Assembly: GCF_010183535.1 (NCBI RefSeq)
Contig: NC_071331.1
Coordinates: 7,626,001-7,690,000, forward strand
Reading direction: 5' to 3'
Source: Caenorhabditis remanei
Taxonomy: Eukaryota; Nematoda; Chromadorea; Rhabditida; Rhabditidae
Length of the DNA: 64,000 nt
A program made the translations under genes and the position numbers. The notes beneath the pieces are model-generated. The model saw only the letters and a program-made list of their open reading frames with translations. It did not search any database and was not told the DNA's origin. Numbering within the stretch: the first letter of the stretch is position 1; every line of letters begins with the position of its first letter. Shown here in pieces: positions 1 to 64,000 of this stretch.

Positions 1-139
1 GTGCAGTTGAATTTCCCTAACTTATCTACAGAATGAAACTTAAATTCTCAATTTTCCAGTATTTAAAATGACGAAATAATCAAATCAAGTGATGCTTCCA
101 TTCATGAACTTATAAGAGCTTGTTCGGGAAAATAATAAC

Positions 140-160
140 AACTTTCGATGATATATGTTA
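140..160 (-). ncRNA. candidate 21U-RNA, core 201-208
   Basis: Minus-strand CTGTTTCA core at 201-208, preceded by TA in motif sense. A TACT start element puts the 5' U at 160, 41 nt from the core. Confidence 0.42.
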
Positions 161-248
161 GTAAAGAATCTCTCATCACCCCATCTCATAATCTCATCTT
201 TGAAACAGTACCCTTCTATGAAAATACGGTAATTTTTTGTTCTCATAA

Positions 249-269
249 CTACGATCAAGGATCAAAGAA
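249..269 (-). ncRNA. candidate 21U-RNA, core 307-314
   Basis: Core within AGTACTGTTTCAGAGA (motif sense). TGGT start element, spacing 38. The paralogous locus at 33010-33030 keeps the same TGGT at spacing 37, while the 21-nt bodies differ at some positions. Confidence 0.55.
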
Positions 270-482
270 CCACGGAAAGTATAACGTTCTCTAACAATAC
301 GTCTCTGAAACAGTACTACTGCCAGAGAAAATCATTGATAATTGAGAAATGGTTGCAATTCTAAAATTAATAACCTTTGGATGATTTGCCGTTTTATCAA
401 CTTTTTGAAACTGGCAAATCTAGAAGAATCTACTTTGAGAGAACATTACTTGATTTCCCTCTAGAGAATTCGTATATTCGTA

Positions 483-503
483 AATGCTTCGATGTGAAGA
501 TGA
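483..503 (-). ncRNA. candidate 21U-RNA, core 541-548
   Basis: Core 541-548. TACT start element, spacing 38. Related by duplication to the cores at 14184 and 18128, where a start element is also present at 36-42. Confidence 0.5.
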
Positions 504-625
504 GTAGCGAGTTCTTAAGCTTTACTAAATATGAATTTAATGAAACAGATTACTGTATATTAGTTTGAAATTGAATCTTTCAATTTTCAACTAATGGAAC
601 AGATGTTCCTGATGACTGGAAAAAA

Positions 626-931
626 CTTTTAAAGGCCCGGCTGAAAAATTTGAACTGAAATTTTGAACGAAAATTTGAATTTTTTGAATTTTTTCCCAAA
701 AATGTCGAATTTTTGACTATACTTCAGAATTCAATCAAAAGATAGTCATGCATCAAAAAATAGAAATTTTTAATGTAAAATTTCAAAAAAATCAAAAAAT
801 TTGGTAAAAAATAGGTACCTTTTTTTTGAAGCCGAGCCTTCGGGCCGGGCCGGGCCGGGCCTTGAAAATTCTCTACCGGCCCGGCCCGGGCCTTTGGGCC
901 TTGCCGGGTCGGGCCGTAAATTTGCAAGTAT
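626..931. mobile_element. GC-rich palindromic element
   Basis: A (GGGCC)n-rich inverted arrangement with an AT-rich middle similar to that of the element at 49489-49760 (shared CAGAATTCAATCAAAA and AATAGGTACC). It interrupts duplication B, whose other copies (14250, 18190) lack it. The right end resembles the CAAGTATG end of related elements, but I could not define an exact target duplication. Confidence 0.55.
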
Positions 932-1049
932 GGTGATAGTCTACATACATATTCTCTTAACTAGACTCGAAGAAGTTTTGTGAAAACTTGACATTATAAA
1001 ACAAAGACAAAATCTTGTTTCAGATTCAGAAAAACATGAAAATAAGGAA

Positions 1050-1070
1050 GATTCAGATGCAGTACAAATA
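1050..1070 (-). ncRNA. candidate 21U-RNA, core 1110-1117
   Basis: TATT start element, spacing 40. The duplicate locus with core 4774-4781 has the same TATT at spacing 39. Confidence 0.5.
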
Positions 1071-1261
1071 ATATTAAACCTTTAAAAAATTCCCGTAACA
1101 AAAGTCTGATGAAACAGTGGAAGCGCGGAGAGTAAATGTTTCACCTACTACTTACATAAGGATTCTTAAAGTGAATTTTGAATAACTAAAATTTCCACGA
1201 CATAATTTCTGTTTTCTCATAGCCAAATTCAAATAATTTGAGATTTCCCCTATAAAAATAC

Positions 1262-1282
1262 AAAACAGATCCCTCAAGAATA
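1262..1282 (-). ncRNA. candidate 21U-RNA, core 1322-1329
   Basis: TAAT start element, spacing 40. Core context (CTTTTGAAACAGTA on +) is shared with cores 9638, 14778 and 19300. Confidence 0.5.
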
Positions 1283-2063
1283 TTAGAGTCACACCAAAAC
1301 TTAACAGTTTCACAAGGCTTTTGAAACAGTACTTCAAAAATAAAATATCACTATCAGCTTAATTCACAGAATTCATTCATAGTGAACATAGTCAGAAAGC
1401 ATCTCTAATATTGTAAACAGTTAATTTTCTGCTTTTCGTTGCCGCTTCCAATGAACGCAACCAATATCATCAGAAATGCAGATAACACCAATTCCACTAG
1501 ATTATTGTTATGAATATAGAGAAAACAAATGCACCTTGGAACAGAAGTGGTCTTCTGAATCTTTTTTCTCATTTTAATTTTTGATTAAAAAAACAAGGCC
1601 AGTAAGTGGTCACTGAAACAAGAACAAGGACACTATTACGCGAGACTAGTAATCTTTCTGCTCGTGAAAAATATATAAGAAACCTGTAACAGTAGAATCT
1701 CAGAATTCTCAAATTTCACTTCTCACTTCGTATAGTGAACCTTAAGTTAGCTCCAACTCTATTAGTTTAAAAAAAATTGAAAACTGTACTCAGCGGCAAC
1801 GCCCACTCCCCTCTCCAGCGCGGCGTTCAATTTTCGAGCACTACCTCAAAAAATGGGCGTGGTCGCGCAGAAAAATTTGAATTCGCTATAACTTTTTTCA
1901 TCGAAAATCTACAAATGGTAGCTAAATCAAACGAGAATGATACCGATGAAAACAGTAAATTCCGAATGTTTTCTCTGATATATGTATATTGTCGAAATAA
2001 AAAAAGTGATACCCGGTGTTTGCGGACTTAATGCAAAATTATTAAAATTAGCATTAAGTCCGC

Positions 2064-2491
2064 TAGGCTTTCCATCCGGACGGGCGTTTCTGCGGGCGGC
2101 CCTCGCCCGCCCGGGCGGCGACCCGCCCGTGCCCGCCCTAGCCCGCCCTAGGGTAGACTGGCGTGACAAAATTTGTCTCTTTAATTTATTTTTTGCACAG
2201 TTTCAATCGTAGTTTGTCAAAAAAACCTATAGCACTGTCTTCCTAATTAAAAAAAAAGAAAACAAAAAAGTTTGCAGCAAAAAAGTTCGAACTCGGGAGG
2301 AGCAGATTCAAAAACAAGGTTGTTAACCACTAGACCAAGCCTTCGCTTGAAGGGAGAGAGAGGGGAAAGGGGGGTGAAGAAAGGAGAGGGTCACGCAAAG
2401 AAAAGAGAGGCGGTAGGGCCGCCTTAGGGCGGGTCGCCGCCCGCCCTAGGGCGGGTCGGGCGGGCATTTCGCCGCCCGGATGGAAAGCCTA
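2064..2491. mobile_element. 428-bp hAT-like MITE, copy 1
   Basis: Ends TAGGCTTTCCATCCGG and its inverse, with an 8-bp target duplication AAGTCCGC (2056-2063 and 2492-2499). GC-rich arms with CGGGCGGC repeats flank an AT-rich core that contains an antisense tRNA-like segment. Nearly identical to the copy at 7584-8011, so mobility is recent. The 8-bp duplication suggests a hAT-type transposase acting in trans. No transposase of that type is present here. Confidence 0.8.
2284..2346 (-). other. tRNA-like segment (relic)
   Basis: On the minus strand an A-box-like TGGTCTAGTGG is followed about 33 nt later by a B-box-like GAGTTCGAACT, and the outer bases can form a weak acceptor-like stem. The 3' half of the T arm does not pair, so this is not a functional tRNA but a tRNA-derived piece carried inside the MITE. 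Confidence 0.5.
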
Positions 2492-2533
2492 AAGTCCGCA
2501 AACACCGGGTATCACTTTTTTATTTCGACAATA

Positions 2534-3569
2534 CTTGTTTTCAAAGAGTAACACATTTTTGATATTTTTAATGTGTAAAGTGTTCCAAAACAAATTAAAC
2601 CAGAGAAATGTTCATATTTTCGATAGATTGGATCGGCATATGAAAAAATAAATTATCTGTTTCGGGAACTGTATTTTCTTTGTTACTTTCTTTAAGGAAG
2701 CTTCCAAGTCGATTATTTTTTTACAATATATTCACTATTAGAAAAACAAGTGTCTCCCCGAAATTACTGAGACATTACTATTTTAATCTGTAATAATTTC
2801 TCCATCCAGAAACTCTTATAATTTTCCTATATGTGAAGGCAAATCATTCATTATCAACCCTTATAGATCATCAACCTTTCTCATTGTTTTTGTTTTAATA
2901 ATTTCACGAAACAGTGGAATTGATAACGACTTGAGTCAAGTGTATGCAAAAATTCCCCAGTTTTCATCAAAATTTTAGTTTTTTTTTCCGTGCTTCTTGA
3001 TAATGTTACTTCATGACAGTTTCGTACTTATTTCATCAATATTAAATTTAGAATCATTGAAAAAATGGAACAATTCAAATTAAGTTGATATTACCTACTG
3101 TTTCATTTGATTTACAATTACGACAAAATTACCTTTTGAAATTACGATGTTAGTTTTTTCGGTATCACATTGCCAACTTGTTTCAACAGTTTATTTCCTC
3201 AAGTTCGAAATAACACTGATAATTTTAAATTTGGAGTAAAACCTAGTAAGAAAATTATTTATGCTCTAGCATTTTCTTTTTAAAATTTTGTTTTCGTAGA
3301 GGGGGCATTATCTTCTTTGGTTTTTGCCAAAACGGGAAATTTTAAGTCTTCGAAGACTGCTCCCTGTTCATACCGGTGCTTAACATTTTTGGTTATTGGG
3401 CTGTTTAACAGTGTCCTAATCAAAGACGGCAGACTCTTAATGACTTCCAGTGCCAATAAATTGTGGCAAAGTCGTCGAAAAAAGGAACTGTTTTACAAGT
3501 TTCATATTAGTACAGCAATCAAGTTAAAGATTTAATTTTTGTATTCCACAAATTTTAACTTAAATTAAC
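2534..3569. repeat. segmental duplication D, copy 1
   Basis: The block around 3317-3535 (TTGCCAAAACGGGAAATTTT, then CTGCTCCCTGTTCA and GGCCTGTTTAACAGTG-like text) recurs at 12902-13111, 30690-30900 and 36605-36800, always downstream of a 21U-type core. The similar short frames in these copies reflect duplication; one copy is frameshifted and none starts with a convincing signal. I do not call a gene. Confidence 0.65.
3148..3168 (+). ncRNA. candidate 21U-RNA, core 3098-3105
   Basis: Core in CTACTGTTTCATTTG. CGAT start element at spacing 43, longer than the 38-40 mode but conserved at the same spacing in the paralogue with core 30279-30286. Confidence 0.4.
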
Positions 3570-4060
3570 CATACTTGTCACGGGCCGGGCCGGGCCGGGC
3601 CGGGCCGGGCCCGCTAAAAAAATCTTCCGGCCCGGCCCGGCCCGTTCGGCCCGTCAAAATATTGAAAAAAAAATTTTTCGTCGTTTTCCCATTGTTTTTT
3701 CGTTTACTACTTCATGGCAAACATATTATTGATTAGAAATTATAAAAAGACAACAAGTGAAAACGGAAATTGTCAGAATAAGTTATTTTGTCACTATAAA
3801 CTTTGAGCCTCTCAAAGTCTCTGTGATAATCAGCCGATGATCAGAATCAGGATCAAGAACTTGCTGGAGGCTTCTGAAAGTAGTCTTATCGAATCCCCCG
3901 ACCTTGATTTAGTATAGACCGAAGAAAAATTTAATTTCCAAGACTTTCAATTCTATTTTTCAAAAATAATTTTTTGCTGCGGGCCCTGCGGGCCGGCCCG
4001 GGCCCTGCGGGCCGGCCCGGGCCCTGAAATTTTCAGCGGGCCCGTGATTTGACAAGTATG
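3570..4060. mobile_element. GC-rich hAT-like element, 491 bp
   Basis: Ends CATACTTGTCA and TGACAAGTATG, followed inwards by (GGGCC)n, with an 8-bp target duplication AAATTAAC on both sides (3562-3569 and 4061-4068). The AT-rich interior has no coding sequence. Confidence 0.78.
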
Positions 4061-4368
4061 AAATTAACGAATACTAACACTTGGGAGATAAGAGGTTCTG
4101 ACAAATTTTCTAAAATTTACTTTGGACACGTTGTTCAAGCACCGGAACAGGATGGGGCAAAAGATTTTTTGACTATCATATTCATAATGGTCGAACGTGA
4201 TCCATCTATTCATGAATTCATTATAACAGCAATAACTATTCAGCGAAAGTCCGTAGATAATTGTTAGCCACTTCACACTTTGTACGATTATCAAACTATA
4301 CACTTTGGGAAAAATTGGAATTGGTGAAACTTAACCCTTTTCGGTGATATTGTTGCAGATTATTTTCA

Positions 4369-4389
4369 TTCTGTACTTCAGTAAAGTCA
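4369..4389 (-). ncRNA. candidate 21U-RNA, core 4429-4436
   Basis: TACT start element, spacing 40. Core flank (CTGAAACAGTACTAC on +) matches the cores at 307 and 33067. Confidence 0.52.
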
Positions 4390-4714
4390 GTAAAACAAGG
4401 AAGCCAAACAATATTCTTATCTCATTTCTGAAACAGTACTACGGTCAGAGAAAACAATTCATAATTGAGGAAACCATAACGACCACAAACATTCAGAGAG
4501 TATTATTCTTGGTACATACGTATTACTTTTAGTAGCACAGAAATCTAGGAAAAATTTATTTCGAATTATTTAGCTAAACTAAATTATTACAATTCCCAAT
4601 TTCACCTCAGCTTCAATAAGTTTTTGGAAGAGTTCTATTTCCAAAATCCTTGTTATAGTTTTTTGCAAGAGTCTACTTTCACAACTAAAGAAACCCCTGA
4701 ATAAATACTTTCAC

Positions 4715-4735
4715 GAATTAAGTGATATGCGAATA
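4715..4735 (-). ncRNA. candidate 21U-RNA, core 4774-4781
   Basis: TATT start element, spacing 39. A second TATT gives spacing 42. Duplicate of the locus with core 1110-1117. Confidence 0.5.
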
Positions 4736-5087
4736 ATACTAAACATTAATAAATTCCCGAAACATTAGTCGGATGAAACAGTGAAGCATGGGGAGTAAAG
4801 GTTACAGCGAATACATCAAAACCAATTTACAAAAGAAGTGAATTTTGAATGACTATTTCTCACCAAAAGTTTCACCACGCAATTTCTATTTTCTCATAGT
4901 CAAGTAGATTCATCTATCAAAAAACAGATTTCAAGAAAGTATTTAGAAAGGCTGAGTGTTACTTTAGCATTGCTTTTAAATATAGGGTACAAGGAATTTA
5001 CAACGATGAGAACTAAAATAATCTGCATGAACATTAGTTTCCTGTTTCATGAACCCGATGAATCAGTGGCAATATGATTGTTCGTAT

Positions 5088-5108
5088 TCGTACGGATTGA
5101 AAGTTCAC
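5088..5108 (+). ncRNA. candidate 21U-RNA, core 5042-5049
   Basis: Core followed by TGAACCCGATGAATCAGTG, a downstream block shared with cores 8315, 14729 and 18919. TATT start element at spacing 39. Two of the three paralogues clearly keep 39 and the third has a site at 39 too. Confidence 0.58.
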
Positions 5109-5442
5109 AAGTTTTTCTCTTGCCCTTCGCATTCTACTAGATGCATTGTTTGCAGTCCCATAGTTTATATTTTGTTTATCACTTTAATTTTGAAAAAACT
5201 GCATGATATGTAATTCAGATCAGTTTTAAACAAAATTGTCCCGTGTTTCCTTTAATTTTGTTCAAAAAGCTAATTAACCCACAATAACACCAGCAGATTA
5301 ACAACTCTAATTTCTAATCATAGCAACCATATTTGCAGATTCAAACAACTTAATTGTAAAAACATATATGCTTCATAAAGCTTTTGAAACAACACTTTTG
5401 CTCAAAAAATATTATTGATATCAAAAACATAATATCACTACC

Positions 5443-6119
5443 CACAGTCTCCCAAACCCCGAAAAACAACTGCAAGCGAAAGTTCTCAGTGGAGCGCAAA
5501 GGCCGCGCGCTACAGTAGTCAAAAATAATTTTTAAATTAATTTTTCAACTGAAAATTTTGATTTTATTCAAATTACGAACAATAGAGGAAATAAAAAGTG
5601 AAAATTGTCCATAACAAATAACGAGAAAGGCAAAAGCAATATTTTGGAAAAAACAAAACTATTTTTGAAGCAAAAATAAAGGCGCTGATACAGATCGAAG
5701 TTTTGGCCTGAAAAATCGGTTTTTCCATTATTTCTCGAAACTTATTCGGCAAAAAAGTGACCCATCCATAATAAATGAATATCTATTTATTGCGGATTTT
5801 TTGAGCTATTATAGAGGTGGAAACGTCGAGAAATAGAGAGCTGGATACAGTTTGAAGTCGAGAATTCGCCAATAAATTTTGTGAAAAAATATCAAATGCA
5901 ACACTCAAAAGACATGATATCATGGTTTTTAGAAAAATAATTGTTTTTCCTTGATGTATTCATCACATTAACCTTTATTGAAGTGACTTTTTCATCTTTA
6001 GCTTTACGCTAAAAATTAAAAAATTCACTTTTAGACCTGCAAATTTCTCAAATTTTTCGTTTCGTGAGGGGAGATCGAAAATTTCCTTGCAGTTCTTACT
6101 CGGACTTTGGGAGACCGTG
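5443..6119. mobile_element. CAC...GTG element, 677 bp, 5-bp target duplication
   Basis: Termini CACAGTCTCCCAAA and the inverse of CACGGTCTCCCAAA, flanked by CTACC on both sides. Paralogous empty sites exist at 14831, 19350 and about 1350. The AT-rich interior has no transposase frame. CAC ends plus 5-bp duplication recall Transib, but the family is inferred. Confidence 0.65.
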
Positions 6120-6255
6120 CTACCACCTTAATTCTCATAGTGAACACAGTGAGAAACCACCACTGTTTTTATCCAATTTGAAAAGAATTAACTAAATTTT
6201 TGCTTTCTGATGCCACAACCCTGATTTCAGGGTCTTGAAAAGTATGTGAAAAACG

Positions 6256-6263
6256 TGAAACAG
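6256..6263 (-). promoter_or_regulatory. 21U-type core without start element
   Basis: Exact core (minus strand) but no YRNT at 36-44 nt. The paralogous positions near 1690 and 19650 lack an exact core, so this may be a decaying or inactive locus. Confidence 0.35.
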
Positions 6264-6411
6264 TAGAATCTCAGAATTTTCAAATTTCACTTCTCACTTT
6301 GTAACGTGAACCTCAAGTTTCCTATAACGTTATTACTTAACCTTCTAAAATAGTACTAAACGGCCACGCCCATTCCCATTTCAGTGCTGTGTTCAATTTT
6401 TGAACACTGCT

Positions 6412-7069
6412 CACGGTACCCTACAGTGACGAAAGTATCCGATTGTGCGCAGCGAGTATCGAGTAATGCGCCAGGGACTGGACAGGCGCGTTTCCCGCTT
6501 CAATTTTACAGTTTGTCCTTTTGCACTGAAAATTCGGCGAAACACGAAAAAAAGTGTTTAAAAAATTTTTTCTGCAATTTTAAGATGATAGCCTTCTAGA
6601 TAATGTTGAGAGCTATCGAAAAAGTGCAAACATTCTAAAATCGGTGCAATATTGGAGGAGGAGATCTCAACTGAAGGGATTCTGAACCAATAAATTTCAA
6701 TTTTGAACAGTTACAAAGGATAGAAATGTATTCCAAGGAATTTTTAGACTGAAAAATACGAGAAAAGGAAGGAAAAAAGTTATTATACTCGCTAAAATGC
6801 CCTGTTTTTCCATTTTCTACATTATACTTCGAAAAACTTTTTTGCTTTTTTTTTGGTTTTTCTATTCCCAAAGTGTTAGTAAAAATACAAAAACACTTTT
6901 TCTTGTCTCTTATTTGTATTTTTAGTGATTACAACGGAAAAATTCCGAATTTCCGATTTTTGAAATTTTCATCAATTCTTAGACCTGCAATTTGAACAAA
7001 GTTGGCGAAAAAATGCACGAGAAATGCGTCAGTATTGTTGCTTGCGCATCGTCACTGTAATGGGCCGTG
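6412..7069. mobile_element. CAC...GTG element, 658 bp, 5-bp target duplication
   Basis: Terminal inverted repeats CACGGTACCCTACAGTGACG and CACGGCCCATTACAGTGACG (inverse of the right end), flanked by CTGCT on both sides. Same terminal style as the element at 5443-6119 but no obvious internal similarity. Non-coding. Confidence 0.7.
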
Positions 7070-7544
7070 CTGCTGCAAGAGTTGGGCGTTGCTGCAAAAG
7101 ATGTATGACCTAATAGATTCTAATTTTTTCAAAAGACTTTTAGTTTCTCTAAGAATCTGTATTTTTTAAAATGAGAATCCAAATAATTTTCTGTTACATA
7201 AGCCGTGTATAACATTGGAAACATATTTAGTTACGATTTTTTATCGATAGGAATGCCCACTTTTTAAAATGGAAACCGTTCTGTCTTATTAATGTCGAAG
7301 GGTTGTAAGTTTTAATTACATAAACCCGACAGAACAGTGAAAATAAAACGAGTTTTTTTAAGTCCTTGTTTTGCTTAATAAATGAGTTTTCACAGATTCT
7401 CTACTGTCAGAAAACACGAACTTTTTAATGTGAAATCAACCGAGCGGTCCCAAAAAAGTTAAATCATTTTGATAGTTATTTCTTCCAATTCATCTTGTGT
7501 TATTTTTAAATTGAAGCTGTATTTACGTGACCTTATTTATTAGG

Positions 7545-8129
7545 ATGCCTCAAAGTGTCAAAAAAAGGACCTCTCACCGTGAAGTAGGCTTTCCATCCGG
7601 ACGGGCGTTTCTGCGGGCGGCCCTCGCCCGCCCGGGCGGCGACCCGCCCGTGCCCGCCCTAGCCCGCCCTAGGGTAGACTGGCGTGACAAAATTTGTCTC
7701 TTTAATTTATTTTTTGCACAGTTTCAATCGTAGTTTGTCAAAAAAACCTATAGCACTGTCTTCCTAATTAAAAAAAAAAGAAAACAAAAAAGTTTGCAGC
7801 AAAAAAGTTCGAACTCGGGAGGAGCAGATTCAAAAACAAGGTTGTTAACCACTAGACCAAGCCTTCGCTTGAAGGGAGAGAGGGGAAAGGGGGGTGAAGA
7901 AAGGAGAGGGTCACGCAAAGAAAAGAGAGGCGGTAGGGCCGCCTTAGGGCGGGTCGCCGCCCGCCCTAGGGCGGGTCGGGCGGGCATTTCGCCGCCCGGA
8001 TGGAAAGCCTACCGTGAAGATTTGCTTAGGTTTCAAAATCTTTTCATGTTCACGGCGAGAGAATTTTTCTTTGAAAATAAGGCAAATCTTCACGGCGAGA
8101 GGCCCATTTTTGACACTTTGAAGCCTCAT
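7545..8129. mobile_element. palindromic MITE, interrupted
   Basis: Inverted arms (CTCAAAGTGTCAAAAA... left, inverse right) ending in C(A/G)CCGTGAAG near the centre. A 428-bp element sits inside. The right half retains an extra internal hairpin with GGCAAATCTTCACGG. Flanking DNA (7070-7544 and 8130-8300) has no recognised gene. Confidence 0.6.
7584..8011. mobile_element. 428-bp hAT-like MITE, copy 2
   Basis: Same ends and length as the element at 2064-2491, with only small indel differences. The 8-bp target duplication is CCGTGAAG (7576-7583 and 8012-8019). The antisense tRNA-like segment is at 7807-7868. The frames crossing it come from its GC-rich arms and are not genes. Confidence 0.8.
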
Positions 8130-8360
8130 AACTCGTTTTAGACGAATTTTCGGACCTGGCTCGAAGATACTTTTTTCTTTTCTACAAAATTCTGAGTCGA
8201 TCTATATCAAAAAATCTCGATTTTTGGAATACCGCAGTCCCCCTTTAATCCTTGATTAACAACTCCAACAACTGCATCCGAGTGATATGATCTGGAAATG
8301 GATAATTTTGTTTCCTGTTTCATGAACCCGATGAATCAGTGACATAATTGTTCGTATTAG

Positions 8361-8381
8361 TTTCGTTCGGATTGAATGTGT
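8361..8381 (+). ncRNA. candidate 21U-RNA, core 8315-8322
   Basis: TAGT start element at spacing 39. TATT at 8358 (spacing 36) aligns with the paralogue's start, because this copy lost 3 nt in the spacer. Confidence 0.45.
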
Positions 8382-8581
8382 CACAAGTTTATTCCCTTCC
8401 ACTTCGCAATGTTCTTGATGGAGTCCCATCGCCAATTTTTTATTTACCGTTATAATTTTAGAACACTACTGATTAATAACTCTAATTTCTAATCATAGCA
8501 AGCATATTCGCAGACTCAAATAACTTGAGATTTCCTCTATAAAAATCGAAAGATGCTATCAACTAGATCACACCAACACCA

Positions 8582-9618
8582 CAGGTGAGTCGCGAACGAC
8601 CCGTTACGGATGTACCGCAAGTCGCGCGCGGTCCGCATAGGAATCATATGTGGGTCCGTATGCGATCAGTAACGGATCGGATCGCGAACGGTTTGAATGT
8701 AACGGCGAGCGCTTCCTCCCTTCTATTTTTGTTCTCATTTACTACAAAACTCCGGTTTTTCCAGTCAAACCATACAAAATGGATATTTTATTTTGTTTAT
8801 TCTGAAAAAGATAACATTTAATACATAAATACATGATTAATACATAAATAAATACGTAAAAATTACATAACATTGGGATAATTAGGTTCACAAAAATAGG
8901 TTCGAATCTGGGACGGAGACGGCGGATGACTTCTGATTTGACCGTTCTTGTACCCCTGAAATCGTAATATTGAGAGTACGGTACAATTTTGTAGCTCCTT
9001 TTACCGCATTGTTCCATTCGAACTCTGCACCATTTCCCTCGTTAACTGCCGAAATTCTGAAGAAATTGATTAAAATATTATTTTGTATTGGCGATACTTA
9101 CTTCCATTGATAGTCGTTTATCCATTTTATGCAGCTGGCGGAGGCACGAACGTCCATCTTTTCCTTCTGTCGCCGTTAATCATTTTCTGAAAAGTAATAA
9201 ATTTAGGATAATTCCATGGAAAGTCAAATGTATCGACGGCTTCCGGTGCAATCCTCACGCGAGTGAAATTTTTTAAAGCAAGATTTTGAACGATCGCGGA
9301 TGAAAAAAGCTCAAAATTAGAAAACAAACACGAAAAATAAATAATTCAGCAAGAAAAAATTAGATGGACGAGGGTGCAGTCTTTAGTCCCTCAGACCTCA
9401 GCCATCGGTAACGGATCCGTACGCGAATCCGTATTCCAACCGCGTGCGAGACAATTGCGTTTCTGCGCAAAAGTACAGAGTCGTATTCTATCCGTTCGCG
9501 ATTTTTGGAAACGGACCGTACGCGACTGGCCAGTCGTGAAAATAGCCGTAACGGATCAGTTACGGACCAGAAACCTGGTCCATCCGCATACGGTTGAAGC
9601 GCACTTTACCTGTGACAT
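8582..9618. mobile_element. CG-rich repeat-ended insertion, about 1.04 kb
   Basis: Begins ACAGGTGAGTCGCG and ends GCGCACTTTACCTGT, a loose inverted repeat. Both ends carry reiterated, mutually inverted words such as TAACGGATC, CCGTACGCGA and GCGAACGG. The middle (8720-9370) is AT-rich and non-coding. It sits within duplication B just before the 9621/9638 cores. Class not recognised. Confidence 0.5.
9578..9598 (-). ncRNA. candidate 21U-RNA, core 9638-9645
   Basis: CGCT start element, spacing 40. The predicted 21-mer lies inside the inserted repeat ending near 9618, so the insertion would have replaced the ancestral 21U body while keeping a usable start. Confidence 0.4.
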
Positions 9619-9671
9619 ACCTGTTTCACTAAACTGTTGAAACAGTACTTATGCTCAGAAAAAAAAATTAA

Positions 9672-9692
9672 TGAGTTTCTGTTATGGTTTGT
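9672..9692 (+). ncRNA. candidate 21U-RNA, core 9621-9628
   Basis: Core 9621-9628 lies 9 nt from an opposite-strand core. The only start element in range is TAAT at spacing 44, at the edge of the usual range. Confidence 0.3.
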
Positions 9693-10158
9693 GCTAATTA
9701 GAACACGTGTCAATCGCGTAACGGAGAAATGAAATACTTCCATTTATTATGAAATTTTTGAAACTGAAAAGTTTCAAGGGAAGGTTTTTAGATGAACTTT
9801 TGAAGTTTCGAGACATTCCTATCCACATGATGAAAACCCATTAGCTCGATAGATCAGTATTTTCTGAAATGATCAGATGTTACATTAGATTTTATTTCAA
9901 TTATCGCCAGTTTCAGAGAAATATTATTTCATTGGAGAAACACCTCTCTATTAATGATGTGTTGATGTTTTGCAATTAGAGCTTATTCTGAAAACAATAA
10001 AAATTGGAAAAATAATTTCAAAACTTATTTCAAAAACGTTTTTGGATTACTACTCGAAAGAAATTCGGAAATTTTTAAAAATCCTAGAACTCGTTAAATC
10101 TCTAATTTCCCTTCTGTTTCATACCAATTTCATAATTTGATATTATTTTTTTCTATAT

Positions 10159-10179
10159 TAATTGTTGACTTCTTTTTTC
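10159..10179 (+). ncRNA. candidate 21U-RNA, core 10114-10121
   Basis: TATT start element at spacing 38 and TAAT at 41. Paralogues: cores 21896 and 34041, all in the context CCTTTCTGTTTCATA or close to it. Confidence 0.5.
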
Positions 10180-11374
10180 TTTTCACATCAAACCTTGACT
10201 TGCTACTCAATAGGGATTGTAAAGCAGAAAACAACCGAATAACCTAACTGATATTGTAAATACTATTCTGTTATAAAAAGTATTAATAAATTCCAGTCTG
10301 AGAACATCTTCGCTAACAAGAAAGATTTTGTTGTAAAATTTAAGAATTATAAGTAGTTCTTTGATCCCGTTTCATTGTGGAGCTTTACAAAACCAAACTT
10401 TTTCAGCTTTCATTAATGTGAGGTACTGCGTTGTTCTAATTTGGTAAATTGTTTCTTCGATTGTGATATTTCTAAACGTTAACAATATTTTTTTCTAATT
10501 CTTAGATTTTTCAGATTTTTATCAGATTTAGTTTTTCCCCCAGTGATTTATAAAACAAAAAATACAATTTACAAAAACAATGAAACGGGGTCATGTTTTT
10601 TTGTTTTCTTATAACTTGATGACTTCGATCCCTACTTGAAAAGTAGATAGTTGTGACATGACCGCATTTTGCTTCATAAAACCCGTTCTAGTGAGATCCA
10701 TTATTTTAATGGTCATAAGTGTTTTTTTTCTCTTATCAAGGGTATCAGTCTGTGATCTCCTAATTCTTATTAGGTATACTCCATAAGGATTGTAATGGCC
10801 GAAAACAACCGAATAACATCACTAACATAATAAATACTATTCTGTTATAACAAGAATTGATAAATTCCAGTCTGAGAATATTGCCGCTGACTAAACGGGA
10901 TTCGATAAAAATATAAGATAAGTCATTCTTCAAAACGGTTGAGATTTCCAAATATATTTTCATTCGGTAATTTATTGGTTTGATTGTAACATTTCAACAC
11001 GTTAACAATATTTTTCAGATTCACATCTAGTATTTTTAGGGATACTTTTCTATGAAAACTAGTGCAATAGGGATAACACATTGAAACTTGTTTCCGTCTT
11101 CTTTTCCACTTTTAAAAAACTGTTTTGATATTTCTACCTCACGATCAATTAAAAAAAAAATTACAAAAGCACTGAGTGAAGACTTATTCATTGTTTTTCC
11201 TGTTCCTCTATCTTGATATCTTCGATCCCTGTTTGAAAGAAAATTATTCCGCATTGTGAAATCCATGTTGTAAACCCGACTACTGCGAGAATGTAGCCGT
11301 ACCTTACCGGATCACAGTTAATTTGATTACTGTTTCTTGTAAGAATAATCCAGTTTTCCTCATTTTTCTTTCAT

Positions 11375-11395
11375 TCAATCGAGACTGAAACTAAG
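11375..11395 (+). ncRNA. candidate 21U-RNA, variant core CTGTTTCT
   Basis: Core 11330-11337. CATT start element at spacing 38, as in the duplicate with core 24159. Confidence 0.33.
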
Positions 11396-11835
11396 CTTTC
11401 TCATTTAAAAAAAATTTCTTTTACAGCGTTAACAGTTTAGCCAATAAATGAAGTCAAGGAATTTCATCACTAGTTTTTCAGTTCCTAGTTCTGACTGATT
11501 CATTAAGTTGTTATGTAGGATTCCCCGTTTTGTTTAGAATTCCTTCTGCAAAACACAGGAGCATTTTATTGAATATTACAAACTATGTTCAATATCTTTG
11601 GAGACTGAAACACAGACTTTTTTGTATCCAATCCGTATGTTTTTCAAGCAATCTGAAAATTTATCATAAGCGTTCCTGACATATTCTCAAATTATTTTAT
11701 CCACAAATAAACCATGATTTCATGTAAAGTCAACAATTTTCAGCCCACTTCGCTATCAATCATTCTACTATTTTTCTTACATTTCTTTTCTGTTTCATGC
11801 ATCTGATTCCTAATTCGTCTTAAATTGAATATCGT

Positions 11836-11856
11836 TTTCGCCCAAACAAGCTTATT
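11836..11856 (+). ncRNA. candidate 21U-RNA, core 11790-11797
   Basis: CGTT start element, spacing 39. Paralogues with cores 24896 and 34943 carry CGTT and TGTT at spacing 40, but the 21-nt sequences after the U differ between the three. Confidence 0.58.
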
Positions 11857-12302
11857 TCTGCCGGTTCTCTCTCCTCATCAGATTTCTCATTACATAATGA
11901 AGATACAGAATATCTCATTTCTTTTATTTTTGTTATATCGTTAGTAATCCTCTCATGATATTCACTTTTCAACATAAAACTTTATTTCAGGTTGAGAAGC
12001 GACATAGCTCCTCCAGTAAGCTGATCTCGAGGACTTCATTTCATCATTCAACATTTTTTGTAGAATCAGTCATCGCAAGAGTTATTACATGACCGTTAGT
12101 ATCCCACAAAGTTCCCCATTCCCCACCGAATTTCCCTGTTTCCAATACCTGATATCAACAATGTAGTTGACTGGAAACTTCAGTAAATTTTGAAACTGTG
12201 ATTTTGCACCAATAATGCGTGTATATCTCGAAACATGTGTAATATATAGCAAACCACTGTTTCGGATATTCCATTAGAGAGGGAACTTGGCCGTGTGTTT
12301 AA

Positions 12303-12323
12303 TTTTCTATTGAAGGACAGCAA
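12303..12323 (+). ncRNA. candidate 21U-RNA, variant core CTGTTTCG
   Basis: Core 12257-12264 ends in G rather than A. TAAT start element at spacing 39. One of four duplicates (others at 25945, 30099, 35530), all CTGTTTCG and all at spacing 39. Confidence 0.4.
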
Positions 12324-12419
12324 AACATTCCAATTAGAAGTTGATAAGAAGGAACATTTGAGGAAGTGCCAAAGTTCTCATTGCAGTTGGCAGAACAGAT
12401 CAATCTGATTTACTTCTAG

Positions 12420-13140
12420 AATCTACTGTTTCATTGGGTTTGAAATTACGATGTTAGTTTTTTCGGTATCACATTGCCAACTTGTTTCAACAGTTTATTT
12501 CCTCAAATTCGAAATAGAACATATAATTTTTAATTTGGAGTAAAACCTAGTAAGAAAATTATTTATGCTCCGGCATTTTCTTTTAAAATTTTATTTCTCG
12601 GGGGGCCAGAGTTGAGATATTCTTGGCTTTCTAAAATTTTCTGTTTTACTTATCTAAAATTAAAATCATTTCGGTTTTTCTTGAATTGGTATTCCCAGTA
12701 GATCCCTGTGTCTTTCTCATATTAAATATTACTGTTCGGTGTTGCCACTAACACAAAAAACACGTTGCCAGAACAAATCTCATCTTTCAAAACCGCTTTC
12801 CCATTTCGCGATTAGTTATCACAGTCTTCGAGTTAGATAAAAGCATGAAAAACGAGTTAATTGAATTCACTTGAATACAGAAACTTGGTATTGTATCTTC
12901 TTTGGTTTTTGCCAAAACGGGAAATTTTAAGTTTTCGAAGACTGCTCCCTGTTCAGACCGGTGCTTAACATTTTTGGTTGTTGGCCTGTTTAACAGTGTC
13001 CTAATCAAAGACGGCAGACTCTCGATGACTTCCAGTGCCAATAAATTGTGGAAAATCGTCGAAAAAAGGAACTGTTTTACAAGATTTTTATTAGAACAGC
13101 AATCAAGTTAAAGATTTAATGTTTGTATTCCATAAATTTT
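12420..13140. repeat. segmental duplication D, copy 2
   Basis: Matches 3090-3540, 30280-30920 and 36000-36840. Copies differ by indels, including the promoter-spacer deletion after the core at 12426. Confidence 0.6.
12475..12495 (+). ncRNA. candidate 21U-RNA, core 12426-12433
   Basis: Paralogue of core 3098 with a deletion of about 25 nt between core and ancestral start: the homologous CGAT now sits only 19 nt away. A different start element (CATT) falls at spacing 42. Confidence 0.33.
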
Positions 13141-14200
13141 ACCTTGATTATGAGCGTCAAAGATTGAATGTACTATTCGCTAGGAGAATTTGTCAACTAT
13201 TCAAAACAGTAATATTGTCTTGAATTGAATGCAAAACAGGTCCTGACGCGTGTGCAGCGTTTTGTTAACAACGATTTTATTCTTGATAAAAAACCTCAAA
13301 ATGGCAAATGTGACTCACATTGCGCTTCAAATGCGCGGCTCGTCGCTGCCACTCCACAGGGCTGTTCAAATGTCCTGCGAACTGCTCTTTGGTAGCGTAG
13401 TTCGCCCATCTTGAGGAGATGAGGAGATGCTGTTCTCAATCATAAGCCAGTGGCTAACACCACTCGTGACCCACCGGATGCAAAACGGTTGATGACGAGT
13501 AGGCGTGTCGGAAATCGCAGGGGTCTTCAAAAATGTCAGATAATTTCTATTACGATAACATATTCTGAGAAAGGATGTTGGGTGTTCTAAAACCCTTTAT
13601 TAAATTTAAATTTTTGACTTCGCAACAATCAACATGTAATATTTTAGATTTCGAAAAATATGAGATTTCTAAAACAGGAATGTGATATAATTCCTGTAAT
13701 TAGAATTTGACTTTTCATACAATTTCATTTCATCAATTTGATTAGTAAATCTGTAGAAAATAATTTATTCTATTAATTTCTGTGACATCAATACAGACTG
13801 AAAAGATCTGACTTGTCACTGCCAGCCTACCCAGGATTGAGAATCGAACAATTATCTGTTTTTCTCAGATTTTGTTAGCGGTAACTTTTTTCTACTTTTT
13901 CAACGGCAACTCTACTTTTGATAACAACAAATCAATCCTCTACGTTGTTCCAATACAAATAAATTGATTGGAACAAATTGAAAATCGAAAAGATCCCGAC
14001 CTCTCTCATATTTTTTAAACAGTAAATTTCTCTGCATACGATGCTAGTGGACAAATCTATTCCGTTGCACATCGCGCTCTGTTGGTATTGTCACTTCCCA
14101 CTAAAATAGAGAATCCGTATTTTCATAAAGGCTTTCACTCGGAATAGTAGCGAATCCTAAAACCATACTAATTATCAATTTATTGAAACAGGTAACGGTA
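13141..14200. other. unassigned AT-rich interval with a GC-richer island
   Basis: 13300-13520 is less AT-rich than its surroundings and includes TGCCACTCCACAGGGC and CACTCGTGACCCACCGG. I found no frame, tRNA or inverted repeat that explains it. The rest is ordinary AT-rich DNA. Confidence 0.3.
14126..14146 (-). ncRNA. candidate 21U-RNA, core 14184-14191
   Basis: TACT start element at spacing 38, and TATT at spacing 41. Confidence 0.5.
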
Positions 14201-14774
14201 CATTTGTTTGATATTGAATATTTTTGTTTTCTTCTAATAGCACAGCTGTTTCTGATGACTAGAACAAAATTTTAAATGCGTTCTTGAACCCTTCTTGTAG
14301 TGCAATGTTGCTATTCGTTCAGTGTTCATACATATTCTCTTAATTAGATTAATTTTTCAAAACTGATTCGAAATAGTTTTGCCAAAAAAGCTTGTTCCCG
14401 GTGCAGGAAAACATTAAAATCTATGAGAAAGATTTAAATGATGTACAATTGTGAAACCTTTCCGTAACATAAACCTGATAAAACAGTTGAAGCACAGGGA
14501 GTAATACATCAAAATAATAGTGCAATTTACAAAAGTAGTGAATTTTTCGAATAACTTTTTCTGCGCAAAACCACATAATTTCTATTTTCTCAAAGTTAGT
14601 TAGATTCATCTATCAAAAAACAGACTTCAAAAAAATATTTAGAAGGTCTGAATGTTACTTTAGTTTGTTTTAAAATATAGGGTGCCAGGAAGTTACTTAA
14701 ACGAAAACAATCTTGATGCACTTGTTTCCTGTTTCATGAATCCGATGAATCAGTGATAACTTTTTTCACTATGC

Positions 14775-14795
14775 TTTTGAAACAGTATTTCTGCT
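14775..14795 (+). ncRNA. candidate 21U-RNA, core 14729-14736
   Basis: TGCT start element, spacing 39. The 21-mer runs across the opposite-strand core at 14778-14785, so the two loci overlap. Confidence 0.48.
14778..14785 (-). promoter_or_regulatory. 21U-type core without start element
   Basis: Exact minus-strand core, paralogous to those at 1322 and 19300, but no YRNT at 36-44 nt. The space on its downstream side is occupied by the + strand locus with core 14729. Confidence 0.35.
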
Positions 14796-14928
14796 TCGAA
14801 AATTATTTAAATCTTTCGAAATTAAGGAATCACTACCAGCTCAATTTACAGAACTCATAGTGAACGTAGTGAGAAACCACCACTGTTTCTCTCTTATTTT
14901 GTAAAGATTTACTTTCTCTGTTATTTGT

Positions 14929-14949
14929 TTCTATTTCCCATAGATGCAT
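14929..14949 (+). ncRNA. candidate 21U-RNA, variant core CTGTTTCT
   Basis: Core 14883-14890 (last base T). TGTT start element at spacing 39. The paralogue with core 19406-19413 has the same core variant, start element and spacing. Confidence 0.33.
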
Positions 14950-15204
14950 ATTATCGATTCACGAACACTAGCCGGGGAGTTAAAGGCGCATTGAAGCTGT
15001 TCGGATGGGTATCCTTGTTGAAAGCATGATAAACTGTTGTAAAAGTATTTAAACCTGTATTAAAATACTGTTTTTCACCCATAATAATGCAGATAGTATC
15101 AATTTTACTAGATTGTTGTTGTGAATATAGAGAAAACAAATGCACCTTGGAACAGAAGTGGTCTTCTGAATCTTTTTCATTTTAATTTAACGTTTGGATG
15201 ATCA

Positions 15205-15365
15205 GTGTGTGTTTTTCGAAATTTCTTATTCGAAAATATCTATTTTCGAAAAAAATTCGAATGATATTCGAATAATTTTTCGAATATTCGTTCGAACAGT
15301 TGTTCGAAATTTTAATCGAACAATTATTCGTTCGAATATTCGTTCGAACATTTCCTTTCGTTGAA
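15205..15365. repeat. TTCGAA-rich degenerate palindromic array
   Basis: Repeated TTCGAA/ATTCGAA words with 8-20 nt spacing, forming many short overlapping palindromes. Simple or satellite-like, non-coding. Confidence 0.65.
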
Positions 15366-15689
15366 GAGCTGCAAGATTTTGGAACCGAAGAACTTTAAAG
15401 ATAAATATGAAATTTGAAATGATTTTTGTCCGTTTTTTTCAATTTATACTTATATTTTTGATTTAAAACTTTGCTCAATTTTAAAAAATGAAGATATGTG
15501 TCAGAACTATTTCGAATGTTTTGAACAGTTCAGATGGAAATTTATCCACAAAACTAGCAATTCTTGCGAAAATTTTCCGTCGGGAAACAATACTTTTTGA
15601 AAAACAGTAAAAATTTTCAAATTTTATTAGAAACGATATTCGAAAATCGCCCTATTTCTTCTCCATACAATCTCATTAACTGGTGGTCT

Positions 15690-17490
15690 GGCCCAATTGC
15701 TCTTTATCTACGCCTCCTCACTTCCTATATTATGTATCTTCTACCATACCTTCATTCTTCTTCCTATCTGTTAAATCTGCTATAACCAGTCGGTTTACGT
15801 CGCCTAACGGCGACTAAACCTCCTTCCCTACACCACCCTTCTCAGTTTTACAGCGCCTGCGGCGCTTCTTAACCGAGCAGTTCATTCCGATAACACAATT
15901 GTAAAATCTCTCCTTTTCAGACACAAATTCTACAAACTTTCTCAATGACTTTTTCTATCCTGATAGAACATGGAATTTAGAATGAGCTGTTTTTGAATTT
16001 ACCAATTTGAACTTTCTTCCTATGTTTTCCTCATTTCAAAACAATCTCACAGAAGAACGTGAACTTGATAACTCTTCTTTCTTCCCTTCTCAAAAGGCGA
16101 GTGATCATGCCGAATCACTACTATCGAGTTCTCAGAATTCTCCTCTACTTTTGGATCGTATAACTTATTCACTTGTAAGCTAGTTTTCGTTAGCTAAGAA
16201 GCCCTTTCCGGTAGAGAACAATTAAAACACTTCGGTATTTCTGATAATATTTTAACAAATTTTCTCAATGACTTTTTCCTGTGGAATATGGAATGTCAGT
16301 ATAAAAAATGCGCTTAAAGCATTTTTTTTTGAGTTTTTGACTGATTGGCGGCGATGTCGCCTCCCTCCCCAAAGCCTTTCAAGATGTTTTCCATATACAT
16401 ACACAGAAATCTTCTTCTTAGTCTGGTTTGATCCGAAAAGTTCTGCTTTCTGATTTTATACCTCTTCGGCGGCGATGCCGCCTCTTTTCTCTAAAATACT
16501 TCAAAACTATTTTACATACTTCTCAGTTCAAAAGTAGAAGTACACTCTTATTCAGTCTATTTTGATTCCAATCCTCATTTGTACCTGAAAGCGCTCCACA
16601 AAAGTTGACAAAATTCTTAAAGATCTTCAAAGAAATGCACTTTATGTACAGGGTGCGGTATAAATAGTGATATACGCAAAAAACGTTATAACTTTTTTCA
16701 AAAACTTCAAAACATATTTTCCTTTTAACAAAAAATTTTGACAGAAAATGTAATCTTTTTGAGTTTTTGACTGATCGGCGGCCATGCCGCCTCCCTTTCC
16801 ATAAGAAGATGCGGACGAAAGTCTTATGGATAAATCAGTTTTTGACTCTGCGTTTGCAGGATTGTAATTTTTAAACATTTTAAAAGTTGGGAACTCTACG
16901 AAAATCGGAGAGAGCCTTTTAATCGGGGAACGAAAATTGGGGAAAGGGTGCACATACGAACGCAAATTTGCGGCGCAGTTTCCAAATCGTAGTTTTTTCC
17001 TCGATTATACCTACGTAACCCTTTTGATCTCCGAAATCTCGACTGTAACGGCGTTATTTACAACTTTCATATACTGGCTGTCTATTTTTCTATCAAAACA
17101 AAAAACCAAAAAACATTTCCGACCTGGTGGGAACGAACTCACCACCCCGTGTGTGAGAGTCATCTGCGTAGACCGCTACACTAAATACGCGTGGCCGTGG
17201 CCATTTCGAGAATGCAGATAAGAAACACCGAGTCAGTAAGTTTGAGCTTTCTACCACCCTGTCGGGACACACCTTTCTCAACGCTTTTTACTGTTGAAAT
17301 GGTCATCGTCTCCAGAAGACGTCAAAATCAACTTTTTCGAAAAAAGAAAAGTTCGGGCATCATCTAAGGGAAATTTCCAATCAATCTGTCTAGGTTTCAT
17401 AAAAATCGGTCCACTACAGAGGGAGTTATGGCTTGCAACACATAAACGGACAGACGGAATCTGTTGAATATTATTAGTAAAGATTATCTT
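15690..17490. mobile_element. large tRNA-like composite repeat, copy 1
   Basis: Head with hairpins (CGTCGCCTAACGGCGACT at about 15799, CAGCGCCTGCGGCGCTTC), then several GGCGGC(G/C)ATG(T/C)CGCC hairpins (16345, 16470, 16780), an antisense tRNA-like segment and a tail with ACAGACGGAATCTG and TTAGTAAAGAT. Head and tail sections recur at 45300-46215 and 47020-47425. No coding capacity. Terminal structure unclear; a SINE-like or Helitron-like non-autonomous element is possible. Confidence 0.5.
17125..17195 (-). other. tRNA-like segment (relic)
   Basis: The minus strand reads TAGTGTAGCGGTCTACGC, then GGTGGTGAGTTCGTTCCCACC, resembling A- and B-box regions with a paired T arm (GGTGG/CCACC). The anticodon region is not recognisable, so I do not call a working tRNA. 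Confidence 0.4.
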
Positions 17491-17614
17491 ACAGTTTACA
17501 TTCCTCTTAGCCCCTTCACCTCTACTCATGTATTTCTCCGGTTATCTCCCTTTTACTGGTGTAGCATAAGTGGCATGTTCCCTCCTACAATAAATAAATA
17601 CAAATAAATACAAA

Positions 17615-18080
17615 TACCGGAAAAAAAGGTATCACCGGAATTCCCTCCAAAATAGAAAATTAGAATTTTCGCAAAATGATCAGGGATGTGAGGAACTAAA
17701 ATTTTTGGAAACTTTCCGAATTATTCTTTTTGGGAATTCCTGAAATTTTGGAAACTTGGTTTTTCTTTTTTTTTCATAGCCAAAATCAATAAATATGCAG
17801 TACAAACTGAAATTTTTTACATTTTGACTCAGGTGTGAAGCTTTGGCGCCATTCACATTCGTTTTGCAGCAATTTCTTTTGATTCCGCACTAATTCCTTT
17901 TGTTTATCTTCATGAAAATTTATGGAATTTCGGAAAATTCGGAAAAAAAAGTTTTTCCGGAAAAATTACTGAGAAATCGAAAATTTCCGAAAATAAAGTT
18001 CGGAAATTTGCGACGGAAAACAGTTCCGAAAAAAATCGGGAAATTTCGAAAATTTCGATTTCCGTTCCCGAAAAATGTTG
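17615..18080. repeat. CCGGAA/TTCCGG-rich element
   Basis: Reiterated TTCCGGAA-type words on both strands. Similar text fills 22006-22331 and 33220-33660. The frames in it are artefacts of the repeated GGAAA word. Confidence 0.5.
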
Positions 18081-18086
18081 TTGAAA
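18066..18086 (-). ncRNA. candidate 21U-RNA, core 18128-18135
   Basis: TAAT start element at spacing 42 and TAGT at 36. None at 38-40, so the start is uncertain. Confidence 0.38.
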
Positions 18087-18714
18087 TTAGGACTATGTAG
18101 TAGCGAAACCTATAAATGTGAATTTGATGAAACAGCTGTACAATAGTTTGAAATTGATTATTTTTATTTTCTACTAATGCCACAGCTGTTTCTGATGACT
18201 GGAATAAATTTTTAAGTCAGTGTTTGAACCCTTCTTGTGGTCCAATAAAACTATTTGCTCAGTTTTCATACATATTCTCTCAACTAGATTCTTTCCAAAC
18301 TGATTCGAAGGAGTTTTAAAAACAACCTGGCTTTATAAAACAGGTCAAAATCTCGTTTCCCAGGAAAACATCAAAATCTATGAGGAAGAATTAAGTACAG
18401 CTAGTGAATAAACTCCCGTAACAATAAACTCCCGTAACATAAATCTTGTAAAACAGTGAAAGCACAAAGAGTAAATGTTAGAGCAGATACCCCAAACAGT
18501 TTTAAGTTGGCCAACAAAGAGGGACCGTTTTGAGTCTTTTGTATCTATAGTTTTTCCTTTCGTCCCAATAAATAAATAAATAAATGACAGTGCAATTTTC
18601 GAATGAATATTTCTGAAAATTTTCACCACATTATTTCTATTTTCTCATAATCAATTAGATTCATCTATTGAAAAACATACTTCAAAAAAGTATTTAGAAG
18701 AACTGAACGTTATT

Positions 18715-18850
18715 AGCACGACACACGTCTTACAACCCCGCTCTACCGAAACCGAATTGTGCGCGAAATAGAAAAACGCAGACAAAAAGATACATTTTTC
18801 AAAGCCATTTCGGTGGAGCGCAGTTGTAAAAACTGTGCCTAGAAACTGTG
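18715..18850. mobile_element. GCTC(T/C)ACCGAAA palindromic MITE
   Basis: Inverted arms built on CGCTCTACCGAAACC and ATTTCGGTGGAGCGCAGTTGT with a short purine-rich middle. Other copies are at 48820-48955, 58145-58290 and 62230-62362, with a half copy at 63738-63840. About 130 bp each, no coding. Confidence 0.65.
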
Positions 18851-18964
18851 CCGAGATTTCAGTTTGAATATAGGGTACTGGGAAATTACACCGAAACTAG
18901 TAAAATCGCATTTGTTTCCTGTTTCATGAACCCGATGAATCAGTGATAACGTGATTGTTCGTAT

Positions 18965-18985
18965 TAACGTTTTGACGCACTACCT
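18965..18985 (+). ncRNA. candidate 21U-RNA, core 18919-18926
   Basis: TATT start element, spacing 39, same as the paralogue with core 5042. The sequence after the U is different. Confidence 0.57.
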
Positions 18986-19239
18986 ATTTTTTTTTTCTCT
19001 CAATACGAATTTACTACATAAATTGTCTCCAATCCCATAGCAATTATTTTATTCATCATCACAACTTTAGAAAACTAAATGAATTTTTCAGAAACGTGTT
19101 AAACAAGCAGTCTCGTTTTTTCTTTTCTTTTTATTCAGTAACTAATCGACTCGCTATAACACTAAGGGTTTAACAACACTAAGTTCCAATCATAGCCAAA
19201 ATCTGCACAGATTCAAATAACTTGAGATTTCCCCTATAA

Positions 19240-19260
19240 GTACTCAAAACACCCTTTAGA
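19240..19260 (-). ncRNA. candidate 21U-RNA, core 19300-19307
   Basis: TGAT start element, spacing 40. Duplicate of the locus with core 1322. Confidence 0.5.
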
Positions 19261-19451
19261 TCAGTGTCACACCAAAACATCTCTGTTTTACTAGGCTTTT
19301 GAAACAGTAATTATGCTAAGAAAAAAATGTTTTACGCTTTCAAAATAAAGAATCACTACCATCTGAATTCAAAGCACTCATGGTGAACATAGTGAGAAAT
19401 CGCCACTGTTTCTCTCTTATTTTGTAAAGATTTACTTTCTCTGTTATTTGT

Positions 19452-19472
19452 TTCTACTGTCGAAAAAATAAA
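19452..19472 (+). ncRNA. candidate 21U-RNA, variant core CTGTTTCT
   Basis: Core 19406-19413. TGTT start element at spacing 39, matching the duplicate at 14883. The predicted 21-mer reaches the edge of an inserted palindromic repeat fragment. Confidence 0.3.
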
Positions 19473-19560
19473 GTTTCGACAAGGATTTTCAAAAAAAATT
19501 TCGCGCGCTGAAACGCGCAAGCGCATAAAGTTCTGCGGGAGCAAGCTTTCCTTGCCCAGC
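19457..19560. mobile_element. partial copy of the 36203 MITE family
   Basis: GTTTCGACAAGGATTTTC followed by CGCGCTGAAACGCGCAAGCGC matches the left arm of the element at 36203-36459. The inverted right arm is missing. Confidence 0.55.
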
Positions 19561-20270
19561 AAAATTTGAATTCATGACATCTTATTTTGTCGAAAATCTT
19601 CAGATAATTTTAATGATGAAATGAAAAAGGATAGTAAATTCCGAATCTTTTCACTTATATATACTTGTTTCCAAACAGTAAAACTTTGAGAGTTAGTCTC
19701 GACTACTTGAATTCACTACATCTAATTTTTTCCAACTTAACCCCCGAATTTGTGTCAGAAGATGTGATTTTCGGTTTATATCCCAGTAATGTCGAAGACT
19801 AATTGTTTCAAATTACATAAACCTGGCAGAACAGTGAATATAAAGCAAGTATTTGTTGGTCTTGTTTGTATGTTTAGGATTCTCAATCACAATCAAAATC
19901 GTTATTCTTTCCAGTAAAAATAAGATATGGACCAGTTCTGGGGGCTTCTTGATTCGTGGTCTTATTGAAACATAAAAGTTCTCAGCAGTATTACGTGAAA
20001 TTAGAGGAGGACTGATTTCTTTTTTTTTCAGATTCTGATACTTCAGCAAATTCTGAACAACTTTCATCATTGGAGCATATGCTAAAAATCGCTCTAAACG
20101 CCCTAAATTCACGTTTTCCCGGCTCAAAAGGAGCCGAGGTGGAAGAGTTTTCCCAATCACATTTTTGCCCCGTGTAGTCCTCTCGGACAAAATGATTTCT
20201 TTTTATTTCTCGATTTTTCGTTTTCTTGCTTTTTAATACAATTTTTCGTGTTTTTTTCAATTTATATCGT

Positions 20271-20291
20271 GAAAAAAGATTTGTTAAGAAA
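20271..20291 (-). ncRNA. candidate 21U-RNA, core 20331-20338
   Basis: TGCT start element, spacing 40. Confidence 0.48.
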
Positions 20292-20690
20292 GCAGTCAGT
20301 ATTACCTAATTGAAAATGAAGTGAGTTTTGTGAAACAGTTGAAACACCTCATGCAAATATGGAAATCGTTTGATTGTCATAATTAGTGAAGACTCAGTTC
20401 AGCGAGTTTTAGAAACCCGATCTTTTGAAAAATCTCGATTTTGATAAGTTTTACTGTTCAACCTAAAAAATGATCAAATTAAGAATTTCGGTGCATCATA
20501 ATGTGGAAAACCAAGCTAATACATGATAACAGATATACAATATCTCATGAAATTTATGAAACTGCAACTAAATCAAATATTCAAATATGAATTCCGCTGA
20601 TAGTTTACAGAGTTGTGACATCAGATGCACTAATGCAACCACAGAAATTACAACACAGACTAAAAAACGGGAAGTAACCCAGGTCTTGAG

Positions 20691-20880
20691 CAGGGCTGGG
20701 CAAATTATTTGAATTCTTGTTTTGAATGTTTGATATCTTTCGTAAAAGTTGACCAATCTGATCAAAACTTTCTCGGCTGCTTTTAATTACCACTTCTTAC
20801 ATTAGGTGACTCAATTCAATGAACAAAGTTGTGCGGTCACGGTGAACTGAAAACGTGGTCAAATAATTTGCCCAGCCCTG
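20691..20880. mobile_element. hAT-like MITE, 190 bp
   Basis: Perfect terminal repeat CAGGGCTGGGCAAATTATTT and inverse, with an 8-bp target duplication GTCTTGAG on both sides (20683-20690, 20881-20888). A non-inserted paralogous site exists near 28765. Confidence 0.8.
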
Positions 20881-21294
20881 GTCTTGAGAAGTCTTTGAGA
20901 CAGTACTATTTTAGAATTAGCAGAAATCATTCATCTCTTAGAAATCATTCTCGCAATATGAGCGAATCACCATTTCATAAAAGTCTTCCATCGATCTTAT
21001 AGGGGTTCGTCTTTTCTTTTCTGTATCTTATGAAACTGTATCTGAATAAGTATTTATTTCATTAATTAACAACCTTCAAATGGGGATAGAATGGTGATAA
21101 AAGGAACTAGGCAATGGGAGGCAGTGACAGAGAGAAGAACCAACAACTGTACCTAAAAAGTTCTAGAAAATCTATATTTCCTTTTGTATCTCATATCCAT
21201 CTGCATAGTTCATAAATTTGACGGAAGAGAGTTGCCAATGTTATCGGTTAATACTCTCAATTTTTCCAATAAGTTAGTTTCCGTTTCATGTAGG

Positions 21295-21366
21295 CACGGC
21301 CTCCAGCGGAGGCCCTCTCAAAGTACTGTGCGCAGTGCATTGAGAGGGCCTCCGCTGGAGGCCGTG
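21295..21366. mobile_element. 72-bp near-perfect hairpin element, copy 1
   Basis: Arms of 26 bp (CACGGCCTCCAGCGGAGGCC... and exact inverse) around a 20-nt partly palindromic centre. Flanked by TGTAGG on both sides. Identical to the copy at 27008-27079. Confidence 0.75.
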
Positions 21367-21678
21367 TGTAGGTTATAATACAGTTAATTTTGATTGTTTT
21401 TGTTAATCAATCTATTGAGCATCAACTATGAACCCCAAAAAAAAAACGAGAAATGAAGAACTTCCATTTCTTATGAAATTTTTGAAACTGAAAAGTTCCA
21501 AGGCAAGGTTTCCATGTTAACTTCTGAAGTTTCAAAATACACATAGGCACAACATAATGAAGATGAAATAGCTCGATAGATCAGTATTCTCCGAAATCAA
21601 CAGAGTGCAACTTTAGATTTTATTTTTATCAACTGTTTCAGAGAAATATTATTTCATTAAGGAAAATCACTCTGTTAA

Positions 21679-21699
21679 TGCAATGTACGCTATAATTTT
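21679..21699 (+). ncRNA. candidate 21U-RNA, core 21633-21640
   Basis: TAAT start element at spacing 39. TGTT at 36 is also possible. In the duplicate near 9908 the core has decayed (CAGTTTCA). Confidence 0.48.
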
Positions 21700-21943
21700 C
21701 ACCAATAAAACAAACAAACTGTACATAAAGTTTACAATTATCAAGAACTCCTTCTGAAAATTCTGAAAATTACAAAAATGATTATGTTTCAAGAAACTTA
21801 TTGAAAAAATTATTTCGTTGATTACTACTCGAAAATATTGAAAATTTGGAAGTTCAAAAAAATCCAAGATCATCCTTAAATCTTGAATCTCCTTTCTGTT
21901 TCATATCAGTTATTTAATTTGATATTTTTTCTTCTATTTATGT

Positions 21944-21964
21944 TTTTTCTGTTTTCTTTCACAT
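21944..21964 (+). ncRNA. candidate 21U-RNA, core 21896-21903
   Basis: TGTT start element at spacing 41. TATT lies at spacing 35. Confidence 0.42.
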
Positions 21965-22005
21965 CAAACCTTGACTTGTTTGCCAGCATGTGATATCCTA
22001 GGTAT

Positions 22006-22331
22006 CATAGGTGTACGGAATGACATTTTTCCATTTCCGGAATCCGAAATTCGAAATGATTCGATAAATTTGCAAGGCCAAGACATTTTTTCGAGTGTTT
22101 TTAATGATAAATAAAGTTTAAAACTACTTTTGAGGATCAAAACCGAAAAAGAATTGCTATAGTTGTCTTTTAAACTTAAAAAACATTAAATTTTCAATTT
22201 CTGGATTCCGGAAAACGGAAACTCAAAAAACCGGAATGAAAATTTTCATTTTCCGGAATCCGGAACCGGAACCTGAATGTCAAAAAACCCGGAATTCCGT
22301 AATTTCGGAATCCAGAATCCGGACAACTATG
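22006..22331. mobile_element. CCGGAA-rich hAT-like element, 326 bp
   Basis: Ends CATAGGTGTACGG and the inverse of CATAGTTGTCCGG, with 8-bp target duplication CTAGGTAT (21998-22005, 22332-22339). The empty site CCTAGGTATACTCC is present at about 34150. Confidence 0.75.
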
Positions 22332-22619
22332 CTAGGTATGTATACTCCATAGGGATTGTATAACGGAAAACAACCTAATAACCTAACTAACATCGCAAAT
22401 ACTTATAACAAGTATTGATAAATTTCAGTTTGAGAACATCGTCGCTAAATGAATTTCGATGTGAAATTTAAGAAACATAAATAGTTTTTCGACGCGGTTT
22501 CATTGGGCAGATTTATAAAACCAAACTTTTTCGGCCTTAATAAGTCTATGTGAAGTCCTGTAGTTTTTATTTGGTAAATTGTTTTATTATTTCTACTCGC
22601 TGATAGTTTATTTCAGATA

Positions 22620-22640
22620 CTTGTCTAGATACTCGGGCAA
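22620..22640 (-). ncRNA. candidate 21U-RNA, core 22678-22685
   Basis: TAAT start element, spacing 38. The duplicate near 10564 has TGAAACGG, a decayed core. Confidence 0.48.
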
Positions 22641-23733
22641 TTATTTGTAAAGCAAAACATAGAACTCACAAAGACACTGAAACAGAAAAACGATTGATTA
22701 ATTCATCATGTTTTTCTCTTTTCTTTTAACTTGATGACTTCGATCCCTACTTGAAAGGTAGATAGTTGTGGTCTGATTGAATTTCCCTTCATAAAACTTG
22801 TTAGTGAGATTATATGTGAACCAAGTCTGCCTACCGCGAAAATTAAGCCCTACTTTAATTGATAATTCTGACATATTGTTTTGCATTAGTTTTTATTTCT
22901 GAAAATTATCAATTTTTCCGTTCCATTGACCACTCTTGTATCGGCACAGAAAGTTTAACACCAATTCATAGAAAAATCTAGATGCAAACGTTTTTGTTGT
23001 TTTAATGCTCATATTTACTTTTTCTCACATCGATCGTATCAGTGATATCAGAACTCTTATGAGGTATACTCCATAGGGATTGTAAAGAGGAAAACAACCG
23101 AATAACTTAACTGATATTGTAAATACTATTCTGTTATAACAAGTAGCAAGTATTGATAAATTCCACTCTGAGATTATTGTCGTTATCGAGAAGGTGTATG
23201 TTGTGAAGTATAAGATAACTCATTTTTGATTGTAATATTTCAACACGTTAACAATTTTTTTCAGATTCACGTTTAGTATTTTTAGGGTTCTTTTTTGTGA
23301 AAACTAGTATTTAGTATATAAACTTGGTTTCATCTTCTTTTCCAATTTTTTAAAAACGTTTATTGGTTTTGTTTTGCGAATAATCAGTGTTCAAAACGAC
23401 AAGAACTTATAAAAACACTGAAACACGAAACCTTTCAATTCATTCATTTTTTGTTCCTGTTACACTTTCTTGATATAACTTTTACCATGTTTTGAAGAAA
23501 GATTGTTCCTGATCGCACGCGTGTTGCTTTATAAAATCCATCCTTGTGAAATTCTATACTGAACCCCACTACTGCGAGAAAGTATCCAAACCTTACATCA
23601 ATACTCTGTTAGTCGTTCTTATCAATGATCTTACTGGATACTGTTTGTCATACCTTCAGAAAATAGCACTTTTCAGTTTCACAAGTCACTCTTGTTTTGG
23701 CAATTTCGAACTCTCAATAATTCGCGGTAAAAC

Positions 23734-23829
23734 CAGACTTGTCAAAAATCGGGCCGGGGCTGAGATTTTTTTTCGGCCCGGGCTGAGATTTTTCCTGATT
23801 TTGGACAGGCCCGGCCCGTGACAAGTCTG
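23734..23829. mobile_element. GC-rich hAT-like element, 96 bp
   Basis: Ends CAGACTTGTCA and TGACAAGTCTG around GGGCCGG-type repeats, with 8-bp target duplication GGTAAAAC (23726-23733, 23830-23837). Confidence 0.8.
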
Positions 23830-24203
23830 GGTAAAACGACTGAAAAAAATTTAAAACAAGAACTTCTTTTAACTGGGAAACATCTACCTCGCAAGTACGG
23901 ATCGTATTTATCAAATGAGAAAAACAGAAAAATAATATAAGTTTCCCGGTTTCAGTTTTTCTGTAATTCTTTATTCCACTACTCTATAGTACTTCGACCA
24001 CCAATTGATGTTTCTTTCTAAATTTCGGAAACACTTTGTTTTAAAACTTTCTGTGCAGTTATGATTTTGTAGTAGATATCTAGTTACCTCACGGTCAGAA
24101 CTTAAGAATTCATTTCATACTTTTCCGGATCGCCATTATTTTCATCTCGTCAACAATACTGTTTCTTGTAACAGTAATCTAGTTTTTCTTATTTTGCTTT
24201 CAT

Positions 24204-24224
24204 TCATCGAACACACCGTAGATT
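24204..24224 (+). ncRNA. candidate 21U-RNA, variant core CTGTTTCT
   Basis: Core 24159-24166. CATT start element at spacing 38. The paralogue with core 11330-11337 has CATT (T at 11375) at spacing 38. A third copy near 34561 has lost the leading C. Confidence 0.33.
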
Positions 24225-24307
24225 TTTCCCGCGAGTTTTCCTGATTATTCATTTCTTCTGTTTCACTTTGTGGAGATCTCCCAAATTGAGGATTTCTCTT
24301 TCTATAG

Positions 24308-24328
24308 TAAATGTGCGACTCGTCCATG
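24308..24328 (+). ncRNA. candidate 21U-RNA, core 24258-24265
   Basis: TAGT start element at spacing 43. Nothing at 38-40. Confidence 0.36.
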
Positions 24329-24554
24329 ACCACTGTGATAAGTTTATTGACCATAAAAGCAAGAGGGCTAGGAAAAGAAATCGTATATCAACACCGTTTC
24401 ATTAGGTTTTCAAGTACACAGTTTCCGAGTGCAATACGCTAATACTACGACATTCGCAATTGAGATTTCTCTACTTAAGATTAATCGTCCGAAGACTAAC
24501 ATAAATCTAACAATGACTGAAACTGAAGCCTCACTTTTTTCTTCACGGCTATAA

Positions 24555-24562
24555 CTGTTTCA
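24555..24562 (+). promoter_or_regulatory. 21U-type core, poorly placed start
   Basis: Exact core, but the nearest downstream start element is CGAT at spacing 47 (T at 24609). Possibly inactive. Confidence 0.33.
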
Positions 24563-24942
24563 GACAATTAATGAAGTCGAGGTAGTTCCAGTTCCGAATT
24601 CTGACCGATTCATTTAGTTGTTATGTAGGACTCCCCATTTGGTGTAGAAAACTTTTGTAAAGTAAGAAAGACGTAATTTTTTTAAACCCACTCATGAGGA
24701 TTTGATTGAAGATTACAAACTATTTTCAATATCTTTGGCGAGTGAAACACAAACTTTTTTGTATCCAATCCGTCTGTTTTTCAAGCAAGCTGAAAATTTA
24801 TCATAAGAGTTCCTGACACATTATCAAACTAATTTACCCTCATGTAAGCTTTCAATCCACTTTTCCATCAATCGTATTTTTTATTTATTCATTTCCTGTT
24901 TCATGCATTTGATTTCTATTCCGTCTTAAATTGGAATATCGT

Positions 24943-24963
24943 TATTGACCTTATTAGTTCAAA
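24943..24963 (+). ncRNA. candidate 21U-RNA, core 24896-24903
   Basis: CGTT start element, spacing 40 (TATT at 43). One of three duplicates with conserved core and start but diverged 21-mer. Confidence 0.57.
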
Positions 24964-25606
24964 ATCATTATGAATATTTTGACCATATGTATCGATCAAT
25001 GGGTACTTACCAATATGGAAACAACAGTAGTTTTGATAAGCAAAACGCCCAAAATACATCGCACTGTTCCAAATTGAAAATTAAAACTAACTAACCAAAC
25101 AACTTTAGTTACACTGTTTCTGAAAAGTGATTTGAAATAGTTACCAAAATATCTAATAGTAAGATGATGCTTTAAGTATTGTTAATCAGTATTCTCCAAT
25201 TAGCTTTTACCGTTTCTTGAATAGAATTTATATTTTTATTTATTTTTGTTCTATCGTTTAAAATCTTCCTGTCGTCATTTGGAACTTCTCAATATCACAT
25301 TTTTTCAGGTTGAAAACCGACACATCTCCTTCAGTAAGTTGGACTTCACTTTATCTCAAGGACTTCATTTTATCATTCAACATTTTTTAAACGCGGTCAT
25401 TGTAAGAGTTATAACTAGACCATTAGAATTTCACAAAGTTTCCCATTCCTCATCGAATTCCACTGTTTCCAAAACCTGACATCAATAATGTGGTTAGCTG
25501 GAAACTTCCGTATTTTTATTAGAAACTTGTATAATTCAAAAAATATGCAATATCACTGTACTCAATGTTTCAACTCTATTCATTCAAAGGGCCGAACACA
25601 ATAAAG

Positions 25607-25929
25607 CAGACTTGCAACGGGCCGGGCCGGGCCGGGCCGGGCCGGAATGAAAATTTCCAGGGGCCGGCCCGGCCCGGCCCGGTCGACCCGGAAGTTCAGT
25701 ACTGAAAAAAATTCAAAATTTTTTTTTCGAAAATTTCCAGATTTTTTTGAAAAATATTTCTTAAAAACAATTTTTTGTAGGTTTCGAAGGTTTTTGAAAA
25801 ATATACTTCAGGAAAAATATGAAAAATTTTCAGAAAATAAATGTTTGGAAAAAAAATTGTAGTGAAAAAAGTTCAAAAATTCAAATCCGGGCCCACTGGG
25901 CCGGGCCGGCCCGGAATCTTGCAAGTCTG
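25607..25929. mobile_element. GC-rich hAT-like element, 323 bp
   Basis: Ends CAGACTTGCAA and TTGCAAGTCTG, inner (GGGCC)n, AT-rich middle, and 8-bp target duplication CAATAAAG (25599-25606, 25930-25937). Confidence 0.8.
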
Positions 25930-25990
25930 CAATAAAGTGAACTACTGTTTCGGATATTTCACTAGAGAGTGAACTTGGTCGTGTGTTCAA

Positions 25991-26011
25991 TCGAGGTAAT
26001 TGTCAAAAATT
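25991..26011 (+). ncRNA. candidate 21U-RNA, variant core CTGTTTCG
   Basis: Core 25945-25952. CAAT start element at spacing 39, conserved in the duplicates at 30099 and 35530. Confidence 0.42.
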
Positions 26012-26106
26012 TGAATGAAGAGTTGATAAGAAGGAACATTTTTTGAATTGCAAAGTCTTTATTGCGGTTTTCAAAGTAGATCAATCTGATTTACTTCTAG
26101 AATCTA

Positions 26107-26114
26107 CTGTTTCA
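26107..26114 (+). promoter_or_regulatory. 21U-type core, start element lost
   Basis: Exact core in CTACTGTTTCATTGG, duplicate of cores 3098, 12426 and 30279. The homologous CGAT has changed to GAAG, and no YRNT lies at 36-44 nt. Confidence 0.35.
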
Positions 26115-26479
26115 TTGGATTTACAATACGTAATTATTTTTTTGTGAAATTAGAAGTTCGGTTTTTTCCACACTGTATTACCAACTTTTTTAAACAGTTT
26201 ATTTCCTCAAATTCGAAATAGAACATATAATTTTTAATTTGGAGTGTAAGCTTGTCAGAATATTCATTAAGCTCTAGCATTTTCTTTTGAAATTTTGTCT
26301 GTCTTCCACTAAACTTACAGAAAATTTACAGTTTCTGACTAACCATACCTAGATAACAGTATGAGGAGAGATGATCGGTGGTTCTTCGTGCACAGATGCA
26401 TACATGAAGCATGTGGGTAGACATTTAGAACTCTCTGTTTCATTCACTCTAAATAATCATTGGGATTCTTTCCTTACGC

Positions 26480-26500
26480 TGTCAGCTTAATAGTAAATCC
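26480..26500 (+). ncRNA. candidate 21U-RNA, core 26435-26442
   Basis: CGCT start element, spacing 38. The duplicate with core 37869 has CGCT at exactly the same spacing. Confidence 0.57.
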
Positions 26501-26720
26501 AGTATTAATATTTGATTTCAATGTTTCTAAAATTGCAACTACAACAGAGAGAATGTGTTTTCGATGTAGACACTTCGTTATATTTTTGGTCTTCTCCTAC
26601 TATTACATTCATTATAAAAAAACGACTGTTTCTAAAGTTCTGTATGATAACACCAATCTGCAGAAACAATTAGTGGACTTTCTCCTACTATAATTCGAAT
26701 TCTTCCGTTGTCAACAAATA

Positions 26721-26939
26721 CCGTAAAACCTCTAATAGAGTTGCCCCCAAAAAAGTTTGTTTAGCGCGGTATATCTTTTTTATCAAAGGAGATATCAAAA
26801 AGTTGTCAACTGACAAAATATAGCTGAGTACTTATAAAATAGATCTTCAGTTGGAAAAAATTTGATAGCTCTCAAGGTAGTTGAGATATTGTTCACCAAA
26901 CTCTTGCTACTAGGGGCAACTCTATTAGAGGTTTTACGG
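26721..26939. mobile_element. TA-flanked palindromic MITE, 219 bp
   Basis: Ends CCGTAAAACCTCTAATAGAG and inverse, with TA on both sides. Related ends (CCGTAAAAACTGTATTAGAG) occur on the element at 50682-50935. Tc1/mariner-type size and target, non-coding. Confidence 0.75.
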
Positions 26940-27007
26940 TAAGTAAACGCAGCGCTTTTCATATCAGAAATATTGTTTTTACTGCTTCTGATGTTTTATA
27001 TCAGACC

Positions 27008-27079
27008 CACGGCCTCCAGCGGAGGCCCTCTCAAAGTACTGTGCGCAGTGCATTGAGAGGGCCTCCGCTGGAGGCCGTG
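27008..27079. mobile_element. 72-bp near-perfect hairpin element, copy 2
   Basis: Identical to 21295-21366, flanked by CAGACC on both sides. Paralogous uninserted sites with AGACCT are at about 29288 and 38240. Confidence 0.75.
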
Positions 27080-27172
27080 CAGACCTAAAAACCCTAATTT
27101 ATTATTTGTTTTGAAGGAGTGGTCTGTTTCACTGTCCCCATATGTATTCAACGAGACTTTCGGGTTCTCTGA

Positions 27173-27193
27173 TATGAAGGGAGAGTTAATAGA
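27173..27193 (+). ncRNA. candidate 21U-RNA, core 27124-27131
   Basis: TGAT start element, spacing 42. Duplicates with cores 29329 and 38297 have TGGT and TGAT at the same spacing. Confidence 0.45.
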
Positions 27194-27449
27194 AGAAGTG
27201 AAAACACAAAAATGATTGTTCAGGTTCCCGAGTTCATCACGTCCACTTTCTCAGAAGCTCTTTAAGAGCTTACTGTTACACTAATCTCTTTTTTTGATAG
27301 GTCTGAGGTTTTAGCAGTTGAATATTTGCCTTCTCTGTAAATTGTTCCAGCAGCTAGTCGAAAGGTTCCCTGCCACCATATTTTCACCGTTTCATCAAGT
27401 CCCAATTTGAATACAATTTTTTTGGGCTTTCGGTTGAACCATTATTTCT

Positions 27450-29280
27450 AAGTTCCTCCCACGCCATCCCTTCCGTTCACTTATTAAAATAGACGGACCC
27501 TGCTCTTCCTATCCCAACTAACAAATTGTGAAAAAGACGCAGTAGTCGAAAAATCGAAAAAAATCCTGAAAACTATCAGTTTAGCAGGTTTGTGAAACAT
27601 GATCTTTCAGAAAAATTCCTGCTTTGCTAGTTTCATTTTTCAACCTATCCGTTACTCCTATTCGGGAAAATCTGAAAATTTCTGATTTTATAGCATTAGT
27701 AGAGGTGAAACCCTAAATATAATCATTGTTGTCATGTGGATAGTCATAACATGAAAATCGTGAAACAGAAAGATTACGAATGTTTATTTTTGAGTCATGA
27801 ATCTGAACTGGTTTGAAATGTATAATTAAACTATACAGTTCGTCCAATATTAATAGAACCCCTCGATTTAGGGTTTCCAGACAGAACCAGTACAGATACG
27901 AAAAATCTGTGATGACCATTCGATTCAGGATTTGAAGATACCTCAGGGTCATATTATTATGATTCTATCACTTTTCTCAGAAGCGAACCACCAAAAAGTC
28001 ACATTTTCAGCCTTATAATATTAATAGGTCCACCTCGAAAATTGAATTTGTTAATGATTTTAAAAAAATGTATTGGAAAACTTTTTTAATGATAGAAACA
28101 TAGTAAATCCCTATTAGAAAAACAAAGGTCTCCCTGATCTTGAGCAATTTCTGAGACAGTACTATTTTAATCTGTTATCATTTGTACATCCGGAAATTTT
28201 TATAACTGTCCTATATATCGATGAAAATCATTATCAACCATTATCATTGTTGTTTCAATATTTTCACAAAACAGTGGAATTTATGACGACTTCAGATGTA
28301 TGCAAAAACCCTACCTTTTTTTTCAAAACTTGAGTGTTTTTTTCCGTTTTTTCTTGGAAACGTGATTTCCTGACAGTTTTTTTTGTTTCATCATTGAGAG
28401 CATCGAGAATCATTGAAAAAAGAATTAATTCAGATTTAGTTGATATACGTAGCTCTCTAAATACCAAAACTGAGAAAAATTATCTGGAAATTGAGGGTGG
28501 CAGAAAACAGTAGCAACTGATTACAGAATTTCGGTGCATCAAAATTTTGAAAACCATGCCGACTTCGAAACTTTTAATACTTCCACAGGAACGGAGAGAA
28601 GACATGAAATTTGTGAAACTGCAACTAAATCAAATATTCAAATATGAATGCCGGTGATAGTTTACAGAGTTGTAACATCAGATCCCCTAAATCAACCTCA
28701 AAAATTACAACTTTTCCAGAACAACAATTTTCTGTAAGTAAAGAAACTGGAGGTGTCCCATGTTTTGAGAATATTTTGAGACAGTACTAATTAAAAATTT
28801 GCAAAAATGCTATTATCGATTTATAGGGGTTCGCCTTTTCTTTTCTGAATCTTATGAAACTGTATCAGAACAAATATTCATTTCATAAGTAAAAAACCTC
28901 AAGAAGTTCTTCAAAATGTATATTTTCTTTAGCATCTCATATCCATCTACCTAGCTCAAAAAATCGACCGAAAGAAAGTTGTCAATGTTATCATGAGCGG
29001 TTAAAAATATCAACTTTTCCAATGTTTTAATTTGCGTTTCATCTAGATTACAATTTTCTTATTAAATTTTTGTAGCTGGAAAGTTTCAAACCAAGGTTTT
29101 TAGGTAAACTTTTGAAGTGTCGAGCAGAGCTGTGCGGAATTCCTTCTTCCTTTTTCCTGCTTCCTTTTTGAAAATTTACGTTCCTTCTTCCTATAATTCG
29201 AATTTCCCCGCTGACAACAAAAAATTAAATTGAGCGCTTTTCATACCAAAAAAAAAAGAAAATATCTGCTTCTGATGTTT
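27450..29280. repeat. duplication F copy 2 and AT-rich DNA
   Basis: 28560-29060 matches duplication F; 27465-27530 matches the CCATCCCTTCCGTTCA(C/T)TTATT block found at 39225 and 39833. No gene seen. Confidence 0.5.
27702..27722 (-). ncRNA. candidate 21U-RNA, core 27761-27768
   Basis: TGAT start element, spacing 39. The only exact minus core between 22.7 and 31.5 kb. Confidence 0.48.
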
Positions 29281-29377
29281 TATATTAGACCTAAAAACCC
29301 TAATTTATAATTTATTCAAAAGAGTAGTCTGTTTCACTTTCCCCATATGTATTTTACGAGACGTTCGGGTTTTCTGG

Positions 29378-29398
29378 TATGAAGGTTGAGGTTTCGTA
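29378..29398 (+). ncRNA. candidate 21U-RNA, core 29329-29336
   Basis: TGGT start element, spacing 42, as in the duplicates with cores 27124 and 38297. Confidence 0.43.
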
Positions 29399-29740
29399 AA
29401 AAAGTAAAAAAGCACAAAGATTGTGGTGTTGAGGTGCCCGAGTTCATCACAGCCACGTCCTGAGAAGCTCTTAAAGAGCTGACTGTTACACTAATCTCTT
29501 TTTGTGATAGGTCTGTGGTTGTAAAGAGGGGCGCCGCGCTCTCCCAATGGAAAAAGGGCGGAGCCAGTCTTCTCCGGCTCTTCCTCTTAGTGTTGGGACG
29601 CTTAGAGAAGAGGGGTTAAAGAGAAGGAAGAAGCCAGACATAGTCTGGGTTCTACCGAAAAACAAAAGCCATACTGATTGGGATAATATAGTTAGCTGGA
29701 AACTCCAGTAAGTATAACAAAACTGAAAGTACTAAACTGC

Positions 29741-30068
29741 CGACACGGGCCGGCTCGTAACTCGCGTCAAAAGGCAATGTTATGAGCTGAAAAATATACC
29801 AAATTGTGGATCTCGACAAGTTCTATGTCCGTGACCTACTACGGGCTGGATGTTTATTCGTTAATGTGCCGCGGGCCTGGTTAGAATCGCTTTTTGGCCA
29901 TTTTCGCGTTTTTTGGCACTTTTTCCCGGCCCGCGGCACATTAACGGATAGCCATCCGGCCCGTAGTAGGTCACGGACATAGAACTCGTCGAGATCTACA
30001 TTTCGGTATATTTTTCAGCCCATGATATTCATTTTGACGCGAGTTACGAGCCGGCCCGTGTCGGCCCG
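29741..30068. repeat. long imperfect palindrome, about 330 bp
   Basis: Two arms of about 145 bp (GACACGGGCCGGCTCGTAAC... left and inverse right) around a GC/AT mixed centre. The right side continues into a CGGCCCG...TTGACAAGTATG end typical of the GC-rich elements here. Could fold into a single long hairpin RNA. Just upstream, 29525-29660 is a CG/purine-rich interval I cannot classify. Confidence 0.6.
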
Positions 30069-30144
30069 TTTCGGCCCGGTTGACAAGTATGCAAAACACT
30101 GTTTCGGATGTTTAATGAGAGAGTGAGCTTGCCCGTGTGTTCAA

Positions 30145-30165
30145 TTTGATGTTCTAGGTAAACGA
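30145..30165 (+). ncRNA. candidate 21U-RNA, variant core CTGTTTCG
   Basis: Core 30099-30106, about 10 nt beyond a GC-rich palindromic insertion. CAAT start element at spacing 39. Confidence 0.42.
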
Positions 30166-30328
30166 CAAAAAAGTTGAATGAGGAGTTGATAAGAAGGAAC
30201 ATTCGGAGAAGTGCAAAAGTCCTGATTGCAGTTGTCAGAATATATCAATCTATTTTACTTCTAAACTTCTAGAACCCACTGTTTCATTGGATTTCCAATT
30301 ACGAAGTAATTATTTTTTGATATTACGA

Positions 30329-30349
30329 TGTATTTGTTTTGCTCATTTT
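30329..30349 (+). ncRNA. candidate 21U-RNA, core 30279-30286
   Basis: CGAT start element, spacing 43, the same as the paralogue with core 3098. The 21-mers differ after the first few bases. Confidence 0.42.
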
Positions 30350-31441
30350 TGCTAAAAATCTTCTTCTAGCTCTGTCAGTACCATTTTTAAAAAAATAAAT
30401 TTTTGTTTTTTTATCAATGAGCGCAGAGCGAGGACAGAGTTGGGATATGTATTCATGAGTTTCTAAAACGTTCTGTTTTACTTAGTCAAAACAAGAATTA
30501 TTTTGGTCTTTCTTGAATTCCAATAAGATTGAAATAGCTGAAAAAAGATTATTATCTTTCTCATAATTAATATCAGTACTGTAGAGTGTGGCCGCTAATA
30601 CATAAAATACGTTGCCCGAACAAATCTCATTTTCAAAACATAGAATACAAAAACTGTGAATACAAAAACTTGGTATAGCGAGTCTTTATTTTTTTGCCAA
30701 AACGGGAAATTTTAAGTTTTCGAAGACTGCTCCCTGTTCAGACCGGTGCTTAACATTTTTGGTTATTGGCCTGTTTAACAGTGACCTAATTCAAGACGGC
30801 AGACTCTTGATGACTACCATTGCCAAAAAATCGTGGCAAAGTCAAAAAAGGAACTGTTTTACAATCTTTATATTAGTACAGCAATTAAGTTAAAAGTTTA
30901 ATGTACGCTGTGTTCCACCAATTTTAACTCACAGTAACGAATACTAACACTTGGAAGACAAGAAGTATTGACAAATTTATAGAATTGACTAATTGCTGTG
31001 CTTTCGGACGCGTTGTTTAAGCTCCGGAACAGGAATGAGCAAAAGATTTTTTGTCCATCGTATTCAGAATGGTCGAATTTATCTATGAGGCAATTTGCAG
31101 CAAACTCTAAAATATTTTCTGAATGGAGTTAGCTAAAAAACATTAAATGTACTAATGTACTACGGAGCAAACTGTTAGAAACACAGATTGTCTTGGATCG
31201 AATGCAGAACAGATCATGTAGCTTGTAAAGTATTTTGTTTTTCAATTTATCTATATTCATATTTCTAGATCGAAAAGTGAAAGAAATGTTATATAGGATT
31301 ACCAGCAGATTATTAATATGTTTGTGAAACCTTCAAATATTAAATGTAGGATACTGTTCTCAATGATGAGAACAGCGACTAACTAAACGATATCTTGTCA
31401 AATTTTATTGAGATTGAATATCTTCTTATCGAAAAACGTTT

Positions 31442-31462
31442 ATGAAAAATTCATTAGCCATA
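31442..31462 (-). ncRNA. candidate 21U-RNA, core 31501-31508
   Basis: CAGT start element, spacing 39. Confidence 0.48.
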
Positions 31463-32538
31463 CTGATTGGGAGAATAACAAGTCTCTAAAGGTCTTGTAT
31501 TGAAACAGAAATCTAGACAAAGATGAAAACTATCGGGGCACAGGTTATGCTGTCAGAATTCTGAAACTTCGGTTACTCTAAATAATTACATGTATTTCAT
31601 TTTTGCCGCTAGTAATTTCATCCTAAAGTCAAAATAAAATTCGAAACAAAAATATTTCTACTGATATGAATCCACCAAATTGTTTAGAACCAAGACGGTT
31701 AGGGCAATCTTTTAAAACATGTTCACCTTTTGTACTGAAAAACCTACTGAAAAATTACAGTTTCGAACTAACTATATCTACAACAGTTTGAGTAGAGATT
31801 CAGTTGGATGTAGGATAGCCCAGATGCATTCATATAAAATGTGGGGAGACTTGTAGAACTGTTTGTTTGATTTACTTTCAATAATCGGAACAGAAAATTT
31901 TCACTATATATGACTGTTTTAAACCAAAAGTTCACAACGTTTCTCAGATTTTGAAAACTGTAATTTTTTTAATTCTAAAACTTTTCGTTTTTCCAAACTA
32001 TTTTTCCCTATAAAGGAGCCTTTTTGAATTCCGATACTTCAGACAATTCTAAGAAACTTTCATCATTGACGCATATGCACACTTAAAACCTCTATAAACG
32101 CCATAATTCCCGTTCTCCAGACTCAAAAGGAGTTTTTGTGTAGTCCTCTCGGACAAGGTTTTTGCTCAATTTCTCGTTTTTTTTCCATTTTTCCGACAGA
32201 CTGCTACCTAGAAACTCAAACTTTAGACGGTGTAGAATCTCAGTTTTCGGTTTTTTTCAAATTCCGTCAGCATACTTGCCTGAATTGAAAATCAAAAAAT
32301 ATCTCCGCTTCTCTAAGTTTTTTTAACAGTAATAATTTTATTTTTTGCTTCTGAGTTGCTATCACTCTCTCTTTAAACAGAAAACATCAAATAATAATAT
32401 GATCTCTAAACTGGTTTACAGAGAGAAATTTCAGTCGAACCAGTGCTCTAGCTCAACCATTTTTAAATAAAATGTGGATTCTTATCATCTTCTACATCAG
32501 AAACATAAAGCCGCGCTTTCTAATCGTCATGAACTGAT

Positions 32539-32559
32539 CTAATCCAAGCACATAGTCGA
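32539..32559 (-). ncRNA. candidate 21U-RNA, core 32599-32606
   Basis: TAAT start element, spacing 40. Confidence 0.48.
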
Positions 32560-33009
32560 TTAATGCCTTGCTGAAATGTGGTTCTTTCAATTAGTTTCTG
32601 AAACAGACTACTGTTATAAAACATTTCAAAACTTCTTATAAAACCTTTGAAAATCAAAAAGATTCCAGCTTCTCTCATATTTTGTAAACAGTAACTTTTC
32701 CTGGCTTAACAACTATCTTCTTGTGCAAATGTAAATTAAAATCTAGTCATCAATGTAGAAACTACCAAAGTGCAGTTGAATCCCAATTATCTACAGAATG
32801 AAACATTTTCAATTTTCCAGTATTCTAAATGACGAAATAGGCAAATCAAGTGAAACACCCTTTGATTCAAGCGGTGTTCCTATTCATTAACTTATTAGAA
32901 CTTGTTCGTAAAAATAATAAAAAAGTTCGATTGTTGATAGTAAAGATTCTCTCACCAGCCCATCTAATAATTTCATGGTTGAACAGTACCCTTATATGAA
33001 ATTTTCTTA

Positions 33010-33030
33010 TTTTCTTATTGCGCAAAAGAA
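33010..33030 (-). ncRNA. candidate 21U-RNA, core 33067-33074
   Basis: TGGT start element, spacing 37. Duplicate of the locus with core 307. Confidence 0.48.
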
Positions 33031-33111
33031 CCATGGAAAGTATGAGTTTCTCTAACGATTGGTTTCTGAAACAGTACTACTGCCAACGAAAACTTGATAA
33101 TTGAGAAAGTC

Positions 33112-33132
33112 AGAATGGTTGCACTTACGATA
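33112..33132 (-). ncRNA. candidate 21U-RNA, variant core (CGAAACAG on +)
   Basis: Core 33172-33179. Start element TGAT (minus strand) at spacing 40. The duplicate near 409 has CTGGCAAA in place of the core end, so this locus is specific to one copy. Confidence 0.3.
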
Positions 33133-33219
33133 TCAATAACCTTTGGATGATTTCCCGTTTTATGAACCTTTCGAAACAGGCAAATCTGGAAGAATCTACT
33201 TTGACGGACATTACCTTAT

Positions 33220-33890
33220 TTCCAGGCTTGTTCGGAAAAAACTTTTCGGAAAATCGGAAACGGAAGTTTTTTCCGATATTCTTTTCTGGAAAATCGGATA
33301 TCCGAAATTTTTTTTCGGAAAAAAAGGAAAATTCGAAAAATTTCGGAAAATGACGAAAACGACTTATTCGGGCCTAAAATCAAGGAATATAATTGAAATA
33401 TCAATGATATTATTGAGGGTAAGCAAGAAAAACAATAAATTAATTGTCAGGTTCGCCATTCTGATAGCCAAAACCCTCAATCGAAAATTTTGTTTTTTTT
33501 TAACCTCAAAAAATCAAATTTTCGGAAATAGGCGGAAAATTTTCCAACTATTTCCGAAAATTATCCGACAAAAAATTCGGAAAATATCCAGTCGGAAAAA
33601 TGTTCCGAAAAGAAAAATAGGAAAATTTTCCGGCTCCTGTAGAAATTTGGATTTTTTTTGAAAAAAAAGTGAATTTTTCATAATTTTTGAATTTTCGACT
33701 ATGTTTTGGAACATCGATAAAAACTAAAGCATACGAGAATTTTGGTTATATTTATAACATTTCAAAAAATGTATGGAAGAATTGTGAAAAAATTGTGCAC
33801 ATTTTTTGAATCCGGGCTGACCGGGCCGGCAACATTTTTTGTCAGCCCGGCTCGCGCTGGCCCGGATTTTCTTAACCCTGCAATTATCTA
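33220..33890. mobile_element. TTCCGGAA-rich plus GC-rich composite insertion
   Basis: 33220-33660 consists of reiterated GGAAAA/TTTTCCG words. 33810-33885 has CCGGGCTGACCGGGCCGG and CAGCCCGG ends like the GC-rich hAT-like elements. Boundaries not defined. Confidence 0.45.
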
Positions 33891-34087
33891 GAGCTTCTAC
33901 TGAAAACACTCAAAATCGCAAAAATGATTATGTTTGGAAATAACTTGTTTCAAAAGTTTATTGATTACTACTCGAAACAATTGAAAATTTGATAATTTGT
34001 TTAAAGAATCCAAAAACTCCCTAAATTTTGAATCTCCTTTCTGTTTCATATTAGTTAGTTAATTTGATATTATTTAATTTATTTCAA

Positions 34088-34108
34088 TCTTAAAATCATA
34101 TTTTCTTC
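34088..34108 (+). ncRNA. candidate 21U-RNA, core 34041-34048
   Basis: CAAT start element, spacing 40. Duplicate of cores 10114 and 21896. Confidence 0.5.
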
Positions 34109-34989
34109 ACATCAAGCGTCCATCACTCGCGTGCCAACATGTGATTTCCTAGGTATACTCCATAGGGATTGTAAAACGGAAAGCAAACCGAATAACCTAA
34201 CCAACATTATATGTAAATACTATTCTGTTATAACAAGTATTAATAAATTCCAGTCTGAGAATATTGGCGCTATCTAGACGGGTGTAGAAAATGCTTCATT
34301 AAAAAATGGCAAGAGGAAAATGGTTTGTCTTTTCCATTGTACTACTCTATTGTACATTCTACTAATACTATTTCGGAGTCACTGTCTTCTTGATCTGAAT
34401 TATTTTTCTTTTCACATTTCGGAAACACTTAAAAATGTTCTTCTATTCAGTTTCGAAGGTGTTTTGTTGTAGATATCTAGTTACCTCACGGGCAGAACTT
34501 GGGTATTCATTATATACATTCCTTTCGGAATGACAGTTATTTTCATCCTGTCAACAATAATGTTTCTTGTAAGAGTAATCAACTTTTGTTTTTTTAATTG
34601 TTTTCATTAATTTGACAATATTTTACTTTGTGGAATTCTCGCGAATTGAGTACCCATGAGAACTTGATATGTTTATTGACTATGACAATTGCAAGAGGGC
34701 TCAGAAAAGAAATCACATATCAGACCCGTTTCATAGAGTTTTCAAGTACACAGTTTCCAAATGCAATTTGCTAAGCAAAAGCAACTTACGATTGATCGGG
34801 CACTGAAACAAAAACTTTTCACTTTCGTATCCAATCTGTCAAATTAATCTGAAAGTTTATTATAGGTATTCCTGACATACTCTCAATCTAATTTACCTAC
34901 AAGTAAATCTCTCTTTTTTCTTGTTTTTTTCTTAGATTTTTTCTGTTTCATGCTTCTGATTCCTACTTCGTCTTAAATTGGAATATTGT

Positions 34990-35010
34990 TTTCCTATTTG
35001 TCATATTTTC
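34990..35010 (+). ncRNA. candidate 21U-RNA, core 34943-34950
   Basis: TGTT start element, spacing 40. Third member of the family with cores 11790 and 24896. Confidence 0.57.
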
Positions 35011-35102
35011 TGCCGTTTCTTCCTCCTCTTCAGATTTCTCATGACATAATGAAGATACTGTTTCACTCAGAGGATTCACCACAAGTTTTGTTCAAAAAGT
35101 AA

Positions 35103-35123
35103 TTTTTGATTTATCAAAATAGG
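35103..35123 (+). ncRNA. candidate 21U-RNA, core 35058-35065
   Basis: TAAT start element, spacing 38. Only 115 nt downstream of the preceding core on the same strand. Confidence 0.48.
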
Positions 35124-35575
35124 ATTACTGTTACCGTTTCTTGAAGAGAATATCTCATTTCGTTACCTTTGTTATATCGTTTAAAATTTTCCTATCGTCA
35201 TTTGGAACTTCTCAACATAAAACTTTTTTCAGGTTGGGAAGCGACACATCTCCTCCGGTGAGTTGATCTCAAGGACTTCATTTTAACATTCAATATTTTT
35301 TGTAAAAACAGTCATCACAAGAGTTATCACATGACCATTAGAATTTCTCCGTATCCCATCGCATTTCACTGTTTCCAATACCAGATATCAATAACGTAGT
35401 TAGGTGGAAACTTCAGTAATCGCCCTCACCAGCAAGAAAGCTTGAATATTCGAAACATATGTCATGTCACTGTTCAAAATGTTCCAAGTATATTCATACA
35501 TATAGGACTGAACACTAGAAAGCAAATTACTGTTTCGGATATTCCATGAGAGTGTGAACTTGGTCGTGTGTTCAA

Positions 35576-35596
35576 TCGAGGTAATGGCCAAAAACT
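35576..35596 (+). ncRNA. candidate 21U-RNA, variant core CTGTTTCG
   Basis: Core 35530-35537. CAAT start element, spacing 39. Fourth member of the G-ending family. Confidence 0.42.
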
Positions 35597-36202
35597 TCAA
35601 TTAGGAGTTGATAAGAATGAACACTAGGTGAAGTACTTATACATAGCAGGTTTTACAATTACGACATAATCATTTCTTGAAATTACGGCTGCAATTTTCC
35701 ACCTCGCATTGTCAATTTGTTTTAACAGTTCATTTCCTCAAGTTCCAAATAACAATAATATATTTTTTTTTAATTTGGGGTAAAACCTAGCCAGAATATT
35801 CATTATTCACATTGCTCTAGCATTTTCTTTTAAAATGTTGTTTTTTAACAAAGAGCGTAGAGAGAGGCCAAAGTTGAGATATTCTTGCCTTTCTAAAACT
35901 TTCTGTTTGACTTGATAACTAAAATAAGAAACATTCTGGTCTTTCTTGAATTTGTATTTATTTTCTGCACTATGCAGAGTTGCCGCTAATACATAAAACA
36001 CGTACAAATCTCATTTTTCATAACAGTTTCCCCATTTTCTGGATTAAAGGAGTTATGTAAATCTACTGTTTTAGAAGTCTCATATTTTTTCTAATTAATT
36101 AATTCTAATAATTAAAATACAAGTCACGTCGGTTTTTTTTGAACTGATAACCTGATAAGCGAATATTATCTTTCTCATATTTAATATCGCTACTGTGGAG
36201 TA

Positions 36203-36459
36203 CTGTGAAAAAATAATGTTTCGACAAGGATTTTCAAAAAAAAATTTCGAGCGCTGGAACGCGCAAGCGCAGGAAGTCGTGGGCGGAGCTTAAACTGCAA
36301 GCTTAAATAAGCAGCGCGGTTCTAATTCCAGTTGTTTTTTTCAAATTAAGAACCGCGCCGCTTGCAGTTTAAGCTCCGCCCACAACTTCCTGTGCTTGCG
36401 CGTTCCAGCGCGCAAAATTGTTTTTTGAAAATCCTTGTCGAAACTTTATTTTTTCACAG
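36203..36459. mobile_element. TA-flanked palindromic MITE, 257 bp
   Basis: Ends CTGTGAAAAAATAA and inverse, with TA on both sides. Inner arms carry GTTTCGACAAGGATTTTC and GCGCAAGCGCAGGAAG. Paralogous uninserted sites are at about 12735, 30595 and 35970. Confidence 0.8.
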
Positions 36460-37913
36460 TATTGCCATTAATGCATGAAATACGTCGCCCGAACAAATCT
36501 CAGTTTTCAAAACAGTTTTCCCATTTTCTGGTTGCTCATCTCATATAAAGGGGTAAAAAAAACATCGTGAAACTGAATGAAATACAGAAACTTGTGTTCT
36601 CTTTGTATCTTTGCCAAAACGGGAAATTTGGAATTTTTTTGTTTTCGATGACCGGTGCTTCACACTTTTGGTTGGCCTGTTTAACAGTGTCCCAATAAAT
36701 GACGGCAGGTTATTGATACTCAACTTCCATTGCCCAAAAAAGGCTTCAAAAATCCATTTTCAATTCGATATTTCCCGTGGCAAAAAAGGATCTGTTTTAC
36801 AAGCTTCTTATTAATACAGCAATTGAGGTAAAAATTAATTTTAGAATGCACTCAATGATACTAACTCGAAGTAACAAATACTAACACTTGACAGATGAGA
36901 ACATTTGACAATTTGTGAGAGATGAGAACATTTGACAATTTTCTAAAATTGACTAATTGCTGATTGTGAGTCTCTAGACACGCCGCTTAAAATCCGGAGC
37001 AGAATGGGGCAAAATATTTTTCGACCATCGTTATCAGGTCATAGCTATCTATGAGCCAACTATCAGAAAATTCTCAAACATTTTCTAAAAGGAGGTTATT
37101 TATGGGTTTCAAACATTGAATGTACTACCCGTTAGGAGAAATTTCCCAATTATTGAAAACAGTAATATTGTCTTGGATCTGTTGCAAAACAGGTCCTGTA
37201 GCATGTGAAGCATTCTTGAATTTTTCTATATATCTTCTTTATACCAAACAGGCAAACAAATGTTATTTAGGATTATCAGCGCATTATTAACATGTTTGTG
37301 AAACTCTAAAATATTAAATGTAGGATACTGTTTTCAATGATGAGTCAATGGCTAACTAAACGATATTTTGTTAAATTTAATGATGTTGAATATCTCCTTC
37401 AAGTCTACCGGTTTTATAGGAAATCTGTTCATTCAAAACGTTACTGAGAAAAATAATTGTCTAAATCTAGACAAGGATGAATACTATCAGGGCACAAGTT
37501 ATGTTGTCAAAATTCTAAAAACTCCTGTTTCGGTCACTCTAAATAATTACATTTATTTTTACTGCTAGACTCATGGTAACATCAAAATAAAATACGAAAC
37601 AAGAATATTTCTACTGATATGGAACCTCCAAATAATTTAGAACCAACTAATCTGAATGAAAACGTCTCTGAAGATGGTTAGTGCTCATTCTGTTAATCTT
37701 CCAAAACTCGTTCAACTTTCGTCGTCATCCAGTAAACTTACTGAAAAATTACAGTTTCGAACTAACTATACCTAGACAAAATTTTGGGAAGAGATTCAGT
37801 TGGCCGATCGATATTTTGTTTTACAAGCACAGATGTATCCTATAAAGTGGGAAGATTTCTAGAATTGTCTGTTTCATTTACTCTGGATAATCATAGTAAA
37901 TGTTTTACTCCGC

Positions 37914-37934
37914 TCACAGATACTTTTAATTTTT
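37914..37934 (+). ncRNA. candidate 21U-RNA, core 37869-37876
   Basis: CGCT start element, spacing 38, identical geometry to the duplicate with core 26435. Confidence 0.57.
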
Positions 37935-38345
37935 ACAATTATAAAATTACATACGGAACCAACAAGTAACAGAGAGAATTTTTTCGATGTAGTCACCTAG
38001 TTATAATTTTTCTGAAGAGCCTGTTCTGACTGACTCGTTCAATATGTCATCTGTCTTCTCCTACTATTACATTTATTTGTAAAAAAAGGAACTTCAAAAA
38101 CGACTGTTTCTAAAGTTCTGTATGATAACAACAATATGCATAAACAATTAGTAGACCGGTAATTGTCTCTAACTACCATACATATTTCGGATTCTCTCTC
38201 TGACAATAAAAAGTGAATGCAGCGGTTTATTTTATATCAGACCTGAAAATGCCGGCAGAAGTACCGCTATTTAATGATTTCTTTTTAAAGAGTGGTCTGT
38301 TTCACTGTCCCCATATGTATTTTACAAGACGTTCGGGTTCACTGA

Positions 38346-38366
38346 TATGGTCAAGATTTAGTGGAA
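38346..38366 (+). ncRNA. candidate 21U-RNA, core 38297-38304
   Basis: TGAT at spacing 42 aligns with its duplicates. CACT at 38343 (spacing 39) is an alternative start that the duplicates lack. Confidence 0.45.
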
Positions 38367-38497
38367 GAAGTGAAATATCGACAAAAGATTGTGATTGGAA
38401 AGGGTCGGAGTTCCTCACTTCCATGTTATTAGTGTCTGTTGAATAGGCAACTGTTTCACTGATTCCATTTTTTTTGATATGTCTGTGGTGGTCCCAT

Positions 38498-38518
38498 TGA
38501 GGGACTGTTTCCAAACCT
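38498..38518 (+). ncRNA. candidate 21U-RNA, core 38451-38458
   Basis: CATT start element, spacing 40. Lies 154 nt downstream of the previous + strand core. Confidence 0.48.
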
Positions 38519-38732
38519 GTATATTGGTACAGATATGTTCGGTAGGACGATTAATCTGTTAGGATTTCTCTCTTAAAAATCAAAAACCGTCCAATCAAGG
38601 TTTAATAGCATATATAACCATCTTTAAGTCGGTTTTGATGTGTACGAGTTCTGATCCGGGCTGTACTGATTATGGCGAAGAAGTCTACTGTTTCATCAAG
38701 TCCTAATTTCAATTCAATTTTTGGGCTCTCGG

Positions 38733-38753
38733 TTCTTTCAAGATTTTTCGTAC
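38733..38753 (+). ncRNA. candidate 21U-RNA, core 38688-38695
   Basis: First unit of a short tandem array. CGGT start element in the conserved block GGGCTCTCGGTT, spacing 38. Confidence 0.55.
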
Positions 38754-39181
38754 AAAAATCTAAAAATCGCTCTCTGAAAAATGTTAATTCGAAAAAGGAA
38801 TATATTCTCCAGCCTGTAACTTGCTAGAGAGTGCTCGTACAAAAAAAATGAACATCAACAAAAATGAAGTTCCACTTTTGATCTGTATGTATAATCTCTT
38901 CGTACAAAATTTTCGTTATGGGTCAATCAGAAATGCCGAAATATCCTCTCAAAGTTGGTATTTTTCAACTGAAAACAACTAAAATTTATAAACTTTTGGT
39001 AGACACTGTGAAAGGTGAACTGGTACGAATCAGAACCGTCAAATCAAGGTTTATTGGCTTTAATATTACCATCTTTAAGTCGGTTCTGATTCCTAAAAGT
39101 TCTGATCCGGGCGGTTCTGATTAGGACGAAAACTCTACTGTTTCATCAAGTCCTAATTTCTATACAGTTTTGCGCTCTCGG

Positions 39182-39202
39182 TTAAATCCTAAATGCCCCT
39201 CA
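39182..39202 (+). ncRNA. candidate 21U-RNA, core 39138-39145
   Basis: Second array unit. CGGT in the same conserved block, spacing 37. Confidence 0.5.
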
Positions 39203-39812
39203 AATGCCATCCCTTCCGTTCATTTATTAAAATAGACGAACCCTCCTCCATCCCGCCTAATAAATTGTGTTGAACTGCTATATATTTTACCATATTGAAA
39301 AAATCTGCAAAATGGTCCCGTGGAATTCGTGAAATAAAGTGAAAACAGTGGCCAACACTGAAAAGGATACTGCCCCGAATATCAGAACCGTCAAATCAAC
39401 GTTCAATGGTGTTAATATAACGTTTAACCATCTTTAACTTGCTTCTGATCCATACCAGTTCTAATCCGGACGGTTCTGATTAGGGCGAAAACCTCGACGG
39501 TTTCATCTGGCCCTTATTACGATACGATTTTTGGGCTCTCGGTTGGCTCCTTATTTCATGTTGCCAAACTTGTATGCACATTGGTACAAAATTGATAGCT
39601 AGCACAAATATTCTTTAAAGATTTATCTCTTCCAAACTTGTGATTATCTACATATCTAAAAAAAGGAGCTGAACCGTAAAATCATGATCTAATCGCTTTA
39701 ATATATCGCTTAACCATCTTAAGTCAGTTCTAATTCAGGCAGTTCTAATTAGAACAAAGAACTCTACTGTTTCATGAAGCCCAAATTTCAATACGATTTT
39801 TCGGATTTCTGT

Positions 39813-39833
39813 TCAATGTTTGGTGCACACATG
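39813..39833 (+). ncRNA. candidate 21U-RNA, core 39767-39774
   Basis: Array unit with TGTT start element at spacing 39. The CTCGGTT block of the other units has changed to TTTCTGTT, so the start survives by a different sequence. Confidence 0.52.
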
Positions 39834-39850
39834 CCATCCCTTCCGTTCAT

Positions 39851-40560
39851 TTATTAAAATAGACGAACCCTCCCCAGTTCTCATTCCACCTCTCTCTCTC
39901 TCTCTCTCTTACTCTTAAAAGGAATTGAGGGTGGGGTGTGTTGAAGAAGGTCCTCATCCTCATGTCCACCCTCTATGTCTCCCCCCTTCATTCTCTTCAT
40001 TATCGTTCAATTTCGTCTTCTTTTTTCTTTTTTCCTCCCCCCTTGCTCTTGCTTCCCTTCTATTCCACTACTTTGCTCTCCATTTTCCGCCACCAAATCC
40101 CTTTTGTTTTCCTCTTCTTCATTTTTCCATCTTTTTCATCATCATTCTAACTTTGACATCCTACTATCAACACACGCAAAGACAAAGAGAGCGTGTCTTC
40201 TCTCTTTTATTTTTGGTGAATAATGAACGATGAAGTTGGTTTCTTCTTCGTTGTTGTCTTCTCCCCACATCGGATTTCGGGTCCAAAATTAAAGAGGGTC
40301 CATGGAAAAAAGTGGGCGGAGCCTGAAGAGACGGAGAGGGGTGGCTTGTCGTCTTAAGAGGGTCGGATTTCAATTAATATCCGGAAAAAGAAAAATTTTT
40401 GAAATTTCACATTTCGGATATTGAGAAATGGATTCTATTTCACTCTTTCTCGTTTTGTAAGCCTATAAGCCACGTGGCACTTTTTTGTATAGAAATTTAA
40501 TGGAAGCGGGATATTTTGGATTCCGGAAAAGTTTGTTAATGGAGTAGTGTATCTCTTTTT
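39851..40560. other. CT-rich, less repetitive interval
   Basis: Contains a (CT)n run at 39890-39909, C/T-rich text to about 40200 and an ATG-containing stretch (AATAATGAACGATGAAG at about 40218). It resembles nematode promoter or 5' leader DNA, but I see no convincing exon with splice sites. The overlapping frames come from the C/T composition. Confidence 0.3.
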
Positions 40561-40633
40561 TTTCGGTTGAAGGTATGGCCCTTCTGAAACATTTTATTTT
40601 TATTTTACAGAATTAAAAATGCTTTTTTTGGAT

Positions 40634-40654
40634 TATTCTAAAACTCTACCGTCA
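40634..40654 (-). ncRNA. candidate 21U-RNA, core 40693-40700
   Basis: In the large tandem array. TATT start element (minus), spacing 39. The homologous core in most other units is TGAAACGG on +. Confidence 0.48.
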
Positions 40655-42656
40655 ATAATTTTCTTTTTGAGACATATGAGGCTAAACTTGTCTGAAACAG
40701 TGAAATTTGAAACTTCAATGTTTCAGATATTCCAGAAAAAATTTGTCTAATTTTTTTACTGTTGGTATTGGAGAATTATTCAGTCCTTTTTTCATAAATT
40801 TTTTTCGAATTTTTTTCAGAGCCCCCTTGTGCAATTATCGCTTCGTCTCACTTTTTGATTTCTCGTCCTCCTGAAACACATAAAGTTACTTTTCAAGTTT
40901 TTCATTAATTTCTGTGAAGAGGAGGAGCTAATGATAGGATTTGTCGCGCTTAGTTATGGTCTACGAATGTATGTCATTTAATTTGTTTTAAGATAAGGTC
41001 CTTCTGAAACATTTTTTTCATTTTGAAAACCTGAAAAGTGTTTTTTGATTATCCATAAAACCCGTCAGTCAATAAATTGCATTTTAAGACATATGTATGA
41101 TATTAGACTTGTCTGAAACGGAGAATTTTGAAACTTCAATGTTTTAGATATTCCAGAAATACAGACTTCGTCTGGTTTTTTATTTCTGGAATCGGAAAGC
41201 TAACCAGTCTTTTATTTTCAAAAATTGTTTTTAAAAAGTTTTCTTTTGAAAAGATGTGGAGGGGTAATTTTAACTGATACGCAATCACCATTGCGCCCAA
41301 GACCTCAACTCTTTGATTTCTTGTCCTCCTGAAACACAGAAAGTTACTGTTTTAGTTTGTTATTAACTTGATAGGATTTATCCCTCTTAGTTATGGTTGG
41401 TCCAGGAGTGTATTTTAATTTATTCGTTTGAAGGTATGCCCCTTCTGAAACATTTTCATTTACTTACCAGACTTAAAAACTGTTTTTTGAACTATCGAAA
41501 ACCCTCTGTCACTAAATTGCATTTTAAGACATATGTATGAGATTAGACTTGTCTGAAACGGTGAAAAATTTCAATGTTCTAGATATTCCAGAAAAATAGA
41601 CTTCGTCTGTTTTTTTAATTAAATTTGTCAGTCTTTATTTTCAAATTTTAAGTTTTTCGAAAAGTTAGCTGATGTGCAATCATCACTGCGTCCAACTTTT
41701 GGATTTATCATCCTCCTGAAACACAGAAAGTTACTGTTTTTAAACAGCTTAAAACTTAAAAGTGTTTCATTAGTTTCTCTTCCGAGCAGGAATTAATGAT
41801 TGGATTTATCTTTACATATTTAGTGCATTTTTTAAAATAAAAAGTCATGTTAAGCTCAAAGAGTGCGATAGTCTGAAAACTTTAGAATAGTCTGAAACGG
41901 TGTGAAACTTTGATGGATTCTAATTCACTCTCTCTTTCTCTCTCTCGTTCTGTAAGCCTATAAGCTACGTGGCACTTTTTTTGTATAGAAAGTGAATAGT
42001 GGCGCAATTTTTTTGGATTCTGGAAAGTGTATCTGTGGTAGAAGTGTATTTCATTTTATTTGGTTTTTATTATTTTGGTGACTTAAAAATTAATTTTTGA
42101 GTTATCGAAAACCAGGCTGAGAACAAACAGTTTTTAAAGACATATGTATGAGATTAGACCTGTTTGAAACGGGGTGAAAATTTGATACTTCACTTTTACT
42201 GACTTATAATAAAAATTTTGTTTTTGGAAAAAACCGAACCATCATTTTATTGCATTTTAAGATATATGTATAATATTAGACTTGTCTGAAACGGAGAAAT
42301 TATAAAAGTTCAATGTTTTTAGATATTCCGGAAAATAGACGTTGTCTGTTTTTTTCACTAAATTAGTCAGTTTTTATTTCCAAAAAAATTTCAGAATTTT
42401 TTTTTGAAAAGATGTGGAGGTGGTAACTCTAGTTGATACGCAATCATCATTGCGCCCAAGGCCTCAACTTTTTGATTCCTGAAGCACAGAAAGTTACTGT
42501 TTTAGTTGGCCATTAATTTCTGTGCCGAGCAGGCGGGTGCTAATGAGAGTATTTATCATTCCTTGTTGTGGTTCAGAAGTGTGTTTCATTTCATTCGGTT
42601 GAAGGTACCCTTCTGAAACATTTTTTTTGAAAATTCTACAGACTTAAAAACTGCTT

Positions 42657-42677
42657 TTTGGATTACCCATAAAATCA
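42657..42677 (-). ncRNA. candidate 21U-RNA, core 42716-42723
   Basis: Homologous array position to core 40693. CATT start element at the same spacing of 39. Confidence 0.5.
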
Positions 42678-43992
42678 ATGAATTTCATTTTAAGACTTAT
42701 GAGATTAGATTTGTCTGAAACAGTAAAATTTGAAACTTCAATGTTTCAAATATTCCATTGAAATACACTTCGTCTGGTTTTTTAGTGGTATTATCGAATT
42801 GGTCTGCCTTTTTTTATCAAATCTTTTAAGTATCACTGCATCCAACTTTTTGATTTCTCATCCTTCTGAAACATCAAAAGTTACTGTTACAATTTCAAAT
42901 TAATTTCTGTTCCGAACTGGAGCTAATAAAAAAATAAAGAGTTTTTTTCGAACTCTCAATGCATCGGTTTTGAAGGCAAATGATATTTGAGTTATCTGAA
43001 ACGGGAAAGTTTGAAACTTCAATGCTTCAAATATTCCAGAGAAATACACTTCGTCTGCTTTTTCACTTTTGATAGAGGTAGTCTTTTTTTTCAAAATTTA
43101 GTTCGAAAAGTGTTTTGAAAAGAAGTGGAAAGGCAATTCGTGCTATTATCACTGCGTCCCGCTTTTTGATTAGTCTGCGCCATCTGAAACATAGAAAATT
43201 TATGTTTAAGTTTTTCATTATTTATTTTAAAAACTAAAGAAAATGATATTCATTCTGTGAAAAGTCAGTGTTTAGTTGTGGTTAAAGAATGTATGTCATT
43301 TTATTTGGTTGAAGGCTCTTCTGAAACATTTTTTTTGAAAATTCTAAAGACTTAAAAACTGTTTTTTGGACTATCCATAAACCTGACTGTCAATGAATTT
43401 CATTTTAAGACTTATGAGATTAGACTTGTCTGAAACGGTGAAATTTGAAACTTCGATGTTTCAGATATTCCAGAAAAATAGACTTCGTCTAATATTTTAC
43501 TTACGATATTGGAAAAATTAGTCGGTCTTTTTTTCAATTTCTTTTTTCGAAAAATGTTTTGAAAAGAAGTAGAGCGGCAATTCGACTATTATCACTATTT
43601 CCAACTTTTTTATTTCTCGTACTCCTGAAACACGGAAAGTTACTTTTTCAGTTTGTTATTAACTTCTGTGCCGAGAAGGAGTTAATGATAGGATTTATCA
43701 CTCAGTTTTTACATTTTATGATATATATCTACGATATTATACTTGTCTGAAACGGAGAATTTTGAAACTTCAATGTTTTAGATATTCCAGAAAAATAGAC
43801 TTCGTCTGATTTTTTACTTTTCGTACTGGAGAATTTCGTTGTCTTTTTTCAAAAAGTTTTTTGAAAAGAAATAGAGGGGTAATTCTACCTGATTTATCAC
43901 TATTCCAACTTTTGGATTTATCATCCTCCTGAAACACAGAAAGTTACTGTTTCAAAGTTTCATTATTTTCTGCTCCAAGTAAAAGCTAATGA

Positions 43993-44013
43993 TAAATACT
44001 TGCACGGAAAATA
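43993..44013 (+). ncRNA. candidate 21U-RNA, core 43947-43954
   Basis: The only array unit in which the + strand box is exact (others read CTGTTTTA). TGAT start element, spacing 39. Confidence 0.45.
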
Positions 44014-44212
44014 ACTCAATTTTTTGTTATTTCATCTTGAAAAGTCAGTATTGAGTAAGAGTGGTTCTAAAATATTAGCATCAAGAAATCTGTGATGTTT
44101 TTTTTGCTACTGTATCTCAAGCAACTAATTGCGCTTATCACAACGTTCCATTAAACTCTTTCTGACAAAGTTCACTTTTTCTATCCAGATTTCACTCACT
44201 TGTTTTCAACAG

Positions 44213-44233
44213 TTTCGGTAGAAGCTCATTTAA
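44213..44233 (-). ncRNA. candidate 21U-RNA, variant core (CGAAACAG on +)
   Basis: Core 44272-44279. TGTT start element (minus), spacing 39. The duplicate with core 48003-48010 keeps the core but has no start element at 36-40. Confidence 0.3.
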
Positions 44234-45294
44234 ACAGTAGTCAAAATTATATCAATCATTCATGACCAACACGAAACAGAAAAACGTTGTGATTAGTATT
44301 TTTTCTATTGTTTCAAAAACTCGGACAGCAGTATCTTTTCTTGTCCTCTTTTGTTTTGCTATCGGAACGACGAAATTTAGTATCAGCATTTCTGGTTTTT
44401 TTTAGAAAACTTTGTTTGATTGTTTTTTTTCGTTGAGAACAATTCACGTGGCATTCTTTGTATAGAAATTAAAAAATAGCCATGCAACCAATGTATTTCA
44501 TTTTATTTGGCTCAAGCTATGGCCCTTCTGAAACATTATTTTTTGCAAACGACTTGAAAATTGTTTTTTGGACTATCCCTAGCTTGTTTTTTTAAAAGAA
44601 ATATAAGATTAGACTTGTCTGAAACTGTAAAATTTGGAGCTTCAATGTTTTAGATATTCCATAAAAATATATTTGTCTGTTCTTTTACTTGTTGAACTGG
44701 AATAAAGTCTTTATTTTTAAAAAAATTCAAAAAGTGTTTTGAAATGTAGTAGAGTGGCAATGCAGAGTTCAGGTTCATATTTACTATTATCACTGCGTCC
44801 AACTTTTTAATTTCTCGTCTTCCTGAAACACAGAAAGTTACTGTTTTAGTTAGTCATTAATTTCTATTCCGAGCAGTAGCTAATGATCGGATTGCTGAAA
44901 TGTTTTTTTTTGAATATTTTACAGACTTAATAATTATTTTTTGGAATATCCTAATCAATTGTTTTTTTAAGACATGTTAGAGTGGTTTGAATCGGTATAG
45001 TTTTTAAATTTCAATGTTTCAGATATTCTAGAAAAATATTCTTCTTCTGTTTTCTACTAATGGTATGGGATAAGTTGAAAAAAGTTCGGAAGGTTTTTTG
45101 AAAAGAAATAGATTTTTATATGTATCTCATACATATTCTATTATTATTGCTCCCAACGTTTTGATTTCTCGTCCTCCTGAAACACAGAAAGTTACTGTTT
45201 ATGGTTTTCATTAAACTCTGTTCCGAGCAGGAGTTAATAATGGGATTTTTCACTACATATTCAGTGTACTTTTTGGACATCCAGCATTTAATGG

Positions 45295-46215
45295 TTCACC
45301 AGTCGGTTCACGTCGCCTAACGGCGACTAAACCTCCTTTTCTACACCACCCTTCTGGAAGTTACAGCGCCTGCGGCGCTTCCCCAAATGGTTAAGACTAT
45401 CGAGGTCTCAGAATTCTCTCCAACTTCTGGATTGTCTTATTTTTAAACTTGTTGGTAGTCTTAGTTAGTTGTGAGCAATCCGTTCCGGTAAAACACAATT
45501 GCAAAATCTCTGCTGTTCTGATACGATTTCGATCCCTTACTCCTTTACTTTTTCTAAGTTTGGCGAAGAGAAAAAATGTTCACTTCCCCACATGGGTTCG
45601 AACCAAATAACTACAGTCACCGTTGCCTAACTTGCCAGATCGGGTTCCTGACCGCACTGACTTTCGCCATTTGAAAGTCGAACGTAACTTCGCAATGTAG
45701 CGCCTAGCAATATGAACAAACTTGATCCATCCTTCTCATGTAGTGAGGATCTCCGAGAAGTGCTCCTTGGCTTGCCGACTTCCAAATGATTTGAGAGATG
45801 AATTTTGGTAAACAATTTTTCCTAGATTTTCTGACTATATTGGGGGGCCACGGGCCGTTGTAAGCCCGTTTGCGGTCGTTTAGCTTCCGTTGGTTCGCCA
45901 CTCGCAACACCTGCGGCCCCACAGCTGTCACTCGTCCGTTTTTGGGACTTTGCGGGAAGAACGGCGACCGGGGCAAGTAAAGAAGAGACGACGCTTTGTC
46001 GAACGTTTCTCCCTCTTTTTCCGCTGTTGATGCTTTATCAGTGTTTCTGGCTTAGAAGGCTCAGAAGACGGCACTTTGAGACTTTGGAAAAAAGAAAAAC
46101 GGGCATCTCGAAGGGAACATTTTTGATCTTTTCGTCCAACTTTGAAGAAAATCGGCTCAGTTCTGATCGTCTGGTAGCTGCCCGGGAAGTCACTGAGGAC
46201 CGTCTTGATCTCGTT
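45295..46215. mobile_element. tRNA-like composite repeat, copy 2
   Basis: The head CGTCGCCTAACGGCGACT and CAGCGCCTGCGGCGCTTC match 15795-15870. The TATCGAG(G/T)TCTCAGAATTCT block matches about 16123. The middle GAAAAACGGGCATC and GAAAATCGG(C/T)TCAG sections match copies 1 and 3. Splits the 40.5-48.7 kb array. Confidence 0.55.
45584..45650 (-). other. tRNA-like segment with good B box
   Basis: The minus strand contains GGTTCGAACCC (close to the Pol III B-box consensus) preceded about 35 nt earlier by TGGCAAGTTAGG (A-box-like). Adjacent text does not fold into a full cloverleaf by eye. Confidence 0.45.
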
Positions 46216-46303
46216 TGATCATCTTAGACCCGTTTTAACTTCTGATTCCTACCCGTTTGGTGATGGTTCTTCCGAACTCCAAGCTCCCATCTGATTCTGA
46301 GCG

Positions 46304-46771
46304 ATGGAGCACAACTTAATAAACCTCTCCTTCAGTAACCATCAGACCACCATTCGACCTGATAGTGAGATGATCTCAAAGCCTGATCTCATATTAAAAC
46401 TTCACAGAACTTCCGCTCGTCACTTTACTTCAGAAATGGGTGGAAAAACAGTGGTAAGAAGAAGGGAAATGCTAACCAAAATGACTATTAAACTTTATTT
46501 TAAATGTGGACCCATAGGGATCAACAATGGATTCATCTCTCTTTACCTGTGTCCAGAAAACTGCCCGTATTATTTTGTGATGTTGATCAAATTGGAAACA
46601 AACTACACCGTTGGAATCCTGTATTTTTCTGCATCCGATGATAACAAAGAATCTTTCTCGTCCTTTTTTAGAGAGCGGTCCCACGATAATTCAATCTTAA
46701 CCTATGCAAAAAGTCTCAACAAAAAGCGCTTTGTTGAGACTACATTTGTGGTAATATTATTTGACGCCTAA
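46304..46771 (+). pseudogene. possible captured or decayed gene fragment
   Basis: A 155-codon frame with a composition less repetitive than others here. The middle (FKCGPIGINNGFISLYL, then PYYFVMLIKLE) faintly resembles the strand pattern of nematode MATH domains, but the match is weak and there is no clear start context, splice sites or downstream domain. The 3' part (46671-46713) is inverted at 46911-46955, showing it lies in repeat DNA. A chance frame remains quite possible. Confidence 0.22.
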
Positions 46772-47019
46772 ATATCAATTTTTTAATATTTTTTGTTTTT
46801 CCAAAAAATTGGCCTTTCTCGATTATATTTCTCCTTAAAACTATTTCTTGTCAAAGTTCTTCAGTTTGAACAAAAACATTATTGTAAGCGATTTTTCTCA
46901 AAAGAGTGCGTTTGCATAGGTTCACTTTGAATTATCGTGCGGTCCGTCTTTTTTTCGTGACGTAGATCTCACTGGAAACAAACAACTTGTTCGGAGACCT
47001 CTATTTTTCCGAATCAATC

Positions 47020-47425
47020 AACAAAAAAATTTAAAAAATGTTTCTTCGCTCCCGGGATCGAACTAAAAACTAACTGTAGTCAACGCCGCATAACTTGCCA
47101 GATCGGACGCGCCGACACGTCAACGCAAACCATGCGCCCACGTGAAATGCAAGCCGAAGAAATGAAAGAAATGACGACGCTTAGGCCGACAGTTTCACGC
47201 CACTTTTTCCGTTTTTCATTCCCCTATGCTTTATCAGTGTTTTTGGCTCAGAAGCCGTCATTTTGAGAATTTTGAAAAAAGAAAAATACGGGCATCGAGT
47301 GGTGAAAATTTCTGATCTTTTGGTCTAAATTTGAAGAAAATCGGTTCAGTAGGGAGGGCGGTAGGATCGGCGAACCACAGACAAACATACAGAATCTGGT
47401 GTTTGTTAATAGTAAAGATAATGGG
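47020..47425. mobile_element. tRNA-like composite repeat, copy 3
   Basis: Shares GAAAAATACGGGCATC, GAAAATCGGTTCAG and a tail ACAGAATCTGGTG...TAGTAAAGAT with copy 1. Antisense tRNA-like segment at 47050-47107 (AGTTCGATCCCGGG on the minus strand). Lacks the hairpin head. Confidence 0.5.
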
Positions 47426-48131
47426 ATCTGCGGCCTTCTGAAACAAATTTTTTCATTTTGAAAATCAAAAAATGTTTTTTGAATTATCAATTAAACCCAA
47501 CTGTCAATTATTTGCATTTCAAACATATGAGATTAGACTTGTCTAAAACGGGGAAGTTTAAAATTTCAATGTTTCAGATATTCCGGAAAAATAGACTTCG
47601 TCTGTCTTTTTATTGAATTGGACTTTACGTTCATATTTGCTATTATCACTGCGTCCAACCTTTTAATTTCTCCCTATTGAAGCACAGAAGGCTACTGTTT
47701 TAATTTTTCATTAAACTATGTTCCAAACGAACGGAAATGATATTCATTGTGTTTTTACTCAATCCCGTTTTGTAGAATTGTATTTTAATACATTTTTTCA
47801 TTAATCACAATCGTATACACTTTTACATGTCTTGAACAACCCGATAAACGTTTTTTTACTAAGAAAACTGTGCGCTCTTGCGACTGTACCTTTAAGCAAC
47901 TAGATATTCTCAAAACCTTCTCTTAATTTTTCACGCATTTCTTCCAGTTTAGGTTTTCTCACAAACCTCCAAGTAGTTTATTCTACAGATTCATGAGCCA
48001 CACGAAACAGAAAAACGTCATGATTTGTTAAGCTTTTTTTACAATTGAAAAAAATGATAAGAACAAAATAAAGTATGCATCGCTGTATTTCCCACATTTT
48101 CGAAACGGCAATATGTGATTTCGGCGTTTCT

Positions 48132-48152
48132 CAGGTATTTTCTATGAAATCA
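48132..48152 (-). ncRNA. candidate 21U-RNA, core 48190-48197
   Basis: TAAT start element, spacing 38 (TGAT at 41). Back-to-back with the + strand core 48218-48225, leaving 20 nt between cores. Confidence 0.48.
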
Positions 48153-48262
48153 TTAATTTTGATTAAGAAAAGTACATATTTAACCTACATGAAACAGGTA
48201 CATAAATCTTCGACATACTGTTTCAGACAGTCAAGAAAACTAGACTTCCGCGGATGCTTTGA

Positions 48263-48283
48263 TTTGCGCCCTTTTTGTACCAA
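48263..48283 (+). ncRNA. candidate 21U-RNA, core 48218-48225
   Basis: TGAT start element, spacing 38. The + strand half of a divergent pair. Confidence 0.48.
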
Positions 48284-48376
48284 ACTATATCATTAGATTT
48301 ATATGACATTTAAAATTGATTAGATAAGTGTCCAATATTGTTCTGGTTTTCTGTTCGGGATACCAAATATTATCGA

Positions 48377-48492
48377 AAAAAAAAGTTCCGACTTTTTTTT
48401 CTCACGACAACTGCGGACTCAGTGCAAAACCACTACTGACATATGAGTCTGCATTCTGATGTAAGAAAAAATGTCGGAACTTTTTTGTTGAA
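48377..48492. repeat. palindromic repeat
   Basis: AAGTTCCGAC...ACTGCGGACTCAGTGC and inverse-related GAGTCTGCATTCTG...GTCGGAACTT arms of about 45 bp. A small MITE-like element, target duplication not resolved. Confidence 0.5.
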
Positions 48493-48819
48493 ACATTACA
48501 TCATTGTTAATTTTATGTCCATCTGACACTTTTCCCGAGCATTTTGTGTGTTTCAGACATTCCAAAATAACAGACTTCCCCTGATAACAATATTCTCGTT
48601 CACATTTAATGCGTTTTTTCTGGGACTAAAGTAATTTCAAAAAGTTTTAAAGAACTTTGGTCTATCGGCTTCTAACCAGCTGATTTGCCGGTCACCTAAC
48701 ACATAAAGTTACAGTTTCATTTTGCAGTTTTTCTTCTGTTCCATGCAAAAGAAAATAATATGAAATCTCAATGTTACTATTAGTTAGTCCAATTTTGATG
48801 TTCATCTTGAATATTAGCT

Positions 48820-48955
48820 CGACACAGCACTTACAACTACGCTCCACCGAAATGCCCATAAAAATGTCACTTTTTCTCTGAGTCTCTTAGTTTTGCAGGT
48901 AATAATTCTCTTTCGTCGCGGTAGAGTGCGGTTGTGTGAAGCGTCCCGTGCTAAT
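48820..48955. mobile_element. GCTC(T/C)ACCGAAA palindromic MITE
   Basis: Arms ACTACGCTCCACCGAAATG and TCGCGGTAGAGTGCGGTTGT, flanked by A/T-rich TATT and AATA. Same family as 18715-18850. Confidence 0.6.
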
Positions 48956-49404
48956 ACTAATATTGAATACATGCGTTTCCAAATAATTTTCTTTAAAAAC
49001 AATGTGTTAGTGAATTGTTATTACAATCGTTTAGAAACTAGTCGAAATTAATGTTTCTGCAGAATACACGTTACATGAAACGGTAAAATTTCAAAAATTA
49101 CTGTAACAGATACTCCACAAAATCACGTTGTGGCAGCTTTTTGTGTTAGATAAAAAAAGTTCAGGCGTCCGAATAATTATTGTTCCAAACTACCTGAATC
49201 TGAGAGAGGGAGTACCATGTGAAACTGGGAATTTACTGTCTTGAATGGATGGATGTAGCTGTTGATTTTCAGAATATATCTTTAATACCGAATCTTTTTC
49301 ACGTTGGCTTGGTGTTAGTAGTAAGTGTTCAGTTTTTTTTTAGAAAATTACTTTTATCTCTGTTTCATTATGGAAATACATTCTGACAATGGTTTTTGGA
49401 TCGT

Positions 49405-49425
49405 TCTTCTAATGTTTCCGTGTTC
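49405..49425 (+). ncRNA. candidate 21U-RNA, core 49360-49367
   Basis: CGTT start element, spacing 38. Confidence 0.48.
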
Positions 49426-49488
49426 CCGATATACATATAAACTTAAATCTACAAATATTAATTTCATGGAATACAGTTTCAAAGGACT

Positions 49489-49760
49489 TGTCACGGCGGC
49501 CGGGCCTAAATCAAATTATTCTCGGACGGCCTACCCCATCTTTTTTTGAAATTTTGAAATTTTTGTATTTTATTTCTTGGAAAAAGTCTAGTTTTAGTTC
49601 AGAATTCAATCAAAAACTGATTGTGTATGATATTTTCAGCATTTTTACTCTGATATGCATTTCAAAAAATTTCGAAAAATTTTGTCGAAAAATAGGTACC
49701 CGTTTTCGAATCCGTGCCGACGGGCCGACGGGTCGAGACGGGCGGTGCAATATCTGAAAA
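49489..49760. mobile_element. GC-rich palindromic element
   Basis: Starts CTTGTCACGGCGGCCGGGCC and ends in GACGGGCCGACGGGTCGAG. AT-rich middle similar to 680-830. Part of the GC-rich family, target duplication unclear. Confidence 0.5.
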
Positions 49761-50281
49761 GTCTTCTTAGTAAGTTATTAGTACTTTTTTTTTGATTTCT
49801 GGCTTTTAAAACTTTTTTAAAACGGGAACTAAAAATGGTTACTAATATTCTTTTTCTAATATGATAGCTCCTAAATCTAAATGGTAGTTCTCTCATTTAA
49901 ATTTAAATTTTCAGTTCTATAAACTGATTTAGTAAGTAATTCAAAATGTAGTGTCCTTAATTTCTGGAACTGAAATAGCAAAGTTGCAACTCTTGTTTCT
50001 TTTCTGTTACCGGTATAGCCACAAAGTTATCGCAAGTGTGATTCTTTAAATTTCAGTGCAATGTTTTCCGTTCCACTATAAACATACAAGTTCAAAAGTT
50101 TTCTCATTTTCGTTTGAACGTGAACGTGAACATTTCAATTGTGAACATTTCATCAGCTAAACATTTCGACCAAGTTGCTCCCTGATCTCAGTTTAAGACA
50201 TCTTAATTGTCTGCAACGATAAGATTACTTACATTGCTGTTTCACGTGGTATACGTACCTTTGCAAAACTAATGTGTCCAG

Positions 50282-50302
50282 TACGGCTACTTCATCAGGG
50301 TG
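50282..50302 (+). ncRNA. candidate 21U-RNA, core 50237-50244
   Basis: CAGT start element, spacing 38. Confidence 0.47.
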
Positions 50303-50681
50303 AATTTAACATTTTTTATCGAAAGATCAAGGTTTCGGGAGATTTCTCAGGAAGATACACACTCTTTCTATGTTATTCACTATTCAAGAATGTTCTAGTT
50401 TTGAAAAAAGTAGAACAGCTATAAAAAGTATATTGAAAGTTTCGTTTGTCGATGCGTACGAAATATCGACTATCGTTTGGAACAGTGATTCAAGTTGATT
50501 TCCGGACTCCCTAAAACAGAAAAATAGAATTAGTTATAGTATTTTTTTTCTGTTCCGAATCGATGGTATAGACAAGAGACTCCAAATCTTGTCACTGTGA
50601 ATATATTGGTATTTCTCTTTATTGGATGAAATCGGTGCCGTGTGTCAAGTTTTAAGGCTTATGAGATACCCGAAAAATATA

Positions 50682-50935
50682 CCGTAAAAACTGTATTAGA
50701 GCGACATGTCGCTCTATTTTTCAACCGCCTCTCAGAAAAAGTGTGGTTTCAGAAAACTCATTAAAGTTAAACGGAAAAACACTTTTTGAAAGTTATATTT
50801 GTTGATCTAGAGGTTTCTATTCACGCTGCTTCTAATCAGAACCAAGAAAATACACTGGGATGATCACATTCATGAATCCTCAGTATAGATGGGTGTCGTT
50901 CTATTAAAGGTGTCGCTCTAATACAGTTTTTACGG
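50682..50935. mobile_element. TA-flanked palindromic MITE, 254 bp
   Basis: Ends CCGTAAAAACTGTATTAGAG and inverse, continuing CGACATGTCGCTC, with TA on both sides. Terminal bases match the MITE at 26721-26939. Confidence 0.75.
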
Positions 50936-51112
50936 TATATTCTGTCTTTCCTACTCAAAATGGTTCTGGTTAGTAAAATGAGTACTATACTTTGTTTCAA
51001 ATAAAAATTGAATCTAAAAACGTCTTGATGGTGAAGCAATTGACTTTTTTGGTTAATAGATTTTTTTCTGTTTCAAGGAGATGTATCCTTTCAGCCCTCG
51101 GAATCTTAGTAA

Positions 51113-51133
51113 TCAACGGATTAGCTGCATCAC
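51113..51133 (+). ncRNA. candidate 21U-RNA, core 51068-51075
   Basis: Core preceded by a T-run. TAAT start element, spacing 38 (TAGT at 35). Confidence 0.48.
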
Positions 51134-51259
51134 AAAAAGACAATATTCACTCCATATCCACAGAATTTCAATATTGAGAACGATACCTGTTATTTTGCAA
51201 AATAATAATGTTGTTCGATATTCAGTTTTTGTTTTAATTAGGTGTTGTGAACTTCATAC

Positions 51260-51370
51260 TTGTCATTTAACTGCCGGGCCGGGTGGCAGGATTTTTTATA
51301 GCTCAAAATGCCCCAAAAACTCTCTTTTCGATAAAAAATCGCTTCACCCGGGCCGTGACAAGTATAGTTA
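51260..51370. mobile_element. GC-rich palindromic element, short
   Basis: ATACTTGTCA and TGACAAGTAT ends around GCCGGGCCGGG and CACCCGGGCCG. No clear target duplication. Confidence 0.5.
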
Positions 51371-52680
51371 ACGTTAGAGTGGCGCGGAATTCCGACTTCC
51401 GACTTCCGTTTAGAACATTTTACTTCCGACTTACGACTTCCTTCTTCGGACTTCAGTTTTAGAAAAAAAATCTCTTTCACTCTGGTGAACGTAATGCATA
51501 GTTGCAAACTTTTCAGTCTATAAAAAGCATCTGGATCAGTAAAATTTGAAAAGAAAACCAGTCCATTTTGTGGATATTAATACGGTTGTCGGTTTCAATG
51601 AGAGATGTTATTTTGTTGATCTTTTTTTTAAACATTCACATACGAATCTCTAGTGTAGCGATCGTGGAACTGAAAATAGTACTCTGAAACTGATTCATTT
51701 TGTCTAACTTGCTCTCCAAAAATATAGTTTATCAAATCGTAGGTAACGTGGAACAAGGTCAATATACAACTTTGGTATAACCAAGAAAAGTAGTCAATAT
51801 TTAAGACTGGGATGTGAGAACCGTCAAGTTTTCAGTGACTGTGAAAGTTAGTCTCCAAAATACATTGATGCTTGTTTGAAATGATAAATACATCACACTC
51901 ACAATATTATTACTGTAACTATTTTAAATTTATTTATGATGATTGTGAAACAAAAGTAGTTATTACTGTTTCAACTAGATATCGAGTTTTCATACTTTTA
52001 GGCGGCATCAATTTAAAGTCATCCATTATTATTTCAATTGAAATTGTTCTTCTACAGTAAGATTTAAAAATCGGTTGAGAAACTTGCTCATTTTTTCTCT
52101 AGATTTTACAATTTTCCATACGTGAGCGGTAAACTATTAAAGATATACGTTTCAAAAAGAAGAGTTCTAACATGCATCTTTAGTCCAAAACTTTACGGTT
52201 CCACAATTAACTTTAAAATCTGATTTTCAATATAATCTAGTACCACGTTACATGTATTCTCAGATTAGCCAATCGAAGGATCTAAATCACAGAAGAAGAT
52301 GTGTCGACTATTATGCATGAATTTTCAAACTGACGATAATCGCTTGTTGAAACATATATATGTTACTAATCCTACTTCATCTTGTGCGAAACTCAACTCA
52401 AATTTTGATTTTATACAGGAGAACAACAAGTTTTTCAAATTTGATGTTTCTTTAATATCTTATCAGTGTCATTTCAGAAACTTTCAATCAATAGTACGTG
52501 ATTTTTGAAATATATATTGAAAATATTTCCAAATTACTATTACTTTTCAAATTCTATCGATTGTCAAACTGCATACAATTCTGAAACTGCATTTATTAGA
52601 TCAGTACATACAAAACGGTAAAATTTCAAAACTTTCTAAACCTCAGTCAATGGAGAAAACTTCCATAAGTCAACGAGACC
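51370..52680. other. AT-rich DNA, no gene seen
   Basis: Starts with a short ACTTCCGACTTCC-rich stretch (51390-51460). Otherwise unique-looking AT-rich DNA with one exact 21U-type core (51966). The region 48956-51260 is similar apart from the elements listed. Confidence 0.4.
52012..52032 (+). ncRNA. candidate 21U-RNA, core 51966-51973
   Basis: Core in TATTACTGTTTCAAC. CAAT start element, spacing 39. Confidence 0.5.
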
Positions 52681-52682
52681 CT

Positions 52683-52965
52683 GCAAATTCTGTGGACGAA
52701 ACTTCCCTGGAAAATGAGCGGAGTCTGATTTGCAAAATCGCGGCACAGATTTTTGTCAAATTAATTTTTTAGGCAAAGGAATTTCGCTATAATTATTTTA
52801 CAAATAAGTAGCGGCACCCTCTAAGATGCCGGCAAAATTATAAAATTAATTTGCATTTCCTGCGAAAAGGCAATTTCAGCCAGCTAAGGTTTGGGGATGA
52901 AACTGTACCGCGATGTTGTAAAACAGACTCCGCCCATTTTCCACGAAAATTGCAGATCATAAAAT
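52683..52965. repeat. palindromic repeat
   Basis: CTGGAAAATGAGCGGAGTCTG and AATCGCGGCACAG in the left arm are matched by the inverse of CTGTACCGCGAT and CAGACTCCGCCCATTTTCCA on the right. MITE-like, ends not defined. Confidence 0.55.
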
Positions 52966-53121
52966 CAACAACGCAACTATGCAACTGGGCTCCACTGTTC
53001 TTATGAGTTTTTTGAAACATTTAATTTTTTCGATAATTTCGAAATTCTTCTTCTTTTCAAAATTTAAAAAAAAACCGTAAACAGTTGACGGTCGCAAACA
53101 TTTTTGAGTACAAAATCCATA

Positions 53122-53315
53122 TTGTCAAAATATACTTTCTTGCCATTTGGTGTTTGCGGACTGAAAACGAAATAAGCCACGCCCTCTTTCAGCTGCCTCG
53201 GCTATACAAATTTCCTGCGCTTTCCAAATAAATAACAGAGACTACTGAAAGAGGGCGTGGCTTATTTCATTCTCAGTCTGCAAACACGAAATGTCAAGAA
53301 AGTTTATTTTGACAA
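53122..53315. mobile_element. TA-flanked palindromic MITE, 194 bp
   Basis: Ends TTGTCAAAATATACTTTCTTG and the inverse of TTGTCAAAATAAACTTTCTTG, with TA both sides. Inner arms have GGCGTGGCTTATTTC and CTGAAAGAGGG. Shares GTGTTTGCGGACT with the MITE at 1989-2531. Confidence 0.78.
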
Positions 53316-53427
53316 TAGCATAGTAAATATACGTTGGGAAGTCGCGGTCGAAGAAATCCTTAATAAGACGGACTTATAAGAATTCACAATAACACAATGT
53401 CGAAACATAAAAATTTTACTCGTGTTA

Positions 53428-54060
53428 TTATCGAGATCTGTACGAAAAGAAGTCCTGGCCGAGAATCCGACAACTCCTCGTCCGCGATATTTCACCACGA
53501 AAGTGACGTCACTTCGACACAGTCGAAACGAGTGCGACAGTAGTCTTTGGCGGGAAAATTTAAATCAAATATTTTTTTCTCCTATTTTCAAGCAATTTTA
53601 TCATCAAATTTATCGATTTTCAACGCGTTTTGGGGTTTTTTTTTGGGAAAAAAAATTATAATTGTACTTCGCTTCGATTTTCTCACGTTTTTTGGCTGTT
53701 TTATTTCAGATTTTTAAATTTCAGGTCACAAAATCGTCCTCGTCATCAACATCGCCGTAATGTCTCACTTTCATCTCCATTATTTTGCGGTTAGTTTTAT
53801 TTTCGAACAGATATTTCTTCTCCGCCAGAGATTATCGTTTCAGATATGTCCCTGGAATCAATCGATCGCGCAATTCGAGGACAGAATAAATGCGAAACTA
53901 TGGAAAACGCTATGGAAAATTATGAGCGGTTAGTCGCACCATGTTCAGCAAATTTCTTCTCCGCCTTCAGTTGTTTCAGGTCGCTTCAATGCCTACCAAC
54001 TCGCCAAGCAACGGAAAATATGCAACATCAATCAACAACAATTTATTAGAAAACAGCCAA
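53428..54060. repeat. left terminal inverted repeat of transposon
   Basis: Matches 56395-57011 inverted. Contains a 67-codon frame starting ATG at 53846 and several TTTCAG splice-acceptor-like sites. In the right copy this would lie in the transposase promoter or leader region, so it may supply promoter and 5' exon sequence. Confidence 0.85.
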
Positions 54061-54064
54061 GAAG

Positions 54065-55791
54065 TCACATGTCCGATTCATCGTCATTCCACTCCCAAGT
54101 CTCCTCATCTTCATCCATCACAAGCTTGATGCCCTCTTCGATTTCGAGAATGTGCTCATAAGTCCACGCAATTTGTGATTCATTGGTGTTCTTAAGCCAT
54201 GTTTTTGCGCGCTCAGCGACTACTTCCAACTTATCAGTTGTCTTTCCCGCCGATCTAAGATGGGTTTTGAGTTGATTCCAAACCAATTCGATCGGAGAGA
54301 ATTGACAGTGGTAAGGTGGAAGCCGCACAATCTTGACACCGAGAGATTCCGCGTACTCATCGACATAGTAACGTTTCATTGCATCTCTTCCGCCCCTTGT
54401 TTCCATTAATGCTTTCACTTCCTCCCACAGCTGCAAATTAGTGGCATCCACAGCACAATCGACGTTGTGCTTTTCGAGAAATGCGCGTAACTCTGCCTTT
54501 TTAGAGCTTTTGGTCGGAAGCTGTAAAACTTAATTTGTATATTTTTCCAGATCATCAAAACACCTTGTCAACGAGAGTATTGTGAATAGTAGCATTGTCG
54601 ATAACGAGCGTTGGCTGTCGGCCCTTTGGAGTCGCCGCAACGATTTGGGGCAACACTTTTTTCATGTACTCGATGTACAAATCGGAAGACATGTACTGGT
54701 GATAGTCCACCAAGATCTCAGACGGATGACGATTCGGAATAACAATATCAACGGATCCTGGGAGTACTTCTGCCTCCGTGACTACAGCGAGCACAATGGC
54801 TCGTTGACCTTTATCGCTAGAAGCGGCGAATCCAGGTCTTGGCTTCTTCAAGTCTCCCATATTGGCAATCAGATACGGATTTGTATCCGTTGGATTCCAT
54901 CCTCGGGTTTTCGTCATCCCGTGGTAGATCCACGTCTCGTCGTAGTAACAAATAAAAGCTCCCTGTTGTCTCAACTCTTCCATCATTCTCAAATAACGCG
55001 CTCTCCAGTTCACAATTTCATCTCTTGTTGTGGAGAATGGATTGTACGTCTTTAGCTTGTAGCTATATCTCATGGCTTTAAGTTGACGGTACAACGTTGA
55101 GGCAGAATACGGATAATCATAAAGATTCTGAAGATCGGCATGAAGAGACTGAATGGAGAAGTTCGAATCGTCAATGTAACACTTCTGGATATGATCAGTG
55201 ATGATTTTCCTCTCATCCGAATCCAAAAGCTTCAATGCCGTCTCATTCCTCATCTTTCTGGTTTGACTCCTTTTAACTTGATTATCAACTTCCATTTTTT
55301 TATTAAAACGAATGACAGTAGTTTCAGCAATGCCGAGAAAAGAAGAAGCCAGCTTATTAATATTGCGGAAAACAGTGAAGCGAGCAAATGTTCCCAATTG
55401 GATCTTGAAATTATCCAGCTGAGTGACGATGTTCTTGATCATTTGCATCAACCTCGCTTGACTGTTTCCCGTTGGTTTCTTCACTTCCACCGTATTGAGC
55501 TGTGTGACTACTTCATAGAAGGATTCGTGAAGAGGAGTCTAAACCGAGGAAAAACTAGCATGCAACTAACGAACAACTTCGATTTACCTCATAACTAGTC
55601 TGGCTGGATGTACTTGTGCCTAACTCGGTTTGAGTAGAAACATCCGTACCATTGTTAATCAACAAGAATCCTAGTGGAGACTTTTCGAGGTCATTGATCT
55701 GTTTCAGAGAGAGCATTTCTCGTGGCCACAAACGAGTTGAACTTGCTAATCCGAGATTAGTGAACCTCACTTTCACATTAGGGGGCAACAT
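54065..55791 (-). CDS. DDE transposase, three exons, about 544 aa
   Basis: Exons (minus strand) 55791-55588, 55538-54564 and 54520-54065, all in phase 0 (68, 325 and 151 codons plus stop). Introns of 49 nt (GTAAATCG...TTTAG) and 43 nt (GTGTTTT...TTACAG) have nematode-style acceptors, and splicing removes the in-frame stop after DKVF. The catalytic triad is readable: Asp in CYYDETWIYH, Asp in LVIDNATIHN and Glu in FSPIELVWNQLK, the DDE_3-type layout of IS630/Tc1/mariner transposases, which cut and paste DNA at TA. The second Asp and the Glu are about 88 residues apart, far more than DD34E/D and closer to the extended DD82E-like group. The N-terminal part (exon 2) is likely the DNA-binding region. 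The start ATG at 55791 follows a TTCTAG acceptor-like site. No frameshift or stop seen. Confidence 0.85.
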
Positions 55792-56394
55792 TTACCTAGA
55801 ACACAACATGCTTTTCGTGTCATAGTTGATTGTTTCAGCTGCATTGAAAGACTAAAGTACTTCAAGAATAACAAAGAAATAACCAAGATAATAATTGTGA
55901 CACAAAAATTTCATCTAAAAACAAATAAATACCACAATAATACAATCACATCACAAAAAGATAGCTCAACACTGAACATTTCGTACAAAAAAAGAATAAT
56001 TATTCCATTCAAAGTTCTGATGATGAGTGATGACGACGAGATGTGGGATTAAGTCGATGAGCCTTCCGTGATCGCTGAACGAAGTTGTAGACATCGAAGT
56101 AATCTGAAACATTGAAGGCGGAGAAGAAATTTGCTGAACATTGTGCGACTAACCGCTCATAATTTTTACTAATTATTCCAGTTTTGCTTTTATTTCGTCC
56201 TCGAGGAGTACTTCTTCTGAACGTTGATACTTCGCGAAGTTTAATCAGTGCCGAAATCTGTAAGGAACACTTTTGGAGAAGAAAAAACCTGATCTATAAT
56301 GAAACAGACCGCTAAACATAACAGACTTCTTATGAAAAAGACGACGAGTGGGAGTGGCGATGAATCTTCCGAGTTGTGACTTTTTGTTTTTTGG

Positions 56395-57011
56395 CTGTTT
56401 TCTAATAAATTGTTGTTGATTGATGTTGCATATTTTCCGTTGCTTGGCGAGTTGGTAGGCATTGAAGCGACCTGAAACAACTGAAGGCGGAGAAGAAATT
56501 TGCTGAACATGGTGCGACTAACCGCTCATAATTTTCCATAGTTTCGCATTTATTCTGTCCTCGAATTGCGCGATCGATTGATTCCAGGGACATATCTGAA
56601 ACGATAATCTCTGGCGGAGAAGAAATATCTGTTCGAAAATAAAACTAACCGCAAAATAATGGAGATGAAAGTGAGACATTACGGCGATGTTGATGACGAG
56701 GACGATTTTGTGACCTGAAATTTAAAAATCTGAAATAAAACAGCCAAAAAACGTGAGAAAATCGAAGCGAAGTACAATTATAATTTTTTTTCCCAAAAAA
56801 AAACCCCAAAACGCGTTGAAAATCGATAAATTTGATGATAAAATTGCTTGAAAATAGGAGAAAAAAATATTTGATTTAAATTTTCCCGCCAAAGACTACT
56901 GTCGCACTCGTTTCGACTGTGTCGAAGTGACGTCACTTTCGTGGTGAAATATCGCGGACGAGGAGTTGTCGGATTCTCGGCCAGGACTTCTTTTCGTACA
57001 GATCTCGATAA
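56395..57011. repeat. right terminal inverted repeat of transposon
   Basis: Inverse of 53428-54060, 12 nt shorter at one tandem repeat. Lies upstream of the transposase gene, so it probably contains its promoter. The stretch 55792-56394 between it and exon 1 holds possible leader exons but nothing I can call firmly. The TGAAACAG at 56300 is inside the element and not counted as a 21U core. Confidence 0.85.
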
Positions 57012-57021
57012 TACAAGATTT

Positions 57022-57220
57022 TCACAGCAGTGCGAGTCGTAACGCGCTCCGTCTCACAATGATTGGTATGGTGCCAAAAAAAAACTTGACTAAGTACCAA
57101 ATTCAAGTTTTACGTTTATGTGGTATTTGTCGTATTTTCAATAAAAACCGCGACGCGCACGCAACGCGTCACGGAAAAAGTTCAAGTGTTCACCTTACGC
57201 CTCGCACTCCTATGTTATAT
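57022..57220. mobile_element. GCAC-ended palindromic element, diverged copy
   Basis: Colinear with the inverse of 60410-60608 (AACGCGCTCCGTCTCACA, TGGTGCCAAAAAAA, CGACGCGCACGCAACGCG, TTACGCCTCGCAC). Lies directly beside the transposon's right end. The 87-codon frame overlapping it is not a host gene. Confidence 0.55.
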
Positions 57221-57234
57221 TTACTTTGAGAACA

Positions 57235-60120
57235 ATTTCCAAATTCCGATTATCATTAATCAATTTTAGTTCTAAGCTCCAAGTGCTTCTAATTCCAAAA
57301 CACTAATAATCAACATCCCCTCCCCTCTTCTCACACCAAAAAACCATTTCAAGGGGGGTCTCCCCCCTTGAGAAGTGTGAAGCGAGCAAAGAGGGGATAA
57401 TGAGGTGGCACGAGCACTCATCCCTCCAATTTTCGAGACAACTCACTTAGAATAAGAGTTCATCCTTCCCCCCCTTCGTCCCCTTCTTTTCACTTCCCAG
57501 TCACTTCCCCCTCTGTCAACTACTTGATTTGGCCATTTACTCTTATTTGGTGGCGTGGTTAAGATGAAAGGAGACTTGACGCATTTATTTGCACTAAAAA
57601 TGTAGTTTCATAATGATTTTGAGAGCAAATAAGGGGAATTTTCCCTTTTTTGAAAGAGACCTGTTCCGAGACGTGGGCGTGGTTTTTTCTCCTTTTTCTT
57701 CAATTTTTCCCATCATCTCGATTCTTGATTCCTTGAACATTTCCTGTTATTCCTTTAGATTTTAGTTTGCGTTACCATGATAAATATGGCTTCTTTTTCT
57801 TCTTCACTTTTGCTCCCTCTCCTATCCTTTTTACTAATTTTCTCTCGGATTATCAGCATCATCCTGTTAGTTGCTCGAGAAGAAAATGTTTTAGATTAGT
57901 TTTTTGCTATGATAGTGATGTTTTTTGATGCGTTTTTAGTTGTGAGGCTCTCAGAAAGTTGTTTTTTGAAACTGTCGATGGAAATTTTTCCAGTTTTTAA
58001 AAACTGATTTATTTGGAACTTTTTTACATCTACGGTGCAAGATTGACCAAGTTGCAGAACTCTTGAAGAATTTAACGCTAGGTTACCTCAAAATTTGTCA
58101 GGATTTCCTCCAGATTAACGACATATATAGATTTTCAGCTTATTCATATCAGCTCCGCACAGTTTTTGCAACTGCGCTCCACCGAAATACCCTTTTAAAA
58201 TGTCTCTTTTTCTCTGAGTCTCTCAATTTCGCATACAATTTTCTTCGGTTTCGGTAGAGCGCGGTTATAAAAAGCGTGCCGTGCACAAAAATAATATATT
58301 GATTGAATTTTTTTCAGTTTAAAAAAACTGATTTATTTGCGACTTTCTTATATCTACGGTGGGAGGTTTATCAACTTTGTAGAATTCTTGAAAAATTGAA
58401 CACAATCAGGTTGAAATTTGTCAGAATTTACACCAGATTAATGACAGATACAGATTTTCAACTTTATTCTATATTTTGTATATTATTAGTCGGTATTTGT
58501 TTAGTAACGGTTTCATCAAGATTTTATCATAAACTATGTATTTTATTTCTAATTTTATTCTAGCATTATTTGCCATTGTTAAGCGGAATGCAGTTTTTGA
58601 AACGGCGGAAGACAGGAAGCAAAATAGAAAGTCATTTTGAGAAAACGATTCTGGACTCACAGGATCTAGGGGTGAGTACTGAAATCGTTCGCGCTCCAGT
58701 AGACATTGGCGGCAAATTCAAATTTTAATTTTTCTCAATTTGACGTTAAGCGTGGCAGTTCGATATGCAGCTTAATCGACCACTTTTTGAGCCGATTTAT
58801 GCCAGTTTTCGCGCATTTTTGGCCAAGTTCAATTTCAGTACTCATCCCGACACCCTGTGTGGACTTATTTTGTTGTAAAAACCTCCTAAAAATGGCTACA
58901 CTTGTGCTAAGTTTCGTTTTTCTTTTTGGTTGAAACTGATAGCTTTGCTTCAAAAAACCTCAAAAATTGGGTCTGGTGCAACCAGACTATTTGGGATCAG
59001 TAGGAAGTTTGGGTCGAAACTTCTGATCAGTTAGTTCAAGTAGGAAAAAAAGTTTCAAGATGATATCGTCTGGGCGGAAGGCGGAAAAACCTTTAAATCG
59101 CGAAAAGCGGAATTATAAAATTCTGCGAAAGAAGGAATTCCACTCAACTCTTCATTGGAACCCGATTTTCTGAGAAAAACATTTTCCGTTTCTACTATTT
59201 GTGAAACAAATGTATTTTTTGAATGGGTGTTGTTTTGATCGCGCTAGAAAACTCTCTCTGCTAGAATTTCAGAATTTTATGATTCCTATGAAACTAACAG
59301 AAATGTTGGCGGAAGAGAATAAAAAGAATTCTGCGAAAGGCGAAATTCCTCTCAACCCTGTTTCGAAAACTTTGACTGTTTCTTTTCGGTACTACATATG
59401 ATTAACGCATTTGCTTTAGAGTTCAGTTCTTCAGCTTCTTAATAATTACTTTAGAATGGAAGGTTTTAGGTTGTCCGTCTATAGTCAATATTAATTAAAA
59501 TTTACTTTCACAAATTTTTCAGTTTCATAAAGCTAAAATTGCTTTCAGCTTTTCTGTATAAACGGTAATGTTTTCGTGTATCAAAAATTAGTGCTTCGTT
59601 ACATTTCGGTGCTGTCCCGTATTAGAATGGTCCGAAATAGAACTGGTTCATATCAGAACCTCCAAATTTAAAAATGACTTTATTATATGTAAAGTTAAAC
59701 TATATTTTAGGCGGTTCTGATTAGTGCGGTTCTATTTCGGGTGGTTCGAATTCGGGCGCAGTTCTGATTAAGCGCGCCATCTACTATTCTAATATGTAGA
59801 TGAAACGTTGTCAGAATTTCCACTGAATTTCATAAGAACATGTACAAATAACAATTTTAGTATGTTTCGTTCATAACCGAATTCTGTTTAATAACAGTTT
59901 CAATAAGATTTTATCTTAAATGAAGTTACTTCAAACTTTAGTTAATTCTATGAATTAATTCCTTTATCACTCATAATTTTTCTAAACTATTCTCGAATGT
60001 CTTAGTAATCCATACTATGACAGTTTCATTTTGGTATTATAATTGACGCTTTGATGTATTGATGTTTATTCTAATCGCTATTTTTATTATAAGTTTGTAA
60101 TTATTAACCCAAATTAGTTT
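57235..60120. other. mostly unique AT-rich DNA, motif-poor
   Basis: 57300-57560 is C/T-rich with a hairpin TCAAGGGGGGTCTCCCCCC at about 57350. 57560-58060 resembles ordinary nematode intergenic DNA. A palindromic MITE is at 58145-58290. The GGTTCTGATTA words at 59640-59780 resemble the array at 38.5-39.8 kb. CTGTTTCG at 59358 has a start element at spacing 37. No convincing exon. Confidence 0.4.
58145..58290. mobile_element. GCTC(T/C)ACCGAAA palindromic MITE
   Basis: Arms CTGCGCTCCACCGAAATA and GGTTTCGGTAGAGCGCGGTT. Family described at 18715. Confidence 0.6.
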
Positions 60121-60173
60121 TATATTGTCTGTTTCAAAGGATTGATATTTGTTTCTAGTTTTTTATTCTACGA

Positions 60174-60194
60174 TTTTCTTCCTTTGGCCATTAA
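60174..60194 (+). ncRNA. candidate 21U-RNA, core 60129-60136
   Basis: CGAT start element, spacing 38. First exact core outside a transposon after an 8-kb gap. Confidence 0.48.
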
Positions 60195-60409
60195 ATATAA
60201 CCCTGGAAATTTAAAAAACCTGAAAGAGATACGAGACGAGCTTCGTTCAATTTAAAATCCCGAAACCCAAATTCTCAACTTTTTTTCACGTTTGACTTTG
60301 AAAAGTCTCGGTTTCGAAGTTTTGATTTTTAGCAATCCGTAGCTGGTTTTTTGATATTGTTAATTAATTGAATAAATATCTGCTCTTCAACCAGAAGCCA
60401 AAAATATGG

Positions 60410-60608
60410 ACACAGGGGTGCGAGGCGTAAGGTCCGCAACGAAAAGTTTCGAATTTACCGGCCGAGTCGCGTTGCGTGTGCGTCGCGTTTTTCATTGAAA
60501 GGTGCACAAACACACGATAAACTTGAACTTGGCGCTCAGCCAAGTCCTTTTTTTGGCACGGTGCCAACCGCTGTGAGACCGAGCGCTTTGCGTTTTGCAC
60601 CCCTGTGT
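60410..60608. mobile_element. CAGGGGTGC-ended MITE, about 199 bp
   Basis: Ends ACACAGGGGTGC and inverse. CAGGGGTGC is a hAT-like terminus, but I see no 8-bp target duplication. Interior has GCGTTGCGTGTGCGTCGCG. Non-coding. Confidence 0.5.
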
Positions 60609-61535
60609 TTGGTGGAATAAGTTTGTTAAGTGCCGACCGACTAACTTTTTCCAAAATCTACGGCTTCAAGAAGAACATTTATCCTTAAATTTTTTAATGT
60701 TTTTAATGTTTTAAATTTTTTTGATCATACACCTATATATACATACAAAGCCATTCAGTTGATATTTCCATAATACACTGCTGGACATAATTATAGATCC
60801 ACTTGAATTGTTCATTTTTCTCGAAAATATTTTTCTCCACAGAAATTTTTGATGTCACATTAGTTTACACCCCGGATGGCCTAAATGCTACCGCTATCAT
60901 CTTCTGTCTTTCCCAAAACTTTAGAAATTAAATCCCACAATCTGAGTATTATATGGTATGACCTCGAAGATTCAACAACTCAACTCAAAACTTCTGCTCC
61001 AAGATTATCAAAGTCACTAAACTTTTCTAAATTTTCACAGCTTCAAAATGGGTTTATCCAGTTATCTTATCAGTTATAAATAATTCTCATACGTTTTGCC
61101 ATATGAATAATATTCATCTCTCATTACCTTACTGTTATGTAACAGCTTTATTTTTGAATTTTGAGACTAAACTTTGATAATTTATTTGAAAATCTTCTAC
61201 TCTGGATAAATAATAGCATTTTGGGAACAAGCGGCAATAACTGACTGAATAAGCGTAGTCTGTATCACAATAAGCTAAAACATTCAAAATTATTTTTTGT
61301 CTGTAACATCTGGGTGACTCATAGTGTGACTCACATTAAAAAATTAATTAGATTTTCATTGAACCATTCTTCAATTTTCATATTGATAATCAGCTTCACC
61401 ATTCTCATTTTTTGCTTATTCTTCTTCTTGTAAACTTATTTCTAATCATTTTTGAATTTTCACACTTATTTTCTCTCACCCACTTCTCACTGTTTCAACG
61501 TCTTCGTATTCATCCGTTTTTCATATTTTCGCCGT

Positions 61536-61556
61536 TGTGACGTTGCTGTCTTGATC
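61536..61556 (+). ncRNA. candidate 21U-RNA, core 61490-61497
   Basis: CGTT start element, spacing 39. Lies just upstream of the candidate exon at 61603. The sequence around the core is less AT-rich than at other loci. Confidence 0.4.
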
Positions 61557-61602
61557 CCGTCATTAACATATTTCGTATTTCCAGATCAGCAGTTCAGGTG
61601 TG

Positions 61603-61695
61603 ATGTCGTTCGATTTCGACTTGACCGCACCGTTCCAGACTGCTTTCACAACTCGGGATCAACATGAGCACCGGCACAAAGTTAGACCAGTTCAG
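61603..61695 (+). CDS. candidate first coding exon of an unidentified gene
   Basis: Preceded by an acceptor-like TATTTCCAG (61576-61584) and followed by a good donor CAG|GTGAGC at 61696. ATG at 61603 opens 31 codons (MSFDFDLTAPFQTAF...RPVQ) ending in phase 0 at the donor, with GC-richer, codon-like composition unlike the surroundings. No matching downstream exon is evident in the remaining 2.3 kb, so the intron would extend past the window. Not recognised as any family. A chance frame is possible. Confidence 0.42.
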
Positions 61696-61697
61696 GT

Positions 61698-61718
61698 GAG
61701 CTTACAGCGGAATCATAA
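61698..61718 (-). ncRNA. candidate 21U-RNA, core 61758-61765
   Basis: TAAT start element, spacing 40. Lies antisense to the start of the candidate intron after 61695. Confidence 0.46.
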
Positions 61719-61781
61719 TTAAAAAAAAGGGAGATTGATTCAAATTTGATAAAATAGTGAAACAGGGGAACAAGAAAGTGT

Positions 61782-61802
61782 TTGCTCAGTTCAGATACAA
61801 GA
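61782..61802 (-). ncRNA. candidate 21U-RNA, core 61841-61848
   Basis: CGAT start element, spacing 39. Only 83 nt from the preceding same-strand core. Confidence 0.48.
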
Positions 61803-62229
61803 TCGATCTATCAGTTTAAAACTTGTTAAAAACTGCAATATGAAACAGTAAGCTTTTGAAGATTGAAATTTATTTTCAGTTTCAAGTATTTCATTTAAAA
61901 CTGTGGATTTTCAATATTCTAGTCATCGATGTTCTACATAGTAACCACAAGTTTTAATCAATAACAAGACACAAAAATGAATAAATTGAGTCTCATTAAA
62001 AGTTTTTCTAAAAATCATAGACTAGAAGCTGAACATATTATAGCGATTCGCACTTATCTCATGGAACCTTATAAAAATGACGAAACTGAGAATCTTTCAC
62101 TTGAACAATGCTGGTCTTTTTGGCATTAACACTCGGCAGCACACGAGGAATTAAAGTGACTGTGAATCAGAATTAAACATTACCTTTTTAAAATGAGAAA
62201 ACTAAAAATTGCTCTAAAAATGAAGCTAA

Positions 62230-62362
62230 GCACGGCACGCTTCTTACAACCACGCTCTACCGAAACCACAGAAAATTGTGTGCGGAATTGAGAGACTCAG
62301 AGAAAATGAGACATTTTCCAAAGGAATTTCGGTGGAGCGCATTTGTGAGAACTGTGCTAATA
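62230..62362. mobile_element. GCTC(T/C)ACCGAAA palindromic MITE
   Basis: Arms ACCACGCTCTACCGAAACC and ATTTCGGTGGAGCGCATTTGT, outer ends AGCACGGCAC and AACTGTGCT. Possible TA-type target. Confidence 0.62.
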
Positions 62363-62588
62363 AGAAAAAATTTTATTGGCCAAAGGGATTGATTTATAGA
62401 CTGAATGTTCAATTTTCCAACTGATGAGTGCATGTTAAAACATTATTCACGTTGCTTCAAGGTTGCCTGAACCCTATTCGAACACTTCGGCCTTCTCGAA
62501 GTGTTTCTTGTTTCAAGTAATTCAAAAAAATCAGTTGACTTTCATAGTTTCAATTATAATGCTATTTCCGTATAATTTTTAATTACCC

Positions 62589-62609
62589 CAAGCATGAAGA
62601 ATCAACCGA
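62589..62609 (-). ncRNA. candidate 21U-RNA, variant core (CGAAACAG on +)
   Basis: Core 62647-62654. CATT start element at spacing 38 and CGGT at 42. Confidence 0.3.
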
Positions 62610-62864
62610 ATGAGCGCATTTAAAAAATTTCGACAAATCAGAAATTCGAAACAGAACATTCATGGACATTATATTATTTTAATGGTACGCTATAAAAATA
62701 ACGGAACAGAAAACCTTGCACTTAAAATGAATCATCGAAGATTTACGAAAAAAAAGTTCCGAAATGGAAAAATGTTTTCTCAAGAAAATATCATTTTCAA
62801 TTTTATTAATCAATTTTTTCTGTTTCAATTAATGCATGAATCCATGTTGTACCAGTTGTAATGT

Positions 62865-62885
62865 TGTGTGATGACTCATATTTAT
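62865..62885 (+). ncRNA. candidate 21U-RNA, core 62820-62827
   Basis: Core preceded by a T-run. TGTT start element, spacing 38 (TAAT at 35). Confidence 0.48.
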
Positions 62886-63737
62886 TCATGTAAACGATTC
62901 CACGTCACATAGAACAATACTTTTTTATCGCACTACTCCGACTCAGGTAGCTCACTGTATCCCTTCTGATAGTTTTGAAAGAAATAACAAATTTCCTTCA
63001 AAAAGTTGTAGTTTTTACTGTTGCATCGAATTGGTATCAAAAAGAGTAAATAGTCGGATGATTGATGATCTCAACATAAGGTAAACTCGCTCTATAGATA
63101 ATTTATAGATAGAAAACTATACATTTTTAATTGTGAAAAATGTGCATTTTTAGCAATCAAAAGTCACTAGGCATCACACTTCTTCCCGTCGCCGAGTGGG
63201 AAATGACCTTAATTGTACTGTCAAATATTATACGGGAAACTGTGATCTTTATAACAACTACCCCTGAAAACATACATAATATCATTATAAATATTCTCCA
63301 GTAAACTAAGATAATGGATCAGCAAAGTTTTAAAAACTGAAACAAGACAAACTCCAAAAAACATATTACAATGTGTTTTAAATTTTTTCCTGTTTTGTAG
63401 ATCACATATTTTGTAGTTGGAACTATGTTTGAATGCTTTTTTTTCTAATTAAGCTTTTCGTTAATAGATTGAAAGGCGAAACGCTTTTATTTGATTATTG
63501 AACTTGTCGAATTTTGAATTTCAAAATGGGTTCATTTCGTTCGTCTGCCGAAATGAGGTAAAAAAATAGTAAGCAATATTCTGTTATTTACTGTTTTACG
63601 AACTCTGTAACAATTCGAATGTAGTTATTCATTATTGTCACATACCCAAAGTTTCCCAGCAAGTGCACACAGCGAAATATTATACCGTATCTAACGTTCA
63701 AATGTTTTTATCAAATTACATATTAACTCGGCAAAGT

Positions 63738-63840
63738 TATTAAAACTGCGCTCCACCGAAATGGCTTTGAAAAATTTCTATTTTTCTCTGAGTCTCTCGA
63801 TTTCTTTAAATAAACTCAAAATAGAGCGCAAGTCAAACTA
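63738..63840. mobile_element. half copy of GCTC(T/C)ACCGAAA MITE
   Basis: Left arm AACTGCGCTCCACCGAAATG present; right arm reduced to AGAGCGCAAGTC. The rest of 62363-64000 is AT-rich with 21U-type loci and no gene seen. Confidence 0.5.
63817..63837 (-). ncRNA. candidate 21U-RNA, core 63876-63883
   Basis: TAGT start element, spacing 39. The 21-mer overlaps the end of a degenerate palindromic repeat. Confidence 0.46.
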
Positions 63841-64000
63841 TCGAGTGACGTATTATTTGTTTCATTTGTCTACGGTGAAACAGTACTTACAACCAACAAA
63901 AAATATATTTCCAAAAACTTTTTTTTTCAATTGAAACTTTCTAGACATCTAAAACTTTCGAATAACAACAGATGAGTACCCGAGATAATGAGGGTGCATT

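Follow-up and report, generated by a model that had tools for sequence, protein, structure and literature searches.

Genomic setting of the window

The window analysed here, 64,000 nt of chromosome IV of Caenorhabditis remanei PX506 (IV:7,626,001-7,690,000), raises the question of whether its short core motifs mark a cluster of type-I piRNA (21U-RNA) genes, and what becomes of the 21-nt guides when such genes are duplicated. Through a Pfam scan of open frames of at least 100 aa (10 of 22 scanned; exon-intron genes lie outside such a scan), only two transposase frames were matched, which as far as it goes fits the gene-poor setting of type-I 21U-RNA genes. Neither an Rfam match at gathering thresholds nor a tRNA was found in the window, and both scans are uninformative for 21U genes.

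A piRNA cluster in this window would come as no surprise to a Caenorhabditis specialist, and its kind is already known; the comparison of duplicates is the useful part of the analysis. The sequenced 21U-RNAs of C. remanei reportedly come from Shi et al. 2013. No published map of the cluster on a chromosome-level C. remanei assembly was found in the open-access literature. That 21U-RNAs of this species have already been sequenced is stated in a section of the review PMC6468775.

Core motifs and the start element

The 8-nt type-I core, CTGTTTCA (GTTTC), occurs 64 times in exact form in the window, 38 times on the plus strand and 26 times on the minus strand. Two copies are held by the transposon (55699, plus; 56307, minus), and the 62 outside it (37 plus, 25 minus) agree exactly with the number given by the first-pass annotation. 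Its further estimate of one to two cores per strand by chance holds for base composition (1.4/1.0), but not for a third-order Markov model (5.3/4.7); under this stricter null about 10 cores are expected against 64, an excess of about 6-7 fold. Genome-wide, 19,000 exact cores were counted versus 6,781 of the reversed word, or 9.3 versus 3.3 per 64 kb. The 62 cores are not independent because many of them are paralogous: they fall into 32 families, with 43 of the 62 in multi-member families and 19 single-copy.

A YRNT element placing its T 38-40 nt past the last A of the core was found for 46 of the 62 cores (46 of 64 with the transposon cores, both of which fail this spacing), which reproduces the earlier count, and the roughly 14 matches then expected by chance are close to our base-rate expectation of 13.5-13.9. 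Among 46 control offsets scored for the 64 cores, with three-offset windows starting from +12 upward only, the mean was 15.7 and the maximum 24, versus 46 observed. By single offset, YRNT was counted 16, 18 and 12 times at 38, 39 and 40 and mostly 1-9 times elsewhere; equally high single offsets were +10 (18), +13 (15) and -25 (15), the first two lying within the spacer. When each family is weighted as one, 25.3 of 32 match versus 8.1 expected, and the excess thus survives the collapse of paralogues. An offset of 39 after the last A corresponds to a core G at -44 from the T, which is the commonest position in C. elegans according to a portion of PMC3597512. The loci have the core about 40 nt upstream, with G at -44 for offset 39, and the YRNT of type-I genes, the T being the predicted first base of the RNA. 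The 46 exact-core loci, each spanning from the core through the end of the predicted 21-mer, are as follows.

Predicted 21U genes (coordinates, strand, position of the T)
483..548, minus, T at +38
1050..1117, minus, T at +40
1262..1329, minus, T at +40
4369..4436, minus, T at +40
4715..4781, minus, T at +39
5042..5108, plus, T at +39
8315..8381, plus, T at +39
9578..9645, minus, T at +40
10114..10179, plus, T at +38
11790..11856, plus, T at +39
14126..14191, minus, T at +38
14729..14795, plus, T at +39
18919..18985, plus, T at +39
19240..19307, minus, T at +40
20271..20338, minus, T at +40
21633..21699, plus, T at +39
22620..22685, minus, T at +38
24896..24963, plus, T at +40
26435..26500, plus, T at +38
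27702..27768, minus, T at +39
30279..30344, plus, T at +38
31442..31508, minus, T at +39
32539..32606, minus, T at +40
34041..34108, plus, T at +40
34943..35010, plus, T at +40
35058..35123, plus, T at +38
37869..37934, plus, T at +38
38297..38363, plus, T at +39
38451..38518, plus, T at +40
38688..38753, plus, T at +38
39767..39833, plus, T at +39
40634..40700, minus, T at +39
42657..42723, minus, T at +39
43947..44013, plus, T at +39
48132..48197, minus, T at +38
48218..48283, plus, T at +38
49360..49425, plus, T at +38
50237..50302, plus, T at +38
51068..51133, plus, T at +38
51966..52032, plus, T at +39
60129..60194, plus, T at +38
61490..61556, plus, T at +39
61698..61765, minus, T at +40
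61782..61848, minus, T at +39
62820..62885, plus, T at +38
63817..63883, minus, T at +39

This exact-core figure stood, but as a total of loci it was too low, for variant cores show the spacing too: those whose first core base is A or G, those whose second base is free to vary, and CTGTTTCG. YRNT at 38-40 was found for 69 of 100 variant words in the window, a proportion that is flattered because the variants were chosen from the same window. Exact and variant cores together gave 115 of 164 with the spacing (control sum about 36.7), that is, about 100 candidate 21U genes on both strands (115 counted with variant cores), and all 115 predicted 21-mers are mutually distinct. When the words NTGTTTCA and CNGTTTCA were pooled over the samples taken between 1.5 and 10.5 Mb of chromosome IV (n=159), 31, 41 and 27 matches fell at 38, 39 and 40, and no other offset between 20 and 61 had more than 22.

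Distribution along the chromosomes

Nine of ten samples of chromosome IV between 1.5 and 10.5 Mb held 3-10 cores per 10 kb, the one at 3.5 Mb held none, and an additional dense sample was found at 18.5 Mb. Within 1.5-10.5 Mb the spacing was present in 37 of 53 exact cores versus 12.8 by control. The earlier annotation had named equal density and spacing on unrelated chromosomes as evidence against its reading, and this comparison, run in part, gave no such result: on chromosome I the spacing occurred in 21 of 88 cores versus 16.5 by control offsets (chromosome I against the window, Fisher P=4e-9 with paralogy ignored). The five other chromosomes yielded 6 exact cores in 50 kb sampled, with the spacing in 2 of the 5 that had room downstream; pooled other-chromosome exact cores, some chromosome I loci included, had it in 6 of 17 versus 3.0. 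By its position and sampled density, the clustering on chromosome IV on both strands is that of type-I genes.

1..64000, no strand assigned, probable segment of the type-I 21U-RNA domain on the left arm of chromosome IV in C. remanei (core density and sampling along chromosomes)

Base composition and proposed gene structure

The candidate loci (n=115) drop in G+C from 0.370 at +1..+17 to 0.299 at +18..+38, a difference of 0.071 (se 0.015), versus a background step of 0.001 (se 0.002) at 8,622 non-transposon YRNT sites of the window, a set that contains the loci themselves. Such a high-then-low pattern downstream is the Pol II pausing pattern described in part of PMC6436959, with G+C standing in for melting temperature. 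A step is also present at the 6 core-plus-YRNT sites from the other-chromosome samples (0.077, se 0.046), an imprecise value that counts against the reading. So does the spacer, which is only slightly richer in A+T than the window (G+C 0.312 and 0.328 versus 0.346), where type-I genes have an A/T-rich one.

The type-I architecture proposed in the first-pass annotation is thus supported by core, spacing, start element, chromosome IV clustering and presence on both strands, and also by the G+C step, which that annotation had not used. Judging from the sequence, the left arm of C. remanei chromosome IV very probably carries autonomous type-I 21U-RNA genes in a dense cluster that includes the window and grew by local duplication, with promoters kept and bodies diverged in the copies within the window. 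Most loci are likely to be real piRNA genes, any single one being a putative gene.

The predicted gene unit of 66-68 bp would comprise the Ruby motif as its 8-nt core, then a spacer of about 35 nt, YRNT and the 21-nt body, with the T of YRNT as the putative 5' U of the 21U-RNA; the A+T-richer stretch after the body would be the expected Pol II pause site. By homology with C. elegans, PRDE-1, SNPC-4 and TOFU-4/5 would act at the core, Pol II would start 2 nt before the T and stop some 28 nt on, and PRG-1 would be loaded with the 21-mer left after trimming. Type-I genes are further characterised by a 21-nt 5'-U monophosphate RNA bound by PRG-1, by dependence on PRDE-1, SNPC-4 and TOFU-4/5, and by an H3K27me3 domain.

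Segmental duplications

Intra-window paralogy covers 51% of the window, and local segmental duplication has enlarged the cluster. A loose family threshold was discarded, as it put 119 of 127 loci in one family, plus one pair.

9724..38734, no strand assigned, overlapping segmental duplications carrying candidate 21U genes (intra-window paralogy)
10204-11250 / 22343-23509, example of a duplicate pair within 9724..38734
10771-12806 / 34150-36037, example of a duplicate pair within 9724..38734
26287-27435 / 37711-38734, example of a duplicate pair within 9724..38734
40526..47634, no strand assigned, diverged repeat array with 27 candidate 21U genes, of which 24 are built on variant cores

The variant cores of the array are CCGTTTCA, ATGTTTCA, GTGTTTCA and CTGTTTCG, and 19 of the 24 are on the minus strand.

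Divergence of the 21-nt body between duplicates

Published work shows that promoters are kept between species whereas the piRNA sequences themselves are poorly conserved, and according to a passage of PMC9683057 positive selection may not act on individual piRNA sequences. Duplicates within one genome provide an internal yardstick on both sides of each 21-mer for choosing between mere drift and faster-than-neutral change, which makes this question directly testable from the genome sequences and population data already available for C. remanei and from the C. latens genome.

In the duplicates of the window the promoter is kept and the body has diverged far past its flanks. By chain, the predicted body has an identity of 0.41 versus 0.59 for the flanks and is lower in 15 of 17 chains (P=0.0004); with shorter chains it is lower in 17 of 19. 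These chains represent only 3 independent groups, and the size of the dip depends on the aligner, with a body identity of 0.38 by MAFFT and 0.49-0.53 by pairwise settings. Both copies are intact in 18 paralogue comparisons, and here the core (0.95) and spacer (0.81) exceed the flanks (0.59-0.67). Because core and spacer outlast the flanks in these pairs, continuing selection on the promoters is suggested. Cores without YRNT also dip weakly (9/13 and 6/9 chains in the window, 4/8 outside), and predicted loci thus differ from them in degree. An earlier HSP profile had 0.55-0.63 at body +1..+10 and 0.72-0.81 across most bins of the flank; it was superseded, as local alignment could have biased it.

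The dip was not reproduced outside the window: after deduplication of 12 samples (L010-L019, L027 and L119), the body was lower in 5 of 8 chains (13 comparisons, P=0.31). Sample L014 mostly had no dip, and the adjacent 10 kb (L119) gave no clear dip in 5 comparisons. In a run of 196 chains of at least 250 bases from 20 chromosome IV samples plus the window, with window-to-window pairs excluded, the body again did not dip: over 13 comparisons its identity was 0.710 and that of the flank 0.722, with lower values for the body in 3 of 5 chains. This run was dominated by satellites and near-identical repeats.

Duplication would yield new guides instead of copies. We might speculate, tentatively, that piRNA genes of C. 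remanei multiply by local duplication in which each copy swaps its guide and keeps its promoter, the guide evolving at least about 4 times as fast as adjacent DNA, so that the locus would behave as a hypervariable cassette, fixed in its frame and variable at its tip; the driver would be either diversifying selection or mutation at the Pol II start and pause.

It is rather unlikely, though worth weighing, that local mutation at the Pol II start and pause, not selection for new guides, accounts for the divergence: identity is low between +1 and about +23, a stretch near the precursor length of about 28 nt, and body identity is equally low (0.38) whether the partner kept or lost its core, but the 18 intact pairs retain the start element (identity 0.76). 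We give a similarly low chance to a body that is simply neutral amid much constrained DNA, with no acceleration. The lack of a dip in outside samples fits such a body, as does the identity of 0.4 or less in 30% of 20-nt background windows in chains (59% of bodies); against it, flank identity within 140 nt remains at 0.59-0.66 on the upstream side and at 0.55-0.58 past +30 on the downstream side, and where both flanks reach at least 0.6 the body is at 0.40 versus 0.73, lower in 16 of 17. Neutral bodies simulated through the same pipeline had 0.70-0.71, or 0.64-0.68 with 40% of the DNA in constrained blocks, and under this model ascertainment does not produce the dip.

A decaying cluster, in which many loci are former piRNA genes that lost expression, seems improbable; YRNT is missing at 38-40 for 18 of the 64 exact cores, and in 32 of 59 paralogue comparisons the partner has no working-set core at the aligned place, but the 18 intact comparisons conserve core and spacer above the flanks. 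Least credible by far is a locally amplified repeat family that holds core and YRNT by chance, its geometry reflecting common descent instead of function, for although the extensive paralogy and the multi-member families fit it, it is largely refuted by the single-copy exact cores (spacing in 16 of 19), and both the recurrence of the spacing in samples across 9 Mb and the intact-pair identities also stand against it.

Comparison with known 21U-RNA systems

The cluster of type-I genes proposed here resembles that of C. elegans in the CTGTTTCA core, the G at -44, the YRNT, the use of both strands, the location on chromosome IV and the G+C step. However, the C. elegans clusters form two blocks of about 3 Mb, according to part of PMC6436959, whereas in C. 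remanei dense samples extend from 1.5 to 10.5 Mb with another at 18.5 Mb, and the window loci are predicted genes. The 21U-RNAs of C. remanei treated in a section of PMC6468775 belong to the same species as these loci.

Type-II (motif-independent) 21U-RNAs share the YRNT start but have no Ruby core, unlike the window loci, which are defined by the core with the start element enriched behind it. C. briggsae, as described in an excerpt of PMC9683057, also has Ruby motif clusters on chromosome IV, with a large left-arm block at 0.02-7.1 Mb and a right-arm block, and its chromosome I holds a third one (9.8-12 Mb); in that part of C. remanei chromosome I, the single 5-kb sample, at 11.0 Mb, had 2 cores.

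Core motif and start-element spacing

The exact core CTGTTTCA was found 64 times in the window (38 on the + strand and 26 on the - strand), two of which fall in a DNA transposon, leaving the 62 cores that the first-pass annotation had counted outside it. The excess claimed there holds under either null, but the 1-2 per strand then expected reflect composition only; a third-order Markov model based on the window's own sequence gives 5.3 and 4.7. A YRNT element with its T, the predicted 5' U of a 21-mer, 38, 39 or 40 nt downstream of the core's last A (the spacing) was found at 46 of the 64 exact cores, all outside the transposon (46/62), which reproduces the earlier count; 46 control offsets gave a mean of 15.7 and a maximum of 24 per 64 cores (three-offset windows starting at +12 or above). 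By single offset the counts were 16 (38), 18 (39) and 12 (40), and mostly 1-9 elsewhere. Equally high single offsets were +10 (18), +13 (15) and -25 (15), the first two of these falling within the spacer between core and start element, where composition itself is biased.

Repeat amplification was ruled out as the source of this geometry, because with the 62 cores grouped by flank similarity into 32 families (13 multi-member) and one weight given to each family, 25.3 of 32 had the spacing versus 8.1 at control offsets, and because 16 of 19 single-copy cores also had it.

Transposon and other elements

Elements located in the window
53426-57013, DNA transposon; inverted ends 53,426-54,063 and 56,388-57,013, about 630 bp, 100%/99% match
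54065-54526 and 54555-55538, - strand, transposase-like open frames resembling DDE_3
9621-9645, 14729-14785 and 48190-48225, both strands, opposite-strand exact core pairs at most 57 bases apart
29776-30029, 36201-36461 and 53120-53317, MITE-like fold-back inverted repeats, arms 86-105 nt, short loops
3581-3611, 3980-4026 and 25618-25645, CGGGC-type short tandem tracts, G+C-rich islands amid A+T-rich DNA

The transposon is probably young, since its inverted ends match at 99-100%. Its two frames scored 27.8 and 17.1 bits for DDE_3, under the Pfam cut-off of 28.6, and its exact cores (55699 and 56307) both lack the spacing. Among the opposite-strand pairs, only that at 48190-48225 has the spacing on both cores, so two divergent candidate 21U genes would share promoter DNA there. 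Relatives of the fold-back repeats at 29.8 and 36.2 kb were present in two chromosome IV samples from outside the window (L014 and L018).

Variant cores and candidate gene number

One-base variants of the core were scored for the spacing word by word in the window, and six joined the working set.

Core variants in the working set (with spacing/total)
ATGTTTCA, 15/23, well over control
GTGTTTCA, 11/15, well over control
CAGTTTCA, 17/29, well over control
CCGTTTCA, 13/16, well over control
CGGTTTCA, 5/5, well over control
CTGTTTCG, 8/12, well over control

In the window, TTGTTTCA (7/21 vs control 4.7) was not well over control and CTTTTTCA (2/12 vs 2.5) showed no excess; CTATTTCA (4/5), CTGTTACA (5/9) and CTGTTTTA (8/22) were excluded from the set. 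Among 164 working-set core words we found 115 candidate 21U genes, with about 37 predicted by the summed control offsets, the words having been chosen on the same DNA as this count. All 115 predicted 21-mers are distinct. The earlier tally of exact cores was sound but fell short of the number of candidate genes, which variant cores raise to 115. Because 46 candidates carry CTGTTTCA and 15 carry ATGTTTCA, which in C. elegans pair with male and female germline expression, respectively (PMC3597512), male-biased germline expression is predicted by analogy.

Chromosomal setting

The window (contig C4, 7,626,001-7,690,000) lies on the left arm of chromosome IV, which ends at 8,639 kb in C. remanei PX506 and recombines at 1.447 cM/Mb, the lowest among the five autosomal left arms, the others having 3.7-5.2 cM/Mb (PMC10461856 Table 1). 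This arm overlaps the core-dense domain. The genome searched (130,466,896 bases, 186 contigs) contained 19,000 exact cores and 6,781 of the reversed word.

Twenty 10-kb samples were taken along chromosome IV and ten 5-kb pieces over the other five chromosomes. Ten samples at 1.5-10.5 Mb contained 54 cores (3-10 in each of nine, 0 at 3.5 Mb), nine at 11.5-19.5 Mb contained 16 (seven at 18.5 Mb), the single sample at 0.5 Mb had no exact core, and the ten pieces from other chromosomes had six. The spacing was present in 37 of 53 cores with downstream room at 1.5-10.5 Mb (control 12.8), in 12 of 16 at 11.5-19.5 Mb (control 3.3) and in 2 of 5 in the other-chromosome samples. Equal density and spacing on unrelated chromosomes had been named as evidence against a gene cluster, a reading which survives: on chromosome I (first 2.6 Mb; 88 cores examined among 100 places listed), the spacing occurred in 21 of 88 vs 16.5 in control, with no 38-40 peak. 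The sample at 18.50-18.51 Mb (L027), with seven exact cores per 10 kb, lies far right of the main domain and is possibly a second cluster, like those of C. briggsae and C. elegans.

Divergence of the 21U bodies between duplicates

Intra-window paralogy covers 51% of the window: segmental duplications overlap one another in 0-38 kb, and a diverged-repeat array occupies 40.5-48 kb. In that array (40526-47634), short diverged repeats span about 7 kb, among them 10 copies of a 64-nt unit, and variant cores occur on both strands. Nineteen duplicate chains (aligned pairs of segments) of at least 500 bases were each aligned over their full length with MAFFT, poorly matching internal stretches thereby being retained, and gaps were scored as mismatches, which gave 59 comparisons of 43 distinct genes. 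Identity was 0.74 for the core and 0.57-0.64 for the spacer, fell to 0.34-0.39 over +1..+20 after the T, and rose again to 0.50 at +21..+30 and 0.55-0.58 farther out; chain DNA outside genes averaged 0.597. By position, the drop began at +1 and ended at about +23. With both copies intact (18 comparisons), identity was 0.95 in the core, 0.81 in the spacer, 0.76 in the start element, 0.38 in the body (the predicted 21-nt sequence) and 0.59-0.67 in the flanks. Observed body identity was 0.377 vs 0.333 after shuffling one copy and realignment; therefore the bodies are little better than dissimilar.

Chain means were 0.41 for body and 0.59 for flank, the body being lower in 15/17 chains (Wilcoxon P=0.0004), 10/12 outside the array (P=0.012) and 5/5 inside it (P=0.06), where bodies were least alike (0.29 vs flank 0.62). 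In comparisons with both flanks at least 0.6, the body (0.40) was lower than the flank (0.73) in 16/17. Chains of 180-499 bases, a separate set that may share some genes with the longer one, agreed in 17/19 (P=0.0012; outside the array 7/8). Cores without YRNT in the window showed a weaker dip (9/13 chains, P=0.07; 6/9 chains, P=0.08).

Simulated duplicates run through the identical BLAST, chaining and MAFFT pipeline gave body identities of 0.70-0.71 when neutral, 0.64-0.68 when neutral with 40% of DNA in constrained blocks, 0.55-0.56 at twice the flank rate and 0.43 at four times. Three further alignment settings kept the sign with a smaller gap (body 0.49-0.53, flank 0.66-0.69). Body G+C (0.39, then 0.335) is slightly higher than in flank bins (0.28-0.33), which we judge too small alone to account for near-total divergence. 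The chains merge into only three independent groups, with the body lower in 3/3; outside the window it was lower in 5/8 chains (13 comparisons, P=0.31), and sample L014 had no dip in most of six comparisons. Body divergence beyond the flanks is therefore a strong local observation and, genome-wide, a hypothesis. In the accessible parts of the open-access literature, including PMC9641977 and PMC7646084, we found no faster-than-flank divergence of 21U bodies between same-genome paralogues, and this is the one lead worth pursuing in an otherwise ordinary cluster.

Comparison with known 21U-RNA genes

The commonest place of the core's G in C. elegans is -44 from the T (PMC3597512), which is the place given by offset 39 in the window. 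In nematode piRNA loci the melting temperature is high between the start and +19 and low over +20..+40, a pattern read as a Pol II pausing signal (PMC6436959); the window loci have a like high-then-low step, seen as G+C, of 0.370 at +1..+17 and 0.299 at +18..+38 (step 0.071, se 0.015, n=115 candidates), which played no part in locus choice. Across the chromosome IV samples at 1.5-10.5 Mb the step was 0.050 (se 0.015, n=93); it was 0.001 (se 0.002) at 8,622 YRNT sites outside the transposon in the window, the 115 included, and 0.077 (se 0.046) at six core+YRNT sites on other chromosomes, too few to judge. By analogy with C. elegans, the loci would be transcribed by Pol II with the 21U factors acting there, and the precursors would be trimmed and the product loaded into PRG-1.

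For C. elegans the literature already describes this gene class, its motif and start element, its clustering on chromosome IV and the pausing signal, and for C. briggsae it covers the motif, the clustering and rapid change (PMC3597512, PMC6436959, PMC9683057); C. remanei 21U-RNAs have been profiled, at 2-3 times the C. elegans number according to a review (PMC6468775). The first-pass reading as a type-I 21U-RNA gene cluster is supported, and the window is an ordinary but very clear example of a known gene kind.
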